This document shows, piece by piece, positions 1-64,000 of a stretch of DNA of 64,000 bases. The position numbers were made by a program, and so were the translations under genes. Every line of letters starts with the position of its first letter. Position 1 is the stretch's first letter. The stretch is taken from NCBI GenBank assembly GCA_949710005.1, contig OX453275.1, forward strand, positions 35,470,294-35,534,293, written 5' to 3'. The notes under the pieces are model-generated. The model ran no database searches. It was not told the DNA's origin and saw nothing but the letters and a program-made list of their open reading frames with translations. The stretch comes from Ricordea florida (Eukaryota > Cnidaria > Anthozoa > Corallimorpharia > Ricordeidae).

Positions 1-1248
1 TGCTATTGACGTAAAATATAAGTTCAACGTATCGGCAATGTCATTGTGAGCAGTCACCTCTTGGTCATCAATAATCAGTCTATCGGTGTCACATGATGCT
101 TTCTTGTTTGGGAGAACCTGCTTGAGAGTTTTCCAGAAGTTACGCGGATTGGATCTACTTTCCGCTACTTTCTCGGAAAAATAATTCCTTTTGGCTTTTC
201 TGATTAATGAGGTGACTAAATTTCGCAGATGCCTATATTCCAACCAATTTGATGGCCTGTTAAATTTCCTTGCTTTTTTGTGGAACTGATCACGCCTTCT
301 CATTGTGGACAATATCGATTTATCTAGCCAGGGATGAGTTGACTGGCGAATGCGTTTGCGGCGGATAGGAAAGTGCTCATTCATAGCATTAAAAAACAAG
401 GATTGCCAGACGTAACATTTATCGTCGATATCAGAGAAAATTTCCATAATGTTCCACGGCACAAATTGTAAGTCTACGTTAAAATTTGCAATACATTGTG
501 TGGTAAACGAACGGGTTTTAATGTAGTGGTGTTTAATAGGTTTGACGGATGACCCATGTAGAACACCAAAAATAGGTAGATGGTCACTAAAGAAGGTTGA
601 TAGAACACCAGTAGATTCAAATAAGTTAGGTGTCGACGTAATAAGTACATCAATAAGTGAAGAACACGTACTCGTTACTCTGGTGGGTTCTCTTATCATT
701 TGTCTAAGTTCATTTGCCATTAAGAACTCCTCCAATCTTTCTGTTTGATGTAGTGCACTCTTTAAACAATCGCAATTCAAGTCGCCAAAAATAATTACCT
801 CCATATTGTCCCTAGTGGCTTTATGTAAAACATCATCCAAGTAATTAAAAATCTCGAGGGACTCGTTCGGCGCTCGGTAAGCACAGCAAAGTAAATAATT
901 TTTGTGATTTATCTCAAATTGCAGCTAGAGAGCTTCGTATCCATGCTCAAGATCACATCGTCGAGAAAACTTAAGGCCATTCTCATTGAGCAAATAGATA
1001 GCAACACCACCGCCTTTACGGCCGTGGGAGCGATCCAAGCGAAACATTTGATAGCCAGAGATATGTACTTCTGAATCTATAATAGTGTCGTTCAGCCAGG
1101 TTTCAGAAATTGCAATCACCAAAGGATGGTTTCTAGTGAATATAAGGCGTAACTCATCGATGTGGCGAAGAAGATTTCTGCAATTAAAATGGATCATCCA
1201 CGGTTTCTGTTGAGTATCTTTCCTAAGTAGACTTTGTTGATTATGCAT
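1..1248 (-). pseudogene. LINE endonuclease/RT-linker reading frame, disrupted
   Basis: The open piece 1248-925 encodes the first half of the endonuclease (IHFNCRNLLRHIDELR, then ISETWLND, then the RKGGGVAIYL strand). It ends in an in-frame UAG near 922-924. After the stop the same strand continues the domain with a YRAPNE motif, FGDLNCD, TSTCSSLID and SDHLPI, and then the basic RT linker with HPWLDK and RNYF-like motifs down to base 1. Upstream this frame differs from that of 1194-1676, so a one-base indel near 1200 has separated the two parts. No function is expected from this copy. Confidence 0.75.
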
Positions 1249-1676
1249 GTGCGCGAAGTCGACGCCGTTGACCGTGAGCTGGAAAAAGTCTTCTTGTTGG
1301 TGCTGCTCGCTTGAAAAGGTCCCGGATTAAGCTCGATGTCATGAATAAGGTTAATAATGGGTCGAAAAGTTGCCAAAGAATTGCAGTAGTAGGACACTCT
1401 GATGCTTGAGCGCGATGCATGTGATAATAGCTTCACAGAGCGCCTAGAACCCAAAATGGCGTTTACGCCACGAATACAATCCTCGCCTTTAAAACCCGAC
1501 TCCTGAGAATCGTAGAGTTCCAAGTAGCTTGTCCCGGTGTTTAATACCGAAAGCAGCCCAGAAGGACCCCAAATTAGTAAAATTATGAAGATTAAAGCGA
1601 AGCATAAGCGAAGTTTGGTAGAGCACAATAAAGGCCGTCTGTCCGCCATAACCGCCACGTGCTTTTTGTGATCCAA
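1194..1676 (-). CDS. LINE N-terminal region with hydrophobic leader and 2A-like motif
   Basis: A 160-codon frame on the minus strand. Near its N-terminus is a hydrophobic stretch (LCFALIFIILLIWG), then about 75 residues of unassigned sequence, then DIELNPGP at 1318-1341, which matches the 2A ribosome-skipping consensus D-[VI]-E-x-N-P-G-P. Beyond the motif lies a Ser/Thr/Lys-rich linker, and then the frame shifts into the endonuclease frame. 2A-like sequences at the N-terminus of CR1- and L2-type elements have been described. The hydrophobic leader suggests the released N-terminal piece may enter the secretory route, which is inference. Confidence 0.6.
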   Translation of the reverse strand: MDHKKHVAVMADRRPLLCSTKLRLCFALIFIILLIWGPSGLLSVLNTGTSYLELYDSQESGFKGEDCIRGVNAILGSRRSVKLLSHASRSSIRVSYYCNSLATFRPIINLIHDIELNPGPFQASSTNKKTFSSSRSTASTSRTCIINKVYLGKILNRNRG

Positions 1677-1680
1677 AGCA

Positions 1681-1729
1681 GTATCTTTTTTACGCGTGTT
1701 AGCGTGTTAGTATCTTTTTTACGCGTGTT
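1681..1729. repeat. 20-bp direct duplication at LINE 5' boundary
   Basis: The 20-mer GTATCTTTTTTACGCGTGTT occurs at 1681-1700 and again at 1710-1729, separated by 9 bp. It sits just outside the recognised 5' coding part of the LINE. It could be a tandem pair in the 5' UTR or a local duplication. No copy is visible near the other end because that end is outside the window. Confidence 0.7.
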
Positions 1730-1912
1730 GCTTCGAACTAACTCTTCAAAACATACTTTTGAAGAGAATATTGTAGCATTCAGATCACGCCTTAAATAAA
1801 TAAAGTCCTCTCAGAAGTGAAATTCGAAGAGAGAAAGGCGGCTCTTCAACAAAATAAAAGAACGCACAATATAATTCTTCCTTTTGTCACACAATACCAC
1901 CCAGCGCACTAA

Positions 1913-2938
1913 GGTGCGGGATTGCAGAATATCAAAATATCAAATCAACTATGAGATTTTGAGATTTCAATATTATCATGATAACTATATCAAAATATCA
2001 AATTAACTGTGACATTTGATAATATCAGAATATCATGATAATATCAAAATATTGATACGGATATCATAATATCAAATGTTGGCCTAGATGTGACTAAGTG
2101 TGGAGGGGCTTGATATTTTGATATATCATGATAATATCAGAATATCATGATAATAGCAAAATATCGATACGGATATCATAATATCAAATGTTGGCCTTGA
2201 TGTGACTAAGTGTGGAGGGGCTTGATATTTTGATATATCATGATAATATCAGACTATCATGATAATAGCAAAATATCGAAACCAATATCACAATATGATG
2301 ATATTGGTTTCGACATTTTGATATTATCATGATATTCCGATATTATCATGATATATCAAAATATCAAGCCCCTTCACACTTAGTCACATCTAGGCCAACA
2401 TTTGATATTATGATATCCGTTTCAATATTTTGATATTATCATGACATTCTGATATTATCATGATATATCAAAATATCAAGCCCCTCCACATTTAGTCACA
2501 TCTAGGCCAACATTTAATATCGGTAATATTTTGATATTATTATCATAATATTTTGATATATCAAAATATCAAATTAACTGTGATATTGGTTTCGATATTT
2601 TGATATTATCATGATATTCTGATATTATCATGATATCTCAAAATATCAAGCCCCTCCACACGTAGTCACATCTAGGCCAACATCTGATATCGGTGATATT
2701 TTGATATTATCATGATATTCTGATATTATCATGATATATCAACCAATCTTGTTATTTTGATATTAGCATGATATATCATGCCATTTAGCAGTGGGAATAT
2801 CAAAATATCATAACCCCTTATCAAAAATGATATATCGGGATATTATCACTTAAAACTCCTAGAAATGTATGACAATATATTTGATATATCAAAAGTGATA
2901 GCAATGCTTGATATTATGATATTCTGCAATATCGCACC
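1913..2938. mobile_element. 1-kb fold-back element with long degenerate inverted repeats and 9-bp flanking direct repeat
   Basis: The termini are inverted copies: GGTGCGGGATTGCAGAATAT on the left, and the complement of a GGTGCGATATTGCAGAATAT version on the right. The interior is made of the palindromic module ATATCATGATAATATCA. A 45-bp block containing TTGGCCTAGATGTGACTAAG runs forward twice (about 2075-2105 and 2185-2225) and reversed three times (about 2365-2400, 2480-2515 and 2645-2685), with a centre of symmetry near 2293. CACCCAGCG flanks the element at 1898-1906 and 2944-2952. A 9-bp duplication would suit a Mutator-like fold-back element. No coding capacity is seen. Confidence 0.7.
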
Positions 2939-2952
2939 TCTCTCACCCAGCG

Positions 2953-3519
2953 GTGCCTAATTTAAAGAAAATCTTATTGAGCAAATGGCATTTAATACAT
3001 GCATGGTCAACCTTTACTGAGTGAGATATACAAAGAGCCTCCCATCATATCGTACAAAAGTGAAAAATCGCTCAAGGACATAATCGTGAGATCCAAACTC
3101 TAAAGGCAAAGAAACTTCACTTGCGAACAGCGGGAGTCGTGTAAGCCTGTCACAACATTTTTTTAAATTTGAGATTGTTCGTGACGCACGTTTTCCGCTC
3201 TAACTTTTGATTGGCGCATAGAACAATGCTAATATTTGACCGCGAGGTAGACAGAGGAAACCTGGGGAAAACTAAGGAGAAAAATGTTGTTTATGTCGAG
3301 TTTTTCATTGTTTTTTTGGCGATTTTTGGCCGTCCACCAATCAGATTCGTCGATTTAATTGATATTAATAATTAAGAGTTCACACTTTTTAATCGATTTT
3401 GCGTTTGACCTTCCTAGTTCTTACGCGGACCATTATAAAATGTAATAGATAATTATAGATATGTTTACTGACATTTTTCGCAGCCAAAGTCTGACACAGA
3501 TTCCCAAAGGGGATTCTTG
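2953..3519. other. Intergenic, no feature recognised
   Basis: AT-rich unique-looking sequence with no long frame, no domain and no tandem pattern that I can support. Confidence 0.5.
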
Positions 3520-3661
3520 GGTTATTTATTGAACATCCACAAATTTCCAAACTTGGAAGAGTGATTCAAGTCCCAACGAGGGAATTCCCGACAAAGTTTC
3601 CTTGTTTCGACTTGTCTTACGTTGCCAAATTTGGAAATTTTGTGGCTGTTTAATAAATACC
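3520..3661. repeat. Hairpin repeat (MITE-like)
   Basis: A left arm beginning GGTTATTTATTGAACATCCA and a right arm near 3622-3660 are inverted copies (CCACAAATTTCCAAACTTGG against CCAAATTTGGAAATTTTGTGG). The loop is about 65 bp. Flanks contain short CCCAAAGGGGATT / CCCATCAGTGGGAAT palindromic stretches. Arms are diverged, so it is an old insertion. Confidence 0.55.
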
Positions 3662-4761
3662 TTTAAAAAATCCCATCAGTGGGAATCTGGTATTTTTTCC
3701 TGTTTGAATTACAGTTCATAGGTGAGTAATAAAAAGTGTATGCAATTAATTTATGTGGCAAGACAATAGCATATATCATCATTGAAGTTACCACGATGAA
3801 TAATAATCTTTTCCATAACACAAGACAATAGTATATTTCACAGTTACAAATTCTGAGTGCATGATCAGTATTTGCTGAGACAAATTAAGCGGTGTAAGAG
3901 GAAGAAGGGGTTTCTCAGACGAATGTTGCGCACAAAACAGGGATATGCACATTCACATTCACACATTCACATTTACAAACAGGGATACACACACATTCAC
4001 GCGGTGTTGTTTCAAGATTGCTATCTTTGTCTTACCAAGCGCCAAGCAATTTATGCCTTTATTTATACGGTTTTAATCATCGGCTACTGCTTTGGTTATC
4101 ATTTATCGACCATTTAGTTCCCCTATTTTTAACGATGATATATATGTATATAGTATAGATACCATACGGATTTTTTACTTCAAGTATTCAGTATGCATTA
4201 TGGCTTGCGAGATTGTCTTCAACAAGCAAAAATATTTTATTCATCTTGTCAACAACAAAATACGCGGACTTGATTGGTTGTCGACAGTTTTTTTTTACAG
4301 GGACGGCTACAGGCGGGAAATTCGAATTACCTTCGCTAAAAATCCTTTAATTAGCGTAACAAGGAGCATGATTCGCGTGTATTTTTAATATAAATTCACA
4401 ATTTTGGTTGTTTTCAACTTGTGTAAGTTCTTAGTGTATGGGGTTTTATTTCACCTTGGCAGTTCAGTAACCACGGAGACCATTTTATTAAAGTGGTAGG
4501 GCTAAGACGTCTGGCCCGATATGCAAGCAAACGTTAATGTCATTGTTTCACCACTTATTTTGCCATAAAAAAATCCAAGCAATAAAGTGGTGGTGCTATA
4601 GCCCTACCAGCCCCTCCCCCTCCGCGGTCCCTGCAGTTTGAGTTTATCCTATCTTCTTCGCTGAGTATGCCATCTTTGATTTTGGCTCCGAAGCAAAGAT
4701 TGTGTGACATAGGTGGGAGGTGGGGCCTTGTTTAAACTACCATTCAGGACACAGACTGTCT
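3662..4761. other. Intergenic, short open frames only
   Basis: Contains a small CA/CATT-rich patch near 3950-4000 and a GATTGGTTGTCGACAG-type repeat scar near 4270. The frames of 86 and 98 codons here have no recognisable domain and unremarkable composition, and are treated as chance. Confidence 0.45.
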
Positions 4762-5338
4762 AATAGGCCCTTTGCAGCAAACTTGTCACATGACTGATAA
4801 TTGGTGCCGGAAATGGAAAAATCGTGTTTGTCTTGGCCAGAATACAAATTTTCAGAGAAATTCCTCTTAAGGTAAAGATTTTATGACCATTTCAACACTC
4901 GAAATTTTCCATACTTTAATTTTGTTTACGAACGAAAAGCTTTTGCAACCCAGTGTAATTTTTCCTAATTAAGCGCCCCAAACAGAGCTCAGATTCCTAT
5001 TTTTACCATAGGTTAAATAAGCGAGAATAAATGTGCAAGAGTGGAAATTTTCAGAATTTCATATTTTGATGGAGAATTGTATAGCGGTTTGAAAACTTAG
5101 AAAAATACAATGATTTGTATGAAAATCATCGAAGCTTGACTGGGTGCAAAGCGTTATTTTCCTATACAAATCCTTATAAATTCTTTCAACTGTAACAATA
5201 CCAGTTTGAACAATATACCAACAAAAGTTGGCATGGTAGCAAATTTTGAGCTGCTCTTTTTATTTCTGTCCCAATACCAGCGGTATCGTCACATTTATGA
5301 AAAAAGGTCACGTGACAAGTTGTTGCAAAAGGCCTATT
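4762..5338. mobile_element. Non-autonomous DNA element (MITE), about 580 bp
   Basis: The left end begins AATAGGCCCTTTGCAGCAAA and continues CTTGTCACATGAC. The right end, read on the minus strand, begins AATAGGCCTTTTGCAACAAC and continues TTGTCACGTGAC. These 30-bp terminal inverted repeats agree at most positions. The interior has no open frame of note. The target duplication is not clear. Likely a short DNA transposon relic. Confidence 0.65.
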
Positions 5339-7037
5339 TCATCTATTCGACTGTTGAACTGACTTCTTGCATTTCATTTTAATGTAATTAATAAATAAGA
5401 GAATTTAGAGTAGTCAAATTCTATCTGTAAATCATACTCACAAAAACAAATCGGACTACCATTACGCGGTCGTAGAAATCACGTTATAACGCGTTTTTGT
5501 ATCCTAATTGGACTTTACCAGGAGCCCATGACTTTACTCAGTCCTTTTACTTACCCTATCCTGATAATAACAAGTTTTGTTAGTAGTCGAACTACGTGCA
5601 AATTGCAAACTCAGTTGTTTTACAGCGAACCGTTTTCTTAGTGGAGTAATTTATATTGCATGACTTTCACAAAAATTCGTCCACGTACTTTTGCGGCTCT
5701 ATAACTCTTGCTTAGAATCTAACCCAGTGGTATGGTACTTCATCAACGGTACTTCTCGTGTGAACTCTCTTGATAAATTTAAAGCCGTAGCACTTCCAGT
5801 TATAAAGTCATTGTTATAACTTACATAACTTAACCTATTGTATATTACAACCTACTACACTCTTGAAAAATAAATGTATTTTTGAGTAGTATATTGTAGG
5901 GTAGCTCTTGCTTTGACAACGGGAACCTAACTTCGCGCTTTAACAATTCAATGTATCCGATGATTTAAATCTTTCCTCCGATCCTCCTGCTACACACACT
6001 AATAATTTCTGCAGCCAGATCAGGCAAAAAGTGTGCCAGGGAGGGTGGGGTATCGGGGACGCCCACCAAAACCTTCCACGTCCCTCCCCCCCCCCCCCCC
6101 CAGGGTTTCCCTCTCGCCTCTTCAGCGGTTTCCTTTTTGTTTTGATTTCTTTGGCGGCATTGAGTAAACAGATCAGTCTAAAAAGGAAACAAAAAGATGA
6201 AGAAAACGTCTTATTGTTCTTGTTTAGCCCCCAGTTCGTTACTGATATGCGTTACTTTCGTTACACTCATAACAGCTGACACGATAAGCTATGTTGAAAT
6301 CTCGTCTCACTTAGCACTGCACAAAGGAATGGTACAATATTTTTACCCGAAAATAGATTTTATGGAATATGTGGGTTATCAACAGAGCACTAGATCAAGT
6401 CTGCAGGATATTCCAGTTGGCTTTATTATCTGAATAGGAGGAGGTGACTGCCATGATCCAGTTTTAATTTGTAATCCAGTTTTTCCATTGAAAAACATTT
6501 CAAATAACGTACAATCCTAAGCCTTAACACCGAAACGCTCTAGCTTTTTACTAGTCAAGTTTAGATTTGACGCGGTTCTTTCATTTGTGTATTGTTTTTA
6601 AGGAGTACAAAAATTCAAGCTCTCCTCTCTCTTATGAGCCCGTTTCATGAATCGAAAAATAACCGAAGCCTACAATAAGCCAACAAAATAGAAGCCATTA
6701 TCGAGCCACCTGGACTGAACATGCTGTCATGTGTATCAGAGGTCATATATGATCCGTATATTAAAACGGCAAAAAAGAAACTCACGCGCACAAAAGACAG
6801 AACTATTGATATCCTCCTTGCGAGTGTGGACAATCACTGTACAGGATGTGAGTAACTTTGCCCGTTGTTTTTTCTACTCTTCAAAGCATGTAAGCAAAAC
6901 GTCAGCCAAGAAATATGTTTTTTATCTTGCCTCATTGACATAGGCGTGCGGGCAATATTTTGCCAGGGCGCGGTGAACCATTGGCCCAAACATTCTCGCT
7001 GAGTTGCCCAAATTTTTATGAAGTGGTCGATAAGAAA
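5339..7037. other. Intergenic, no gene recognised
   Basis: Includes a repeat scar with CAAATCGGACTACC near 5450 that resembles the hairpin repeat at 21.6-21.7 kb, and a run of 16 cytosines near 6086-6101 that accounts for a Pro-rich chance frame. No splice-supported coding exon found. Confidence 0.45.
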
Positions 7038-7332
7038 CGAGGGTCATATGATGCACTAACATAGGCCTACATATGAAGTGAACATATTCTTACATACGAG
7101 GGTCATATGATGCACTAACATAGGCCTATATATGACGTGAACATATTCTTACATACGAGGGTCATATGATGCACTAACATAGGCCTATATATGACGTGAA
7201 CATATTCTTACATACGAGGGTCATATGATGCACTAACATAGGCCTATATATGAAGTGAAAATATTCTTACATACGAGGGTCATATGATGCACTAACATAG
7301 GCCTACATATGACGTGAACATATTCTTACATA
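7038..7332. repeat. 59-bp minisatellite, five tandem copies
   Basis: Units start at 7038, 7097, 7156, 7215 and 7274, each exactly 59 bp and nearly identical. Each begins CGAGGGTCATATGATGCAC and contains the near-palindromes TCATATGA and CATAGGCCTATATATG. The array is followed by a (CA)n run near 7404-7420. High identity implies recent expansion. Confidence 0.95.
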
Positions 7333-8414
7333 TGAAACTATCATATGAGCTCATAAAACACGTTAAAAGAAAAATAGAAAATATCTCCCTTAGCTTAGAT
7401 AAAACACACACACACACACATGCAAACTTCTTTAACTTGTCTTTGCCCTCTTCCCTGCCCGTACGCCTATGCTCCTTGAAATAGTAAGGCACTGTTGAAA
7501 ACGCTTATTTAGGGCTTTCAAAACATAGTTTGTCACTGAACGTGTTAGAGCAGGCTTATTTAAAAACAACATTTAGGAATTGAACTGAAAACTACATCAC
7601 ACTGAAGGCCTTGTCTCCTTTAACCCAAAACCCAGGTCACTTATTAATGTAATTTTATAACTTATTCTTTTCTAAAATACTGAAATTGATGATTTTTGAA
7701 TTCCCCTTTTGTTGGAACAACGCAACTGATATTACATTATTTGCAGTGTTTTGTTTCCGACTTTGTATTTATTTTGATTTAATTAATTGTTTTTGATCAC
7801 AACAGATCTAGAGGACTTGCCGCATTAGTTCAAGAGAACATACCTCATGCTCTCTTGATTAGATTCGGTGCTTAGCTCAAATGATGGTGTTGCGTTACAA
7901 ACATCCAACTTTAACTAGAAAGCCTTCCTGAAGATTACAGACGGAGTGCTTTGTACATAGGAAGATGCGATTTTAGCTCATCATTAGACCGAGTCGCAAA
8001 ATCGACAAAATGTGAGAGAAATGAATTCGTTTTGACCTGTTAGACATAGAGAAGTGACCTTTTCCAAATCTTAATATAAGGGCTATCGAACGATAACGCA
8101 ACAACAAACTTAAGAAGTACGCTAGTGTTAATCACTGAGGGACGTTCACTCCGTTAACTGTGTAACTGAGGTTCTGCAGGACTGAAAAAAAGCTTTATCC
8201 ATTACCTATATGTAGACTAAATTTTCTGTTTTGTTTTTGGGTTTCCTAAGTTGTCAACATTTATCACGTGGGAGACCACCCGGTTTTTTCAGCAAATATC
8301 AGTTCCGTAGCAGCGAAGCAAGCTGCACTGTACCTGCGGCCGGGAGTTGTTAAAAAACAGAAAGAGACAACAAGTTTTCATAAAATTTCTTTTCTCCAAT
8401 TCATCTGATTCATC
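7333..8414. promoter_or_regulatory. Upstream region of gene A, promoter not resolved
   Basis: About 1.1 kb without a gene between the 59-bp array and the first codon of gene A. A short (CA)n run lies near 7404. No convincing TATA box or initiator was found. The 5' UTR start cannot be placed without transcript data. Confidence 0.3.
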
Positions 8415-8511
8415 ATGGCGCCGAGAGAGAGACTTTTTTCTTTTGCTCATGTTGCTTGGATATTTCTTGTAGGAGGTGTACTATTGACGTTCGCCAAATT
8501 GCAAGTTCCAG
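8415..8511 (+). CDS. Gene A exon 1: signal peptide
   Basis: The ATG is followed by [10 protein letters not shown], then a hydrophobic core ([14 protein letters not shown]). The exon ends CCAG|GTGAGAA, a good donor, in phase 1. Length is 97 nt. The basic n-region followed by an uninterrupted hydrophobic stretch is typical of a secretory signal. The 4.6-kb intron after it contains the TTAA transposon and part of the 106-bp satellite. Confidence 0.7.
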
Positions 8512-11500
8512 GTGAGAACAGTTTCTTTGTTTAACTGTTCCCGACTGAAAGTTAAGTATATTTAACTTCCTGTCTTTTTGTATGAGTGTTTGAGGCAAAG
8601 AGGTTGTTTAGCTCTGGGAATGGCGTTTGTCGGTCCATTTCGGATGGATTGAACGGTAAAAAGAAAGGCGTTCTGAAAGTGAACATGTTAAAACAAATCC
8701 CCAATAAGTACTGAGAACTGAAATGACGCATTTGCAATCTCCTCTATCGATCGAACGACTGTTACGCCACTAAAGCGGTTTTTTTTTCGCCTGAAAGTCG
8801 ATCGATATCGGTTGAAAAGCTATTGTAGACAGCTGCGTGGTTATCAAGATCACAAGGTTAGAATATAATTCAGTGTAACAGTCTCACTGCTAAACTAAGA
8901 CAGTTTTATAAAACCGACTGTGTAGAGAACATCAGAGTCTTCTTCTGAAATGCTCCTCTTTCAACACTCAACACTCTCTGTCTCAACATTTCCCTATTCA
9001 GACTTATTTTTGTTCCTTTTCTACTTTGTTTTATATGTATGAGTAATCAAATGGTTACGAGTGCAATTTGGCCTAAATGAGCACAAGTAAATTTGTCCAG
9101 TTGAAAAAATTACGAGTGCTTATTAAGGTGGCTCGATAGGCCAAAAATGGAAAAAAAAGTGTATTTTGTGACTTTAAATTTTATAGTATCTTTAGCCATT
9201 GTACTTCAATAACAGCTCGATATTTTTGCCCTATAGTACATAATTTGCCCAAAATTGCGAAGTTTGAGCTTGTTATTGATCGGTTACTATGGTAACCAAT
9301 GTTGTTTACGCGTTGTTTTGATGCTAAAAGGGCAATTTTTCTGCCCCGATTCATCTGTGAGCGCCCTCAAGCGATGGGAAGACTGGTAACAGGTTTAGGC
9401 TAAAGCGGGGACATTTCGTTTTGTACTTACACGACATCGCTTTAGACATAAAACGTGGAAGCGACGAAAGTCAGTGTTTACAGTTTAGTTCGTGAAATAT
9501 TCTTAGCGAAACATGCCTCCAACGAAAGTTCACAGTAGAAAAAGAAAAAAGAGAAGATTTACTGGTAACCAGTACACAAGGAAAAGTAATTCTTCAACCG
9601 AAGCTGCTATTTCGAAAGAATCGACCGAGAAAAGCGACGAGTCGAGTGGGGATGAAGAGCACGCGGCGAGAGGCGTGAAGTCCGAAAGCTTCAAATCCTT
9701 GCCAGCTTCAGTGCGGAAACTGAAACCACCGTCGGATGATTCTTCCAAGAAAAGCTCCGAAAATGAAGGTGAAATCCTGCAAGGCTTTAGAATTTTTGAC
9801 ATCTCTATTCTTGCGACGGTATTTGAGTCTTTACCTTGCCCTTCTTGTAAACGTGTAGCTCTTTCGCTCGAGGAAGATGAAGATGCCAAAATGGGTCTGG
9901 CTTCTCTTCTCATTTTAAAGTGCACTGGAGGTAAATGTTCATTTACTCGCCAATTTTACACTTCTGCTAAAATACAGAATAAACAAGCCTTTGAGGTGAA
10001 CAGGAGAGCTGTGTTAGCTATGAGAAACATTGGTGTTGGTCACCAAGGACTTGAAAAGTTCACATGTGTCATGAACATGTTGCCACCCATGAATGAGAAC
10101 GCTTACCGTGACCATGTGAAAGCTGTGCGAGATGCAACCGAATCTGTTGCTAAAGAAAGCATGTCTAAAGCAGCAAATGATGTTAAAGAGTTTTATGAAC
10201 CCAATGAAGAAGGCTTGTATGACATTGCTGTGTCAGGAGATGGAACGTGGCGAAAGAGAGGATTTTCCTCATCATATGGCGTAGTGACAGTACTTTCCAC
10301 AGTCACAGGAAAGGCTCTGGACTGCGAGGTTATGTCAAAAGAATGCAGGCAGTGTATGCAATGGAGGGGGAAAGAGAGATCAGCAGAATTTCATGAGTGG
10401 TGGGATGGCCATCAACATGAATGTCATGCAAATTTTGAGGGCTCTTCAGGATCAATGGATGCTTCCGGGATTCTGAACATTTTTCAGCGGTCTGTTGAGG
10501 GCCATGGCATGCGGTTTGTGGAGTTCCTTGGAGATGGTGACAGTAAAGCCCACAAGCTTTTAGTACAAGAAGCTGTCTATGGAGATGTAGACATCGAAAA
10601 ACTTGAATGTGTGGGCCACGTACAGAAGCGTTTGGGTTCACGCCTACGTTCACTCAAAAAGAGACTGGGCAAGACTCCTTTAGCTGACGGCAAACCAATT
10701 GGTGGAGCAGGGAGACTGACAGACAAAAAAATAGATAAACTTCAAGTTTATTTTGGAAAGGCCATCAGGCAGAACACCCACAACATAACAGCAATGCAGA
10801 ATGCAGTGATGGCCATTTGGCATCACAGCAGATCTACGGATGAAAACCCTGATCATGACCTGTGTCCAGAAGGAGAAGACTCCTGGTGTGGGTTCCAAAG
10901 GGACATTGCAAAGGGAACAGCAGATTATGCCCATAAAGAGCCCATGAAAGAGGCTGTGGCAACTGCCATCTTGCCAACATTTGAAGCCCTTAGTGAGGAG
11001 AGTCTCCTATCAAAGTGCAAACATGGTGGAACACAGAACCAAAATGAGAGTGTCAATGGGCTGATTTGGCAGCGTGCTACGAAAGAGACCCACTCAAATC
11101 TGCCAACTGTTGAGACTGCAACCTTTTTGGGGGTAGCTCATTTTAATGATGGCTCAACCTGCCTTATTTCAGTGCTAAAACACCTTGGAATTGTGCCTGG
11201 TGTCCACTGCAAGAGGAGTTGCGCAAAGCTAGACAGTGACAGAATTCGTCATTCGCGAAGAAAGAGTGGGGAACTGGCCAAGAAACGGCGAAAGAACATT
11301 AGAAAATGGAAAAAGGGTTACACAGATACCCTAGAAGCAAATGAAGGACCCTCCTATGAGGCTGGGGCCTTTTAAGAGACTAAAAAAGTTCAAATCCTAG
11401 TGATAATTAAGTGTATCAACTTTAAGTCTTATTTTCTAAAATATGCAAATTTTCATGATTTTGAACACTGGGAACACTGTTTCGTAAAAAGTATTTAAGG

Positions 11501-14500
11501 TAATGCTGTGAAATTTTCAGAGAACTAATAAGACAGTCAAATCTGTGAAATGACCCACTCTTGTGTTGATCTGACCATTTTTGCAGGAGTTATTAGCAAT
11601 GAAATTTGGGTAGACCTTGGCAAATTTTCCATGTTTCAGTAGCTGGTCGTAACTATAAACATATTTAAGGTTTTTACATGAAAGTGGCTCATTTCACAGT
11701 CAACAATATTATATACAAGCTTGCAAAACTTGGACTTTATGCTGTGTTTCTCAGTTGAGATATTTGGTTCCTAAAATACCTTATTTTCAAAGGTTCGGAA
11801 ATGGGTGTGGCCACATTTGTGGCTGTGGCTCCTTAGGAATTTAACGAATTTGTCTAAAACTTTGGAACTGCACATTTCAAAGAATACTGTAACTAGATGT
11901 GTTACTTAAATGTGGATATTGAGAATATAATTGACCATGGAAATGTTGCAAAAATGACAATTTTCAGCCTATCGAGCCACCTTAATACGAAATTGCACTC
12001 GAAATTATTTGATTACTTGTTAAAAATATAAATGTAAAAGTTTTATTTCAACTTAAATTTCTGTACTCATTTTCAACTTTCTGCACTGTTTGAGATTAAT
12101 TGAGGTGTTCTCAGCTGAATCAGTGTTGACATTTTTGCATGTATATTATTGGATAAACAAGGACCCTCTTATTTGTTACATGCAGTACTGTTACAGTACA
12201 AGAAAGAAGAATATTGATCTAGAACTACATTGAAGTTATTCAGTGAATCATTCTTTCACTTGTTGGAAGTTAATGCTAGTACTGCTGTACAGTTTTTCTG
12301 TTTTTAATTCAAAATGCAATGTAACATCCTTTGAAAAGCTACCGAATGTTATTGTACTACATTACTGTTTTTTCACTGAGTATGAAAACATGCTGTGTGA
12401 CCATTCTCTAGCAAGCTACTAAATGGTGCCGCTGTACTGTAGAACCGTTTGTTTTAGTGTACAGTATCATGGTTCTAACTTTTTTATCTGTGGATCAAAT
12501 CATGCAGTGAGACCATTCTTTGTAAACGGCTACTGAACAGTACTATACTGTGGTATTAGAAATTGGGATAAGCAAACGAATTGATAAAGTAAGTTATACC
12601 ACCGTAAAGTGAACCTCCCTTTTACCTTACGGTGGTATAACTTACTTTATCAATTTGTTTTATTATCCCAATTTCTTGTGCTTCAATTCCCCACCGCCAC
12701 CGACGCATCACCAGTTTCTTAAGAAACAATCCCCACAACACACGTACTGTGGTACCGTTTGTTTTACTATAAAGTGCGGTTTTAACTTTTTATCTTTGGA
12801 TCAAACCATGCGGTGTGATCATTCTTTGGAAAACTACTGAACAGTACTTTACTGAGGTACTTACTGTTTGTTTAACCATACATCTGGGAAACAAACCATG
12901 CAGTATGGTCATTCCTTGGAAAATCATTGAATGGCATAGTGCTGTAAAGTGATACTGTTTGTTTCGCTTTACAGTTCTAACTTTTTGAGGGAATTTCGAC
13001 ACAGCCCAATATTTTACAATTTGCATTTGACACTGAATCTCGAATCGAAGTCAAGGGGTATAAGAAGTTGGCGTCTGGAGGAAACGAAGAAACCTCAAAA
13101 TCTCTCTCTGTTTAGTTAATGCATTAACTTTTCGCAGGCATCTCTTACCACTTGGCGACTTGTGGTGGTCAAAACTGCGATTCGGTCTGTGGAACGTTTG
13201 GCCTTATATGCGCCCGGACTGGACAGAGCTTGCCATCGTCCTCGGCCCTACCAATCTTCGAGTCCCTGGGAATAAGCTGCATTACTGATAACTCCACAGA
13301 TACGTATGTTTTTGAAGATAATCCAAATTACTGGGCTGAGGATGCATGGGCTGGCAGGTGTCTCGGGTTCAAATCGATCCCAGCTACTATAGATTGTGTC
13401 ACAGCCAATAATAAAGCTGTACGTAGACTGTGCCCCTGCTTGAACCCATTAGGTAAGTAACTTTCTTTCGCTCTGACGAAGGGCTCATGGGCGAAACGTC
13501 AGCAGCACTTAAATCCTACGGTGATAAAACCTACTTTATCAACTGAACTCGTTTGATAAATCATGTTTTATGCCAGTTCAATTTCCTACCGCCGCAGCAC
13601 CAGTTTCTCTAGAAACAAACTCCTTGAACTCTCTAGATCTAAGAGAATCGCAGTATTATGGAGTAAGTTTTTAATCAAAAACTATGCAGCTCTCATTGGG
13701 TGCCTACATTTTGACGTGAAGATCCGGGACATCAACCATTTGCTTTGTCAAAAAATTCTAGTCGCCATGTTTGAACTGGCACATTTTGCTAACCAAAATT
13801 CTATTGCCGGTTTACGCCTTATATTCCAATTCCCCCATCCATCATAATAGCTCTTGACTCAGGCTCCACGAGCCAAAATGGATTATCACATCGAATCGAA
13901 AAACAAAGGGCTAATAGTTAAGAATTCAGCTTCCTCTTTATCTCAAGGTAATAAAACTGACACATCGATTCGTTTGGTAAATCCATTTTGTTTTGTACTC
14001 GGGGATACTGTTTTTGTTCACTGCTAACTGGCTCTTTGTCAAAAAGGTTCAGTGCAATTTCTTTTTCGATTATAATTTAGCCGCATAATTTTGCAACCGA
14101 GTTTCGTCTCACTCGCATGCGTTACCAATTTCAGTCACTAGCCGCTACTGCGCACGCCCGCTGCGGTCAAATAGCACATCAAACGAGTGCGATCGATCTC
14201 AAACTCTTTAACCGCTGGTCAGTGGGACGTGGGCTCTGGGAACGAGATTTGATCGACCTAGAAATTGATCAATCTGACGGGAGAAAACTTGAAGCAAGAG
14301 CATTTACTGCCTTCCAGTAAAACAACAACAGAACTGCTACAGACATCAAACAGCCAGACAATACAATCAAAGTCAAGTCTACAAACAACACCACATACAT
14401 CAATCAACAAATCACATTCCACAGCGGTGACGTCCGCCGAGTCAACAAAGAAAGAAACGACTCCCCAAGAGACTTCCACACGTGTACCCCCAGAACAGGT

Positions 14501-17500
14501 GGATACCAGGGCAGCACGGGTGGGCGTGGTAGAGAGGAATACGTTCATTATTGCAGCAGTCCTGGGGGGTGCTCTAGCACTGTGTGTGTCTGCATTGGCT
14601 ATTGTCCTGCTTAGGAACAGAAAGCAACTTAGGTGAGCTGCGGCACCATTAACATGTAACCGTGTAGTGTTGATTTCGACAAGAGTATTCCTGCATTCGT
14701 AGTGTTTAAGTGAGCGATATATCCACTCGCTTTTTCACAGTTTTTTTTTTCATTATTATGGATGGTCTGGACCCAGGAGTCTCAGGTGTTGAATTTTTTG
14801 TCGAATTTGATCGCCCGGGTGAAAGTCGGAAGTTCCGAGAAGAATTCTCGTTGACGTTGACTGACGTTTGGCAACTTGAGCGGAAGCCATCATCAGAGTC
14901 AAGCGAGTTGTGTTTCAACAAACAACTACAGCTACAGACGTTTTCGTTTGTGTTATATTGTGTCCTTTTTATGTTCTTAATCTATCTATGTAAATGCTAG
15001 TTATGTGTATACCTATTTGTTTTGTTTATTTCTATTTTTCCCTGGTTTATTATAAATCTACTGATAGTAGGTTACACACACAGGACAAAATCACTGATTT
15101 AATGAGGCTGAAAGCTAACCTAAAGGTTAACAAATGATGTGTTTTGTGGATCCTTAAGTTTTACACGAAAATCCTGAAATGTTCCTTTAATTTGACTTTA
15201 AGGTACTAATTTAAGTCTTCTTATGAAGCATTTTGTAGCAGCTTTAATTTGTAATTAAAGATGGCCAAAAGGCTTATTTCATAGACTTTAAGTGTGCTGC
15301 CCAAATGGCCTTAAAACCGCTTTTAATTCACCTTTAATTCACCTTAAATGTTTGATTGTTCATTTAAAGTCTTCTTTAATTGCCATTTAGTGTTACATTA
15401 AAGGGTCATAAAATCACATTTAAGTTTTCTTTAAGTCAACAAAAAATGCCTTAAAGATTTCTTTAGGGTCACGTTTAATTTTCCTTTTTTTTGGACTAAG
15501 AGTAACATGACCTGTGGTAAGAAGTCCTAATAAGAGACCATATGATAAATCTGCTTTACTTCATTGGTAGAAGCTAGGGTGAACGCTTCTTTTTTCATAT
15601 TTCTTGTCCACATTTTCCCTCACTTATTTCAAACACAACCAAAGTGGACTGATATTCCATTCTGCATCTTGGCTTTCTTTCAGGAGACAAAAAATGTTGT
15701 GAAACCAATTGAAAGATTAAAGTTAACATCACTTTATTCTACATTTAAATGCAACAAATGACAAATCAGGTCTATTTACATCCTAGCAGGTACAACAGAC
15801 CCATTTCAGCAGGAAATATACAAGCATATTGTTCATATATCATGTTTTTACATCTATTTAATTATAATATACTTGTATTTGCACTGCTAGTAAAACTGTC
15901 ATAAGAACTACTATAGATGAAGCTTCACAAAAACACTAATGTCTCTACACTCTTATGTGTTGCTGTTGTGCTGCTTTATTTACCCATGGTTGTTTCAAAC
16001 TTTGAAGTATTTCCAGAAGAGGTGTAGCTCTGTTCTTCCATGATCTTATTTTGTCTACAGGCAACCAGACATTTATTAATCACTCTAGCAAGTTGTTGAG
16101 AAAAATGTATGCAGACAGCATCAAAAGAATCTGAGCACTTAAATGTAATAATTTCTTTTGAGATTAAGCCAAAAACCTTGCTGTAAAACAAGTAAAAATT
16201 AATGAAACTAAATCTATTTATACACCGATCAGTGATGCAAGCAACACAATTATTACACAGGGTTGCCACTAATTGGGATGGAAAATTTATTTCTGCCACA
16301 GAAATAAACAATTCCTTTGCAGGAACTTTACAAAATGCATTACTTTTGTTAACAAGCAATCTCCACAACCTAATGACTAGCACAAAGTAAAATTCCTCGA
16401 CTTTTAGGTATATTGAGAATTTCAATGACATCATTTACAATTTTTCAACTTTTTCTTAACCTTGAATAAAAAAACAAACAAACAAAAAACGTTTTTGCCT
16501 GACCATGACAACCCTGTTACTCCTCCGTTAACAGTATTTGTAGCCAGAGCAATGACAATTGAAACAAGCCATCCAGTTAACATCATCAAATAATTTCCAG
16601 TTGGCTTTTGAGTTGTCTCCATTGTATGCCAAAGTTCCTCTCATAGTGCCACTGCAGTTATACACAAATTAAATTGAAACTAGCCATCAAATTAAAATAA
16701 AAATCATTCCCACTTTGCTTGTGACTTATCAGCATTGTGTGTCACTGCAGTTATACAGCCTTCGAATGAAAAATTTGTTGAAGAATATTAGGCAGTGCAT
16801 GTTTTTTCCAAAAGTATTTTAGCAGGTACAACATACAGTTTATAATAGCTAGTACAAGGCAATGTATGAGCTCTTTGTCATGCTCTTGGCAGTATTGAAA
16901 AAGAAATTAGACTTCTTTTCATAAAGCCATTTCTAAGCCTGTATTTTGCACTTACTAAAATGTCACATTAAATTAATTTTAACAGCCCACTCAGGAAGGC
17001 CATGAGGGGTCTCCTCTTCAGACAGGTCACTTGATATTGTCCTAGGAAGGGTTCTTTACTTAATAGCCAACAACCTTTGGTTGACCATTCCCATCATCCC
17101 CATAGTTGCTCTCCTCACTGCTGCAGCCCTTCCTTTTGCATTGGCATCTTGCTACTGAATCACATCAAGGGCAACTGCGTGTCTTGTTTATTTCTGAAAG
17201 ATAATGGAACCCAGTTGACATCGCTGTGTAACCATGAAGGGCATTAAATTAACATTTTTGCTGGTAGCCACTTGGCTCTTAAAATTAATTTTTATCTTTG
17301 AACATCTACTTAATTCACTATAACTTCACCCTATTTTAGCCCAGAATTTGTCATTTTCCAAAACCATATTCAGAACTACTGCAGGCTCACATGTCTTTTT
17401 TCCCTAGAAATGAGTTTCTGTTTGAATATGTTGGTATTCTCTTGCACTCTGCACCAAACTACATTGTAACAGATGGAAGCAACCTGTGTTTAAGTACAGG

Positions 17501-20500
17501 GACTATTAATTTTTAGTTTGTCATGCAGGCAATGCAAAATGAAGCCAGCAGTAAAACTGAAACAGCTTGCCCATTGAGTCTCAAGCTTTTTGTAATAGTA
17601 AAACAAAACAAATGAGAAAGCTTACAGGGAATTATCAAGCCTCAAATGAGACTTTCAACAAGCAATTACAATGGCACTTAAATTACACCAACTCTATACC
17701 TATCCCTAGGCTTAAGAACTAAAGACACAAACAATACATGTATATTTCTACAGACATAAAGGTTACAATATATACCGTGTGCAAAAGTGAAAAGACTATT
17801 ACCAGTACTTGTATCTGGGTACCAAAAAACATATTGTGCAGTGACATCTACAGCGTTCCTCCATATATGTACAATGCAGTATAAATTACATGTATATTCT
17901 GATGAGCATTAATCAAAGACTACGGTTTTGGAAGGATATTGCTATATGCATAATAAATTATAGTTCTTCTATTGAAAAATTGCAGAGACTTACTTTTTCA
18001 TCAAGGTGAAATCCATTGAAATCCTCCCTTTTGATCAGGACTCTGTATACCTTCCTGAGAGATCTCTATTAAGCAAACACATGAAAAAAAAAATGTCTGA
18101 TGTTACAATAGGCTAAACTTCCTTTGTCAAAGGACTGTTCGCATTGTGCCCCTCCTAACTATGGGGTGCCGTTTGTAAATTTATTATTTAGACCGACTTT
18201 AAGCCATTATTTCCTTATATGTAAATAATTGAAAATGTCAGACAATTTATTTAGCAATAAGACACAAGAACTTGTCGGATGATATGTAAATAATTATTTC
18301 AGGGACGTTCTGATTTATAAATATTCTTTTCCGATAAAGTAATTATATATAAATAATTATTGAAACAACTCCAATTATTTATAAATCAGGCTATCTCTAA
18401 AATATGTATTTACATATCATAATATGTACAAACTTATTACTTATAAATCATGAAATTTCGTCTCTTCGAATGCAAAAGTATTATTTATAAATAATCCACT
18501 CACTTGGTGCTTGATTTCATTATTTACAAATCATGCATTTTCATAACACCGCTGTTAAACCATTATTTATAAATAATGAAATTTCACTTCGCCAAGTGTA
18601 AATTTATTTTTTATAAAAAAATGGTTGTAATCTAAGATGTTTTTAGGGAATTTTATGATTTACATATCAATTTTGCATCGCATTGCACAACCTTTAGCTG
18701 AGGTCAGGGTATTTACGCAACTTGCTAAGTTATCTTTCCGATCTTCGCAAAAAGCGAGTCTTTGCTCGAAGCTAACCTTGATTAACCCTTTAAAGCCGGA
18801 GTGATGTCGGAACAAAATTCACAGCTTCTCAGAAATATTTCAGAGGCGGTCTCGAGGGCTGTCGTGGACGCTTTTGCGGCCAATTCTTCACAGCCACAGG
18901 TATGTTTGCATTCACAAACAAAAATTCATCTGCTTTCATATTAGCAACCAAAATCTCACAGTGGCACCCCGTACATTGTTCTTGTAGACACCCAATATAA
19001 ACGCGAGTGCTGGCTGCTCCCAGACTCCGTCATCTGGTCTTCTAACTGATAACGCTGCAAATTCGGCGGCAAGTCGACAATATCGCCAGCGACTACAGAC
19101 CGCCTCTGAAATATTTCTGAGAAGCTGTGAATTTTGTTCCGACATCACTCCGGCTTTAAAGGGTTAATCGAGGTTAGCTTCGAGCAAAGACTCGCTTTTT
19201 GCGAAGATCGGAAAGATAACTTAGTAAGTTGCGTAAATACCCTGACCTCAGCTAAAGGTTGTGCAATGCGATGCAAAATTGATATGTAAATCATAAAATT
19301 CCCTAAAAACATCTTAGATTACAACCATTTTTTTATAAATAATAAATTTGGGCACGTAGTGAAATACCATTGTTTATAAATAATAAATTTACACTTGGCG
19401 AAGTGAAATTTCATTATTTATAAATAATGGTTTAACAGGGGTGTTATGAAAATGCATGATTTGTAAATAATGAAATCAAGCACCAAGTGAGTGGATTATT
19501 TATAAATAATACTTTTGCATTCGAAGAGACGAAATTTCATGATTTATAAATAATAAGTTTGTACATATTATGATATGTAAATACATATTTTAGAGATAGC
19601 CTGATTTATAAATAATTGGAGTTGTTTCAATAATTATTTATATATAATTACTTTATCGGAAAAGAATATTTATAAATCAGAACGTCCCTGAAATAATTAT
19701 TTACATATCATCCGACAAGTTCTTGTGTCTTATTTCTAAATAAATTGTCTGACATTTTCAATTATTTACATATAAGGAAATAATGGCTTAAATTCGGTCT
19801 AAATAATAAATTTACAAACGGCACCCCATACCTAACTGGCTCAACCGAAAAAAGGTGCATTTCAGTCAAATTAATTAAATAAAGATAATTATTTAAATGA
19901 AAATAATTTATGCACAATTTGGGCGCCAAAACGTATTTCATAAAAGCCATCGAGAACGAATTTTACGGGTCAATGCATCATGTTCTAATAAGCAGAAATT
20001 AGTATACAATTATTGTCATGTATATGCCGTATTTATGTGATTAAAAGGTGCAGTTCTTCTACTTACTCTACAACCGGCGGGAACGGCAATGAGTCTCTGG
20101 CTCGTTATCATCTTCGGAGATTTTCTCCCAGAGGAATGCCTGGAGTTTACCCCTCATTTAACCTTTGCTCAATCCGTTTGAGCACTTCTGCTTGATGCTT
20201 GCTTGTCCTTTCGTGCTCTTGCCGCAGCTTTTCGTTCTCTCCGGCAAGATCACGATTGGTTTGGATGAGTTTCCCCAACAGCACGACGCAATCTTAATAA
20301 GACATTACAGAACGAATTCACCCGAACTGATCTTCCAATCTGCAATTAACCTGAGTGTACAAGAAATTGCACAATAATACGATATTTATAATCTCAGTGG
20401 GCTAAAGAGCAACAAAATCAGAGCTAGGCCGGCTCGAGTGTCTCTCAACGAACATCAGTTTGCGCGCTCCGTTGTACAAATCCGGCCCCTGGTGTCTCGC

Positions 20501-20949
20501 CTCGCTCTGGTTCAAAATTCGCTGACCCGTAACACAAAAGGCTCAAAAGGTGATACTCCTGACGTGGCCGCACAGCTCCGAAATCGGCGGGAACAGAGCG
20601 GGAACACACACAAAAGTTTGGGAGGTAAGTTCGACGTATTTTTTGTACTTTCTTTGTATGTCAGGCGGTGTGCGTAGTCTTTTTCCTAGATAAAACTAGA
20701 TGATAATGCCAATTTGCATCTCATCGAACTCAAGTAATAGGCAGTGACCCGGCAATGATCATAGATGTAATTAAGTTTGGATGTATTCTTAAAGGTTACA
20801 ATTATGTATATATCGGCCTGTTTAAGTTTCACTGCAAGCGCCATCGATTACATTTAGCTTATAATCATAACTATAACAAAATTCTCAAATCTGATTGGCT
20901 ATCAACTGCCCTGATTTCAGCCTTAATAATATACATGAAAAAATTACTC

Positions 20950-20982
<33 letters not shown>

Positions 20983-21429
20983 TGTAACACCAGTGCAAAA
21001 AGTGTAATACCAGTGCAAAAAGTGTAACACCAGTGCAAATTACACATCGATTTTCTGGATTATGATATTCTTTATTTTTAAACGAATTGCTTTGAGTTCG
21101 TAGCGTTATCAGTTGATCTTCATCAGCCAATCAGTAAATAAAGTGTCAAATCCGCGTCAAATGCTTACTTCCTGTCCGCAATGAGATCTTCCGGTACTTC
21201 TTCCAGGCGAATTTTTTCATGTTTATATTGTTAATAAGTAATCATACGGCTTTTCTCGTTCAATTTGGAATTAATTTGTACTTGTGAGTTTTTCAAAAAG
21301 CTGAAATTGCACTCGCCGAAGCGGCTCGTGCAATTTCAGCTTTTTGAAAAACTCACTCGTACAAATTAATTCCAAATTGAACTCGAAACCGTATGATTAC
21401 CTTTACTAATAGGACAGTTAAATAGGACA

Positions 21430-21464
<35 letters not shown>

Positions 21465-24400
21465 CCATCACGCGCGCGCTTAAATGGCTTTTTTTTTCAC
21501 TGCTAGCAAAACAAATCTTGGAATTTCATGTGTTTTGATTAAGAAAAAATAAGTTTATATATAAAAAAATTTGTGACAGTTATGATTAATTGGTAATAAG
21601 ACTTCGTGTCGTCCGATTCGGTCTGCAATCATACTCGTTATTAAACAAATCGGACTCCCGCTACGCGGTCGTCCGATTTTGTTAATCACTCGTATGATTA
21701 CAGACCGAATTGGACTCCACTCAGTCCTATTACCATTACTAATTTCATGGCTTGCGAGGCAAATTTGTTAAGGATTACATTGTACACGGGCTGTGACGTT
21801 CTGTGATTATGTAAGCTTACAATATCCGAATCCTAAGCTTGTAACTTATTAGCAGGACATCATGATAATTTTTCAACGGGGGGTAGGGGTTGCAGCACAG
21901 TTTTTTTCCACAAAAAACTCGTTTGTTTTAGTGCATTCATGAGTGGTTAACAAAACTAGATAGTGAGAAAATTTATGTAAAAGGCAAATACATCATGAGT
22001 CTTTCTGAATTTAAGCTGACTCTCTTTGAAAACCCTATAAAATGGCTTCTGATATGTTACAAATTTGAAGAGCATAGCCAATATTTGAAATTCCAAATTC
22101 TTAGCTGTCCCTTTGTTCACGTATACTATGTAATGCTTGCTTAACCCTGTGTAGTAATCCCCATGTATTCATTACTGGTTCAAACTTGTTTTCTCTCCAA
22201 CTGATTCTTTTACTGTAGATGGAAAAGCATAACAAAGATAAAAGAAGGGAGTAATTGAAGAAATGTAAGAGGAGATTGAAAGGTTTCAGAACTGAGGTGC
22301 AGTACATGGAACAAAGTGATTCCACTGAAGAAGATCAGAGTACATGTAGTTTGGTCCCAGAGAAGAACAACTATAACATTGATGAGGACAATGGTAGTGA
22401 CAGTGGTGATTGCTGTTGTTGCTTGGATCTCACTGATCCCAATTTGATTAAAATGTTTGCCCAACCAAAACTAAGTGAGGATCTCCTTTATGTTTCATTT
22501 TACCGCTACCAAAGAAACAAGAGGAACCTGTTGAAACTGCTGAGTAATTTTCTTCAGTATGCATGACTGCCTTTTACAATTTACGAGTCTACAACATCTT
22601 GCAGCAATAGGGGTTTCTTTCCCTTTTTGAGCAACCATGTTGAAGTTACAGGTTTTCCATTGGTATACTTTGCCTTTGCATTCTTAACAGAAAATGGACT
22701 TTGGGATTTTTTGCCTTTATTGATGTGAGATCTTAATGTTTGGTACAGTTTGCGAGTGAGGGCATTCTGCCAGATCTTAAAGTTCCTGTGCCATTTTGAG
22801 TGACCACATTAAAACTATTGATTCCTTGACAAATTTAGCTTTTCATACAAATTGTTCATGATTGATGATCAGTGAACTTAGCTTGTCTGGCTTTTGTCAA
22901 ATTGCATGAGGTAGTATAGACTGTCTTTAACAGTTAGTGAGTTAGAGCATTTTGCCATAGCAAGGGGTTTCTTTCCCTCTTGGAGCAACCATGTTAAAAT
23001 TACAAATCTTAACACATCTTTATTTTTCTGAACAGATTTTAATTTTGTGAGATCTTAATATTTGGTACAGTTTGCGAGTGAGGGCATTTTGCCAGATCTT
23101 AAAGTGTCTGTGCCATTTTGAGTGACCACATTGCAACTACTGTGTTGACTCCATGACAAATTTGGCTTTTCATACAAATAATTCATGATTGATGATCAGT
23201 GAACTTAGCTTGTCTGGCTTTTTTCAAATTGCATGAGGTAGTATAGACTGTCTTTAACACTTTGTGAGTTAGAGCATTTTGCCATAGCTAGGGGTTTGTT
23301 TCCCTTTTGAAGCAACTATGTTAAAGTTACAAATCTTAACAAATCTTAATTTTTCTTACCTGATCTTAATTTTGTGAGATCTTAATATTTGGTACAGTTT
23401 GCGAGTGAGGGCATTTTGCCAGATCTTAAAGTGTCTGTGCCATTTTGAGTGACCACATTACAACTAATTTATTGACTCCTTGATAAATTTGGCTTTTCAT
23501 ACAAATAGTTCATGATTGATGATCAGTGGACTTAGCTTGTCTGGCTTATTTCAAATTGCATGAGGTAGTATAGACTGTCTTTAACAGTTTGTGAGTTAGA
23601 GCATTTTACCATGGCTAGGGGTTTGTTTCCCTTTTGGAGCAACTATGTTAAAGTTACAAATCTTAACAAATCTTAATTTTTCTTGACTGATCTTAATTTT
23701 GTGGGATCTTAATATTTGGTACAGTTTACGAGTGAGGGCATTTTGCCAGATCTTAAAGTGTTGTGCCATTTTGAGTGACCACATTGCAACAACTGTGTTG
23801 ACTCCTTGACAAATTTGGCTTTTCATACAAATAGTTCATGATTGATGATCAGTGAACTTAGCTTGTCTGGCTTATTTCAAATTGCATGAGGTAGTATAGA
23901 CTTCTTTAACAGTTTGTGAGTTAGAGCATTTTGCCATAGCTAGGGGTTTGTTTCCCTTTTGGAGCAACTATGTTAAAGTTACAAATCTTAACAAATCTTA
24001 ATTTTTCTTACCTGATCTTAATTTTGTGAGATCTTAATATTTGGTACAGTTTGCGAGTGAGGGCATTTTGCCAGATCTTAAAGTGTCTGTGCCATTTTGA
24101 GTGACCACATTACAACTAATTTATTGACTCCTTGATAAATTTAGCTTTTCATACAAATAGTTCATGATTGATGATCAGTGAACTTAGCTTGTCTGGCTTT
24201 TGTCAAATTGCATGAAGTAGTATAGACTGTCTTTAACAGTTAGTGAGTTAGAGCTTTTTACCATAGCTAGGGGTTTCTTTCCCTTTTGGAGCAGCCCTGT
24301 TCAAGTTACAAATCTTAATTTTTCTTAACAGATCTTAATTTTGTGAGATCTTAATATTTGGTACAGTTTACAAGTAAGGCCATTTTGCCAGATCTTAAAG

Positions 24401-27400
24401 TGTCTGTGCCATTTTGAGTGACCACATTACAACCATGAAGTCCTTAACAAATTTGGTGGGAGAGTATAAAGGGGACTGTGGACAGGGTTTAGGGAAAGGC
24501 AAGCTAACATTTTTAAATATATTAGTTGTTCCTTTGTGGAAGATTTCCGTGAATGAAAGATGACAGTAATTGTATTATGGGTTAGTGTTATGTATATTGA
24601 CTGGATTGAGAACATAAAAATAAACTTAAACCTCAATCCATCAAGCCTGGCCTGGTGGTATGTCAATCTGCAAATTTATGTGATGTTAATCTGCAAGCCA
24701 ATATAAAAAACTGAAAAACCGTTGATTCCCAAAAAGTGAATTTTTTATTGTTATGCAGAATATTATGAACATGCAATTTTAACAACTTTGGGTGTACTCG
24801 ATGTTTCTGAACCTGACCCGCACAGAGTTGCTTTTGATTGTCTAATCTCACTGCATGAGGTTGCCGAATATCTTTTCCTTTCGTGTCTTTGAAAGGTTGA
24901 TCGTGATACCACATCGCAACGGGCGCAATAGACATATCCTTTAGCTCCATTGTTTTCCATGGTTTCTATTGCTTTGAATTAATGTTGTAAAGGGAAACCT
25001 AAAGGAAAGCAGCTGCAAATTGCATTTTCTCTGTCTTCTACTAAATCCAAGGGCCAGGAAAATACTGAATAAGAAATACGTACGGCTGCGCCACGTGGTT
25101 CTTTTCATCCGATCAAATTAACTCTAGGCTCGGCGTGAAAAGGTAACTTAATTTTGATTAAAGATCACCTAAAGATCAAGTTACCTTGACGAACTTTAAT
25201 TTCCAATTAAAGATATCGAAATATCTCATGACACTTTAAGTTTGATTTATTTCAAAATTAAAGATGTTAAAACCTTATAGGACGTTTTGGGAGAAAGAAA
25301 AGACCCCCAAAATTAGACCTAAAGTTTGGCAATATTAAAGTTCAACAAAAGGTACATTAAAGACTCATTAAAGATCGATTTCACCTTTTGGATATTTCCT
25401 GTCGCCATTAAAGACAATTAAAGATAAGATAAGGCTTTAGTTAAACTTTAATTTTAAACTAAAGACACCAAAGTATGTGTTTTCGCCCTGTGACAGCTCG
25501 CCTCGATTAGCGTTGCCATATGTGGTTTGCGTATTTCTCCAATTTGTTAAATTTAAACATTGAAATAAAATGATGGTGATAAGGATGATGATGATGATGT
25601 TTGTGAAAGATGTAAAACATAGCGCATAGAATACCTTAAACCAGCAAATCATTACGATCTTGAATTAGCCTGCGATGCCAGGATTGGAAATTCGAAAGAC
25701 ACACAACTGAACCCAAGCTTAACAGGACCTGAAATTTGAGTATGGAGGAGAAATATTCCATGGAAACCGTTCATAGGTGAATTAGCCCTTTTCAGTCATT
25801 ATAGCCTGCTGAAATTTCCAGAGCGGTATTGCCTACACAACTGGATTTGTTACAGGCAATCAGACATTGCAGAAAAAGATATGACGTGTCTCAGAGGGAT
25901 TGGAATACAGGCATGTGAGCGGACAAATGTCCTATAGGCGTTTTAAATTTCAAACGAGGTCCTTATTTTAAAACTTGCCAGGAAATGGACTTCTCGCCTA
26001 TAGTTCCTAACATTTCAATTCAATTCAATTTATTTATTTATTGCAATTAAATGCCCAAGTCTTGCAGCTCGTTTGCAGCCAGTCGTACAATATACATATT
26101 TTTTGAATTTGTTTATCTATTTTGATTTTGTATTGATAGGGCCATGCAGAATTCAGGGACTGAAAATGAAAAGCTTCATGATGGATGTCATGTGAATAAA
26201 AATGCTTTTGAAATGCAGGAAATGATTGATGGATTAACAGTGGAAACAAACATAGAAGAGGGACAGAGGTACTGCAAAGCAGAAAGTATAACTTTGAATG
26301 GGATTATTATCAATTCCTTAATTTATTTAAGGGGGCTAGTTTTTGATTCGTTACCTCAGAAACGAAACGAAATGGATCCAATTTGGAATTGCAATAGTAT
26401 TTCGATCATTTGTTAGGCATATTTTAGTAACGGAATTATGTAGGACAGTATTAGGGCTTTAAACAGGGGTCAATTCTATAAAACGTTTACAGGGACTGAT
26501 TGGAAATGATGTTAAGTGATTTTAAAGCCTCGCTCAGGAGATGAAAGGCTGTGCCAACCCGTCTCAAAGCCAAGGGGTTTACAGAGGCTTTTTCTTTCAA
26601 TTCCAGATACAGTCAGGTGGAATCCGGAACGCTCTCAATAAAAAATCCAGTTGAACTTGCTTTGCCCGTCAAAGAAAAACGGTGAGATTTTAGAATGATA
26701 ATTATTGACAGAAACCTTTTGCATGAGGGATATCATTACGTTTAACTGATTTTCATTCACTTATCTAATCAGCAGCTCATACTACGAAAACTTGAGGGAT
26801 CATGAGACTGAGAACATACTGTACGTGAGGTAATGAGAAATAATCAAAGAGAGGAAATTTAAAAAACAATGGTCTTCAAAAGCCTCGAAAAAAACTTATT
26901 AGCTTTACGTATACTCAGGCAAGTGTGCATGATTACAATCTGCCTTTCATTGCTGTTGTTTTCATTGCGTTCTAACTGACATGTTATCTGTACATTAAAC
27001 CACGCACTATCAAGAATAGTGGTCATTTTCTGGGGAGCTACTAAACAGTACTTTACCGAGGTACTGTTTGTTCTACAATACAGTGTTGCTCTAATTTTTT
27101 TTATGTTTGGATCAAACCATGCAGTGCGACCATTCTATGTAAACTTCGGCTACTAAACTGTACTGTACTGTTTGTTTTACAATACAGTGACTCTAACTTT
27201 TTCATCCAGTCTTTGGATCAAATCGTGTAGTGTTCGCTAAAGAAAGCCACTGAACATTTTTTATTGTATTGCTTGTATATACTGTAACTATATTTCAGTG
27301 CTTTCATTCGTTGAAAACCTCAGTGCTGAAGAGTTTTTTCGGCCTGACTTTTATACTACGTAGCTTTTTTATAACATATGTATACCATGTCATTTCAAAA

Positions 27401-27938
27401 CACATTTTTGTCAAAACTCTCGGTGTTGTAGCATACCTTACATTTTGCACATCGAATACACTGCGAATAAAGGGAAGTCTCCTATGATAAGAAAGAAAAA
27501 TCACATTTCCATACCAACATTTAAATTTAGTTAAGTATATATTTTGGGACAAAAATTGCATTTATAAGTTCTATAACTGGGCAGACAAAATATAACTTGC
27601 TAGTTAGGACATGCCTAGTGCCTAAAATAACAGCAAAGGTTTTCAACTAAGACACTAGAGCGGATTTTGTTTGGGCATCGTCACGCATTCCTTCCCCACA
27701 AGGCCGAATGAGTTTCTGTGGGGGGGGAAGGCGAAGTAAAATGTGGACCATACGATTGACATAAGACTAGAGTGTTTTGTTTTTCTCAACACAGTGTGTT
27801 CTTGCAAAATGTGCATGTTACCGCCTTTCTTCTCTCTTGAAAGCACGCCACGTTGTATTTGTTCCTAAATTGTTTATAAGCGCCTCTCATTTTCATTCTT
27901 ACTTTGGTGTTCTTTCTCGTTTCAGATTAGTTAATTAA
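8415..27938 (+). CDS. Gene A: type I membrane receptor with Cys-rich ectodomain and ITAM-like tail (multi-exon span)
   Basis: Proposed exons are 8415-8511, 13138-13452, about 14299-14632, 26140-26268, 26607-26681, 26776-26829 and 27926-27938, giving 338 aa. Order: signal peptide (1-33), Cys-rich module (33-138), Ser/Thr-rich stalk and membrane helix (138-249), tail of about 90 aa. Exon phases match those of genes B and C (1,1,2,2...), but ApeC and CUB exons are absent. The tail has SYYENL and ILYVRL, both fitting the ITIM consensus and together resembling an ITAM. It is presumably a surface receptor signalling through tyrosine phosphorylation; the ligand is unknown. Uncertain points are the acceptor of the stalk/TM exon and whether tail exons are missing from the 11.5-kb third intron. 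Confidence 0.6.
9127..11981 (+). mobile_element. TTAA-flanked DNA transposon, Kolobok-like, 2855 bp, apparently full-length
   Basis: Both ends carry the 15-bp terminal inverted repeat GGTGGCTCGATAGGC, flanked by TTAA at 9123-9126 and 11982-11985. It encodes one uninterrupted 620-codon transposase, leaving about 390 bp 5' and 600 bp 3' non-coding. TTAA duplication plus this transposase type fits the Kolobok superfamily. piggyBac also uses TTAA, but its transposase differs. It lies in intron 1 of gene A in the same orientation. Intact ends and frame suggest recent arrival and possible mobility. Confidence 0.85.
9513..11375 (+). CDS. Kolobok-like DDE transposase, 620 aa, intact
   Basis: A single open frame from ATG to TAA. 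Residues 1-90 are basic and Ser-rich (KKRRF near the N-terminus, likely nuclear targeting). A zinc-ribbon-like part follows with CPSC at about 108-111 and C137/C142. The catalytic core shows SGDGTW (Asp243), then FLGDGDSK (Asp341/343), then [10 protein letters not shown] (Glu365), a plausible DDE set. [13 protein letters not shown] motif, an insert with CPEGEDSWC, and a basic C-terminus ([13 protein letters not shown]) complete it. Databases often label this family 'Mutator-like transposase domain'. Which acidic residues are catalytic is inferred from position. No frameshift or stop is seen. Confidence 0.85.
   Translation: MPPTKVHSRKRKKRRFTGNQYTRKSNSSTEAAISKESTEKSDESSGDEEHAARGVKSESFKSLPASVRKLKPPSDDSSKKSSENEGEILQGFRIFDISILATVFESLPCPSCKRVALSLEEDEDAKMGLASLLILKCTGGKCSFTRQFYTSAKIQNKQAFEVNRRAVLAMRNIGVGHQGLEKFTCVMNMLPPMNENAYRDHVKAVRDATESVAKESMSKAANDVKEFYEPNEEGLYDIAVSGDGTWRKRGFSSSYGVVTVLSTVTGKALDCEVMSKECRQCMQWRGKERSAEFHEWWDGHQHECHANFEGSSGSMDASGILNIFQRSVEGHGMRFVEFLGDGDSKAHKLLVQEAVYGDVDIEKLECVGHVQKRLGSRLRSLKKRLGKTPLADGKPIGGAGRLTDKKIDKLQVYFGKAIRQNTHNITAMQNAVMAIWHHSRSTDENPDHDLCPEGEDSWCGFQRDIAKGTADYAHKEPMKEAVATAILPTFEALSEESLLSKCKHGGTQNQNESVNGLIWQRATKETHSNLPTVETATFLGVAHFNDGSTCLISVLKHLGIVPGVHCKRSCAKLDSDRIRHSRRKSGELAKKRRKNIRKWKKGYTDTLEANEGPSYEAGAF
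12360..12985. repeat. 106-bp satellite, locus 1 (intron 1 of gene A)
   Basis: Degenerate tandem copies of a unit containing GTGACCATTC, TACTGAACAGTACTGTACTG, TACTGTTTGTTTTACTATAC and TTTTTCATCTGTGGATCAAA. The same unit recurs at about 27000-27310 and 47470-48020. Here copies are diverged and split by the hairpin at 12558-12676. The TACTGTACTGTA core is self-complementary at short range. Confidence 0.8.
12558..12676. repeat. Hairpin element inserted in the satellite
   Basis: AGAAATTGGGATAAGCAAAC, followed by GAATTGATAAAGTAAGTTAT, is matched by its complement ending CCCAATTTCT at 12676. The two ~50-bp arms are nearly perfect, with a loop of about 10 bp. It breaks the 106-bp satellite, so it is younger than that array. 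The right arm and the following ~55 bp (to about 12733) resemble 13517-13615. Confidence 0.75.
13138..13452 (+). CDS. Gene A exon 2: Cys-rich ectodomain module
   Basis: Acceptor TTTTCGCAG|GC and donor CATTAG|GTAAGTAA, phase 1-1, encode 105 aa. Cysteine pattern: [30 protein letters not shown], ending RRLCPC. I recall similar CDxxC...RLCPC modules in secreted and glycosyltransferase-associated proteins of marine invertebrates and algae but cannot assign a named family. One N-linked site (NST) is visible. It replaces the ApeC and CUB exons found at the equivalent position in genes B and C. Confidence 0.7.
13473..13625. repeat. Dispersed cnidarian-type repeat fragment
   Basis: Contains CTGACGAAGGGCTCATGGGC followed by GAAACGTCAGC, then a CCTACTTTATCAACT / CCAGTTTCTCTAGAAAC stretch that matches 12625-12733 at many positions. 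The GACGAAGGGCT...CGAAACGTCAGC string is, from memory, a frequent repeat in cnidarian genomes. No coding capacity. Confidence 0.5.
14299..14632 (+). CDS. Gene A exon 3: Ser/Thr-rich stalk and membrane helix
   Basis: The open frame encodes a Thr/Ser/Gln-rich stalk ([15 protein letters not shown] and later [12 protein letters not shown]), then a membrane helix ([20 protein letters not shown]), then the stop-transfer sequence RNRKQ. It ends CTTAG|GTGAGC in phase 2, as in genes B and C. The start is uncertain. The best-looking acceptor, TTTACTGCCTTCCAG at 14317, would need an incoming phase of 2, but exon 2 ends in phase 1. The frame-compatible AG at 14297-14298 has a weak pyrimidine tract. A missed mini-exon is possible. 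Confidence 0.6.
14633..15070. other. Gene A intron 3, first part
   Basis: The frame at 14710-15000 reads without domain similarity and has no supported splice sites. Treated as intronic. Confidence 0.4.
15118..15490. repeat. Subterminal TTTAA/TTAAAG-rich zone, left
   Basis: Dense short words such as CCTTTAATTTGACTTTAAGG and ATTTAAGTCTTC repeated irregularly. Mirrors 25130-25470 on the opposite strand in word content. Confidence 0.5.
15491..18159. other. Intronic/TE interior, no gene recognised
   Basis: The longest frame, on the minus strand at 15976-16434 (152 codons), has no domain and is Cys/Phe-rich. Poly-A/(CAAA)-type stretch near 16470. Nothing supportable as coding. Confidence 0.4.
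18162..19828. mobile_element. 1.67-kb palindromic element with captured exon-like sequence, TA flanks
   Basis: Both ends carry TGGGGTGCCGTTTGTAAATT as inverted repeats, and the arms extend about 690 bp, from 18162 to about 18852 and from 19105 to 19828. TA lies at both flanks (18160-18161 and 19829-19830), compatible with a TA duplication. Arms are rich in TTATTTATAAATAATG words. Near the inner end of each arm is the same sequence starting ATGTCGGAACAAAATTCACA. The loop differs between arms. A mariner-like non-autonomous fold-back is the simplest reading. Confidence 0.75.
18804..18899 (+). CDS. Exon-like sequence inside palindrome arm
   Basis: An ATG opens a 32-codon frame ([16 protein letters not shown], then [14 protein letters not shown]) ending in CAGCCACAG|GTATGTTTG, a good donor, phase 0. 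The right arm carries a copy of its first half on the minus strand, which then diverges. It may be the 5' exon of a former host or transposase gene picked up by the element. Not recognised; whether it is transcribed is unknown. Confidence 0.3.
20151..20297 (-). CDS. Possible coiled-coil exon, minus strand
   Basis: The minus strand encodes a heptad-rich stretch ([20 protein letters not shown], then [17 protein letters not shown]), followed by a GTAAAC donor-like site. Charge pattern and leucine spacing look like a real coiled coil rather than chance. The upstream acceptor is not clear, and no neighbouring exon could be linked. It may belong to the surrounding mobile element. Confidence 0.35.
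20401..20626 (+). other. GC-rich segment ending in strong donor, possible first exon
   Basis: A relatively GC-rich segment ends GTTTGGGAG|GTAAGTTCG, a strong donor. The plus-strand frame from 20438 is open through it ([14 protein letters not shown], then [13 protein letters not shown]) but is not recognised. With the minus-strand coiled-coil exon 100 bp away, this could be a divergent promoter region of the mobile element or a lost gene. Confidence 0.25.
20981..21040. repeat. 20-bp tandem repeat, three copies
   Basis: AGTGTAACACCAGTGCAAAA is repeated three times head to tail. It directly follows two GATTGGCT-containing stretches (20890-20970) that look like the end of a MITE. Confidence 0.85.
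21238..21400. repeat. Near-perfect hairpin (MITE), 78-bp arms
   Basis: GTAATCATACGGCTTTTCTC at the left and its complement at 21400 enclose arms of about 78 bp that pair almost fully. The loop is about 8 bp, around CGCCGAAGCGG. No open frame. Confidence 0.85.
21592..21734. repeat. Hairpin (MITE) with CGGAC/GTCCG centre
   Basis: GGTAATAAGACTTCG and its diverged complement at 21734 bound a palindrome. The centre reads AAATCGGACTCCCGCTACGC followed by GGTCGTCCGATTT. Similar words occur near 5450. Confidence 0.75.
22255..22566 (+). CDS. Unrecognised acidic open frame
   Basis: An open frame of about 100 codons that reads like real protein: a basic start (KKCKRRLKG), an acidic Ser-rich middle ([26 protein letters not shown]), and an ordered-looking C-terminus ([35 protein letters not shown]). 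A GTAG acceptor-like site precedes it at 22218. No family recognised. It directly precedes the 325-bp array and may be the last exon of a gene carried by the surrounding mobile element. Confidence 0.35.
   Translation: MKKCKRRLKGFRTEVQYMEQSDSTEEDQSTCSLVPEKNNYNIDEDNGSDSGDCCCCLDLTDPNLIKMFAQPKLSEDLLYVSFYRYQRNKRNLLKLLSNFLQYA
22590..24450. repeat. ~325-bp tandem array, about six copies
   Basis: The landmark GGTACAGTTT recurs at 22742, 23064, 23391, 23718, 24043 and 24360, a spacing of 317-327 bp. Each unit contains CCAGATCTTAAAG, TGTGCCATTTTGAGTGACCA, TTCATGATTGATGATCAGTG and GCATGAGGTAGTATAGACTG. Copies differ by a few substitutions and small indels. No coding capacity. The array lies inside the proposed 10-kb element. 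Confidence 0.95.
24451..25129. other. TE interior, no gene recognised
   Basis: Short frames only. A minus-strand frame at 24663-24950 has no recognised domain. Confidence 0.35.
25130..25470. repeat. Subterminal TTAAAG-rich zone, right
   Basis: Words TTAAAGAT, CTTTAATT and ACTTTAAT recur about every 15-25 bp, for example AATTAAAGATATCG and CATTAAAGACAATTAAAG. This is the inverted counterpart of the zone at 15118-15490. Confidence 0.5.
25497..26139. other. Gene A intron 3, last part
   Basis: A short (GATGAT)n patch near 25570-25600. No exon found before 26140. Confidence 0.4.
26140..26268 (+). CDS. Gene A tail exon (129 nt, phase 2-2)
   Basis: Acceptor TATTGATAG|G and donor GACAGAG|GTACTG. 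It encodes 43 residues, acidic and Asn-rich ([15 protein letters not shown] ... NIEEGQ). It contains no tyrosine motif. The symmetrical 2-2 phase equals that of the tail exons of genes B and C, which is the main reason for assigning it to gene A. Confidence 0.5.
26607..26681 (+). CDS. Gene A tail exon (75 nt) with degenerate NPxY
   Basis: Acceptor TTTCAATTCCAG|A and donor AAACG|GTGAG, phase 2-2. It encodes [26 protein letters not shown] stands where genes B and C have NPLYE/NPLYD, so the NPxY motif seems to have lost its tyrosine here. Confidence 0.55.
26776..26829 (+). CDS. Gene A tail exon (54 nt) with SYYENL and ILYV
   Basis: Acceptor TAATCAGCAG|C and donor ACGTGAG|GTAATG, phase 2-2. It encodes SYYENL and, 7 residues on, ILYV, completed to ILYVRL by the next exon. 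Both fit (S/I/V/L)xYxx(L). The YENL tetrapeptide also fits a GRB2-type pYxN site. Confidence 0.55.
27000..27310. repeat. 106-bp satellite, locus 2 (last intron of gene A)
   Basis: About three diverged copies with GTACTGTTTGTTCTACAATA, TGTTTGGATCAAACCATGCA and GTGCGACCATTCTATGTAAA. Same family as 12360-12985 and 47470-48020. Confidence 0.75.
27926..27938 (+). CDS. Gene A terminal exon
   Basis: The acceptor TTCTCGTTTCAG joins in phase 2 to give R-L-V-N-stop. The tiny final coding exon is like that of gene B. It supplies the +3 leucine of ILYVRL. An AATAAA at 28159-28164, about 220 nt beyond the stop, could be the poly(A) signal. Confidence 0.45.
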
Positions 27939-28158
27939 ACCTCTGAACTCATTATGGCCACGCCTATCACAAACCCGGATCATGATTTCAGAGATGGTTG
28001 GAATGAGACGCATTAAATGTGCCATGAATATCGGCGTTATTGGTAACTTTCCTACATATGAATCGGAGAACAAAATCAATCTATCCAGAGAACTACATTT
28101 GAAGCCTTTATTTGAGATACAAACTCAAGTGAGACTGAAACGAAAACTGATCATAATG

Positions 28159-28164
28159 AAATAA
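28159..28164 (+). terminator. Candidate poly(A) signal of gene A
   Basis: AATAAA about 220 nt after the proposed stop codon, immediately followed by a (CAAA)n tract (28165-28200). The A-rich surroundings make chance occurrence possible. Confidence 0.35.
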
Positions 28165-28443
28165 AAAAACAAACAAACAAACAAAAAAACAAACAAACAG
28201 CTTTGGGTCGTGAAACGAGTCTATACGATTCAATTTGACTGCTTGACAAAACGGAATAACAAGCTGCTGCATTGAATCTTATTTCTTGGTTGATGTTAGA
28301 GCTAATAAAAAAACAATACGTTACTGTTGTGTTTTCTTTGTGTGGCCTTTACTAAGGTACCTGTTAGCGTTGTTACCTCGCTATTCAATTGGTCATTCAC
28401 TGTAGATTTAACGAGTGGCCGCAACCAGACCGACCGGCTGGCC

Positions 28444-28530
28444 GATATATCAACCCAACCTCGTTCCCAGGGCTTTTCCCTAGAAAGAAAAATGACAGAC
28501 GGGAAAAGCCCTGGGAACGAGGTTGATATC
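28444..28530. repeat. Hairpin MITE (CCCTGGGAACGAGGTTG family)
   Basis: GATATATCAACCCAACCTCG followed by TTCCCAGGGCTTTTCCC, and the near-complement GGGAAAAGCCCTGGGAACGA followed by GGTTGATATC, form a stem of about 37 bp with a short loop. Confidence 0.85.
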
Positions 28531-29344
28531 AACCGCTATGATCACCGAAAATTGACCGAGCTGTTAGCCATGACTTCGGTCGAGTATCGGTTATATCAAC
28601 CTCTTTCTCAGGGTCTCTCTTCTTCACACCCCCAAACGAGAGAGACCTTGGTCTGGTCTTCTTACGTGTCCCGTATCTTTTAGAAGATTCCAAACATACA
28701 ACATTGAGAGAGGAGGATAAGTGTGAATTTGTCACCACTTTGGCTAGAGGAGTAAGTTAGAACGACAACACGTGGATTTGACAATCAGGACAAACATTTT
28801 ATACGCGGTTCCAAAGAAATGCCAAGCGGGAAACTGCTTCCTCATGCGCCGAAACAAATATATAGATCATCTTCTGGTAAAAATGCTGCCGGCTGTGCAA
28901 ATCGGTACCGGTTGGGGCGTAACACGCTGGAAGAATCTGTTCGTAAAAGGAAATCGCGTTCTACTCGCAACGGAAGTGATAATTCATGACAGACCTTGAA
29001 TCGAAAACCGATAAATGCCTCATCTACTGTATACCGTCCATGCAAAAGACGCTTAAAAGATTTTCAAGTCTTTAAGGGCACGATACAACAGAGTCAAGAG
29101 ATGTATTGACATATCGCTACCTGTGCCTCGCACCTTGACCAAGAGTGTCAGGGCAAAAGACTCACAAAAGCCGAATAGCCCTCGTGGGCTAAATTTCGAA
29201 ACTGGTACAGGAGAGTCTAAAAGAGGGTCAATACCAAGATAAGTTTGTAACGTTTTTATCTGCTACGGTTCTGGTCAATTCTTCACAGCCTCTCGTATTT
29301 CGCAGCTTCAATGTACTTGCCAAAATATTTAACAAGAACGCGGA
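28531..29344. other. Intergenic, no gene recognised
   Basis: Short frames overlapping on both strands without domains. No splice-supported exon. Confidence 0.4.
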
Positions 29345-29545
29345 AGGAAGGAAGTTTACAACACGCGCTTTATAGGCGAGCTTACAAAAAGCGCCTTTTA
29401 ATGGAGCTTACATAAGGCGCTCTGGAAGGGAGCTTATAAAACGTGCTTTTGAAGGGAGTTTAACAAAACTTTTTAGGGGCTCTTAAAAACGCGCTTTTTT
29501 AAGGGAGCTTATAAAACGTGCTTTTTGAAGACGCCGTTTCTAAGA
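29345..29545. repeat. Degenerate ~32-bp tandem repeat
   Basis: Six diverged units around GCGCTTTTTAAGGGAGCTTATAAAACGTGCT-like sequence, for example GGAGCTTATAAAACGTGC at two places. No coding meaning. Confidence 0.7.
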
Positions 29546-29873
29546 GGGGCTTTTACCGGTTTGTGGCATCTTATCATTTTCTGGAGCATTGTTTTTAGCC
29601 TATGTTATGCGGCTGATTTATGTAGCATGATTTGGGTTTAAATTGAGAAGATAAAATAGGATTAATCTGGGAAAAGTAAGCGTTCGAATATTTATATTTA
29701 TTTTTTTCTGAAGCATCTCAGCGGGCCTGAATCCCAAATCCTCGAATCTGATTGGCTAATCGCGCCCTCGTAACCGGTCCAGCTTTTTACGATACGGACC
29801 ACGGTCCGGCTTTTTATCCGCGCTATTCGCAGGAAATTGAAAAAAAAGCAAACAAACAGAAAAAATAAATAAG

Positions 29874-30011
29874 TTATTTACCGGTCTAGGTCGGTCCGTA
29901 TGGGAAAAAACTGTGCCCTTGGTCTTGAGTACGGCCCTCGGCCTTCGGCCTCGGGCCGTACTCAAGACCTCGGGCACAGCTTTTTTCCATACGGACCTCC
30001 CGCCCTGTAAA
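29874..30011. repeat. Hairpin MITE with GGCCGTACTCAAGACC arms
   Basis: GTTATTTACCGGTCTAGGTC ... GGTCTTGAGTACGGCC pairs with GGCCGTACTCAAGACC ... CCCTGTAAATAAC. The centre is CCTCGGCCTTCGGCCTCG. The stem is about 60 bp with some mismatches. It follows a GATTGGCT-containing repeat scar at 29745. Confidence 0.8.
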
Positions 30012-31157
30012 TAACATATATATATTTCAGGAAGTGAGGTTGCTTCAGTGGACAACGAGGAGACAGTACTGTGGTTTTCATTTTCTCTTTTATCCAAGGG
30101 CCCAAAGGAGTTATGTTTGACCTTGATTCTTGTTGAATTCACAGTGCGTATCGCCTTTATCTACAATAGGAACATTTAAATACTTGATGGATTAGTAATA
30201 ATTTTCCATTTTACTCGCAACACGGTCGCATGACGATAACTCACCGAGTAGAGTAACCTGCGATCAGTCGTCCGTTTATCGATAGAGCGCAAAAGTGTAC
30301 GTCACATGAAGAAAAACAGCGCGCAGTTTCCTTTTTCGACAAATGGAAGAAAAAATGTGTTCTCACATTTAGATGCGGGTGCACCTTCAACACGAAATCG
30401 TTGACGTATTTCCGTATCCGGTACCAGATCCAACCTATCAAACTTCGAGTTTAATTTCTTTCTGCAAAATGCATGTGCTCGTGCCTAGGTCTCTCGCGGG
30501 TTGAGTTTAGGTTGCGTACTCCTAACGTCGAAAGCAATATTGTGTAGCGTCTTTTACCCAGCTACTGAAAAGGATCCACAAAAAAATCTCTTCCAGAACT
30601 TGAATGACAGACCAGCAGATCCTATCGAGCGAGCGAGTGTCTGATATAAATCAGTAGATATACTGACGAAATTCGACCGATAATCGGACACCCTTTAAAA
30701 GAACCCACATCCGGAAACTCGAGAGCTCCTTCCGGCAATGTTTTGTATCAAGTATAAATATTGATGCATGAGAAATGGTAACTCTAGCTGGGTAATAATT
30801 AAAAAACCGCGAAAAAGACAATGATAGATTTATGAGTGGCGCAAAAGCAGAGACAGGAAGGCTTGATCCACGTACTTCGCTTCTGAGCTGTACTGAAAGA
30901 AGTCCATCCCTGCTTTCTACCAATTGGTGGAAGAGATACGTATTTACGTGATAATTCTCTGTATAATGACCTTTTCATCTGATTAGTATCTTACTGATAT
31001 ATATGGATCGCTTGTTTGTCCAATCAGTGGAAAAATCAAATAGCTATGCGAGGCTTAACGGAAACCCGGTATACCATAACTTCTGTGCCTTCAGATGAGA
31101 AATAGACTATTTTAGGCAGAGGTTAACTTCGAAATCTCATTCGAGCAGTTTGGTGAG
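30012..31157. promoter_or_regulatory. Upstream region of gene B, promoter not resolved
   Basis: No gene or clear repeat. A TATATATGG near 31000 lies about 160 bp before the ATG, but nothing ties it to transcription. Confidence 0.25.
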
Positions 31158-31239
31158 ATGAAGCTAGCGAGGAAAACTGGATTTATTGTCCTTTATACGT
31201 TGTCTGTTTATGTGTCTGCCCAGCTCAAATCTCCTTCAG
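31158..31239 (+). CDS. Gene B exon 1: signal peptide
   Basis: The ATG begins [20 protein letters not shown], a basic n-region and hydrophobic core, then AQLKSPS and a phase-1 donor TTCAG|GTAACAC. Cleavage after VSA is plausible. A 5.3-kb intron follows. Confidence 0.75.
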
Positions 31240-34200
31240 GTAACACAAATACCTCATTAGTAATAATATGTTGACACAAACTCTACTGAAATTATGACCA
31301 AGTTCCATGCATTGCCAGAGCGAGTTCAAGTATATAGTTACAAAAAATGTTGGGAAGATGCCAGACAAAGCTATTTCATAAATGGGAAAAGGTGAGAATT
31401 GCTTTATTTGGAACTTTGTTGGGGATTTATAAATCCAACAAATAATTTTCCACTGAAAGCAGTAGAGTAGAAACCTTCTCTGAAGAAACAAAGAAAATGA
31501 CCATTTTTCAAATCCGCTTCGCAATACTGGCTTTGTAACTTGTTATTCCTGTGAAGACATATTGTAAATAATAGCCGATTCAGTACATTGAATCCATGTT
31601 GAATCACCCCTGCAACCTTGATATGAGTATAGTATAGCGTATGGTGATAATTGCAATGCGTTAGTTTTAACTCCTTTGATTTGTGTATCGTTTTTCAATA
31701 GTTTGTCCAAGCTTTTCCCTTTTTTGATAGCCCTATGTGGTGAAATATTTTTTTGTAAGGAAATCCAATGTCACCTTGGCAATACTTTGAATATTTTCAA
31801 AACCGCTATGTGTACACGATGTAACCGGCTGCTGGTTAGTAAGCTATCAGTACTTGGTTATGGTGTGTGTATATCAAAGGAGGAGAAACCGACTGTGCAA
31901 TAATATTTTCTTTTAAACATTTCGATCCTTGGTTGGCAGAAGCTAAGGGACAGCAAAAATCTATTTTGGTTTTAACAGCGCTACCCAAGTTGCGATTTGA
32001 AACAACACTGGCGTAGCGCCATATTTAACAGCTTCAAAGCTGGCACGTGTCACAGCAAAATCTTGACTCTTAGGTCACTGAGTCGGTGCTCCTAACCTTC
32101 AGTACCATGCAATTTGTTGAGGAAATATGTTTACTCTTTATATCAAGTTCACTTGTATCTGTATTGAGCCAAGAAAAACTACACTAAAAGCCAAATTATG
32201 ATTAAAAAATTTGGAACCGTGACAAGAATTTGAACGTTTTTCTTATGGTTTTTAAAAGTTCCCGCTGTGACCACTGAGTAATCAGAGCCTAACTGACACC
32301 AGCTAATCGCCAGTAAAAATGCAATACACGTGAATCTGTCAACAATGGCTACATATGTATAGTCATTTCAATTATTAAGTAAGCAAAGTTGCCGGGAAGT
32401 GCTAATTATGGATAATAAGGCTAAGTCCATCTTTTCTGTAGTGTTTCTAGTTTTTAACTCGTGGATACGCGAAGCGTAGTTGCGAGTTTTTGTGGGGACC
32501 CCGATATGCAAATTGTCACTCACTCACTCACTCACTCACTCACTCACTCCAGTGTAGACATCTTCGTAATTAGTCAGATAGAACTCGGGGGCACCGATAT
32601 GAAGACGACAATTGTCGTGACCGAAGTCACGGAAGTCTGTTGATGAAAGTTCACGCTGAAAGTGTATCGTACCGTTGCCAGAGTTTGTAATGATTTTGTA
32701 GCTTAAGAGGACGATAAGCGAGGCCCTGTTAGGGGTAAATTACGAAAAGCGACATGGCCTTGAAACGGCGACGAACGACGAGCCGCTCACGGGAAATTAC
32801 GACAGCGACCTTCGACCTTCCGAAATTGCGACGTGAAAAGGTTTGAAACTCAGACGCGCGACATAAAGAACCTCACTAACAGGGCCTCATTAGCGGTCTT
32901 ACTAAAATCAAAAGGAGTTTAAATGTTTCCAGTTAGGACAATAACCAACTTGGAGACTGAATTTCATGAGCCTTTTACTCGGCCAGGCGCTAAACGTGAA
33001 CAGATGATAACTATTCGCTTTTCCGACATCGACCGCCATCGACCGCCCCCAAGATTACAAGCAGTATATGAATTTCAGTTGGCTCGAAAGTGATCTGAAG
33101 ATGAGCAAATCTCTTGCTAATGTAGTAAGCTTTGATGAGAACTCATAGAGCGAAATTAGCACTTGAATGAGAACTTATATGAGCGAAATGAGTACTCGTT
33201 ATTGAACGAAACTACTACTGAAAACAGAATAAATTGACGAATCCGTGATGTGAAACCGAAGAACTTCTGTGGCCAACCTGGATAAGAAACATCGCATGGA
33301 GGACTTTTCTACTGATTTAAGTGTTTACGAACAGGAATGGAGTTGGAGAAGTATTGGGACGGTCAAGAAGTATGTCAACGCTTACCATTAAATATGGAGG
33401 CGCATGCCATGGCGGAGAACCATGAAGATTACAATGTAAGAAAGTCATTAAAGGGTTCGAAAAGAGTAAGTCATGTAGAAAATGTATTAAGCGTTATATT
33501 ACATACAATACACCACAAGCCGTTACAATGAAAAGTTTTCTGTCAATTGATTTCCGAATTTACCTTGAAGTGAACTAGATTGTGTTGAAGTAGACATGTT
33601 GGAAAAATAGGCTTACCTGTTTTGCTTATTGTTGTGTGACTCATCATATTTACATTGTAAAAACAAGAAGTTATAAGGATAAAAACAAAGATGTATTGCT
33701 GTATTAATGATGGCAAGTCTGATTTTTTTAAGTGCAACCCTGAATATATATACCACTGATAACCTAAAATGAGATGGTAATGTAAATAAACTAATTCAAC
33801 TTGATAAAGGATTGAGAGTCTTAAGGATTTTTAGATCATCACTAACATACTTTGCAAAAATGCAAGAAAGACTTGTTTGGTATGATTCGTCAGCTGGGCT
33901 ATCCTACATGGTTTTGTTCATTATCAGCTGCAGAATCAAGGTGGATATTTCTGTTGAATACATTGAATAGACTTGTAAACAACAAAAACTATAATGATGA
34001 TAAAATTGACAATGTCATGGCAACAAAATTCAGACCTTATTCAGAAGGACCCTGTTACATGTGTTAGAAACTTTGAACTCACAGACAGTGAGCAGCAGGA
34101 TACCAGAACTACATTTGGTTTCGGTGCCATTTAATCCTGTACCCTTATGTTAAGTTATCAGATTTTTTAACAACTGTATGCTTGCCACCTGCCTTATAAG

Positions 34201-37200
34201 TGATGCCTAGTGTAGTCAAATGATTGGCGTCATGTACTCACTGTATGTTTATTTCAAAAAGCTACTCAGCTCCCTGGTCACTTTTATGTTGTGATTATAG
34301 ATTATTAAAATTATCTTCAAGTTCATTCAATCACAACTCTGAAAAAACACCTCGTTAATTTTTAAATTATTTCTTTTTTCTCTGTTTTGTAAACATATCC
34401 ACGAGTTCACCATAGTCCTACTTTGATTCATGATTGGATTTAACGTAATGTAAGTTGGCTGTGGTTTGAAATATTTTGGTTCGCCGTTTCACTCCTTTGT
34501 TTTGAACTATGATCCATTAACGTATAACCTTTCACTTCCGAAAATGTCCCATGTACAACTGCTCCAATTCAAACCCAAGCAAACATGATTAAAACAGTTG
34601 AGAAATTATTTAGTTGATTAGCCACTGTGATTTCTAAATCAATACGTGAGAAATCGAGTTCATGCGTTTCACGAAAACGAGAATTCAATTTTGCCAGTGT
34701 TTAGTCTTGAAGATTAAGCGTGTTAACGGTCCATATTCAGTTTGGCAAAACAAAGTTTGCGAGTTGTTTTAAGTTTCATGATTGTTCTCCTGTGTTTCCG
34801 CAGTATCAACACACAGCAACACCAACACGGCTGATTCTGGTATCGAAAATATGGCATTTAGAGGAAAGTGTTACACGATCTCTCGCGATCTCTCACGGGA
34901 TTACCTCTAAATCTATGGCTTAAAGCCCTTATAAGATGTAATAGAGAAATATAGGAAGATTTTGCGGTCTTCAACAATAGCGTGAATCAATCTTCTTTTT
35001 TGACTCCTCCTGTATTTAAGATTACAATCCTTCTAATTAAAAGAGATCATTATTCATTCACTCCTAATTGTTCTCACCAGTTCAGATTTTTGTGCTGTTT
35101 TGAATCCGTTAATTGCTTGAAAGAATTTGATAAACTTAAATTTTCCTATTGTATCTGTGGCATTTCACCCGCTGAATAGCTCTACCGGGCTACCTTTTCT
35201 TCATAAAATATTTCCATGTAATCATTGTCAGTGATCAGCTGAGGGTTATAAATACGATATTTTTTGTCCGTTGAGAGGGAGCTGTAATTACTTGCAATTG
35301 AGCTTCCCGAGAGGAAACGCAAGAGCTGAAATTCAGGCTTCCATCTTTTTGCTCAGTCACTAGTCGCGGTCGAGATTCTAATACGCATGCGTGGTCTTTA
35401 TGTGCATGTGTCAAAGGTTCACTTGGACGAAATTTAGAGGGACGACTAGACTTGCTCCAAGTTGTCCTCTCGTAGATCGAAAAATTAAAGCAAACGAAAC
35501 GAGCTTTAAGCGTGGTCGCCCAGTGACCGAACGAGCGACGAAGTCGCTAGAAGGGCGACTTGTTTCGCCTGCGGGGATTTGAATCATATCTATAAATTCA
35601 CGCGGGAGAAATGATTGACATGTTCCATTTCGAGAATCATCAAATATCAGACCGCCGTTGTATCAAAACAAACTGTAAGTCGGCGAACGGAGGCGGCCGG
35701 AAATACTCCCACGAAATCTTATTCCAGACTCGCTCTAGCTCCAAAATCGAAAAATGTAATTTGCTTGTAATGTGAAACCATGGTTGATTGCGTGGACAAT
35801 CGAAGAAGAATTTTTGAAGGTGGAGACAAAACACAATTGATTATTCTGCAGAAACCTTGACAGAATCTTTGCTCTCGCTTCAAGGGACTCTAGCTTGTGA
35901 GATTTCATACTTCAGTTTCAAGAATTATTTTTCATTCCTGTGCAGACAAGAACATTACACCTTTGAAAAAAGTAGATCTTGCACGAAAGGCTATCATAGA
36001 CACCCAAAAGACACAATTGGGGCCACCACAAGACAAACGGGTGATATATTCGATTTCTTTCAAGCATTCTCTACTGTTGTTGCCTCGAATACAAACAAAG
36101 CAATCTCAAAACACATTGATTTGCCTGATCCCCTCGGAGAATGAAAAAAGACGTCCTTTCCTCTCAGATTAGCCTCAACGACTTTTCTCTGACCTTCCCG
36201 TAATTCTACATATCCTACTTTCTGTAACACAAATTCTATCGCATCAGACACAAAAACAATATGGCCCCCAAACGCTTGTCACCATTTAAATCATTCTTAG
36301 AATGTCACTCTCTAATTGGTCAATTTCGCTTGACTCAACCAACCCCCACTTAGCAGGAAAAATAATTTAAATGAATTTGAGAAATTCTAGGGGGCGATGT
36401 TGACAGAGAAAACTCGGGCTTACTTCAGTACATAGGAAGGCCGAATTAACACAGATCATGGTGTGTCTCGCGTTCGTATTAGATGAGCCCCTCTAAACAG
36501 CTTGTTTTCTTTTAGTTCTGATTCTCTGATCCTGTTTGTCTCCTATCAATAGCTACTGCACGATGGCCTGCCGGCTTGTACGCGCTTCCAATGGCGGACT
36601 CAGGTTGTCCCGATTCGGACCGATTTACTTGGTACACAGGAAAACGCACGGAAGAAATGGAAAACGACCACAATAGAAACTCACACTCGACAAACTTTCA
36701 CCTCAGAAACACTGTAGGCAATCCAGAGATCACTCGTTATTTTTGTGTCAAGAACACAACAACAGGAGACAGCCTAAGGCCTCACTGGCCAAGTGGAAAG
36801 TACTGCATTTTCAAAAAAGGCGACACTTGTCCGACAGGTTTTCTGAAAGGCTACGTAACCTGGGATGACAACAACATTAAGAACGGATCAAATCGCAACA
36901 GAGTTTACGGCGAGCTCCCCGCCGGCGTTTACAACGAGGACACCACGATTTATGTCTGCTGTAAAGATTCAGGTTCTGCTCTTAAGCGAGTTGTGCTACC
37001 TGTGGTTAAGCCTTTCTATCTACTGGCTTTTAAGTCAACTGATTGTCAAGAGGTCCAAGGAGCGGTGTTTTCATTGGAGTATATCGTGTTTGACACAGAA
37101 AATACTAACAATCACGATAATACGATGTTTCCTTTTCCTTTCGGGGCCGACTCAGTCGATCCTAAGATCTACTACTGTTTTTACCGAGGTAAGCTAACTT

Positions 37201-38757
37201 TTACACAATACGATACGTTATTGAATCCCTAATGGATATCCACGCAGGGGAACTGACGGCTCAGTGCTTAAGTCACCCGCTTGTCATTTCAGTGTAGGGG
37301 AACTTCAGATCGCAGGTTCTCTAGTTTGTTTTTGAACCCGGATATTCCAAATTTCATACCTCCATGACAACCAGACATTGTACGTACGGTCTCAAGCTGT
37401 CTTCGTTGAGCCCCATTTACATTTCACTCAGTGGACGGTTTCGGCTGAAGGCCGCCTTTTCTTTTGCACCTCAATGGTCGGGACTTCGTATGGTCAATTA
37501 CTCTCAGGGTCATACTAGGTATCGTTGTTACTCTGCCAGATGAACTAATAGATCATTGCACCACCCCACCCCAGGAAAAGTTAGTTAAATACAAAGAGAA
37601 CCTTGATAAAACTGAACCAACTTTTTTTAATGTTCAACTCCATGTGGAATTTAAGATACCCATATGCATTTTTTACCTGCTGACACGTGTACTACACGTG
37701 TAACATTATTTTTGGCTTGTCAGCGCCAAGCTTCAACCTCAATTATGCTCTTCTTCCACAGACTAGACATTAGTTGTGGACAATTATCTTTTATCGATAA
37801 CAAAAGATTATCGACCACTAGCAATGTCCGATACAAGCATTTCACACTCTGGGGTTTCTACTTCATGCCAGTATGCCATATAATCTCCCGCGTCCATCAC
37901 AATGGTGCGGGAGACTATGTGGCATAGTGGGAAGGTTTATACTTCATGCCAGTATGGCATATAGTCTCCCGCACAATTGTGATGGGCGCGGGAGACTATA
38001 TGGCATACTGGCATAAAGTATATCCCTACTCTGGAGTATGAGTTGTCGCTGACAAAATAACTCCCGCGGAAACTTGGGAACTACATTCACTGCGCATGCA
38101 TTACCACTGACCAGTGACGACGCAGGTACGATCATATACGATAGTTGTCGACAACTTAACTATTTATCCCCACACACTAGAGAAAACGGTCAAAAAGGCA
38201 GTTATCGACAGCTAAATTGCTTTGTTGGAAACTGCTATGTTGTCGACAACTCGTCTCAAACACTGCGTTTTTAAGTTGTCGATAACATTTAGTTCTCGAC
38301 AACAAATTATGGTCAATATGGAAGCCCTTAGACGTCGCAATTGAAACAAACTTGTTAAACTGGACATTACAATGTAACAGTTATTGGGGAGAGGGGTGGG
38401 AGGAGGGATGAGCGGAACTTTGGGAAGCAAAGACTAGTTCGCAAAATTTAATAGGGAGCTTAAGCGAGAACGACGACGCCGAGGACGGCACGTTCGAAAA
38501 AATGGATTTGTTTTTCTTCCTGTACTAATGGCGGTATTCCATAACTTTTCAAACCGCCGATTTTCCAACTTAACTCGTTCACAGTTGATGGCAAATTTTT
38601 CTTGGCAATTATAAATGTTGTGCACTCGCGTGAACCTAAAAACTGGTCGTTTCACGTTGTTGCTTTGCAGAGGAAGGCAAAGAAACCCACCAGACTGTAT
38701 TTTGCACGTGCAGTTTCATTGTTTCGTTCATCAACGCTGTTGTTTGGTGCCGTTGTT

Positions 38758-38792
<35 letters not shown>

Positions 38793-41700
38793 GTTTTGCG
38801 TACGTTAAGGCCCCCAATATGTCCCTTAGAACATCATACAGTACGTTTCTTTTTTCCAGAGTGTAAATGGCACCTTTCAAACATCACGGGTGAGTTTTCT
38901 TCGCCGTATTTCCCTAAAAATTACCACGATTATCACGACTGCTTGTGGAACATCACAGTTCCTGACGGCCACGTGATCCAATTGAAATTTGACGTGTTCG
39001 AGTTAGAGTCCAGCCCATTATCTTGTAGCTCGTGTAACTGTGACTATGTGGATGTGAAAGAAGAGACCCCTTCTGGTGGAATCAGATTTATTGGACGATA
39101 CTGCATGACGTTTACACCTTTACCTAATATTCAATCATCCAGCAACAAAATGATTATAAAGTTCCATTCTGATCATGCCATATCAGCCAAAGGTTTCAAG
39201 GCGTCGTACACCGCAGTTCAAATCAAAGGTACGGTTAAAACAACTTTGTTTTTATTTTGTGTACATATGTTATTATGTGTTTCTGATTTTCTAAGAATTC
39301 CTTCAGCAGTATGTAGCCTTACTTTCAGCTTTTCCATTCCGAAACTCAAACTTTAAATTTAAACAAATTTAAATGCTTTCACTCTCAGAGTCAACCTTGA
39401 GTCATGCAATGTGGTTCCACTGAGTTTGGCATTCTCAGAGCTAGAGCTTGAGTCGTACAGTGTGGTTCTAAATTTATTGCCTCTCAACTACAGAGTAAAG
39501 GGTAGTCGAACCCAGCACCCAGTGCGATCATTTCTGTGACATTAGATTCCTTACAATTACCAAGTCTAGCCCTGAGGTACATTACGCCACTTTCTAACAT
39601 CAATCTCCCTTATTTCCACAATCAAACCTCGCGCTATAACTCTGAGAATTACTCGTGAAAATTAAGTCATACCCGAGGTTAATATACTCTGAATTTGGCT
39701 CAATTGTCTTTCTTTTTAACTCTCTCAACCTTGAATTGTGTCACTCATACGATCTTTTTCTGACGTTTAACTGCGTCAATATCACAGTCAGTCTCATGCC
39801 GCGTTCACACCTACTAAACTTGCTTAGTTGAACTAGGTTTGAAGTTTTCACACCAGCCTTCCAAACGATTCAAGTCTAGTCTTTACACATAGTGAGAAAA
39901 AGAGGCTAACAGTGATTCAACTTTAGAGTCAGTAGAGAATTTACACAGAGCTGTTTTGAGCAAAGTGATTTCAAACCATGTTTAACTAAACAGCTTTTAA
40001 AAATGTTTAAGCTCTGGTGTGAATGCAGCATTAGTCTCATACTCAGCTGGGTGTGTTTTTACTTTTAGCTTTTCCACCCCCAAAGCTAAATGAAGCCCTT
40101 AACCGGGTGATTTTGTTTCCCATTTCGTTCCCAGAGCCACTGATGTTGTGTACTCTGACGATAGAAATAATCATTGATAGATATTGAGCTTTTTTTTTGT
40201 GTTTTATTTTACAGTGCCATATTCCTTGAGTTACAAACTTGACTTACTTGTTTTTTTATCGTTTCTTCTCTTCTTTCATTCAGAACGAATTCCCACAACT
40301 CCAGTATCCTTCTCAACCATTTTAAAAAAATCTCCAGGAACCACTAAAAGAACAACAATTGAACGGTCAACGTCGAACGCGACGCAAAGAACCAGAACTA
40401 TTCAAGGATCGTTTCCTACAAGCACAACCTCATCCCAAACAACTAACGGAACGGCGATTGCAGAGAAAAAAACACAGCAATCAGAATCGTCCATTGAACC
40501 GTTCACAGAAGGAAAGATTTCGACAAGACAAGGGTTGTCATCTGCTAAATCTTTTACTTTAGACCTAAGAAGAACAGGCAAGGTTATTTTCGGCTATAAA
40601 CCGAGAGTGCAAACCCATTCGGTATCAGAGTCACCTGAAGATGATGAAGCCGAATCGCCAGAGCCTGTTATACTTGCATTGAAGTACTCAATTATTGCAG
40701 TCGGCTCGTTTGTTATTGTGGTTCTTGCTGTTGTGTTCCTGGCTTGCAAGCTTTGCAACCGACGGTAAACTTACTAGTCAAGAAATATATCCCTTTTGAT
40801 TAAGAGTGTTAAATACCAAGAATATTTCCCCAACAATATCATGACGATAAAAAGCATAGGTAAAATAATCAACTCATGAAATATTATTGAATTTACCTGC
40901 CTTTTAAGACAAACCAGCCCAGCGTGCATGTTAACACAAAATCGCCAAAATTAAACTTACAAACATACAAAATTGTATTTCCATTGGGAATATTGCAAAC
41001 GCAAAACAGCTTTCCGGGCCCAGTAACTTACCGAATCTTTCGAGAAACGGGTCCTTGGAAAGCTATTTCAACTTACGATCGCAATGTTTACAGGGGGGAT
41101 TGCGCTTTCGGGGTTGGTTTTCAAGAATAAGTAATACAATTCTGCGTTGTCAACTTCCACGGTAGGTTGGTTTGTACGCAATGAACTACAAAACGTTTGA
41201 TAGACTCCGGGACTCTCAAGAAACGGGTCCTGGGCTCCAAGATCGTTTCTTCATGGAGTTTCCTGTTTTTCCCGCTTTAACTTATGAGCAGGAGTGATTA
41301 AAATCTTCGCAAGTAAACGTTAATCCACACAGCTACTCAAACAGTGTGCATGGACCGCCCGGGTGAGTATAGTTAACATACTATCTATTAAGACAGGTCT
41401 TCTTGTTTCAGGCGCAGTTCCCGTATGAAGGCTAGCAGTCATGAAAGGCAGCGGTATTCTGTCACCTACACCTCGGTCCTGGATTCAGTTGGATCCAGCC
41501 CCCCTTCTTCACCGTTAACCTTCTGCGATGAAAGGTACGAACAAGAGCTTGAAAATCCGAATTTGAAATAAATAAATAAATGAAATTTCTTTTTGAACTT
41601 TTTTCTATTTAGCATGTCTATTACCATCTAGCAGCTAGATTATACTAAGTCCTAAGTGAGTAAATCTGATTTTAAGAAATAATGCGAAAATTAAACTACT

Positions 41701-44449
41701 CTACCAGAATAGATAAATAGGTAAATAAACAAGCAAAATGAATCTGTCACAAGAGATATCTCATCACAAAACGCTTCGAGATTAAGTAAACAAATAAATG
41801 ACTTAGGACAAATTAGCTGCTGAAGTCAATTAACAGTCCATAGACACTCAAAGCTCAATACCTCTACCTTCAACTCAATTACTCTTCTAATTTACAATTA
41901 GATTATGAGCTCGAGATTTCTATGGGGTGATAGTTGATGGGGCCGAAGGCCTGAACAACTATCACCTCTTAGAAATCGAGAGCGAATAATCTAATTGTTT
42001 TAGTAAAAATCACAATAAACGAATCATGTGTTGGTAAAAAAAATACCAAAATATCAAGTCGTCCTGTAAAACTTCACTAAAGCACGAAGACGTCCCCATT
42101 CTCAAAACGATCTTCAACCAAGTGAGTAGCTCAGCCAATCAGATTGCGGCATTAGTCTACGAGTAGATTTTTAGTAACCAATGATAGATGAATAGTTGCT
42201 TCCAGTGGCACATCCACCAGGTGGGTACTCGTCCAATGTTTCCAGGATCGAATTGGAATTTGGAGGTGTTGGTTTTTATGGAGGGAGGAAAGAGGAAAAC
42301 AGGAGAAAATCCTCAGAGCAAAGAGAAAACCAACAACAAACTCAACCCACATGGGACGACGGGAATCAAACCCGAGGTACAGAAGTGGGAGGCGAATATT
42401 CTCACATGACCTCTTTGCCAACATTGCTTCCCTGAGAAAAGAGAGATAACAGACCGAATGCATAAGTGGCTAATTAGACTCACTAGCATCGTTTGCATGG
42501 ACAAAATTTAAAAGAAATGTTGCTTGAGTGCGAGGTTCATAAGTTTAATTAGCACATAAACAAAAGAATACATTTTTGGCCACCATTTCTGCATTTGGTC
42601 TATGTTCTTCCGCAGCAGTGAATAATATACAACTGCTGATATAAATAGTTGTTTTGTTCTCTGTAGTTAAAACATTAGAACATAAACGCATAAGTATCAT
42701 AGCTTGCATTGGTTAGCTAGCCATGCCTGAATATTTTCTTTGTACAGTGAAATGGAAGATATATTTATTGGAGGAAAAGAAAGTGAAAATCCCCTGTATG
42801 ACAGAAGGTAAGAAAGAATTGCTCCCCCACCCTCCCCCTCCCCCGCCAAAAAAAACTTTGTATGAAAAATTTACTTAGTTATGGTCGAACCAAGCGTGCT
42901 GGACTTGACTGAATCCTGTCTTTGATTGTTTGTTGCTTTGTTACCTTTGTTGCTTTATGCTCCCTGCGAAAAGCAAATATACGCTGATTCTGTGTTTGTT
43001 TTCATTTTCCTCTGTGTAGAAAAAGAAATGAGGAAAACAGATCAAATGAGAAAGATCTTAAGGAGAGTATAAATCCTTTGTATGAGTCTTGGTAAGTGCC
43101 ACTGAGGTATATAATACTACAAGGCCTTAAAGAGGCTTTGTCTAGCGAATTTCCTCGTCTTTGGTCAGTGTTTAGCTAACACTGTGACAACACATCCAGT
43201 TGTCAGAATCTTAAAAGAGATAAAGCTTATCTACTGTGACAGGAGCCAAGACTGTGGCTGATACTGATCGAGGTGCGTTTAGGAGAATTCGTGAGCAGAT
43301 CCTACAAACACGAGATTGAATCCTATCGCTCCTACACTGGTCGACAACTTACTATATTCTCAATTTCTCATCAGTGCATTGAACTTGAGTAGAAATTTGT
43401 AGTAATTTTAACGTGGATTTACAGCATTTTGTTCACGTTTTTTAGACCGTTGAATAACTAGAGTAATGCGTTTTTATACCTAGTGAAATACACTCTTGTT
43501 TATAAGAACCACTTTATGATATAGTTGGATTCGAAATTAAGCACAATTTTAGAGATGATATAAAAATATCAGTCACTCCGGCTGCAAGTCAGTCTTAGTG
43601 TTTTTCTTTTATCCTTTTGGTTTTAATATGGTAGAACCAGGAGCCCTGATAGTACAAATAAAATTAGAAATAAATGAGATTATTCAAACAAGTCAATTAA
43701 CGTAAATACTCAAGAACATTCCAGTTTTGCAATCGAACTTAGAATGAACTCGGTAAAACGACTAAATACTATACCATGTAGCTTAGAAAACAGCAAGAGC
43801 GTTACGGGCTCCAATCGGAAAAACGGAAATAAGATCTTATTGTCTCGTGTCCAAATTAGGCGTGTTTTCAAGAGGAAGTGTACGATAGTAAAATGGTTCT
43901 CGTGATGTGTTGACATAAGCTAAAGCAAACTACGAGGAAATTTAAAAGCTAGTTTCAAGTTTATGTAAATCCGAGCCGGACCAAGTCGGATTTACATAAG
44001 TACTTTGGAATTTTCTCAAAACTCTCTAGAGCGTTTCCTTCATCTTATATGAACATAAAACAGCCATTTTCTATAATTGTCTTCTATAAAAACATGGTGC
44101 ATATCCGTGTTTACGTAGTCTGATGCAAACAACGTGCCAATCCTCACGTTTAGTACTTAGATATTGATATTATCTTACGACATGTTTTTGTTGCGGCAGT
44201 TTGGAGTCTGAAAAGAAAGAATCCAAAACGGAAAACCCCCTTTATGAAACGTAAGTACGAATATAGCAAGAGACAAGTAAGTAAGAATATCGTTTAGTCT
44301 TTCGAGTGAGAAGTTTAAAGTTTCCATTGTTTGAGTATCCAACATGGTTGTCCTGGAATATTATATTAATTTTAATTTAATATCTCGGTCGCATACCAAA
44401 GAGTTCATTTGTATTTTCTTGCAGATGCATGAATTACGTAAACTTGTAG
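31158..44449 (+). CDS. Gene B: membrane-anchored ApeC-CUB receptor with NPLY tail (multi-exon span)
   Basis: Nine exons: 31158-31239, 36553-37188, 38860-39228, 40284-40764, 41412-41534, 42748-42807, 43020-43091, 44200-44250 and 44425-44449. The sum is 1899 nt, in frame, 632 aa. Order: signal peptide (1-27), ApeC (28-240), CUB (240-363), Ser/Thr-rich stalk (363-495), membrane helix (about 497-516), tail of about 110 aa. ApeC modules of amphioxus apextrin-like proteins bind bacterial peptidoglycan; CUB is a general extracellular binding fold. The tail carries VTYTSV (ITIM-like), three NPLY motifs and a C-terminal YVNL. A surface recognition receptor is inferred; ligand and signalling are untested. 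Introns hold Helitron, RecQ-like and MITE remnants. Confidence 0.85.
31240..33851. other. Gene B intron 1, first part
   Basis: Mostly unique AT-rich sequence. It includes the (CACT)n tract at 32517-32549 and a GC-richer patch (32690-32880) of uncertain origin. No exon found. The frame at 33337-33531 has no recognised domain but could be a worn upstream part of the adjacent Helitron fragment. Confidence 0.4.
32517..32549. repeat. (CACT)n microsatellite
   Basis: About eight perfect CACT units. Confidence 0.95.
33852..34110 (+). pseudogene. Helitron Rep/helicase-like N domain fragment, frameshifted
   Basis: The frame encodes [20 protein letters not shown] followed by SLSAAESRW and DDKID, which matches the Helitron-like N domain found at the start of Helitron Rep-helicase proteins. 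Near 34013 the frame shifts by one; the continuation reads [20 protein letters not shown], again as expected for the family. The fragment is short and isolated and lies in the intron on the gene's own strand. It is dead. Confidence 0.75.
34111..35984. other. Gene B intron 1, middle part
   Basis: No exon or transposon end recognised. Short frames at 34720-35580 lack domains. Confidence 0.4.
35985..36251 (-). pseudogene. RecQ-like helicase N-terminal fragment
   Basis: The minus strand opens with [20 protein letters not shown] and continues to a Q-motif/Walker A region ([19 protein letters not shown]). In RecQ helicases this part reads LRxxQ...GKDvfv..PTGsGKSlcfq. The canonical Thr of the Walker A is Arg here. 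After a stop at about 36060 the same strand in another frame gives VCLVVAPIV, matching motif Ia, so an indel is present. Antisense to gene B, 300 bp before the ApeC exon. RecQ-like genes multiply as repeats in cnidarian genomes (recollection). Confidence 0.7.
36553..37188 (+). CDS. Gene B exon 2: ApeC domain
   Basis: Acceptor CCTATCAATAG|C and donor TACCGAG|GTAAGC, phase 1-1, 212 codons. Hallmarks in order: [113 protein letters not shown]. Eight cysteines are in the same places as in gene C. The whole domain is one exon, as expected of a shuffling module. ApeC is named after the C-terminus of apextrin. Confidence 0.9.
37862..38020. repeat. Tandem pair of related hairpins in gene B intron 2
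   Basis: Two successive palindromes share ATGCCAGTATGCCATAT, then ATCTCCCGCG / TGCGGGAGACTAT, then a GGCATA end. The first spans about 37862-37926 and the second about 37942-38020. The second copy is closer to perfect. Further on (38130-38310) lie four GTTGTCGACAAC-type palindromic words. Confidence 0.75.
38752..38792. repeat. (GTC)n microsatellite
   Basis: About 13 GTC units, 70 bp before the CUB exon acceptor. It gives long poly-Ser and poly-Val chance frames. Confidence 0.95.
38860..39228 (+). CDS. Gene B exon 3: CUB domain
   Basis: Acceptor CTTTTTTCCAG|A and donor ATCAAAG|GTACGG, phase 1-1, 123 codons. CUB landmarks: [69 protein letters not shown]. It has the four usual CUB cysteines plus an extra SCSSCNC cluster shared with gene C (NCETSSCSC). 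Confidence 0.9.
39790..40040. mobile_element. Short non-autonomous element, possible hAT-type MITE
   Basis: Inverted termini GCCGCGTTCACACC and GGTGTGAATGCAGC, flanked by the 8-bp direct repeat AGTCTCAT (39790-39797 and 40033-40040). The interior has further inverted pairs (AAACTTGCTTAGTTGAACTA against GTTTAACTAAACAG). An 8-bp duplication is the hAT signature. Lies in gene B intron 3. Confidence 0.65.
40284..40764 (+). CDS. Gene B exon 4: Ser/Thr stalk and membrane helix
   Basis: Acceptor CTTTCATTCAG|A and donor CGACG|GTAAACT, phase 1 to 2. The stalk is Thr/Ser-rich ([35 protein letters not shown]), suited to O-glycosylation. It is followed by an acidic juxtamembrane part ([12 protein letters not shown]), the helix ([20 protein letters not shown]) and the stop-transfer end CKLCNRR. 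Confidence 0.85.
41412..41534 (+). CDS. Gene B tail exon 5 with ITIM-like VTYTSV
   Basis: Acceptor TTGTTTCAG|G and donor GATGAAAG|GTACG, phase 2-2, 41 residues. A basic start ([15 protein letters not shown]), then [12 protein letters not shown], in which VTYTSV fits V-x-Y-x-x-V, then [10 protein letters not shown]. Confidence 0.75.
41896..41997. repeat. Hairpin MITE in gene B intron 5
   Basis: CAATTAGATTATGAGCTCGA ... GGTGATAGTT pairs with AACTATCACC ... GAATAATCTAATTG, with a loop of GATGGGGCCGAAGGCCTGAAC type. Arms are about 40 bp. Confidence 0.8.
42188..42440. repeat. SINE-like dispersed repeat
   Basis: Includes CCAGGATCGAATTGGAATTT, a GA-rich middle, and GGGAATCAAACCCGAGGTAC followed by GGGAGGCGAATATTCTCAC. 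The latter resembles the boilerplate 'cross-shaped' tRNA-like end of many invertebrate short interspersed repeats. The family name is not known to me. Confidence 0.45.
42748..42807 (+). CDS. Gene B tail exon 6, NPLY motif 1
   Basis: Acceptor CTTTGTACAG|T and donor ACAGAAG|GTAAG, phase 2-2, 20 residues. It ends [12 protein letters not shown]. NPxY is a PTB-domain and endocytic-adaptor docking motif. Confidence 0.8.
43020..43091 (+). CDS. Gene B tail exon 7, NPLY motif 2
   Basis: Acceptor CCTCTGTGTAG|A and donor TCTTG|GTAAGTG, phase 2-2, 24 residues, highly charged. It ends [10 protein letters not shown]. Confidence 0.8.
43092..44199. other. Gene B intron 7
   Basis: No exon seen. A small hairpin TTATGTAAATCCGA / TCGGATTTACATAA lies at 43961-43999. 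Confidence 0.45.
44200..44250 (+). CDS. Gene B tail exon 8, NPLY motif 3
   Basis: Acceptor TTGTTGCGGCAG|T and donor GAAAC|GTAAGTA, phase 2-2, 17 residues. It ends KTENPLYE. Confidence 0.8.
44425..44449 (+). CDS. Gene B terminal exon 9 with YVNL
   Basis: Acceptor TATTTTCTTGCAG|A in phase 2 gives TCMNYVNL and a TAG stop. YVNL fits both YxxL and the GRB2-type YxN. It is the only nearby acceptor that closes the frame, so the end of the gene is reasonably placed. No AATAAA was found in the following 500 bp. Confidence 0.65.
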
Positions 44450-44961
44450 TCATTACAAGGATTATGTTTTTAGATATTGGTCTCAGCCCGCGAGCGCTTT
44501 CGGCACGCGCGGGTGTTCCGCGATCAATATGGCTTATGTGTTAGTACACCAACTCAGCAACCTTGGCATTTTGAGCAATCTGATTGGCTCTCTACCTCGG
44601 GATATTCAACACTATCCACCTCCAAGGAGAAGAATCTAGCCGGGGTAACCTGGGTAATCTTTGTGCCAGTGAGTTTTTGTTTGGAGTAAAAACAAAGTGG
44701 CGTCCAAGCTACCGAAATACGGCCACCGTTGAATACGTTTTACTAGGGAAATTAATCTAACCTCTACCACGATAAAACGTTGACACAGAGCAGGAACAAA
44801 CAATAGCGCAAATCATGAACAACACATTAACACTGCTCGTGCAAAAGAAAGTCATGTAAGTGTCTTTGTCGTACGAATTACGCTTCAACAACTGGACGTA
44901 CGGGGTCATTGCCGTGTCTGCTTAAGCTCCCTACTGGGGTTACTTCATTCGTACATACTAA

Positions 44962-45058
44962 AACAATTCTTCTCTTCAATATCGGTGAATAGTGGCTTTA
45001 GGAATATATAGGAATAATATTCTGTCACTGTTCACCGAGATCGAAGAGAATAGTTGTT
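44962..45058. repeat. Hairpin MITE next to LINE 3' end
   Basis: AACAATTCTTCTCTTCAATA followed by TCGGTGAATAGTG is matched by CACTGTTCACCGAGATCGAA followed by GAGAATAGTTGTT. Arms are about 33 bp and the loop about 30 bp. Confidence 0.8.
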
Positions 45059-45059
45059 A

Positions 45060-45632
45060 AATACTATAAATGACCTCTCTTGGAACGAACATTGTGGCAG
45101 TGTCCATAAAAAAGCTACTAAGCGATAGTTTACGTTGTAGACTCTCAAGACTGGACGGGGCACTAGCGATCTCGTGTTAGTCTCCTGTAGTTTTGTTAGG
45201 TCCCTTGTCGAGTATGCCTCGCCAGTTTGGGCTGCGATCCCTTTTTATCTGGAGGCGTTAATTGAGTCTGAACAGCGGAAAGCTCTCAAAATAATATTTG
45301 GTCGGGTAGACTATACGGAGGCCTTGGCCTTGGCCAACCTGGAGTCTCTTAATGATAGGAGGCTAGGAGCTTGTGGGCAGTTTATGGCTACTGCACTCCA
45401 GATGTCTCCGCTTAGTAATAACACCATCCCCTCCCATGCCGCTATAGAGTCTCATTACAGTCAACAAGAACACACCAGAAGAATTACATGTAATGACTTT
45501 GTAACTTATTAATTTCAGTTAATGTATCTAATGTTTAATTGTATGTGATCCTGACCTTCCACAACAATCCAGTTAAAAACTGCAAATGGGTGAAATAAAC
45601 AAAATATATATCTATCAATCTATCTATCGTAC
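45060..45632 (+). mobile_element. LINE (CR1/L2-like) 3' end, 5'-truncated
   Basis: Begins abruptly after the hairpin with sequence translating to a NDLSWNEHC-like reverse-transcriptase tail. It continues to the open frame 45174-45512 (FVRSLVEYASPVWAAIP, SEQRKALKIIFG, ALALANLESLNDRRLGACGQF), typical of the C-terminus of CR1/L2 RT proteins. It ends in a TCTA/ATCT microsatellite tail near 45605-45632, as usual for this clade. Confidence 0.85.
45174..45512 (+). pseudogene. LINE reverse-transcriptase C-terminus
   Basis: A 112-codon frame covering the RT thumb-like end: VRSLVEYASPVW, IESEQRKALKII, LNDRRLGACGQF. Upstream the frame is broken by stops between 45060 and 45174, so the fragment is not functional. 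Confidence 0.8.
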
Positions 45633-45899
45633 ATTTTACAAGGTATATTGGTATATACGGAACTCCCGCGCGCGCCAAATTTTATTCTCCAAGGCAAGGT
45701 CGATGTGTATTTCCGTAGCTCGATAGTTTGTAATTTATTGAGCTCGCGTACGTTTGTAAGTTCGCACTAACATAGAAAAAATAAACGCGATGACTTCTTC
45801 TTTTGCCACCCCCCACCCCCTTCTAACGATTCGCCTTGCAAGCCGGTGCAGGAGATCATGGTGATGGGTTCCTGGCTGATGATGTTACTAGTATAGGTA

Positions 45900-46302
45900 A
45901 AGGTAGATGGACACACAAGCCTCAAAGCCCACGGCCGGAGCTTATCAGGGTTTCAGTAGCATGAAGCACCTGGGAGTATTATTACTCCCCCCTGGATGGG
46001 ATGCTAGTGCAACGCAATGCTACCCCCAGCATTATATCACGAGCACCACAGGAGACACACAAAAAAGCCACAGGAGTCCCACAGTGTCATAGCTTATTCC
46101 GGTTTCTTTGGCATAAAGCACCTGGGAGTGTTGCTAATACCCCTCCCTGGTTGGGATGCTAGTGCAACGCAGGGTTACCCCCAGCATTATATCGCCGTAC
46201 ATACCCATTTAACACCTGGGTAGAGAGAGACAGTGTGGGGTAAATTTTCTTGTCCGAGGAAACAACACAGTGCCATCACCAGGGCTTGAACTCCCGACAT
46301 CC
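45900..46302. repeat. Tandem pair of SINE-like segments
   Basis: Two ~150-bp copies share AGCTTAT...GGTTTC, then AAGCACCTGGGAGT, GGGATGCTAGTGCAACGCA and TACCCCCAGCATTATATC. The second continues into CACCTGGGTAGAGAGAGACA and a GGGCTTGAACTCCCGACATC end, reminiscent of a tRNA-like head in reverse. This motif set is frequent in marine invertebrate short repeats. The 28-bp array appears to have grown out of its end. Confidence 0.65.
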
Positions 46303-46640
46303 TACCCCGACATTCTAACCGTGACTGCACTACCCCGACATTCTAACCGAGACTGCACTACCCCGACATTCTAACCGTGACTGCACTACCCCGACATTCT
46401 AACAGAGACTGCACTACCCCGACATTCTAACCGTGACTGCACTACCCCGACATTCTAACCGAGACTGCACTACCCCGACATTCTAACCGTGACTGCACTA
46501 CCCCGGCATTCTAACCGTGACTGCACTACCCCGACATTCTAACCGAGACTGCACTACCCCGACATTCTAACCGTGACTGCACTACCCGACATTCTAACCG
46601 TGACTGCACTACCCCGACATTCTAACCGAGACTGCACTAT
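46303..46640. repeat. 28-bp tandem array, about 12 copies
   Basis: The unit is ACCCCGACATTCTAACCGTG followed by ACTGCACT. Copies largely alternate between CCGTGAC and CCGAGAC, so the working unit may be a 56-bp dimer. Seeded by the GACATC/GACATT end of the SINE-like repeat next to it. Confidence 0.95.
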
Positions 46641-47469
46641 CGTCTCTCCACATCTTTGAGTTTATGTTGGTATTTGCTACCAATTTGAAAGAGTTAGAGG
46701 GCGTAATCTCATTTTTCATTTTACATAAAAGTTTACGTTCACCTACGTGACGAGGCAAAGAGTGAAAATTTCCTTATTCAATACTCGACTCACCGCCCCA
46801 CCTCTCTGTACCCCGTGACTTATTTTCGTTTACTTAAGATTAAGTTGATTTTCCCTGGGTGTTGTTCTCTTTGTTATCATTTCGGAACGAAGTAACGATG
46901 TGTACATGATCTTTTACAGGCTTCTGTAGAAATTTCCGAGCAATGCGGAGGGCTTGGTCATCAACATCAGATATCCTCATCTTTTACATATGAGCTTGAT
47001 GTGGCGGTCCACTCAATCGTCACACGCAGCAACCGGAATGAACAAAAATCGACGAAACTGTCGAAAACATTTCATTGAATTAAACACGTGCATTTCTAGC
47101 TGAATATTTTTGAAGTTTGTTATGTTTCAAGCCCAGAGGAAAAGTCAGTTTCTGTGCGGTGAACGTCGCACCGAGTAGGGTGATGACCTAGTATTTATGT
47201 TTTGCTGTTGTTGTTTTTGTCTTTAATAGGCGACTTTATGAAATTATTTCAAGCAAAATAAATATTTACTTTAATTGTAAGCTGTTGTCCTCGACTCATT
47301 TTAGACAAATCATTAGCTTGCTCACAAAACAAAGCAGCTGGACCGTTTACCCTGAATCGTCAGTAATTTGGCACGCAATATGGGGCTTTAAATCCTTCAT
47401 TCACAATAAGAATCGAGACCATTGCGGCGTTAGAAAGCTACGGAATAGTGTTGAACATTCTGCTTCTTT
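46641..47469. other. Intergenic between genes B and C
   Basis: No exon or repeat recognised. The short frame at 47285-47530 runs into the satellite and has no domain. Confidence 0.4.
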
Positions 47470-48020
47470 TTTACTCTACAGTTCGGTTCTAGCTTTTTCA
47501 TCTGTGGAGCAAACCGTGCAGTCAGTGTGACCATTCTTTGGAAAGGTACTAGGCAGTACTGTACTGTGGTACTGTTTGTTTTACTATACAGTGTGGTTCT
47601 ATCTTTTTCATGTGTGGATCAAACCATCCAGTGTGACCATTCTTTGTAAAGCTACTGAACAGTACTGTACTGTGGTACTGTTTGTTTCACTATACAGTGT
47701 AGTTCTAACTTTTTCATCATGTAGTGTGACCATTCTTTGTAAAGCTGCTGAACAGTACTGTACTGTACTGTACTGTAGTACTGCTTGTTTTACTATACAT
47801 ATAGCACTAACGTTTTCATGTGTGGATCAAACCATGTAGTGTGACCATTCTTTGTAAAGCTACTGAACAGTACTGTACTGTGGTACTGTTTGTTTTACTG
47901 TACAGTGTGGTTCTAACTTTTTCATCTGTCGATCAATCCATGCGGTGTGACCATTCTTTGTAAAGCTCAGCTGCTCAACAGCACTGTACTGTGGTAGTGT
48001 TCCTTTTACTGTGTGGCTCT
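47470..48020. repeat. 106-bp satellite, locus 3
   Basis: GTGACCATTC recurs at 47527, 47633, 47726, 47841 and 47947 (106, 93, 115 and 106 bp apart). This is the best-preserved of the three loci. One copy has an expanded TACTGTACTGTACTGTACTG run. Units match those at 12360-12985 and 27000-27310. Confidence 0.9.
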
Positions 48021-49581
48021 GCCGATTTCACAAGTGTATCAATCAAGCAGCCCCATAATCAGCAACCAAAAGCGACCACACAACAAATACATTTAAAAGT
48101 ATCATGGAAGAACTAATTTTACACAGCTGTGATGACCAACCTCGAAATTGAACTGATCCCCAAATGGTTTCTTTTACCAGAAAGCAAAGGAGTATTAAGC
48201 GCCACATCACATGTACAGTTGCCGCGCAGCTCAAAAACCCTTTGTAAACGAATTACTATGAGTTGAAAAAGAAATGCAGCAAAAACACCTGTTAGATGAG
48301 GACCGTGATCAAAAGGCGCCAAACTATCGTGCCGTGTCTCACAAAGAGTTGTTAAAATTACTTCAAAGATGATTTGAAGGTTATCTAATGATCTGTGTGA
48401 TATAGGTAAACAGTCGGCATAGACACAGACAAAACAATGCAGCCTTCACTACACCGCGAATACACTACGAGCAAAAACTGAGCTTTGTCCTTTTTTAAGT
48501 CCGTTGTGAGATAAATTTTGCATGGACTAAAGAAAAGAGGAGAGACCTGAAGGCTATGTGTACAACGAGCCAGGTAAACGATTCAGAATGTCCGTCCAAA
48601 CGTCTCAAGGACCTGTCCCTAAAATAAGCAAGTAAAACGTTTAAGAATTATAAAAGATAATATTTCAACCGATATTTAAATCGCCCCGCCTTATAGACAA
48701 TAGCTCAAGAATGATAAAAGAAAAACAAACAAAAAGACAAAGCGAAACAAACAGAGAAAAGGTTACTTGTAGCTTTGTTTTCTTTCTACTTGGAAGTTTT
48801 GACTGATTATATTGAGTTTGAGTTTCTTCAACGGAATTTCAGAAAAGTTTTAAAAGAAGAAATTAGCGACATGGTTATCTAACCGCAATATCAAGATAGA
48901 TAGGTTGCAACTGAGCACATTACAATGAATTAACAAACCACAGGCCTCTTTTGCAGTCCAGTCGCTTTCCAAAAATGGTGCTGTTACTCCGCGGGAAGAT
49001 TTATCCTAAAAAACGTCAGGAAGAAAGAAAAAAAAAAAATAAAAATAAAAAATAGACAGCAAAAAATATAACTTTTAAAGGACTGATAAGATGGCTTGGC
49101 TTTATTCAAGTACCCTATGTCATTCGTAACAAAAACGTTAACCATTACCCCCACCATTCCCTCGTCAATTTGCTTCAACCCTAGCAAAAAATCACTGAAT
49201 TTTGAAGTTAGAAAGTGCTAAGTTTAGAGATTCGGGTTTGTGGTATTTGGTTTCCAAAGGGGACTGATAAACGCTTGATGTTCACTTTCTGAGAACGTTA
49301 AATGAAAAATCGATTTACATTCATATCGAATTCTCTCAACTAATATACAAATGTTTACGGAACCTATTAGGGAGAAGTCACATTTTAAGTGGGAAATGCC
49401 TTTCCCAAGGTTGTTGAATTTCGATACTGTCGTGTTGACATTCTTGTCGGGTGGCTGGCTATCATCGTTGCTTCTGTCGCAAAGAGGTCATTCGAAGTTC
49501 ACGGAATAGCAGTAGACGAAGTTTCAATCACGAATCGTTCGGAAGTAAATTTTCTACCTGATTCAAGGTATATTGCTTTAG
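48021..49581. other. Intergenic, no gene recognised
   Basis: A-rich runs near 48720 and 49030. Short frames without domains on both strands. Confidence 0.4.
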
Positions 49582-49657
49582 ATGCAGGACTTGCGGATCT
49601 TAAGGATTTCGTCCAGTGTTATGCAGTTATTCTTCTTCCTCTGTTTCATCACGGAAG
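49582..49657 (+). CDS. Second copy of gene C signal-peptide exon
   Basis: 76 nt: ATG, MQDLRILRISSSVMQLFFFL, CFITE, donor ACGGAAG|GTAAATA in phase 1. It is homologous to 51590-51665 in length, donor phase and residues (MQ..xI.RIS......F...CF.xE). It could be an alternative first exon of gene C, or the relic of another receptor copy whose body was lost. The joined frame with the ApeC exon would be open. Confidence 0.55.
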
Positions 49658-51589
49658 GTAAATACTTGTAATAGTGCGCGTAAGGTTAAACTCGACTTTC
49701 ATTCACTGATTTGGTGTTTTAATGAAATTGCTCCCGCTAAAACAACATCGTTCCTAGTTGAGCTTGGTCGACCTCTATGAAAATCAGTTTATTTTGAAAC
49801 TCGAAATGTCGATCGAACCAACTTTGTTAACGATCAACTTGATAGCCACGGTATGTCGATGAGCGTATCAGAGCATCAGACCGCATCAGTCCTAAGCGGG
49901 ATCCAGGCATCGTAGCTCGCTAAAACATTGCATAATTAACTTCAAGTATCGAGATAACTCTCTTGAGTGTGACCCATAAAAGCGAAGAAACGCTACCCTG
50001 AGAGTATCTCTTCCAAAACATTGATTACAAAAAAAATTTCGTCCCAGATAATTTCACTCCATCGGAGACGCTTACATTGAAAGGCGCAGAGGAAACATTT
50101 TGAAAAGAAAAAATAACTCAGTTAAGATCAGTGGTTTCCTCTGTGGGAATCTTTAGTGGCGGTATCACTATAATCCATGCTCCTTTAATTTCACCAGCAA
50201 TATAATACCTATGTATGGATTTACTATTGACATTGTTACCTATATTTATCAATCTGGCCTTAATTTTTGGAAGGGGTGCTTAATTTAAACAGCCGTATTC
50301 ACCCAGACTAGTGGGGATGCTGTTGTTATTTGCTCCTCCTGTTCCCTTCCTCCTCAATTCCTTCCTTCGGTACCCCTCTCTCCGCCCTCCCTCCGCCCTC
50401 CCTCCGCCCCAGCTAGTTTCTCACTCCTCCCTCCCACCTTCATCAGCCCTCCATCTTCCCTACCACCCAGTCCCCTTCCTTGTCCCTCCTGCTCCGGCAG
50501 GGCTCGCCCTCTTCCCCCTTTCTATTCCGGCAAATCTACCTCTGTTTGTTTCCCGAGTCTTGGCTTCTTTCCTACCTTTGTTTTTTAACGAATCTTTAAA
50601 CTGAGGAATCAGGTACCATCTTGATATTTTCATTGTTTTGAGACGCTGTCCTTCAAATTCATTCTCATTTGCCCTTTATCACCCGCGCCTCAGTCATTAA
50701 GTGCTTCTGTCAAAATTCCAAGAAAAAAAAGGTTAAAAGAGCTGAAGATGATATGATTTATGGGATAATAATAGAAATCATACAATAATATGAAATTGGT
50801 TTTCAGTGAAAAAATAGCAGAGAGACTCGGTAAAATAAAAGCGGTAACGAAAAGAAGTCGGAGATATATATACAGTGAGTGACATTGAGTAACCAGCGGA
50901 AGTAAGGGTCTTAAAGTCCGACAAACAACCTGCTTAGTTTTGAATAAAGACACAACAAATTTAACAAACTTGCTTTATGGAGGCAGTAATCGCGGTCGAA
51001 TTCTCAGTACTATACGCTTGAAATGTTCGGGTCGCCTATAAGATTGTATTACGACCTCAACGATTACAATTCGCATTCCTTAACTTATTGACCGGACTGT
51101 GGCGGTGTATAAAATAGCATGGCGTTATAAACGTTTCCGGCGTCCATTTGATTTTTTTTTATTCTCTGATCGATGGTAGGTTAGCCGCCGGTGGAAGATC
51201 GCAGTTTCGTAGAAAAAAATCTAGGTGTGGGTTGTCACAAAGAGGATTAGCGCTAGTCAAGGTTTTTATTGATGAGTTAATCCTTTAGTAACATCAATCG
51301 GCTTTCAAACAACTCGGCTCTGGTCCGAAAATCAGCTTGAAAAGAGCGATGCATAACGTGACCTCCGTTGACAGATAACAGGAAAATGTTATCAAGTTAC
51401 CAATATTCGTTTACGGACAAAGTAGTTTGGTCCACAGAAGTCGAGACGTTGCGTTTTATGGAAAGAAGGAAAAAAAAAATATGTCCATGATTTTGTTTCG
51501 TAGAACTTAATAGTTGCAAGGCCTAGTAGTCCGCCAGTTGTTATCGCGAACTGTTAACAGACTTACCCAAGACAATATACACATCCCAG
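49658..51589. other. Between the two signal-peptide exons
   Basis: Contains a 260-bp C/T-rich tract (50320-50590, CCCTCCCTCCG-type repeats) that gives a Pro-rich chance frame. No ApeC or CUB exon was found between the two first exons. Confidence 0.45.
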
Positions 51590-51665
51590 ATGCAGGGATT
51601 TGGGATTTCAAGGATTTCAGCCTTTCTTTTGCCAATATATATCTTCTGTTGTTTTACTCAGGAAG
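51590..51665 (+). CDS. Gene C exon 1: signal peptide
   Basis: 76 nt: MQGFGISRISAFLLPIYIFC, then CFTQE, donor CAGGAAG|GTACGTG, phase 1. A hydrophobic core follows a short basic region. It is the nearer of the two homologous first exons to the ApeC exon. Confidence 0.7.
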
Positions 51666-54600
51666 GTACGTGTTAAAATAAGTCAAAATAAGTTGCTGTG
51701 ATAATGTGCAGGGGGTTAAACGCGACGTCATTTATTCTATGTTCAAATAGATATGTTTTACCTTGAACGATATAATTCTTTGTAGTCGAGCCTAGCAATC
51801 TCTTCATTTTAAACAAGTTTTACTCTTTGAAAGCCAAGCAAACGAACAAATTAACGATCAAATTGTCTATTTGACTTAAGATAAGTAGAAAACCGGCCTA
51901 CGATATAGCAGAGCTTTGTTTCAAGCATCAAAATGAATTTCAATTCTGTCAGCCGAGAAGCGAATTAGCGTTAACTCCACGTCTGCCGGTGAGATGGTAT
52001 GTTGCATTTCAGACTTGTTAAATAAGCGCATCATTTAGAAGAGTTTTTCCTACAGTTTTTCTTGTATTCCTTGTGTTTCTTCGACGAGCATGTGCTCTTG
52101 ATTCATTTATTTGATATGCTCGCATTTTGAACTATTATAAAAGAGGCTTGGGGGCGTTCACAAGGGATGTGGCAAGGTTTGGTCAAAGTCCCTGGTAAAG
52201 GAAATTCCTGAATCCACTAGGTAATGCGTGGGCAGGGTGAGAATGAGCTGTAGCCACTAATCCTCCGAGGAAAACAATATCTCCGTTACATTGACCTGGC
52301 TTAGATTACAGACAGCTCCGCCTTTTCGTCAAATCCAGTTTCCTTATTTCTGTTGAGTCTGAAGCAAAGAAACAAGCTTGGAGGAAATTTGACCACCCAC
52401 AAAATAGCCACTCGATCGAGGGATTCCCAACAAAGTTCGGATAGTTTACTTTTCACGGTCGAGTGAAGTTCGTTTATATCTCTCGGGCTTATAACCGTAT
52501 CCAATAACATTTTTTCTCTTGGCGTACGGATATTTTTTCCCGTCGTCTCAAGCCGGGTAGATATTTTATTACAGTACAATGTTGTGAAGTTGCACTCTGA
52601 TGCTATCAGCGACCCAGCTAGCATTTCTTCAAACTCGACCTGTGAACTTGGCGACTGTTGCCGTGTGATAGATTCATTCCTATAAAACACCATTGGGTAT
52701 GAAGCAGTGCGTTTCGGATTTTACTTGGCACACGTTCATCGCTTTTTTCGCGGAAAGGGGTATTCCAAACAATGGAGTCTGTTGGCGATTGACACTAGTA
52801 GGCATTTCTGAATTCACAAGTCCAGATTTAAGAAAACTGCGAACAGCGTGGGTTTTGTGTTGGATTTGATTGAAATTCTTAACTTCTAGTTTGGTTTAGT
52901 AAGAAAATTTTGAGTAGTTTTCAATTTAGTAGTCAACTGCGGACGGATAGATTCCTCCTAGAGTAAACCGTAGTGATGGTAAGCCTAATAACCTGTTTCA
53001 TGATGATCCTGCTCTATCTGAAACACGTATTCGTTTTTGACTAAACTTTCAGTGTCATTTATGCCCGTAAGTATTTATGAGAACAGTCTCAAACCCTGCG
53101 CAAGCTGATCTATAAATAGTGAAGCTTTGTTTCGTAATTCCCTTCTTAGCTACAGCTCGAGAATATGCCTGATTGGAATTCTAACAGTTTTTGAAGTTTT
53201 GTCTCGGTGGATTTCTTCGAGTTTTATTTCATTTCTTGGGCCATTTTTGTTATCGTTGTGCTTGTTTTTATTTGGCGTGGGCGGGGTGGAGGGCTGTGGT
53301 AGGAAAGAGTTCATTAATGACCCCATACCGTGTCTTTAATCTCAAGTACCCCCTGGATATATTTGTCCTACAATAGATATCAATAGTGTGCCACCGCCTT
53401 CAGTGACCCAGCGTTATTGTGGGTGGCCAGTATGAGATCAATTTATCACTGGAGGATAAAATGATTTATTGGCAACTAAGCAGATATGTAGCACATTTAG
53501 AGCTCATTTAGAATTTAGAGCACATTTAGAATTTGAATCATACTTGAGAACGACTTGAAAGTGGCTGGCAACTTGGGCGTGACCATGCCAGAAAAAAGCC
53601 AAAGATAATCAGGATTCCAGAGATAATAATATATCTAGAAACTATCAAGAATGAATGTGCATACTGAATTGCCAAAATGGTGCTCTTAAAACTATAAAAA
53701 ATGACTAAAATTGGATTGACTAAGGATATGGTGAAAGTCTAATTGAAAATACATCGCTAATTGAGTTAATTAAACTTGTAAAGTCTAATTGGCGAGATAA
53801 CTATAAGCTGTGATAAAACTGTTCTTAGTTCTGAAGTTCTTAAGCCAGTAGGTGAACGGTGGAGCGTGCTTAAAGGGCTAGCACGTATAGGGTCCTAAAT
53901 AGAAGGGAGTAACTTATTCAAACGTGTTCAATTTTTCTTTGTCGTTTGCGATAATGTGAATGAAAGATGAATAAAATAAGGGCGCATGAAAATTCACCAA
54001 TAACGAGCCTTTGAAAACGTGTTTTTTCACATACAGAATTTTTGGGCTAATCATGGAGAGACCTAGCTTTTTTGAACGCGCTCTATTACAGAGGTTAAGA
54101 AGACAAACTCTTTAAAGATGGAATTTTCTAGAAATCGCACGCATGCTCTAAGAAAAATATGCGAACTCCAGCGAAGCTGGAATGAAATCATAAGACCATC
54201 ATCAGTAGTGCAGAGAACCTATCCCAGACAGCTCCACAGGACTCTTTATGGAAAGGTCATTAGTTCAGCGAACATCCTGCATTCTTCAATTTTAAAGGTT
54301 TAAATGAAAACGTAATACACACTGCGTACACAGGGAAAACGTGAATAACTCGTGTTGAACTGAGTCAGATTGCGTGCTGTGTTGGACAATGGTGTTTTAC
54401 CTCGTGGTATAAATGCTCATATAGATTTCAGTAATTTATGTCACTGTCAGATATAAATAAACGGACGTTTCATAGCTGGATGACCTTGTCGAGTGTTTAC
54501 AATACCATCCCATAATATTTTGGCGGCAAATTGACGTCATCTCGAAAGAATTGCGGTTCTTTGCCAAATATTTTTGAGTAGCGTGCGACACAGGAAGGAA

Positions 54601-57600
54601 ATGGTCCTTCTGCCCTCGGACTGTGTTTATAACCTTCTTAGTAAAACTATTAAATTCCCCCAAGCTAGACTTTTCTCTGCGTGATTCCCTTTGAATTTCA
54701 CGCATCTCTAGATCCCGGTACAAGTTTAGGGTTTTCCAGTTGAATTTCGCGGGGCTGTGGAAACACGGCGTCAGATGTCTCGGTATTCGTCATTTCAGAA
54801 CAGGGTAAATAAGTCACATCTCGATGGCATTATAGAGTGTCTGTTTGCATTGAAAACATTTCACGGAAAGACGTTATTGTCTTCTCAGGTTTAAAGTACA
54901 AATGTAAGCTGTTTCAGGTCCTCAAATGGTAAGGGGCGAGTCTCAGGCCTAGCATGGAACAAGTACTGGGGCAGCTCTTAGCTCCAGGGGTTTGTTTCTC
55001 TAAAGACCTGGTAACGTATTGGGCCAATAAGCTCTTTTATAATGGCAATGGTATCTACAACGTGAATTACAATGTTGTTGGTTTTCAAGCTTAAACAGTA
55101 CAATTCTAATCTAAATTGCATGTTGAGTTGGTATGTACTTGAGGAACTACGAGACCATTCGGTAGATCACGACCTTACAATGGCGCTCCGGGCCCGCAAA
55201 GTTGTCGGGACGTGCTAAAAACGAGTCCCCAGCTTCCTTCATTTTTCCCGGCCATGCCTGGCACTCGCCCTTTACCATCTGAGGTCCTGGAACAAAGTAG
55301 TACAATTGCTTCTTATCTCTTTTATTATCATACAAAAAAGGCTCAGTTTACTTAAGCCCAGACATTGCGTGCGATGACAAAGGGAAAATTCTCAGATGGT
55401 CATGACCTTGTTGAGGACATTGAGTGGTACTTCAAACAACTGAATGCTTTGAGTTCTTGGCATGTGACAAATGGCAATGAGAGATATGTTTTTAAAATGA
55501 GCAATAACCGTAGGAAAACGTAATATGGCATAACAAATATGGTTATCTCATGAAAAAAAAAGAGACAGAAAGAAAAGAAACAAATGTTTAGGGTATTTAA
55601 CCTTAAAACATCATGACAAGTGTGATACTGTTTTGCGATACCTACTATAATTACAATATCTGAAGTTTCCCCCGCAAAATTTACATCTAGCCAAGTAAGG
55701 TGATTTGTTGCATTGATTTAGTTTTCAGCAAAAGTGGAGGTTCTTCGGAGAACCAGTGGCCAGCGGGAAAATATGGCTTACCCATGGCTAAGACTGGCTG
55801 CCCAAGTACCAACGGCTTTCAGTGGGATTCAGGTTTTATTTACCAAGACTTAGAGAACAACAATACTCAAACGACAACTTCTGCAAGCTTTCACCTCCAA
55901 GGGAAGGTGAATGGAGATGTGCTACGTCATTTCTGCATTAAGAACAACGCCTTTAACACTGTTAACAGCACCAAGTCTGATTGGCCCAATGGGCAGTACT
56001 GTATCTATAAGAAGGGGTCGGTTTGTCCCCCGTCCTTTCAGGAAGGATGGGTACTGTGGGATGATGACAATGGAGTAAACGGCAGCAATATGAACAACAA
56101 CTCTGGCGTTGTCCCGAATGGAACTTACAAATCGGACACAAAGATCTTCTTTTGCTGCCAGACCGAAGGGTCAAGTGCGACACCTATCTCGTTACCCATT
56201 GACAAGCCTTTCTATTTGATAGCTTTTAAAAAACAGTGTCAGGAGGTATGGAAGACCTTGCACACTGTAGAGTATATACGATACGATACAGAGAATGACA
56301 ACAATCATGATAACACAGGTCTTATCCATCCTTACGGTGCTCAGTTACCCAATCCCTACATCTATTACTGTTATTACCAAGGTAAGGGTGTTAAGTGCAA
56401 GCTAGACCAAAGCTAATACAAGAGTTAATCACTCATTATGATCCAGATACTAAGATCTCGCCTCTTGAATTCAGCGAAACAAAGAAATAATAGCCTTAAG
56501 CCATGAAGAAAGGTTTAAACAACACACATTATATGTTGTGCACCCTTTGGCGATCGATTGTTGACATATTTAACAGGATTGTTGGACGGGAGCTGCGACT
56601 GCCAACGGAACCAGTCCTGACCAATATCTTTTGTTTTATTGCCCCTTTCAACATTTATGATTTAACTAATTCTATAGGATCTGTTTTTAGTCACTGAAGC
56701 GCTTGGCGCGCTCACACGTCAAATTAATGGCGTAAGCGTTCGCAAAGAAATTCAAACGAAAAACGAAGGTGGACAGTAGACACAGAAAATTCAGTAACTA
56801 AAAACAAATCAGGAAAAAAAAACAACAACAACAAAAACAAAACAAAATGTAACTAAAACGCACGAGTTGAACAAAATTGCGCATTCGGCTGTCATTCACA
56901 AGTTGACTACATAAGATGACGAAGAAGTATGCGCGCCGAGCACGTGATTCGCCTCGGCAAAGAAATAAAAATGGTGCAGAGCATTTTTAATACTGGCTCC
57001 AATCTGTTTACTTTGACTAGAACTAAGATTTATTCGCCAGAAAAATTAAAGCATAAGGTGGAGTAGGAGACGTTTATTATCGTTATATATTTTTTTATAT
57101 TTAAGATATGATAAAACTGTGCGAAAGTGAATATATCAAAATCTCATATATATGTGAACTAAGGAAGGAAGATTTCATAAATGAAGGATAGTCGCAGTTG
57201 TGTGAGCAACGTAAGCAGTCAGAAAGAAAAGACCTGAAAATAGTCAGGCCTGAATGGGATTCGAACCCATGATCTTGCGATACCGGTGCAATGCTCTAAC
57301 CAACTGAGCTATCAAGCAAACTGGAGCTGATTATCTGTGAGTTCGTGAGATACTTGTGGAGGATTAAGATTTTGAGCCCGGATTAAGTTACTCGTATAAC
57401 TGCGACGACCTTTTACTTCTTAAATAAAATATTACGAATATGATATAAGGAACATTTTTAAAAAAGCTTACATTGTCCGTGATGTCTAGCTGTCAGGGAG
57501 CTTTCAAAGGCAGGCAGGACTCCCACGCTCAGGAAGACACAAGGAAAAAATATTGTTTTCCTTCTGCACTGTTGGCGCCTGGCACGTTTCATTTTGCAGT

Positions 57601-60600
57601 TCTATTTTTCATTTCCTTGTGACAAAATATCGTACGAATTTTTACTCAGCATTGTTCATTTGCGAAAATTCAAAAATTAAATTAAAAAAATATAATTTAG
57701 TTTTAACGTTTAATATCTTGCTAGTTGTAACAATTTTCTTTACTGAATCTTACGTTTTCTGACATTTTGGACAGAAAATGAACGTGTACAATGCGTGTTC
57801 GCAACAGAAAACAATATGAGAAATATTCCACCCCTGTAGAAAAAACCGACGTGTTAGATCGTTACTTTATGCCTCGGACTTTTCGCATTTGTGCTTGTTT
57901 AAAAGATAGCATAATTTTATTTAGTTTTTCTCTCTTGCTTCGCTTACATCGCTTTCGTTATTTGTAGTCAATTGTCACAGAATTAGTAATGAAAACTTCG
58001 GAGAAATATTATTTTCATTTTCGTCTTCGTAGTAATGTGCCTTGTGTTGCAAATATCAATTGACGATTTTTTTGGTGTCTTCTTTTATTGCTCTACAGCT
58101 TGCGTAAGGAACATGACTGCACTAACAGGGACATTCTCAAGTCCTGGCTACCCTAAAAACTACTACAAAGACAACACTTGGTGTGAATGGCACATAAACG
58201 TACCACAGAACTACTATATCTCTCTGACTTTCGACGATTTCCGCGTTGAACAGCGTTCTAATTGCGAAACCTCAAGTTGCAGTTGCGATTATGTTGAAGT
58301 ACGCGAGACATTCACCAATGGCAGTTCAGTAACTGGAGACAAGTATTGTATGGGGGAAAAAAAACCACAAAATGCTTTTAACTCAAGCAGTAATCAATTA
58401 ACTGTTGTTTTCCGCTCAGACGAAAATACGGGTGCTAGAGGATTTAATGCCACGTATCGCTCTTTTCCACTATCAGGTATAGAGTATACTTTTAACCGCC
58501 TTCATTATTGAAAGCTAGAAATAAGCAAGTAACTGATAGAAATACCATCCTTACAAAAATAGCTTGGGTTATTAGATTAATTTCGCCGAGGAACAAAAGT
58601 AATAATTAAAAATAAAACAAAAATAATTGGCAACGTAAATGAATAAAATTTATTTCTTTAAAGTTAGAGCTATCACAGTTGATTGCAGCCTGGTAACTGC
58701 GATCGAAAATCGTGCCGAATCCTAATTATTTCAATTCATCTTTGCAGGCTCCTCAACTGGACCGTTTTCTACGACTCCTCCCCAAAGTACAACGCCCAAA
58801 ACTAGTTCAACGGGTGACGGTTTAACCACCATCTCTACAACACCTTCAACGCTATTCCCAGCAACATCATCAGAGTCTTCCACAGATACCACCAAACTAT
58901 CTACCACAGCAACGGTGACAGGGGCATCTCCAGCGACAAATACAGGCACGCCCTCTACTCCTGTAGCGACAGCTTCCATCATGCCAAATGTCTCATCCAC
59001 AACGCCCTCCAAAACCAACGAGACAACTAGTCAGCCTCAAACCGCCACCAAGGAACAAACAGAGGCACCACCAACTGCAACCACAATAAAGTCGACTACA
59101 GGAGTAGGTTTAGAACAAACAACTACTACAAAACCGACATCAAGGGTTTCTATGGTGATAGTTGCCGTGGTAGCGTCCTTGATTCTGATCACTGGAGGAT
59201 TAGTGGTGATGTCACTTTGTTTATGGAGGAAACGGTGAGCAACTGCATTCAATATATTGTTTATTGCACATCACTAATAATACAAAATATAATGATTCTC
59301 TCACACATGACTAGGAACATCCCTTCTTCAATTTTGTTTCACGTCATGTATCCGAATGTTCTCTAAATGTCAGGATCCTAGCTTCAATAGAAAAACTTTG
59401 TCGTCATGAAGCTCATCTGGGAGTACTGGTTTCATTTTGCTTACTCTCTAAACTCCAAAAACAGAGATGACATAATATGTCGTGTCTATGCTCATGAACA
59501 TGGAAATGTATTGCAGCAATGACGCTAGAGCTATTTGCATATAGTAGGTATGAAGTTATTTTTTATGCACGCATTTTTCCTTGTGACCCACACTCTCCCT
59601 TTTACCTCCTTTCCTCCACCCCTTACCCCTGTTCTGTAGTTACCACTGTTTAGCTCCCTCGACTCTTCTAACCTACCTCCTCAAGCATTACCCGTGTTCC
59701 CTGTGTCATACCCCTCACCCTTTATCTCACATCCCTTACACCCACAACAGACCTGCTGTCATACCCCTCACCCTTTATCTCACATCCCTTACACCCACAA
59801 CAGACCTGCTGTCATACCCCTCACCCTTTATCTCACATCCCTTACACCCACAACAGACCTGCTGTCATACCCCTCACCCTTTATCTCACATCCCTTACAC
59901 CCACAACAGACCTGCTGTCATACCCCTCACCCTTTATCTCACATCCCTTACACCCACAACAGACCTGCTGTCATACCCCTCACCCTTTATCTCACATCCC
60001 TTACACCCAGAACAGACCTGCTGTCAGTGATAATAATGATGATTTGTATTGCGCACTTTTTCATATGGATATGTTCAGAGGTTTTTCACATGAATTCTTC
60101 TATTAATTAATTACAATCAATACTTGAGCGCTTAAAGAATGGAAAGGGGAGATGGAAGGATGAGTTCTGGTTACATTGGCTGGAAACGTAAACAGTTATT
60201 TCTTATACAGGCCTTTTAAAAGAGGTACAATGAAAGACAGACTGAGGGTAAACTTTACAGCTACCCCAGAAAAAACGACTGGGTTTTCCAACGTCACTTT
60301 TGAGCTATACGGAGAAAGGTGAGGCTCAAACGTCATTTAGCGAGATCTCATAAAATAGCACCCAAGGGAAACAATACAGTGAAATTATTCATGAAAAATG
60401 AGATCCCATGAGATAGCACCCAAAGCAAACAATACAGTGAAATTATTCATGAAAAATGAGATCTCATAAGATAGCACCCAAAGCAAACAAGAGACTGAAA
60501 TTTTCGTGAAAAAGGAGATCTCATGAGATAGCAACCAAAGCAAACAAGACACTGAAATTTTCGTGAAAAAGGAGATCTCATGAGATAGCACCCAAACCAA

Positions 60601-63310
60601 ACAATACACTGAAATGTTCGTGAAAAAGGAGATCTCATGAGATAGCACCCAAAGCAAACAAGACACTGGGACAAGAGAGGGTGGCCTCATCCTTTCTTGA
60701 GTGAAATTATTCGTGAAAAATAAATCCAGTATTATCAGTTTTGTTTGCCATCGTTCTTAAAAACAAACCACGAAATGGCTTTTTTTTGTAGAAATGAATG
60801 TTCAATATTGTTTCTCACTTTGACTTAGATAATCCATGAAGCTACATCTCGACCTCGTCAGGTGGTTAACGTTGTCAGTGATTTTCACTGGTTTCATTTT
60901 CCCTCAGTTTTCATCAATTGGTTTTGATGTAATATAGCAAACATAAGATAGTGTTTCGTCACATCAAACACCAAGAGGAGAGCTGATAATACGACGCGCA
61001 GCGGAGGATTTTTAGCGAAATTCTAGGTGTTTGATATGTGATTAAACACATGTATGGAGTGTCTGATATAGCTTCTTGAAAGAAATTAGTTAGATGGATA
61101 AAATAACGATGCAAAAACAAGTCGTGTTTCATCAGATATCCAAACACGACACGGTGCCTGATTTCCTTTGTCCTTCTCTTATACATTATTAATGCGTCTG
61201 GGAATTGTTGCCTTCATTGATCGGCAGATCCCGAACTGACAATTGTCAATAGCGCACAGCCGACTCTGTAGAAATAGCTAGCTGTGAACAGAAGCCTTCT
61301 GTTTTGAGTCTCTTTTTCAGAGAATGTAAACGGAAATTTGTTGTCGTTATGATAAACAATGATATTTGACTTCCTGTAGGGATAACAAGGTCTATCAGCC
61401 AAGATACGTAAGTGCAGTAAAAGTGGAAATCCCCAACGGAATCCACAGTGTCAGGTATAAAGATAATTTACATGTTATAGCCTCCATTCACAATAAACAT
61501 ACTCAGCTCGTTCGATAATTTATAACGGAGTAACTTCAAACGGTGCTATTTTCTCTCGTGTTGAGACAATATACATGCTCTGTACTCGTTAGGGAATTGT
61601 CTCTCAATGTACCAAGGACAGACGGATCTATTTTTTTCTTAGGGACAGTAATGTGAACCAACCCCGATACGTGGATGTGAACTTGGAAAGTCGGAATGTA
61701 CATGTACCGCATTGCAAAAGGTAATCCATATTTTAGGTTTTATTTTTATAATAACCATTATGCAGTAACCTCTGTTCCGGCCTGCATCGCAAACGTAATC
61801 TATTCCCGGTAATAAACTTGACGAGGGGTTGAGCTTCGTCTTCGGCTTGCGCTCCTGTTTCCGGGTTCTATCTAAAGTACTATATTCCACATAGGACATA
61901 TTGCTAACGACTTACGTTACCGCCCAGTAATGCCGTGATGTGACCGTAATAACTGACTCGTGAGCCAAGATGTTAAATGCAGCGGTATTATTTTACTAGA
62001 TTAAGACCTCGGTTAGAGTCCTATCGCCTGAGACTTGAACCTACGACCTTTCACTTCGCTGTCTTCCGCACTACAAACTTAGGGGAAGGAGGGAGGGATT
62101 CTAAGGGAGAATCAATAAATCTCTCAACTCCCCTGGCCGCGACGACAATGGGACTTTGTGTGGTCCATACACTTTTTATAGCTTGCATTCTCCTTAGAAA
62201 CTTCAATAGGGAAAGAGATATTCTTTTTCTACTGATTGCAACAGGGGATGTCGAACTGCAGTTCAGAGGACAGATCCTAGGGAAGAAGCTAAAGAAAGCA
62301 GAAATCCTCTATATGATGCAAACAGGTCGGTGAAATATAGCAGTCACAGTGCACATAGGCTTTTAATTACTGTTATTTCACTAAAAAGTGTCACGCAAAT
62401 TTTGATCTTGCATTGGGAGCAGAGCTAATACAAGTGTTGTTTTAAGACATAGATACCTTAAAACATAGTTTCATATCTTCGCTCTTTCCTTTAGATGTTA
62501 ACATTTTCTCAGGCTGTTTGGAAGTATAGCTTTTTACTTTTCTTTCTGGTTTAGAGTCCAAATAGTGCAAGAAACCTATAACCCCTTGTATGAGAGGTAT
62601 GTGGAATCATTTTGTCTCATTTGTAACTGATTTGGTAGATTTAATTTTAGGCCGGCTATCCCGGATTAAACAATAACTGAGTATTATACCTTACATACGC
62701 TTATAACTCGTTTGCTTTTTATGAACTCAGTGGGGGTTTAACAGAAAACCTTGGTTGGCGCCAATTGGCTTTCTGTGAAACGGATAACTAACGCTTAACG
62801 CTCAGACTTACTGTAGTTAGGACTAATTGGCTTTCTACTTAGGGACCAGTGCGAAGTTACTGGAGTGCCGATAAACGCTAAGCCGGGAATACACAATTGC
62901 TCAAGTGCAGTGCAGTAGACTTAACCCTCGGTTAACCCTAATAGGCTTTCTAGGTACCTGGCTTTGCTGGGTAAGTCTGGTCGATTCGTCACCCAGACTA
63001 CTTTTAAATGCGTTTGTATCCAATATGACGTCGAAAAGAATGGCCATTTTAGCGATAAGTACACCACATATGTACCTCTTCAAAATTCTTTCGAAACCCC
63101 ACGGAAACAACGGAAACGCTTGCTAAGAGGGCTAGCTCATGTGAAGTGCGGCGTATGACCTGGGCCTAAGCCTATTGCGGTTACTTAAGCAAGACTCTTT
63201 AGCCAAGCAGTTTTCCTTTTCATTTTCCCCTTAGGTTGAAGACTGAGGCCTCCAATAGGCAGAACCTGTCAAAGGATCTCTGGGTTGATGGTCCAATTTA
63301 TGAGAAGTAA
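51590..63310 (+). CDS. Gene C: membrane-anchored ApeC-CUB receptor with QPRYV/NPLY tail (multi-exon span)
   Basis: Ten exons: 51590-51665, 55722-56381, 58099-58476, 58748-59234, 60211-60318, 61380-61454, 61643-61720, 62254-62325, 62555-62596 and 63235-63310. The sum is 2052 nt, in frame, 683 aa. Order: signal peptide (1-25), ApeC (26-246), CUB (246-372), Thr/Ser/Pro-rich stalk, membrane helix (about 510-530), tail of about 150 aa. It is paralogous to gene B in domain order and exon phases, but the tail exons differ, with two QPRYV exons, two NPLY exons and a terminal PIYEK. A role in surface recognition, perhaps of microbes, is inferred from ApeC. Introns hold a tRNA-like sequence and 53-bp and 57-bp arrays. 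Confidence 0.85.
51666..55721. other. Gene C intron 1
   Basis: 4 kb without a recognised exon or transposon. Minus-strand frames at 52301-52693 (130 codons) and 54436-54723 (95 codons) have no domain and no supporting splice sites. An A-rich GAAAGAAAAG tract lies near 55555. Confidence 0.4.
55722..56381 (+). CDS. Gene C exon 2: ApeC domain
   Basis: The phase-1 acceptor is TTGATTTAG at 55719-55721. The stronger-looking TTTTCAG at 55728 would break frame. Donor TACCAAG|GTAAGG, phase 1. Hallmarks: WPAGKYGLPMAKTGCP, ASFHLQGKV, VLRHFCIKN, DWPNGQYCIYKKGSVCPPSF, WVLWDDDN, VPNGTYKSDTKIFFCC, KPFYLIAFKKQCQEV, YDTENDNNHDN, PYIYYCYYQG. All eight ApeC cysteines are conserved with gene B, and several N-glycosylation sites are visible. 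Confidence 0.9.
56382..57245. other. Gene C intron 2, first part
   Basis: Contains a short (AAC)n/(AAAC)n tract at 56812-56850. The frame at 56503-56697 has no domain. Confidence 0.4.
57246..57318 (-). tRNA. tRNA-like sequence (Thr-GGT-like, probably a tRNA-derived repeat or pseudogene)
   Basis: The minus strand reads TA + GCTC-AGTTGGTTA-GAGC (D arm), TTGCA-CCGGTAT-CGCAA (anticodon arm with GGT at 34-36), and ATGGG-TTCGAAT-CCCAT (T arm), with an acceptor stem of TGCTTGA against TCAGGCC. Box A and box B are good. Against a functional tRNA: position 33 is C, pairs 31-39 and 1-72 mismatch, and the TCAGGCC end recalls coral short repeats. It lies in intron 2 of gene C, antisense. Confidence 0.55.
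57319..58098. other. Gene C intron 2, last part
   Basis: No exon found before the CUB acceptor. AT-rich with short frames only. Confidence 0.4.
58099..58476 (+). CDS. Gene C exon 3: CUB domain
   Basis: Acceptor TTGCTCTACAG|C and donor CTATCAG|GTATAG, phase 1-1, 126 codons. CUB landmarks: GTFSSPGYPKNYYKDNTWCE, WHINVPQNYYISLTFDDF, NCETSSCSCDYVEVRE, DKYCMGE, SSSNQLTVVFRSDE, ARGFNATY. The extra cysteine cluster before CDYVEV is shared with gene B. Confidence 0.9.
58748..59234 (+). CDS. Gene C exon 4: mucin-like stalk and membrane helix
   Basis: Acceptor TCATCTTTGCAG|G and donor AAACG|GTGAGC, phase 1 to 2. Over 120 residues are dominated by Thr, Ser, Pro and Ala (TTPPQSTTPKTSSTG, PTATTIKSTTG), which suggests dense O-glycosylation. 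Then the helix (VSMVIVAVVASLILITGGLV, then VMSLCL) and WRKR as stop-transfer. Confidence 0.85.
59707..60024. repeat. 53-bp tandem array, six nearly identical copies
   Basis: Units start at 59707, 59760, 59813, 59866, 59919 and 59972. Each begins CATACCCCTCACCCTTTATC and contains TTACACCCACAACAGACCTG. Only single-base differences are seen, so expansion is recent. It lies in intron 4 of gene C. Because 53 is not a multiple of three, the long frame across it cycles through all phases and is not a gene. Confidence 0.97.
60211..60318 (+). CDS. Gene C tail exon 5
   Basis: Acceptor TTCTTATACAG|G and donor GAGAAAG|GTGAGG, phase 2-2, 36 residues. A basic start (RPFKRGTMKDRLRVNF) and the end SNVTFELYGER. 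One tyrosine, with no clear consensus motif. Confidence 0.75.
60342..60670. repeat. 57-bp tandem array, six copies
   Basis: GAGATC-type landmarks at 60342, 60402, 60458, 60515, 60572 and 60629. Each unit holds GAGATCTCATGAGATAGCAC, then CCAAAGCAAACAA and a TGAAATTTTCGTGAAAAA end. GAGATCTCATGAGAT is a near-palindrome. As the unit is 19 codons long, the minus strand shows a repeating 19-residue frame, which is an artefact. Confidence 0.95.
60671..61379. other. Gene C intron 5, remainder
   Basis: No exon or repeat recognised beyond the 57-bp array. Confidence 0.45.
61380..61454 (+). CDS. Gene C tail exon 6, QPRYV copy 1
   Basis: Acceptor ACTTCCTGTAG|G and donor AGTGTCAG|GTATAA, phase 2-2, 25 residues. 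It encodes DNKVYQPRYVSAVKVEIPNG. Homologous to the next exon. Confidence 0.75.
61643..61720 (+). CDS. Gene C tail exon 7, QPRYV copy 2
   Basis: Acceptor TTTTTTTCTTAG|G and donor GCAAAAG|GTAATC, phase 2-2, 26 residues. It encodes DSNVNQPRYVDVNLESRNVH. Aligned with exon 6, the D-x-x-V-x-QPRYV core and the following E...N...H match, so one exon was duplicated. Confidence 0.75.
61721..62253. other. Gene C intron 7
   Basis: No further exon recognised. Short frames without domains. Confidence 0.45.
62254..62325 (+). CDS. Gene C tail exon 8, NPLY motif 1
   Basis: Acceptor TGATTGCAACAG|G and donor CAAACAG|GTCGGT, phase 2-2, 24 residues. It ends KESRNPLYDAN. The charged run before the motif resembles gene B exon 6. 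Confidence 0.7.
62555..62596 (+). CDS. Gene C tail exon 9, NPLY motif 2
   Basis: Acceptor TTCTGGTTTAG|A and donor ATGAGAG|GTATGT, phase 2-2, only 14 residues: VQIVQETYNPLYE plus the split codon. Confidence 0.75.
62597..63234. other. Gene C intron 9
   Basis: Three TTAACCCTC/ATTGGCTTTCT-type words near 62760-62960 suggest worn repeat units. No exon recognised. Confidence 0.4.
63235..63310 (+). CDS. Gene C terminal exon 10
   Basis: Acceptor TTTTCCCCTTAG|G gives LKTEASNRQNLSKDLWVDGP, IYEK and a TAA stop. The terminal tyrosine (GPIYEK) is in a sequence like NPLYE. An ATTAAA variant signal lies at 63562-63567, 250 nt further on. Confidence 0.75.
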
Positions 63311-64000
63311 ATTTTCAACGAATTTTTTATGTTGACGGTATTTTTAGGTGAACATTGTTAAGTGTGACAATCAAGGTCAACAATCAATGCTTTCGTTTGA
63401 GGCCAGTAAAGGTGGCATTGTAATATATCTATATAATATTTCCCGCAGGAAAATCCATATTTATCTTGAACTTTGAGAAACTTTTTATAACGCATTGACT
63501 ATGAATTAATGCTTAAAACTGAAAAACGAAAATGCTTGTTGCACTGGAAAATATCTCAGCGATTAAAAAAAGAAAAAAAAAAACTTTGTGAGACAAAAGG
63601 AAGTAGAATTGAAACAACAGAGGAGTTCCGTTGATAAGGTTGATCGTTCCTCATTATACCAAATTCGAAATGGTTTGCAGCTGTCAAAGCTAATTTTTAC
63701 GACATAAAAACGCGATTAAAAATATATATATCACAATTGGTTGGCAGCTTTAAGAAAGACAGTCCCTAGACGCTTTCAGAACTTCACTGTCGGTTAGAGA
63801 AAGGCTGTTTTGTAGTCTTCTGCGGTCAGGAAAAAAGTCAGGGTAGCGTGTGTCTGTGTGTGTGAAGGGAACTAGAGCTTGAGCTCGTTAAACAGAAAAA
63901 ACAGTAGTATAGCGAAGTAGCTATTAAATGTGTTAACTCTTTTCAGGTTGTGCTAAGCAAGTTACGAAGACAAAGTTAACATAGTTCACGAGTAGTCAGA
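63311..64000. other. 3' flank of gene C
   Basis: Probably 3' UTR then intergenic DNA. A (GT)n patch (TGTGTGTCTGTGTGTGTG) lies near 63848-63865. No gene recognised to the window end. Confidence 0.4.

Follow-up and report, generated by a model that had tools for sequence, protein, structure and literature searches.

There is about an even chance that B and C, two diverged tandem genes in a 64,000-nucleotide stretch of Ricordea florida DNA (the window), encode type I ApeC membrane receptors that bind microbes and mark particles for uptake. The domains and the order in which they follow each other, a hydrophobic stretch that spans the membrane, exon phases that are compatible, the repetition of tail motifs, and a similar set of genes on C11 can be read directly in the DNA, from which the splicing of the B and C exons listed in Table 1 is predicted.

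For both genes, the exons connect at scored splice sites, at the level of the DNA, into a full uninterrupted reading frame of 632 amino acids (gene B) and 686 amino acids (gene C). The predicted proteins share the same order, consisting of a signal peptide, an ApeC domain encoded by a single exon, a CUB domain, a Ser/Thr-rich stalk, a transmembrane (TM) helix, tail exons, and a stop exon. Exon phases are 0-1, 1-1, 1-1, and 1-2, followed by four (gene B) or five (gene C) 2-2 exons and a 2-0 exon. Splice sites were scored with generic metazoan matrices not trained on this species, and the signal-peptide exons of both genes were predicted by scanning for ORFs and hydrophobicity. A second, similar signal-peptide exon is located upstream of gene C, and none of 2000 shuffles reached the score of its likeness to the predicted signal-peptide exon of gene C. 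This exon is either an alternative first exon of gene C or a relic.

Table 1. Features of genes B, C, and A in the window, with exon phases in brackets
Feature	Position	Strand	Basis
Gene B, predicted signal-peptide exon (0-1), 27 protein letters	31158..31239	+	ORF/hydrophobicity/donor scan; in-frame join
Gene B, ApeC exon (1-1), entire domain	36553..37188	+	PF16977 E 2.4e-72; phases
Gene B, CUB exon (1-1)	38860..39228	+	PF00431 E 3.1e-26; in-frame join
Gene B, Ser/Thr-rich stalk and TM exon (1-2)	40284..40764	+	in-frame join
Gene B, juxtamembrane tail exon (2-2), Tyr motif VTYTSV	41412..41534	+	exon join; tail search; 2-2 scan
Gene B, tail exon (2-2), ENPLYD	42748..42807	+	motif pattern; exon join; 2-2 scan
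Gene B, tail exon (2-2), INPLYE	43020..43091	+	motif pattern; exon join; 2-2 scan
Gene B, tail exon (2-2), ENPLYE	44200..44250	+	motif pattern; exon join; 2-2 scan
Gene B, final coding exon, CMNYVNL and stop	44425..44449	+	exon join
Second, similar signal-peptide exon upstream of gene C	49582..49657	+	50/76 bases identical to 51590-51665
Gene C, predicted signal-peptide exon (0-1)	51590..51665	+	ORF/hydrophobicity scan; in-frame join
Gene C, ApeC exon (1-1), entire domain	55722..56381	+	PF16977 E 8.6e-73; weak acceptor, score -0.9
Gene C, CUB exon (1-1)	58099..58476	+	PF00431 E 4.1e-25; in-frame join
Gene C, Ser/Thr-rich stalk and TM exon (1-2)	58748..59234	+	in-frame join
Gene C, tail exon (2-2)	60211..60318	+	exon join; tail search; 2-2 scan
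Gene C, tail exon (2-2), VYQPRYV, weakest of set (donor 0.5)	61380..61454	+	exon join; under 2-2 scan threshold
Gene C, tail exon (2-2), NQPRYVDVNL	61643..61720	+	exon join; 2-2 scan
Gene C, tail exon (2-2), NPLYD	62245..62325	+	motif scan; exon join; 2-2 scan
Gene C, tail exon (2-2), NPLYE	62555..62596	+	motif scan; exon join; 2-2 scan
Gene C, final coding exon, GPIYEK and stop	63235..63310	+	exon join
Gene A, signal-peptide exon (0-1)	8415..8511	+	phase and exon-join analysis
Gene A, 9-Cys module exon (1-1)	13138..13452	+	weak likeness to Glyco_transf_18 C-terminus, PF15024 E 0.0037
Gene A, stalk/TM exon, best acceptor phase 2	14318..14632	+	no in-frame join to module exon
Gene A, putative tail exon (2-2), weak donor 0.2	26140..26268	+	no second copy found
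Gene A, putative tail exon (2-2), top-scored candidate of its stretch	26607..26681	+	2-2 scan
Gene A, putative final tail exon with stop after 19 protein letters, or continued by splicing at 26829	26773..26833	+	exon join; 2-2 scan

The presence of ApeC and CUB domains in B and C, as stated in the original prediction, was confirmed by profile searches (Table 1), in which the ApeC bit scores of 243.6 and 245 compare with a curated cut-off of 26.5. The two ApeC domains are 48% identical and have eight cysteine columns in common, eight being the typical number described for ApeC (PMC8361754). Read by eye, their DXED motifs look degenerate (e.g., DTEN in place of DXED); deviations in all three DXED motifs have been described for amphioxus ACP5 (PMC8361754). 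A profile search for MACPF gave no match in the exons of B or C. In a tree of ten ApeC genes, which excludes the fragmented or stop-containing genes on C9, C1, and C5, B and C are joined with a support of only 84/81. The CUB domain of C is closest to that of B, and CUB trees, including a tree rebuilt without the partial CUB of a C11 gene at 28.42 Mb, did not resolve B and C. At this ApeC identity, B and C are diverged duplicates.

The 2-2 tail exons of B and C exceed chance. With a single threshold, a scan listed five possible 2-2 exons within the 3.7 kb past the TM exon of B and six in the 4.1 kb past that of C, which correspond to four distinct candidates in each tail when alternative acceptors of one exon are merged. 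These candidates represent all four model 2-2 exons of B and four of the five of C; the missing exon (61380-61454) lies under the donor threshold of the scan. For comparison, three 2-2 candidates are found on the whole minus strand (64 kb), none in positions 28000-36000 of the plus strand, and one in positions 45000-55000, which shares its donor with the signal-peptide exon at 49582. Distinct 2-2 candidates are about 20 times denser in the tails of B and C than on the minus strand. As phase controls, neither tail has a 0-0 exon, compared with seven on the minus strand; there are two 1-1 exons in the B tail, one in the C tail, and two on the minus strand. The pattern NP[LIV]Y[DE] has five occurrences in the six reading frames of the window, all of them inside tail exons of B or C. 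NPxY-type NPLY[DE] motifs follow the TM helix three times in B and twice in C, each on a separate exon, and both proteins thus have the cytoplasmic-tail NPxY motifs expected of endocytic or phagocytic receptors.

Outside the cell, ApeC would bind a polymer of microbial surfaces, for instance peptidoglycan, in line with reports that amphioxus ApeC proteins bind microbes (PMC8361754) and that two mollusc ApeC proteins bind peptidoglycan (PMC9585378). The CUB domain could be a partner or a spacer for ApeC on a mucin-like stalk. Inside the cell, the two or three NPLY[DE] motifs, one per exon, would dock endocytic or phagocytic adaptors with PTB domains, and other Tyr motifs of the tail may be SH2 sites. 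Bound particles would thereby be marked for uptake by the B and C receptors. One of the two immune cell types of a stony coral shows an enrichment of ApeC transcripts, which are listed there among secreted proteins (PMC8162421). Points against the uptake function are the DXED motifs of B and C, which look degenerate, the mainly secreted nature of the ApeC proteins in the papers cited, and the weak tail link to C11.

An unlikely alternative is that B and C are adhesion receptors, in which ApeC-CUB binds extracellular matrix or a neighbouring cell and the NPLY motifs provide a link to the cytoskeleton, comparable to integrin beta tails. NPxY also serves in adhesion receptors, and NPLY-type motifs are present in integrin beta tails. 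Furthermore, apextrin, the founding ApeC protein, was found in the apical extracellular matrix and a role in apical cell adhesion has been proposed (PMC8361754). However, the ApeC proteins tested in the papers cited bind microbes or peptidoglycan (PMC8361754, PMC9585378), and the tails of B and C hold several spaced NPLY cassettes together with other Tyr motifs. If the uptake function is correct, B and C would provide a concrete candidate receptor for the uptake of ApeC-bound bacteria or other particles by this animal; in the papers cited, ApeC was studied mostly in secreted proteins. The present definition of the ApeC-CUB genes and tail exons is sufficient for expression, binding, and uptake assays.

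Further clustered ApeC/CUB genes with the same phase pattern, for which a search had been proposed, were found within this genome on C11. Six further ApeC genes are present there, of which five match CUB and four have an NPxY tail that can be read, and their phases are largely as in B and C. In a partial census, two patterns combining NPLY[DE] with a donor gave six matches in 538 Mb and none for a backward-read control. Three of these matches are located in B, one in the ApeC gene at 28.42 Mb on C11, and two elsewhere. The match at C11:16862099 was rejected as an NPLY exon because a stop codon directly precedes the motif; the other match lies at C11:17443026. When the tail exons of B and C were searched against the genome, one place only was found beyond B and C, in the tail of the ApeC-CUB gene at 28.34 Mb on C11 (E 1.25, not significant by itself); a C11 tail as query matched three C11 ApeC-CUB genes and one place on C6 (E 1.42). 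B/C and C11 are thus connected by two weak tail searches, the pattern census and the search with the tail exons of B and C. In a ranking by likeness to the CUB domain of C, three of the five CUBs of the C11 ApeC-CUB genes take places 15, 16, and 21, after CUBs from other genes, and the remaining two are missing from the list; the ApeC-CUB combination may therefore have been made twice. Tentatively, the ApeC-CUB membrane receptors could form a dedicated uptake family of this lineage on two chromosomes, with ApeC wired to serial NPLY cassettes whose number sets the strength of uptake and with a pairing perhaps made twice around the same tail.

The original prediction had grouped genes A, B, and C by a shared exon logic, with a different Cys-rich module in A. 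The shared logic holds for the full frames and phases of B and C and fails at the stalk join of A. It is doubtful that the three genes are full members of one cluster in which the ectodomain of A was replaced. Gene A adjoins the others on the same strand and has a phase-1 signal peptide, a 1-1 exon with nine cysteines, a TM exon leaving in phase 2, and plausible 2-2 tail exons; these features, however, are common to modular membrane receptors. Its best stalk acceptor (14318, score 1.1) is in phase 2, and joining the exons at the best splice sites breaks the frame. Three phase-1 acceptors lie at 14100-14330, of which 14284 scores highest (-7.2). A 1-2 exon that could bridge the gap was sought from 13460 to 14310, with a single, poor candidate at 14142-14217 (acceptor -1.5, donor 2.9). 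Full membership of A is unproven because of this out-of-phase acceptor and the poor bridging exon. In addition, the putative tail exons of A contain no NPxY, and in single-sequence searches of the 538 Mb genome no second copy of the module was found and the tail matched gene A only. An origin of the module as a piece of an MGAT5-type glycosyltransferase was rejected (Glyco_transf_18 16.4 bits, cut-off 28), its place was not listed in a Glyco_transf_18 genome scan with E up to 1, and seven PDB matches, the best of which was a lysozyme (E 0.095), revealed no kin. The integrity of gene A, a neighbour of B and C, is doubtful, and no kinship between it and these genes was seen.

Exchangeable ectodomain and tail exons had also been predicted, and with them a locus that generates recognition receptors. 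It is very unlikely that the genes form such a locus, whether for self/non-self recognition (allorecognition) or for diversifying recognition, in which genes swap exons. Compatible phases, the tandem position of B and C, the doubled signal-peptide exon at gene C, and the second cluster on C11 would all fit. However, signal peptides that end in phase 1, ectodomain exons of class 1-1, and phase-2 junctions of the form AG|G are described as usual in Metazoa (PMC8001218), so that the phases are no sign of a special locus. Searches with the tails of B and C, C11, and A and with the module of A gave no clear sign that a tail or module is shared across ectodomain types; exchange is therefore not supported. 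B and C are far diverged, and they are the only ApeC matches on C4. Given the common phase rule, the unproven kinship of A, and the lack of visible exchange, the claim of a receptor-generating locus is not supported.

ApeC proteins, some with CUB, are already well known, and the earlier statement that no such family has been described applies only to the ApeC-CUB-TM-NPxY combination, which was not found described in literature searches. In the papers cited, the ApeC proteins studied are mostly described as secreted, and membrane-bound ones are mentioned in general, without this architecture in the text cited (PMC9585378). In exon grammar, no difference was seen from the class 1-1 modular metazoan receptors, which have a phase-1 signal peptide boundary, phase-1 modules, and AG|G phase-2 junctions (PMC8001218). 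Apextrins (MACPF-ApeC) share the ApeC domain with B and C but are secreted (PMC8361754), whereas B and C are predicted membrane receptors with exons that have no MACPF match. The amphioxus ACPs (ACP1, 2, 3, and 5) resemble B and C in their ApeC with eight cysteines, to which ACP5 adds a CUB domain (PMC8361754), and amphioxus fucolectin/C-type lectin-CUB-APEC proteins likewise combine CUB and ApeC (PMC12373286). In these proteins CUB precedes ApeC, and the passages cited mention no membrane anchor (PMC8361754, PMC12373286). In B and C, by contrast, ApeC comes first, followed by CUB, stalk, TM helix, and a tail of NPLY exons.

Phagocytic receptors of the Draper/CED-1/MEGF10 type are type I membrane proteins whose tails contain NPxY and further Tyr motifs and whose ectodomain is EMI/EGF. 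B and C are likened to them by architecture only, as predicted type I membrane proteins with a tail of NPxY and Tyr motifs, which carry ApeC-CUB in place of EMI/EGF.

Genes B and C, two of the three receptor-like candidates on the plus strand, each yield a single unbroken frame when their exons are joined at scored splice sites, with 632 aa from 9 exons for B and 686 aa from 10 exons for C. Domains were taken from Pfam, frames from ORF lists, and splice sites from a small exon scorer run on the window DNA, C4:35470294-35534293, with generic splice matrices. Both genes follow the phase order 0-1, 1-1 (ApeC), 1-1 (CUB), 1-2 (stalk and TM), 2-2 tail exons (four in B, five in C), and 2-0. Low scores were obtained for the acceptor of the ApeC exon (-0.9) and the donors of the CUB exon (1.3) and second tail exon (0.5) of C, and for the donor of the TM exon of B (1.5). 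Two similar signal-peptide exons (see table) either serve gene C as alternative first exons or are the relic of a lost copy. The tRNA-Thr call in gene C is either a gene or a tRNA-derived element.

The exon grammar that the original prediction had assigned to all three genes is confirmed for B and C by their full frames, but not for A, in which the stalk join is out of frame at the best-scoring sites. The signal-peptide and Cys module exons of A appear sound (donor scores 7.1 and 6.5). No fair phase-1 acceptor was scored at the stalk to match the phase-1 donor of the module, and the frame breaks when exons are joined at the best-scoring sites. Either the poor acceptor 14284 is used, or a small exon was overlooked, or the gene is damaged. 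NPxY is absent from the putative tail. In single-sequence searches of the genome (538 Mb, 48 contigs), which distant relatives would escape, the module had no second copy and the tail matched itself alone. The inverted repeat in the large intron of A is probably a mobile element.

The tail exons of B and C exceed chance. At one threshold, the scorer gave five candidate 2-2 exons downstream of the TM of B and six downstream of that of C. After merging of alternative acceptors of the same exon, four distinct candidates remained for each, representing four of four model exons in B and four of five in C. The same threshold gave three candidates (two exons) in the long stretch downstream of the TM of A, zero and one in two further plus-strand stretches, and three over the whole minus strand. 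Phase 0-0 candidates numbered zero in both tails versus seven on the minus strand, and phase 1-1 candidates two (B) and one (C) versus two; thus, the excess sits in phase 2-2. In the six frames of the window, NP[LIV]Y[DE] occurs in five instances only, all NPLY[DE] and all in tail exons of B or C.

Features of the window and of related loci (window positions unless a contig is named; C11 ApeC genes by Mb position)
Feature	Position	Strand	Details
Retroelement endonuclease	1-924	-	PF14529, E 4.2e-11
Mutator-like transposase ORF, gene A intron 1	9507-11375		open frame, 622 aa; PF20700, E 5.4e-88
Inverted repeat (~0.7 kb), gene A large intron	18160-18852 / 19097-19830		arms 93% identical
Tandem repeat arrays (self-comparison)	22565-24456, 59700-60026, 60342-60668		spacings roughly 330, 53, 58 bp
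Paired signal-peptide exons, both 76 bp	49582-49657 / 51590-51665		50/76 bases identical, flanks dissimilar
tRNA-Thr (ggt) call	57246-57318	-	gene C intron separating ApeC and CUB exons
ApeC gene	C11, 27.400 Mb		no CUB among the matches listed
ApeC gene	C11, 27.403 Mb		no NPxY tail read
ApeC gene	C11, 28.337 Mb		tail NPLY
ApeC gene	C11, 28.373 Mb		tail NPSY, NPLY, NPIY
ApeC gene	C11, 28.380 Mb		tail NPLY
ApeC gene	C11, 28.422 Mb		tail NPLY x3; CUB partial
SRCR-like 1-1 exons (named by eye), adjoining 28.38 Mb ApeC-CUB gene	L039 (C11:28382001-28392000), 6896-8053
Glyco_transf_18 (MGAT5-type) exons, clustered	C2:17.22-17.33 Mb, C2:9.40 Mb, C2:5.85 Mb, C12:2.53 Mb		on C2 apparently several tandem genes

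The genome contains 35 ApeC exon matches. An entire ApeC domain within one exon is found only in B and C; the other genes with more than one part identified divide it between two or three exons. Further clustered ApeC/CUB genes with largely the same phases, as had been anticipated, are present on contig C11, where five of the six ApeC genes have downstream CUB matches among those listed. TM exons were read in five of these genes, stalk exons in four, and NPxY tails in four. A donor was scored for 19 of the 21 C11 ectodomain exons examined, and the best one was in phase 1 in 18 (the first ApeC exon of 28.373 has a higher-scoring phase-0 donor). An acceptor was likewise scored for 19, again best in phase 1 in 18, the exception being the partial CUB of 28.422. 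By best score, all five TM exons are entered in phase 1, and the four with a scored donor exit in phase 2; the fifth has no scored donor. The remaining ApeC matches form two genes on C8, roughly four on C9, and fragments on both C1 and C5, none with an adjacent CUB among the CUB matches listed. Those on C9 (19.33-19.53 Mb, 30.19 Mb) are in pieces or have stops inside the matched frame and represent decayed or differently split copies.

The tail was traced with two DNA patterns for NPLY[DE] followed by GTRAG within nine bases, which had two and four genome matches; the control, the pattern read backward, had none. Three of the six matches lie in gene B, the source of the pattern, and one outside B lies in the 28.42 Mb C11 ApeC gene. 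A match at C11:16862099 was rejected as an NPLY exon due to a stop codon just before the motif, and the sixth lies at C11:17443026. The NPLY exons of C escape the pattern because of their donors, and this census is therefore partial. Combining the tail exons of B and C into one query of 261 aa returned 11 matches. Ten of these belong to B and C themselves, and the eleventh, at C11:28341765, lies in one of the tail exons of the ApeC-CUB gene at 28.34 Mb. The E of this match (1.25) alone is not significant, but since the C11 ApeC genes make up about 0.01% of the genome by rough arithmetic, a match inside one is unlikely to be luck. A tail exon of the 28.37 Mb gene, used as query, retrieved itself, two C11 neighbours, both ApeC-CUB genes, and one place on C6 (E 1.42).

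The ApeC domains of B and C are 48% identical, that of B and the 28.42 Mb gene 50%, and a tree of ten ApeC genes joined B with C (support 84/81). Among 116 matches to the CUB of C, that of B was nearest (E 9.1e-22); of the five C11 ApeC-gene CUBs, three ranked 15th, 16th, and 21st, with CUBs from other genes ahead of them, and the remaining two were not listed. These comparisons suggest that B and C arose by an old tandem duplication. The ApeC-CUB pairings on C4, which carries B and C, and on C11 may share a single origin, which is favoured by domain order, phases, and tail but not by the CUB relationships.

NPxY motifs are docking sites for PTB adaptors in endocytosis and phagocytosis. B and C are most likely uptake receptors for microbes: the ectodomain would bind microbes, the tail would dock PTB adaptors, and uptake would follow, with ligand, adaptor, and uptake all being predicted. 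The main rival is that B and C are adhesion receptors. Microbe binding has been reported for amphioxus ApeC proteins (PMC8361754) and peptidoglycan binding for two mollusc ApeC proteins (PMC9585378). A literature search on ApeC, CUB, TM, NPxY, and cnidaria or invertebrates, covering titles and abstract beginnings, returned no membrane receptor that combines ApeC and CUB with an NPxY tail. The view that no such family has been described is confined to this combination, which may already appear in the architecture survey of Li et al. 2021.

It had also been proposed that matching phases would let exons be swapped. This holds as compatibility: the phase pattern permits swapping without demonstrating it. 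According to a review of exon shuffling (PMC8001218), domain types used in exon shuffling are of class 1-1, phase-1 introns are over-represented near signal peptide ends, and an Arg codon can be split as AG|G by a phase-2 intron. The phase pattern of B and C conforms to this class 1-1 rule.
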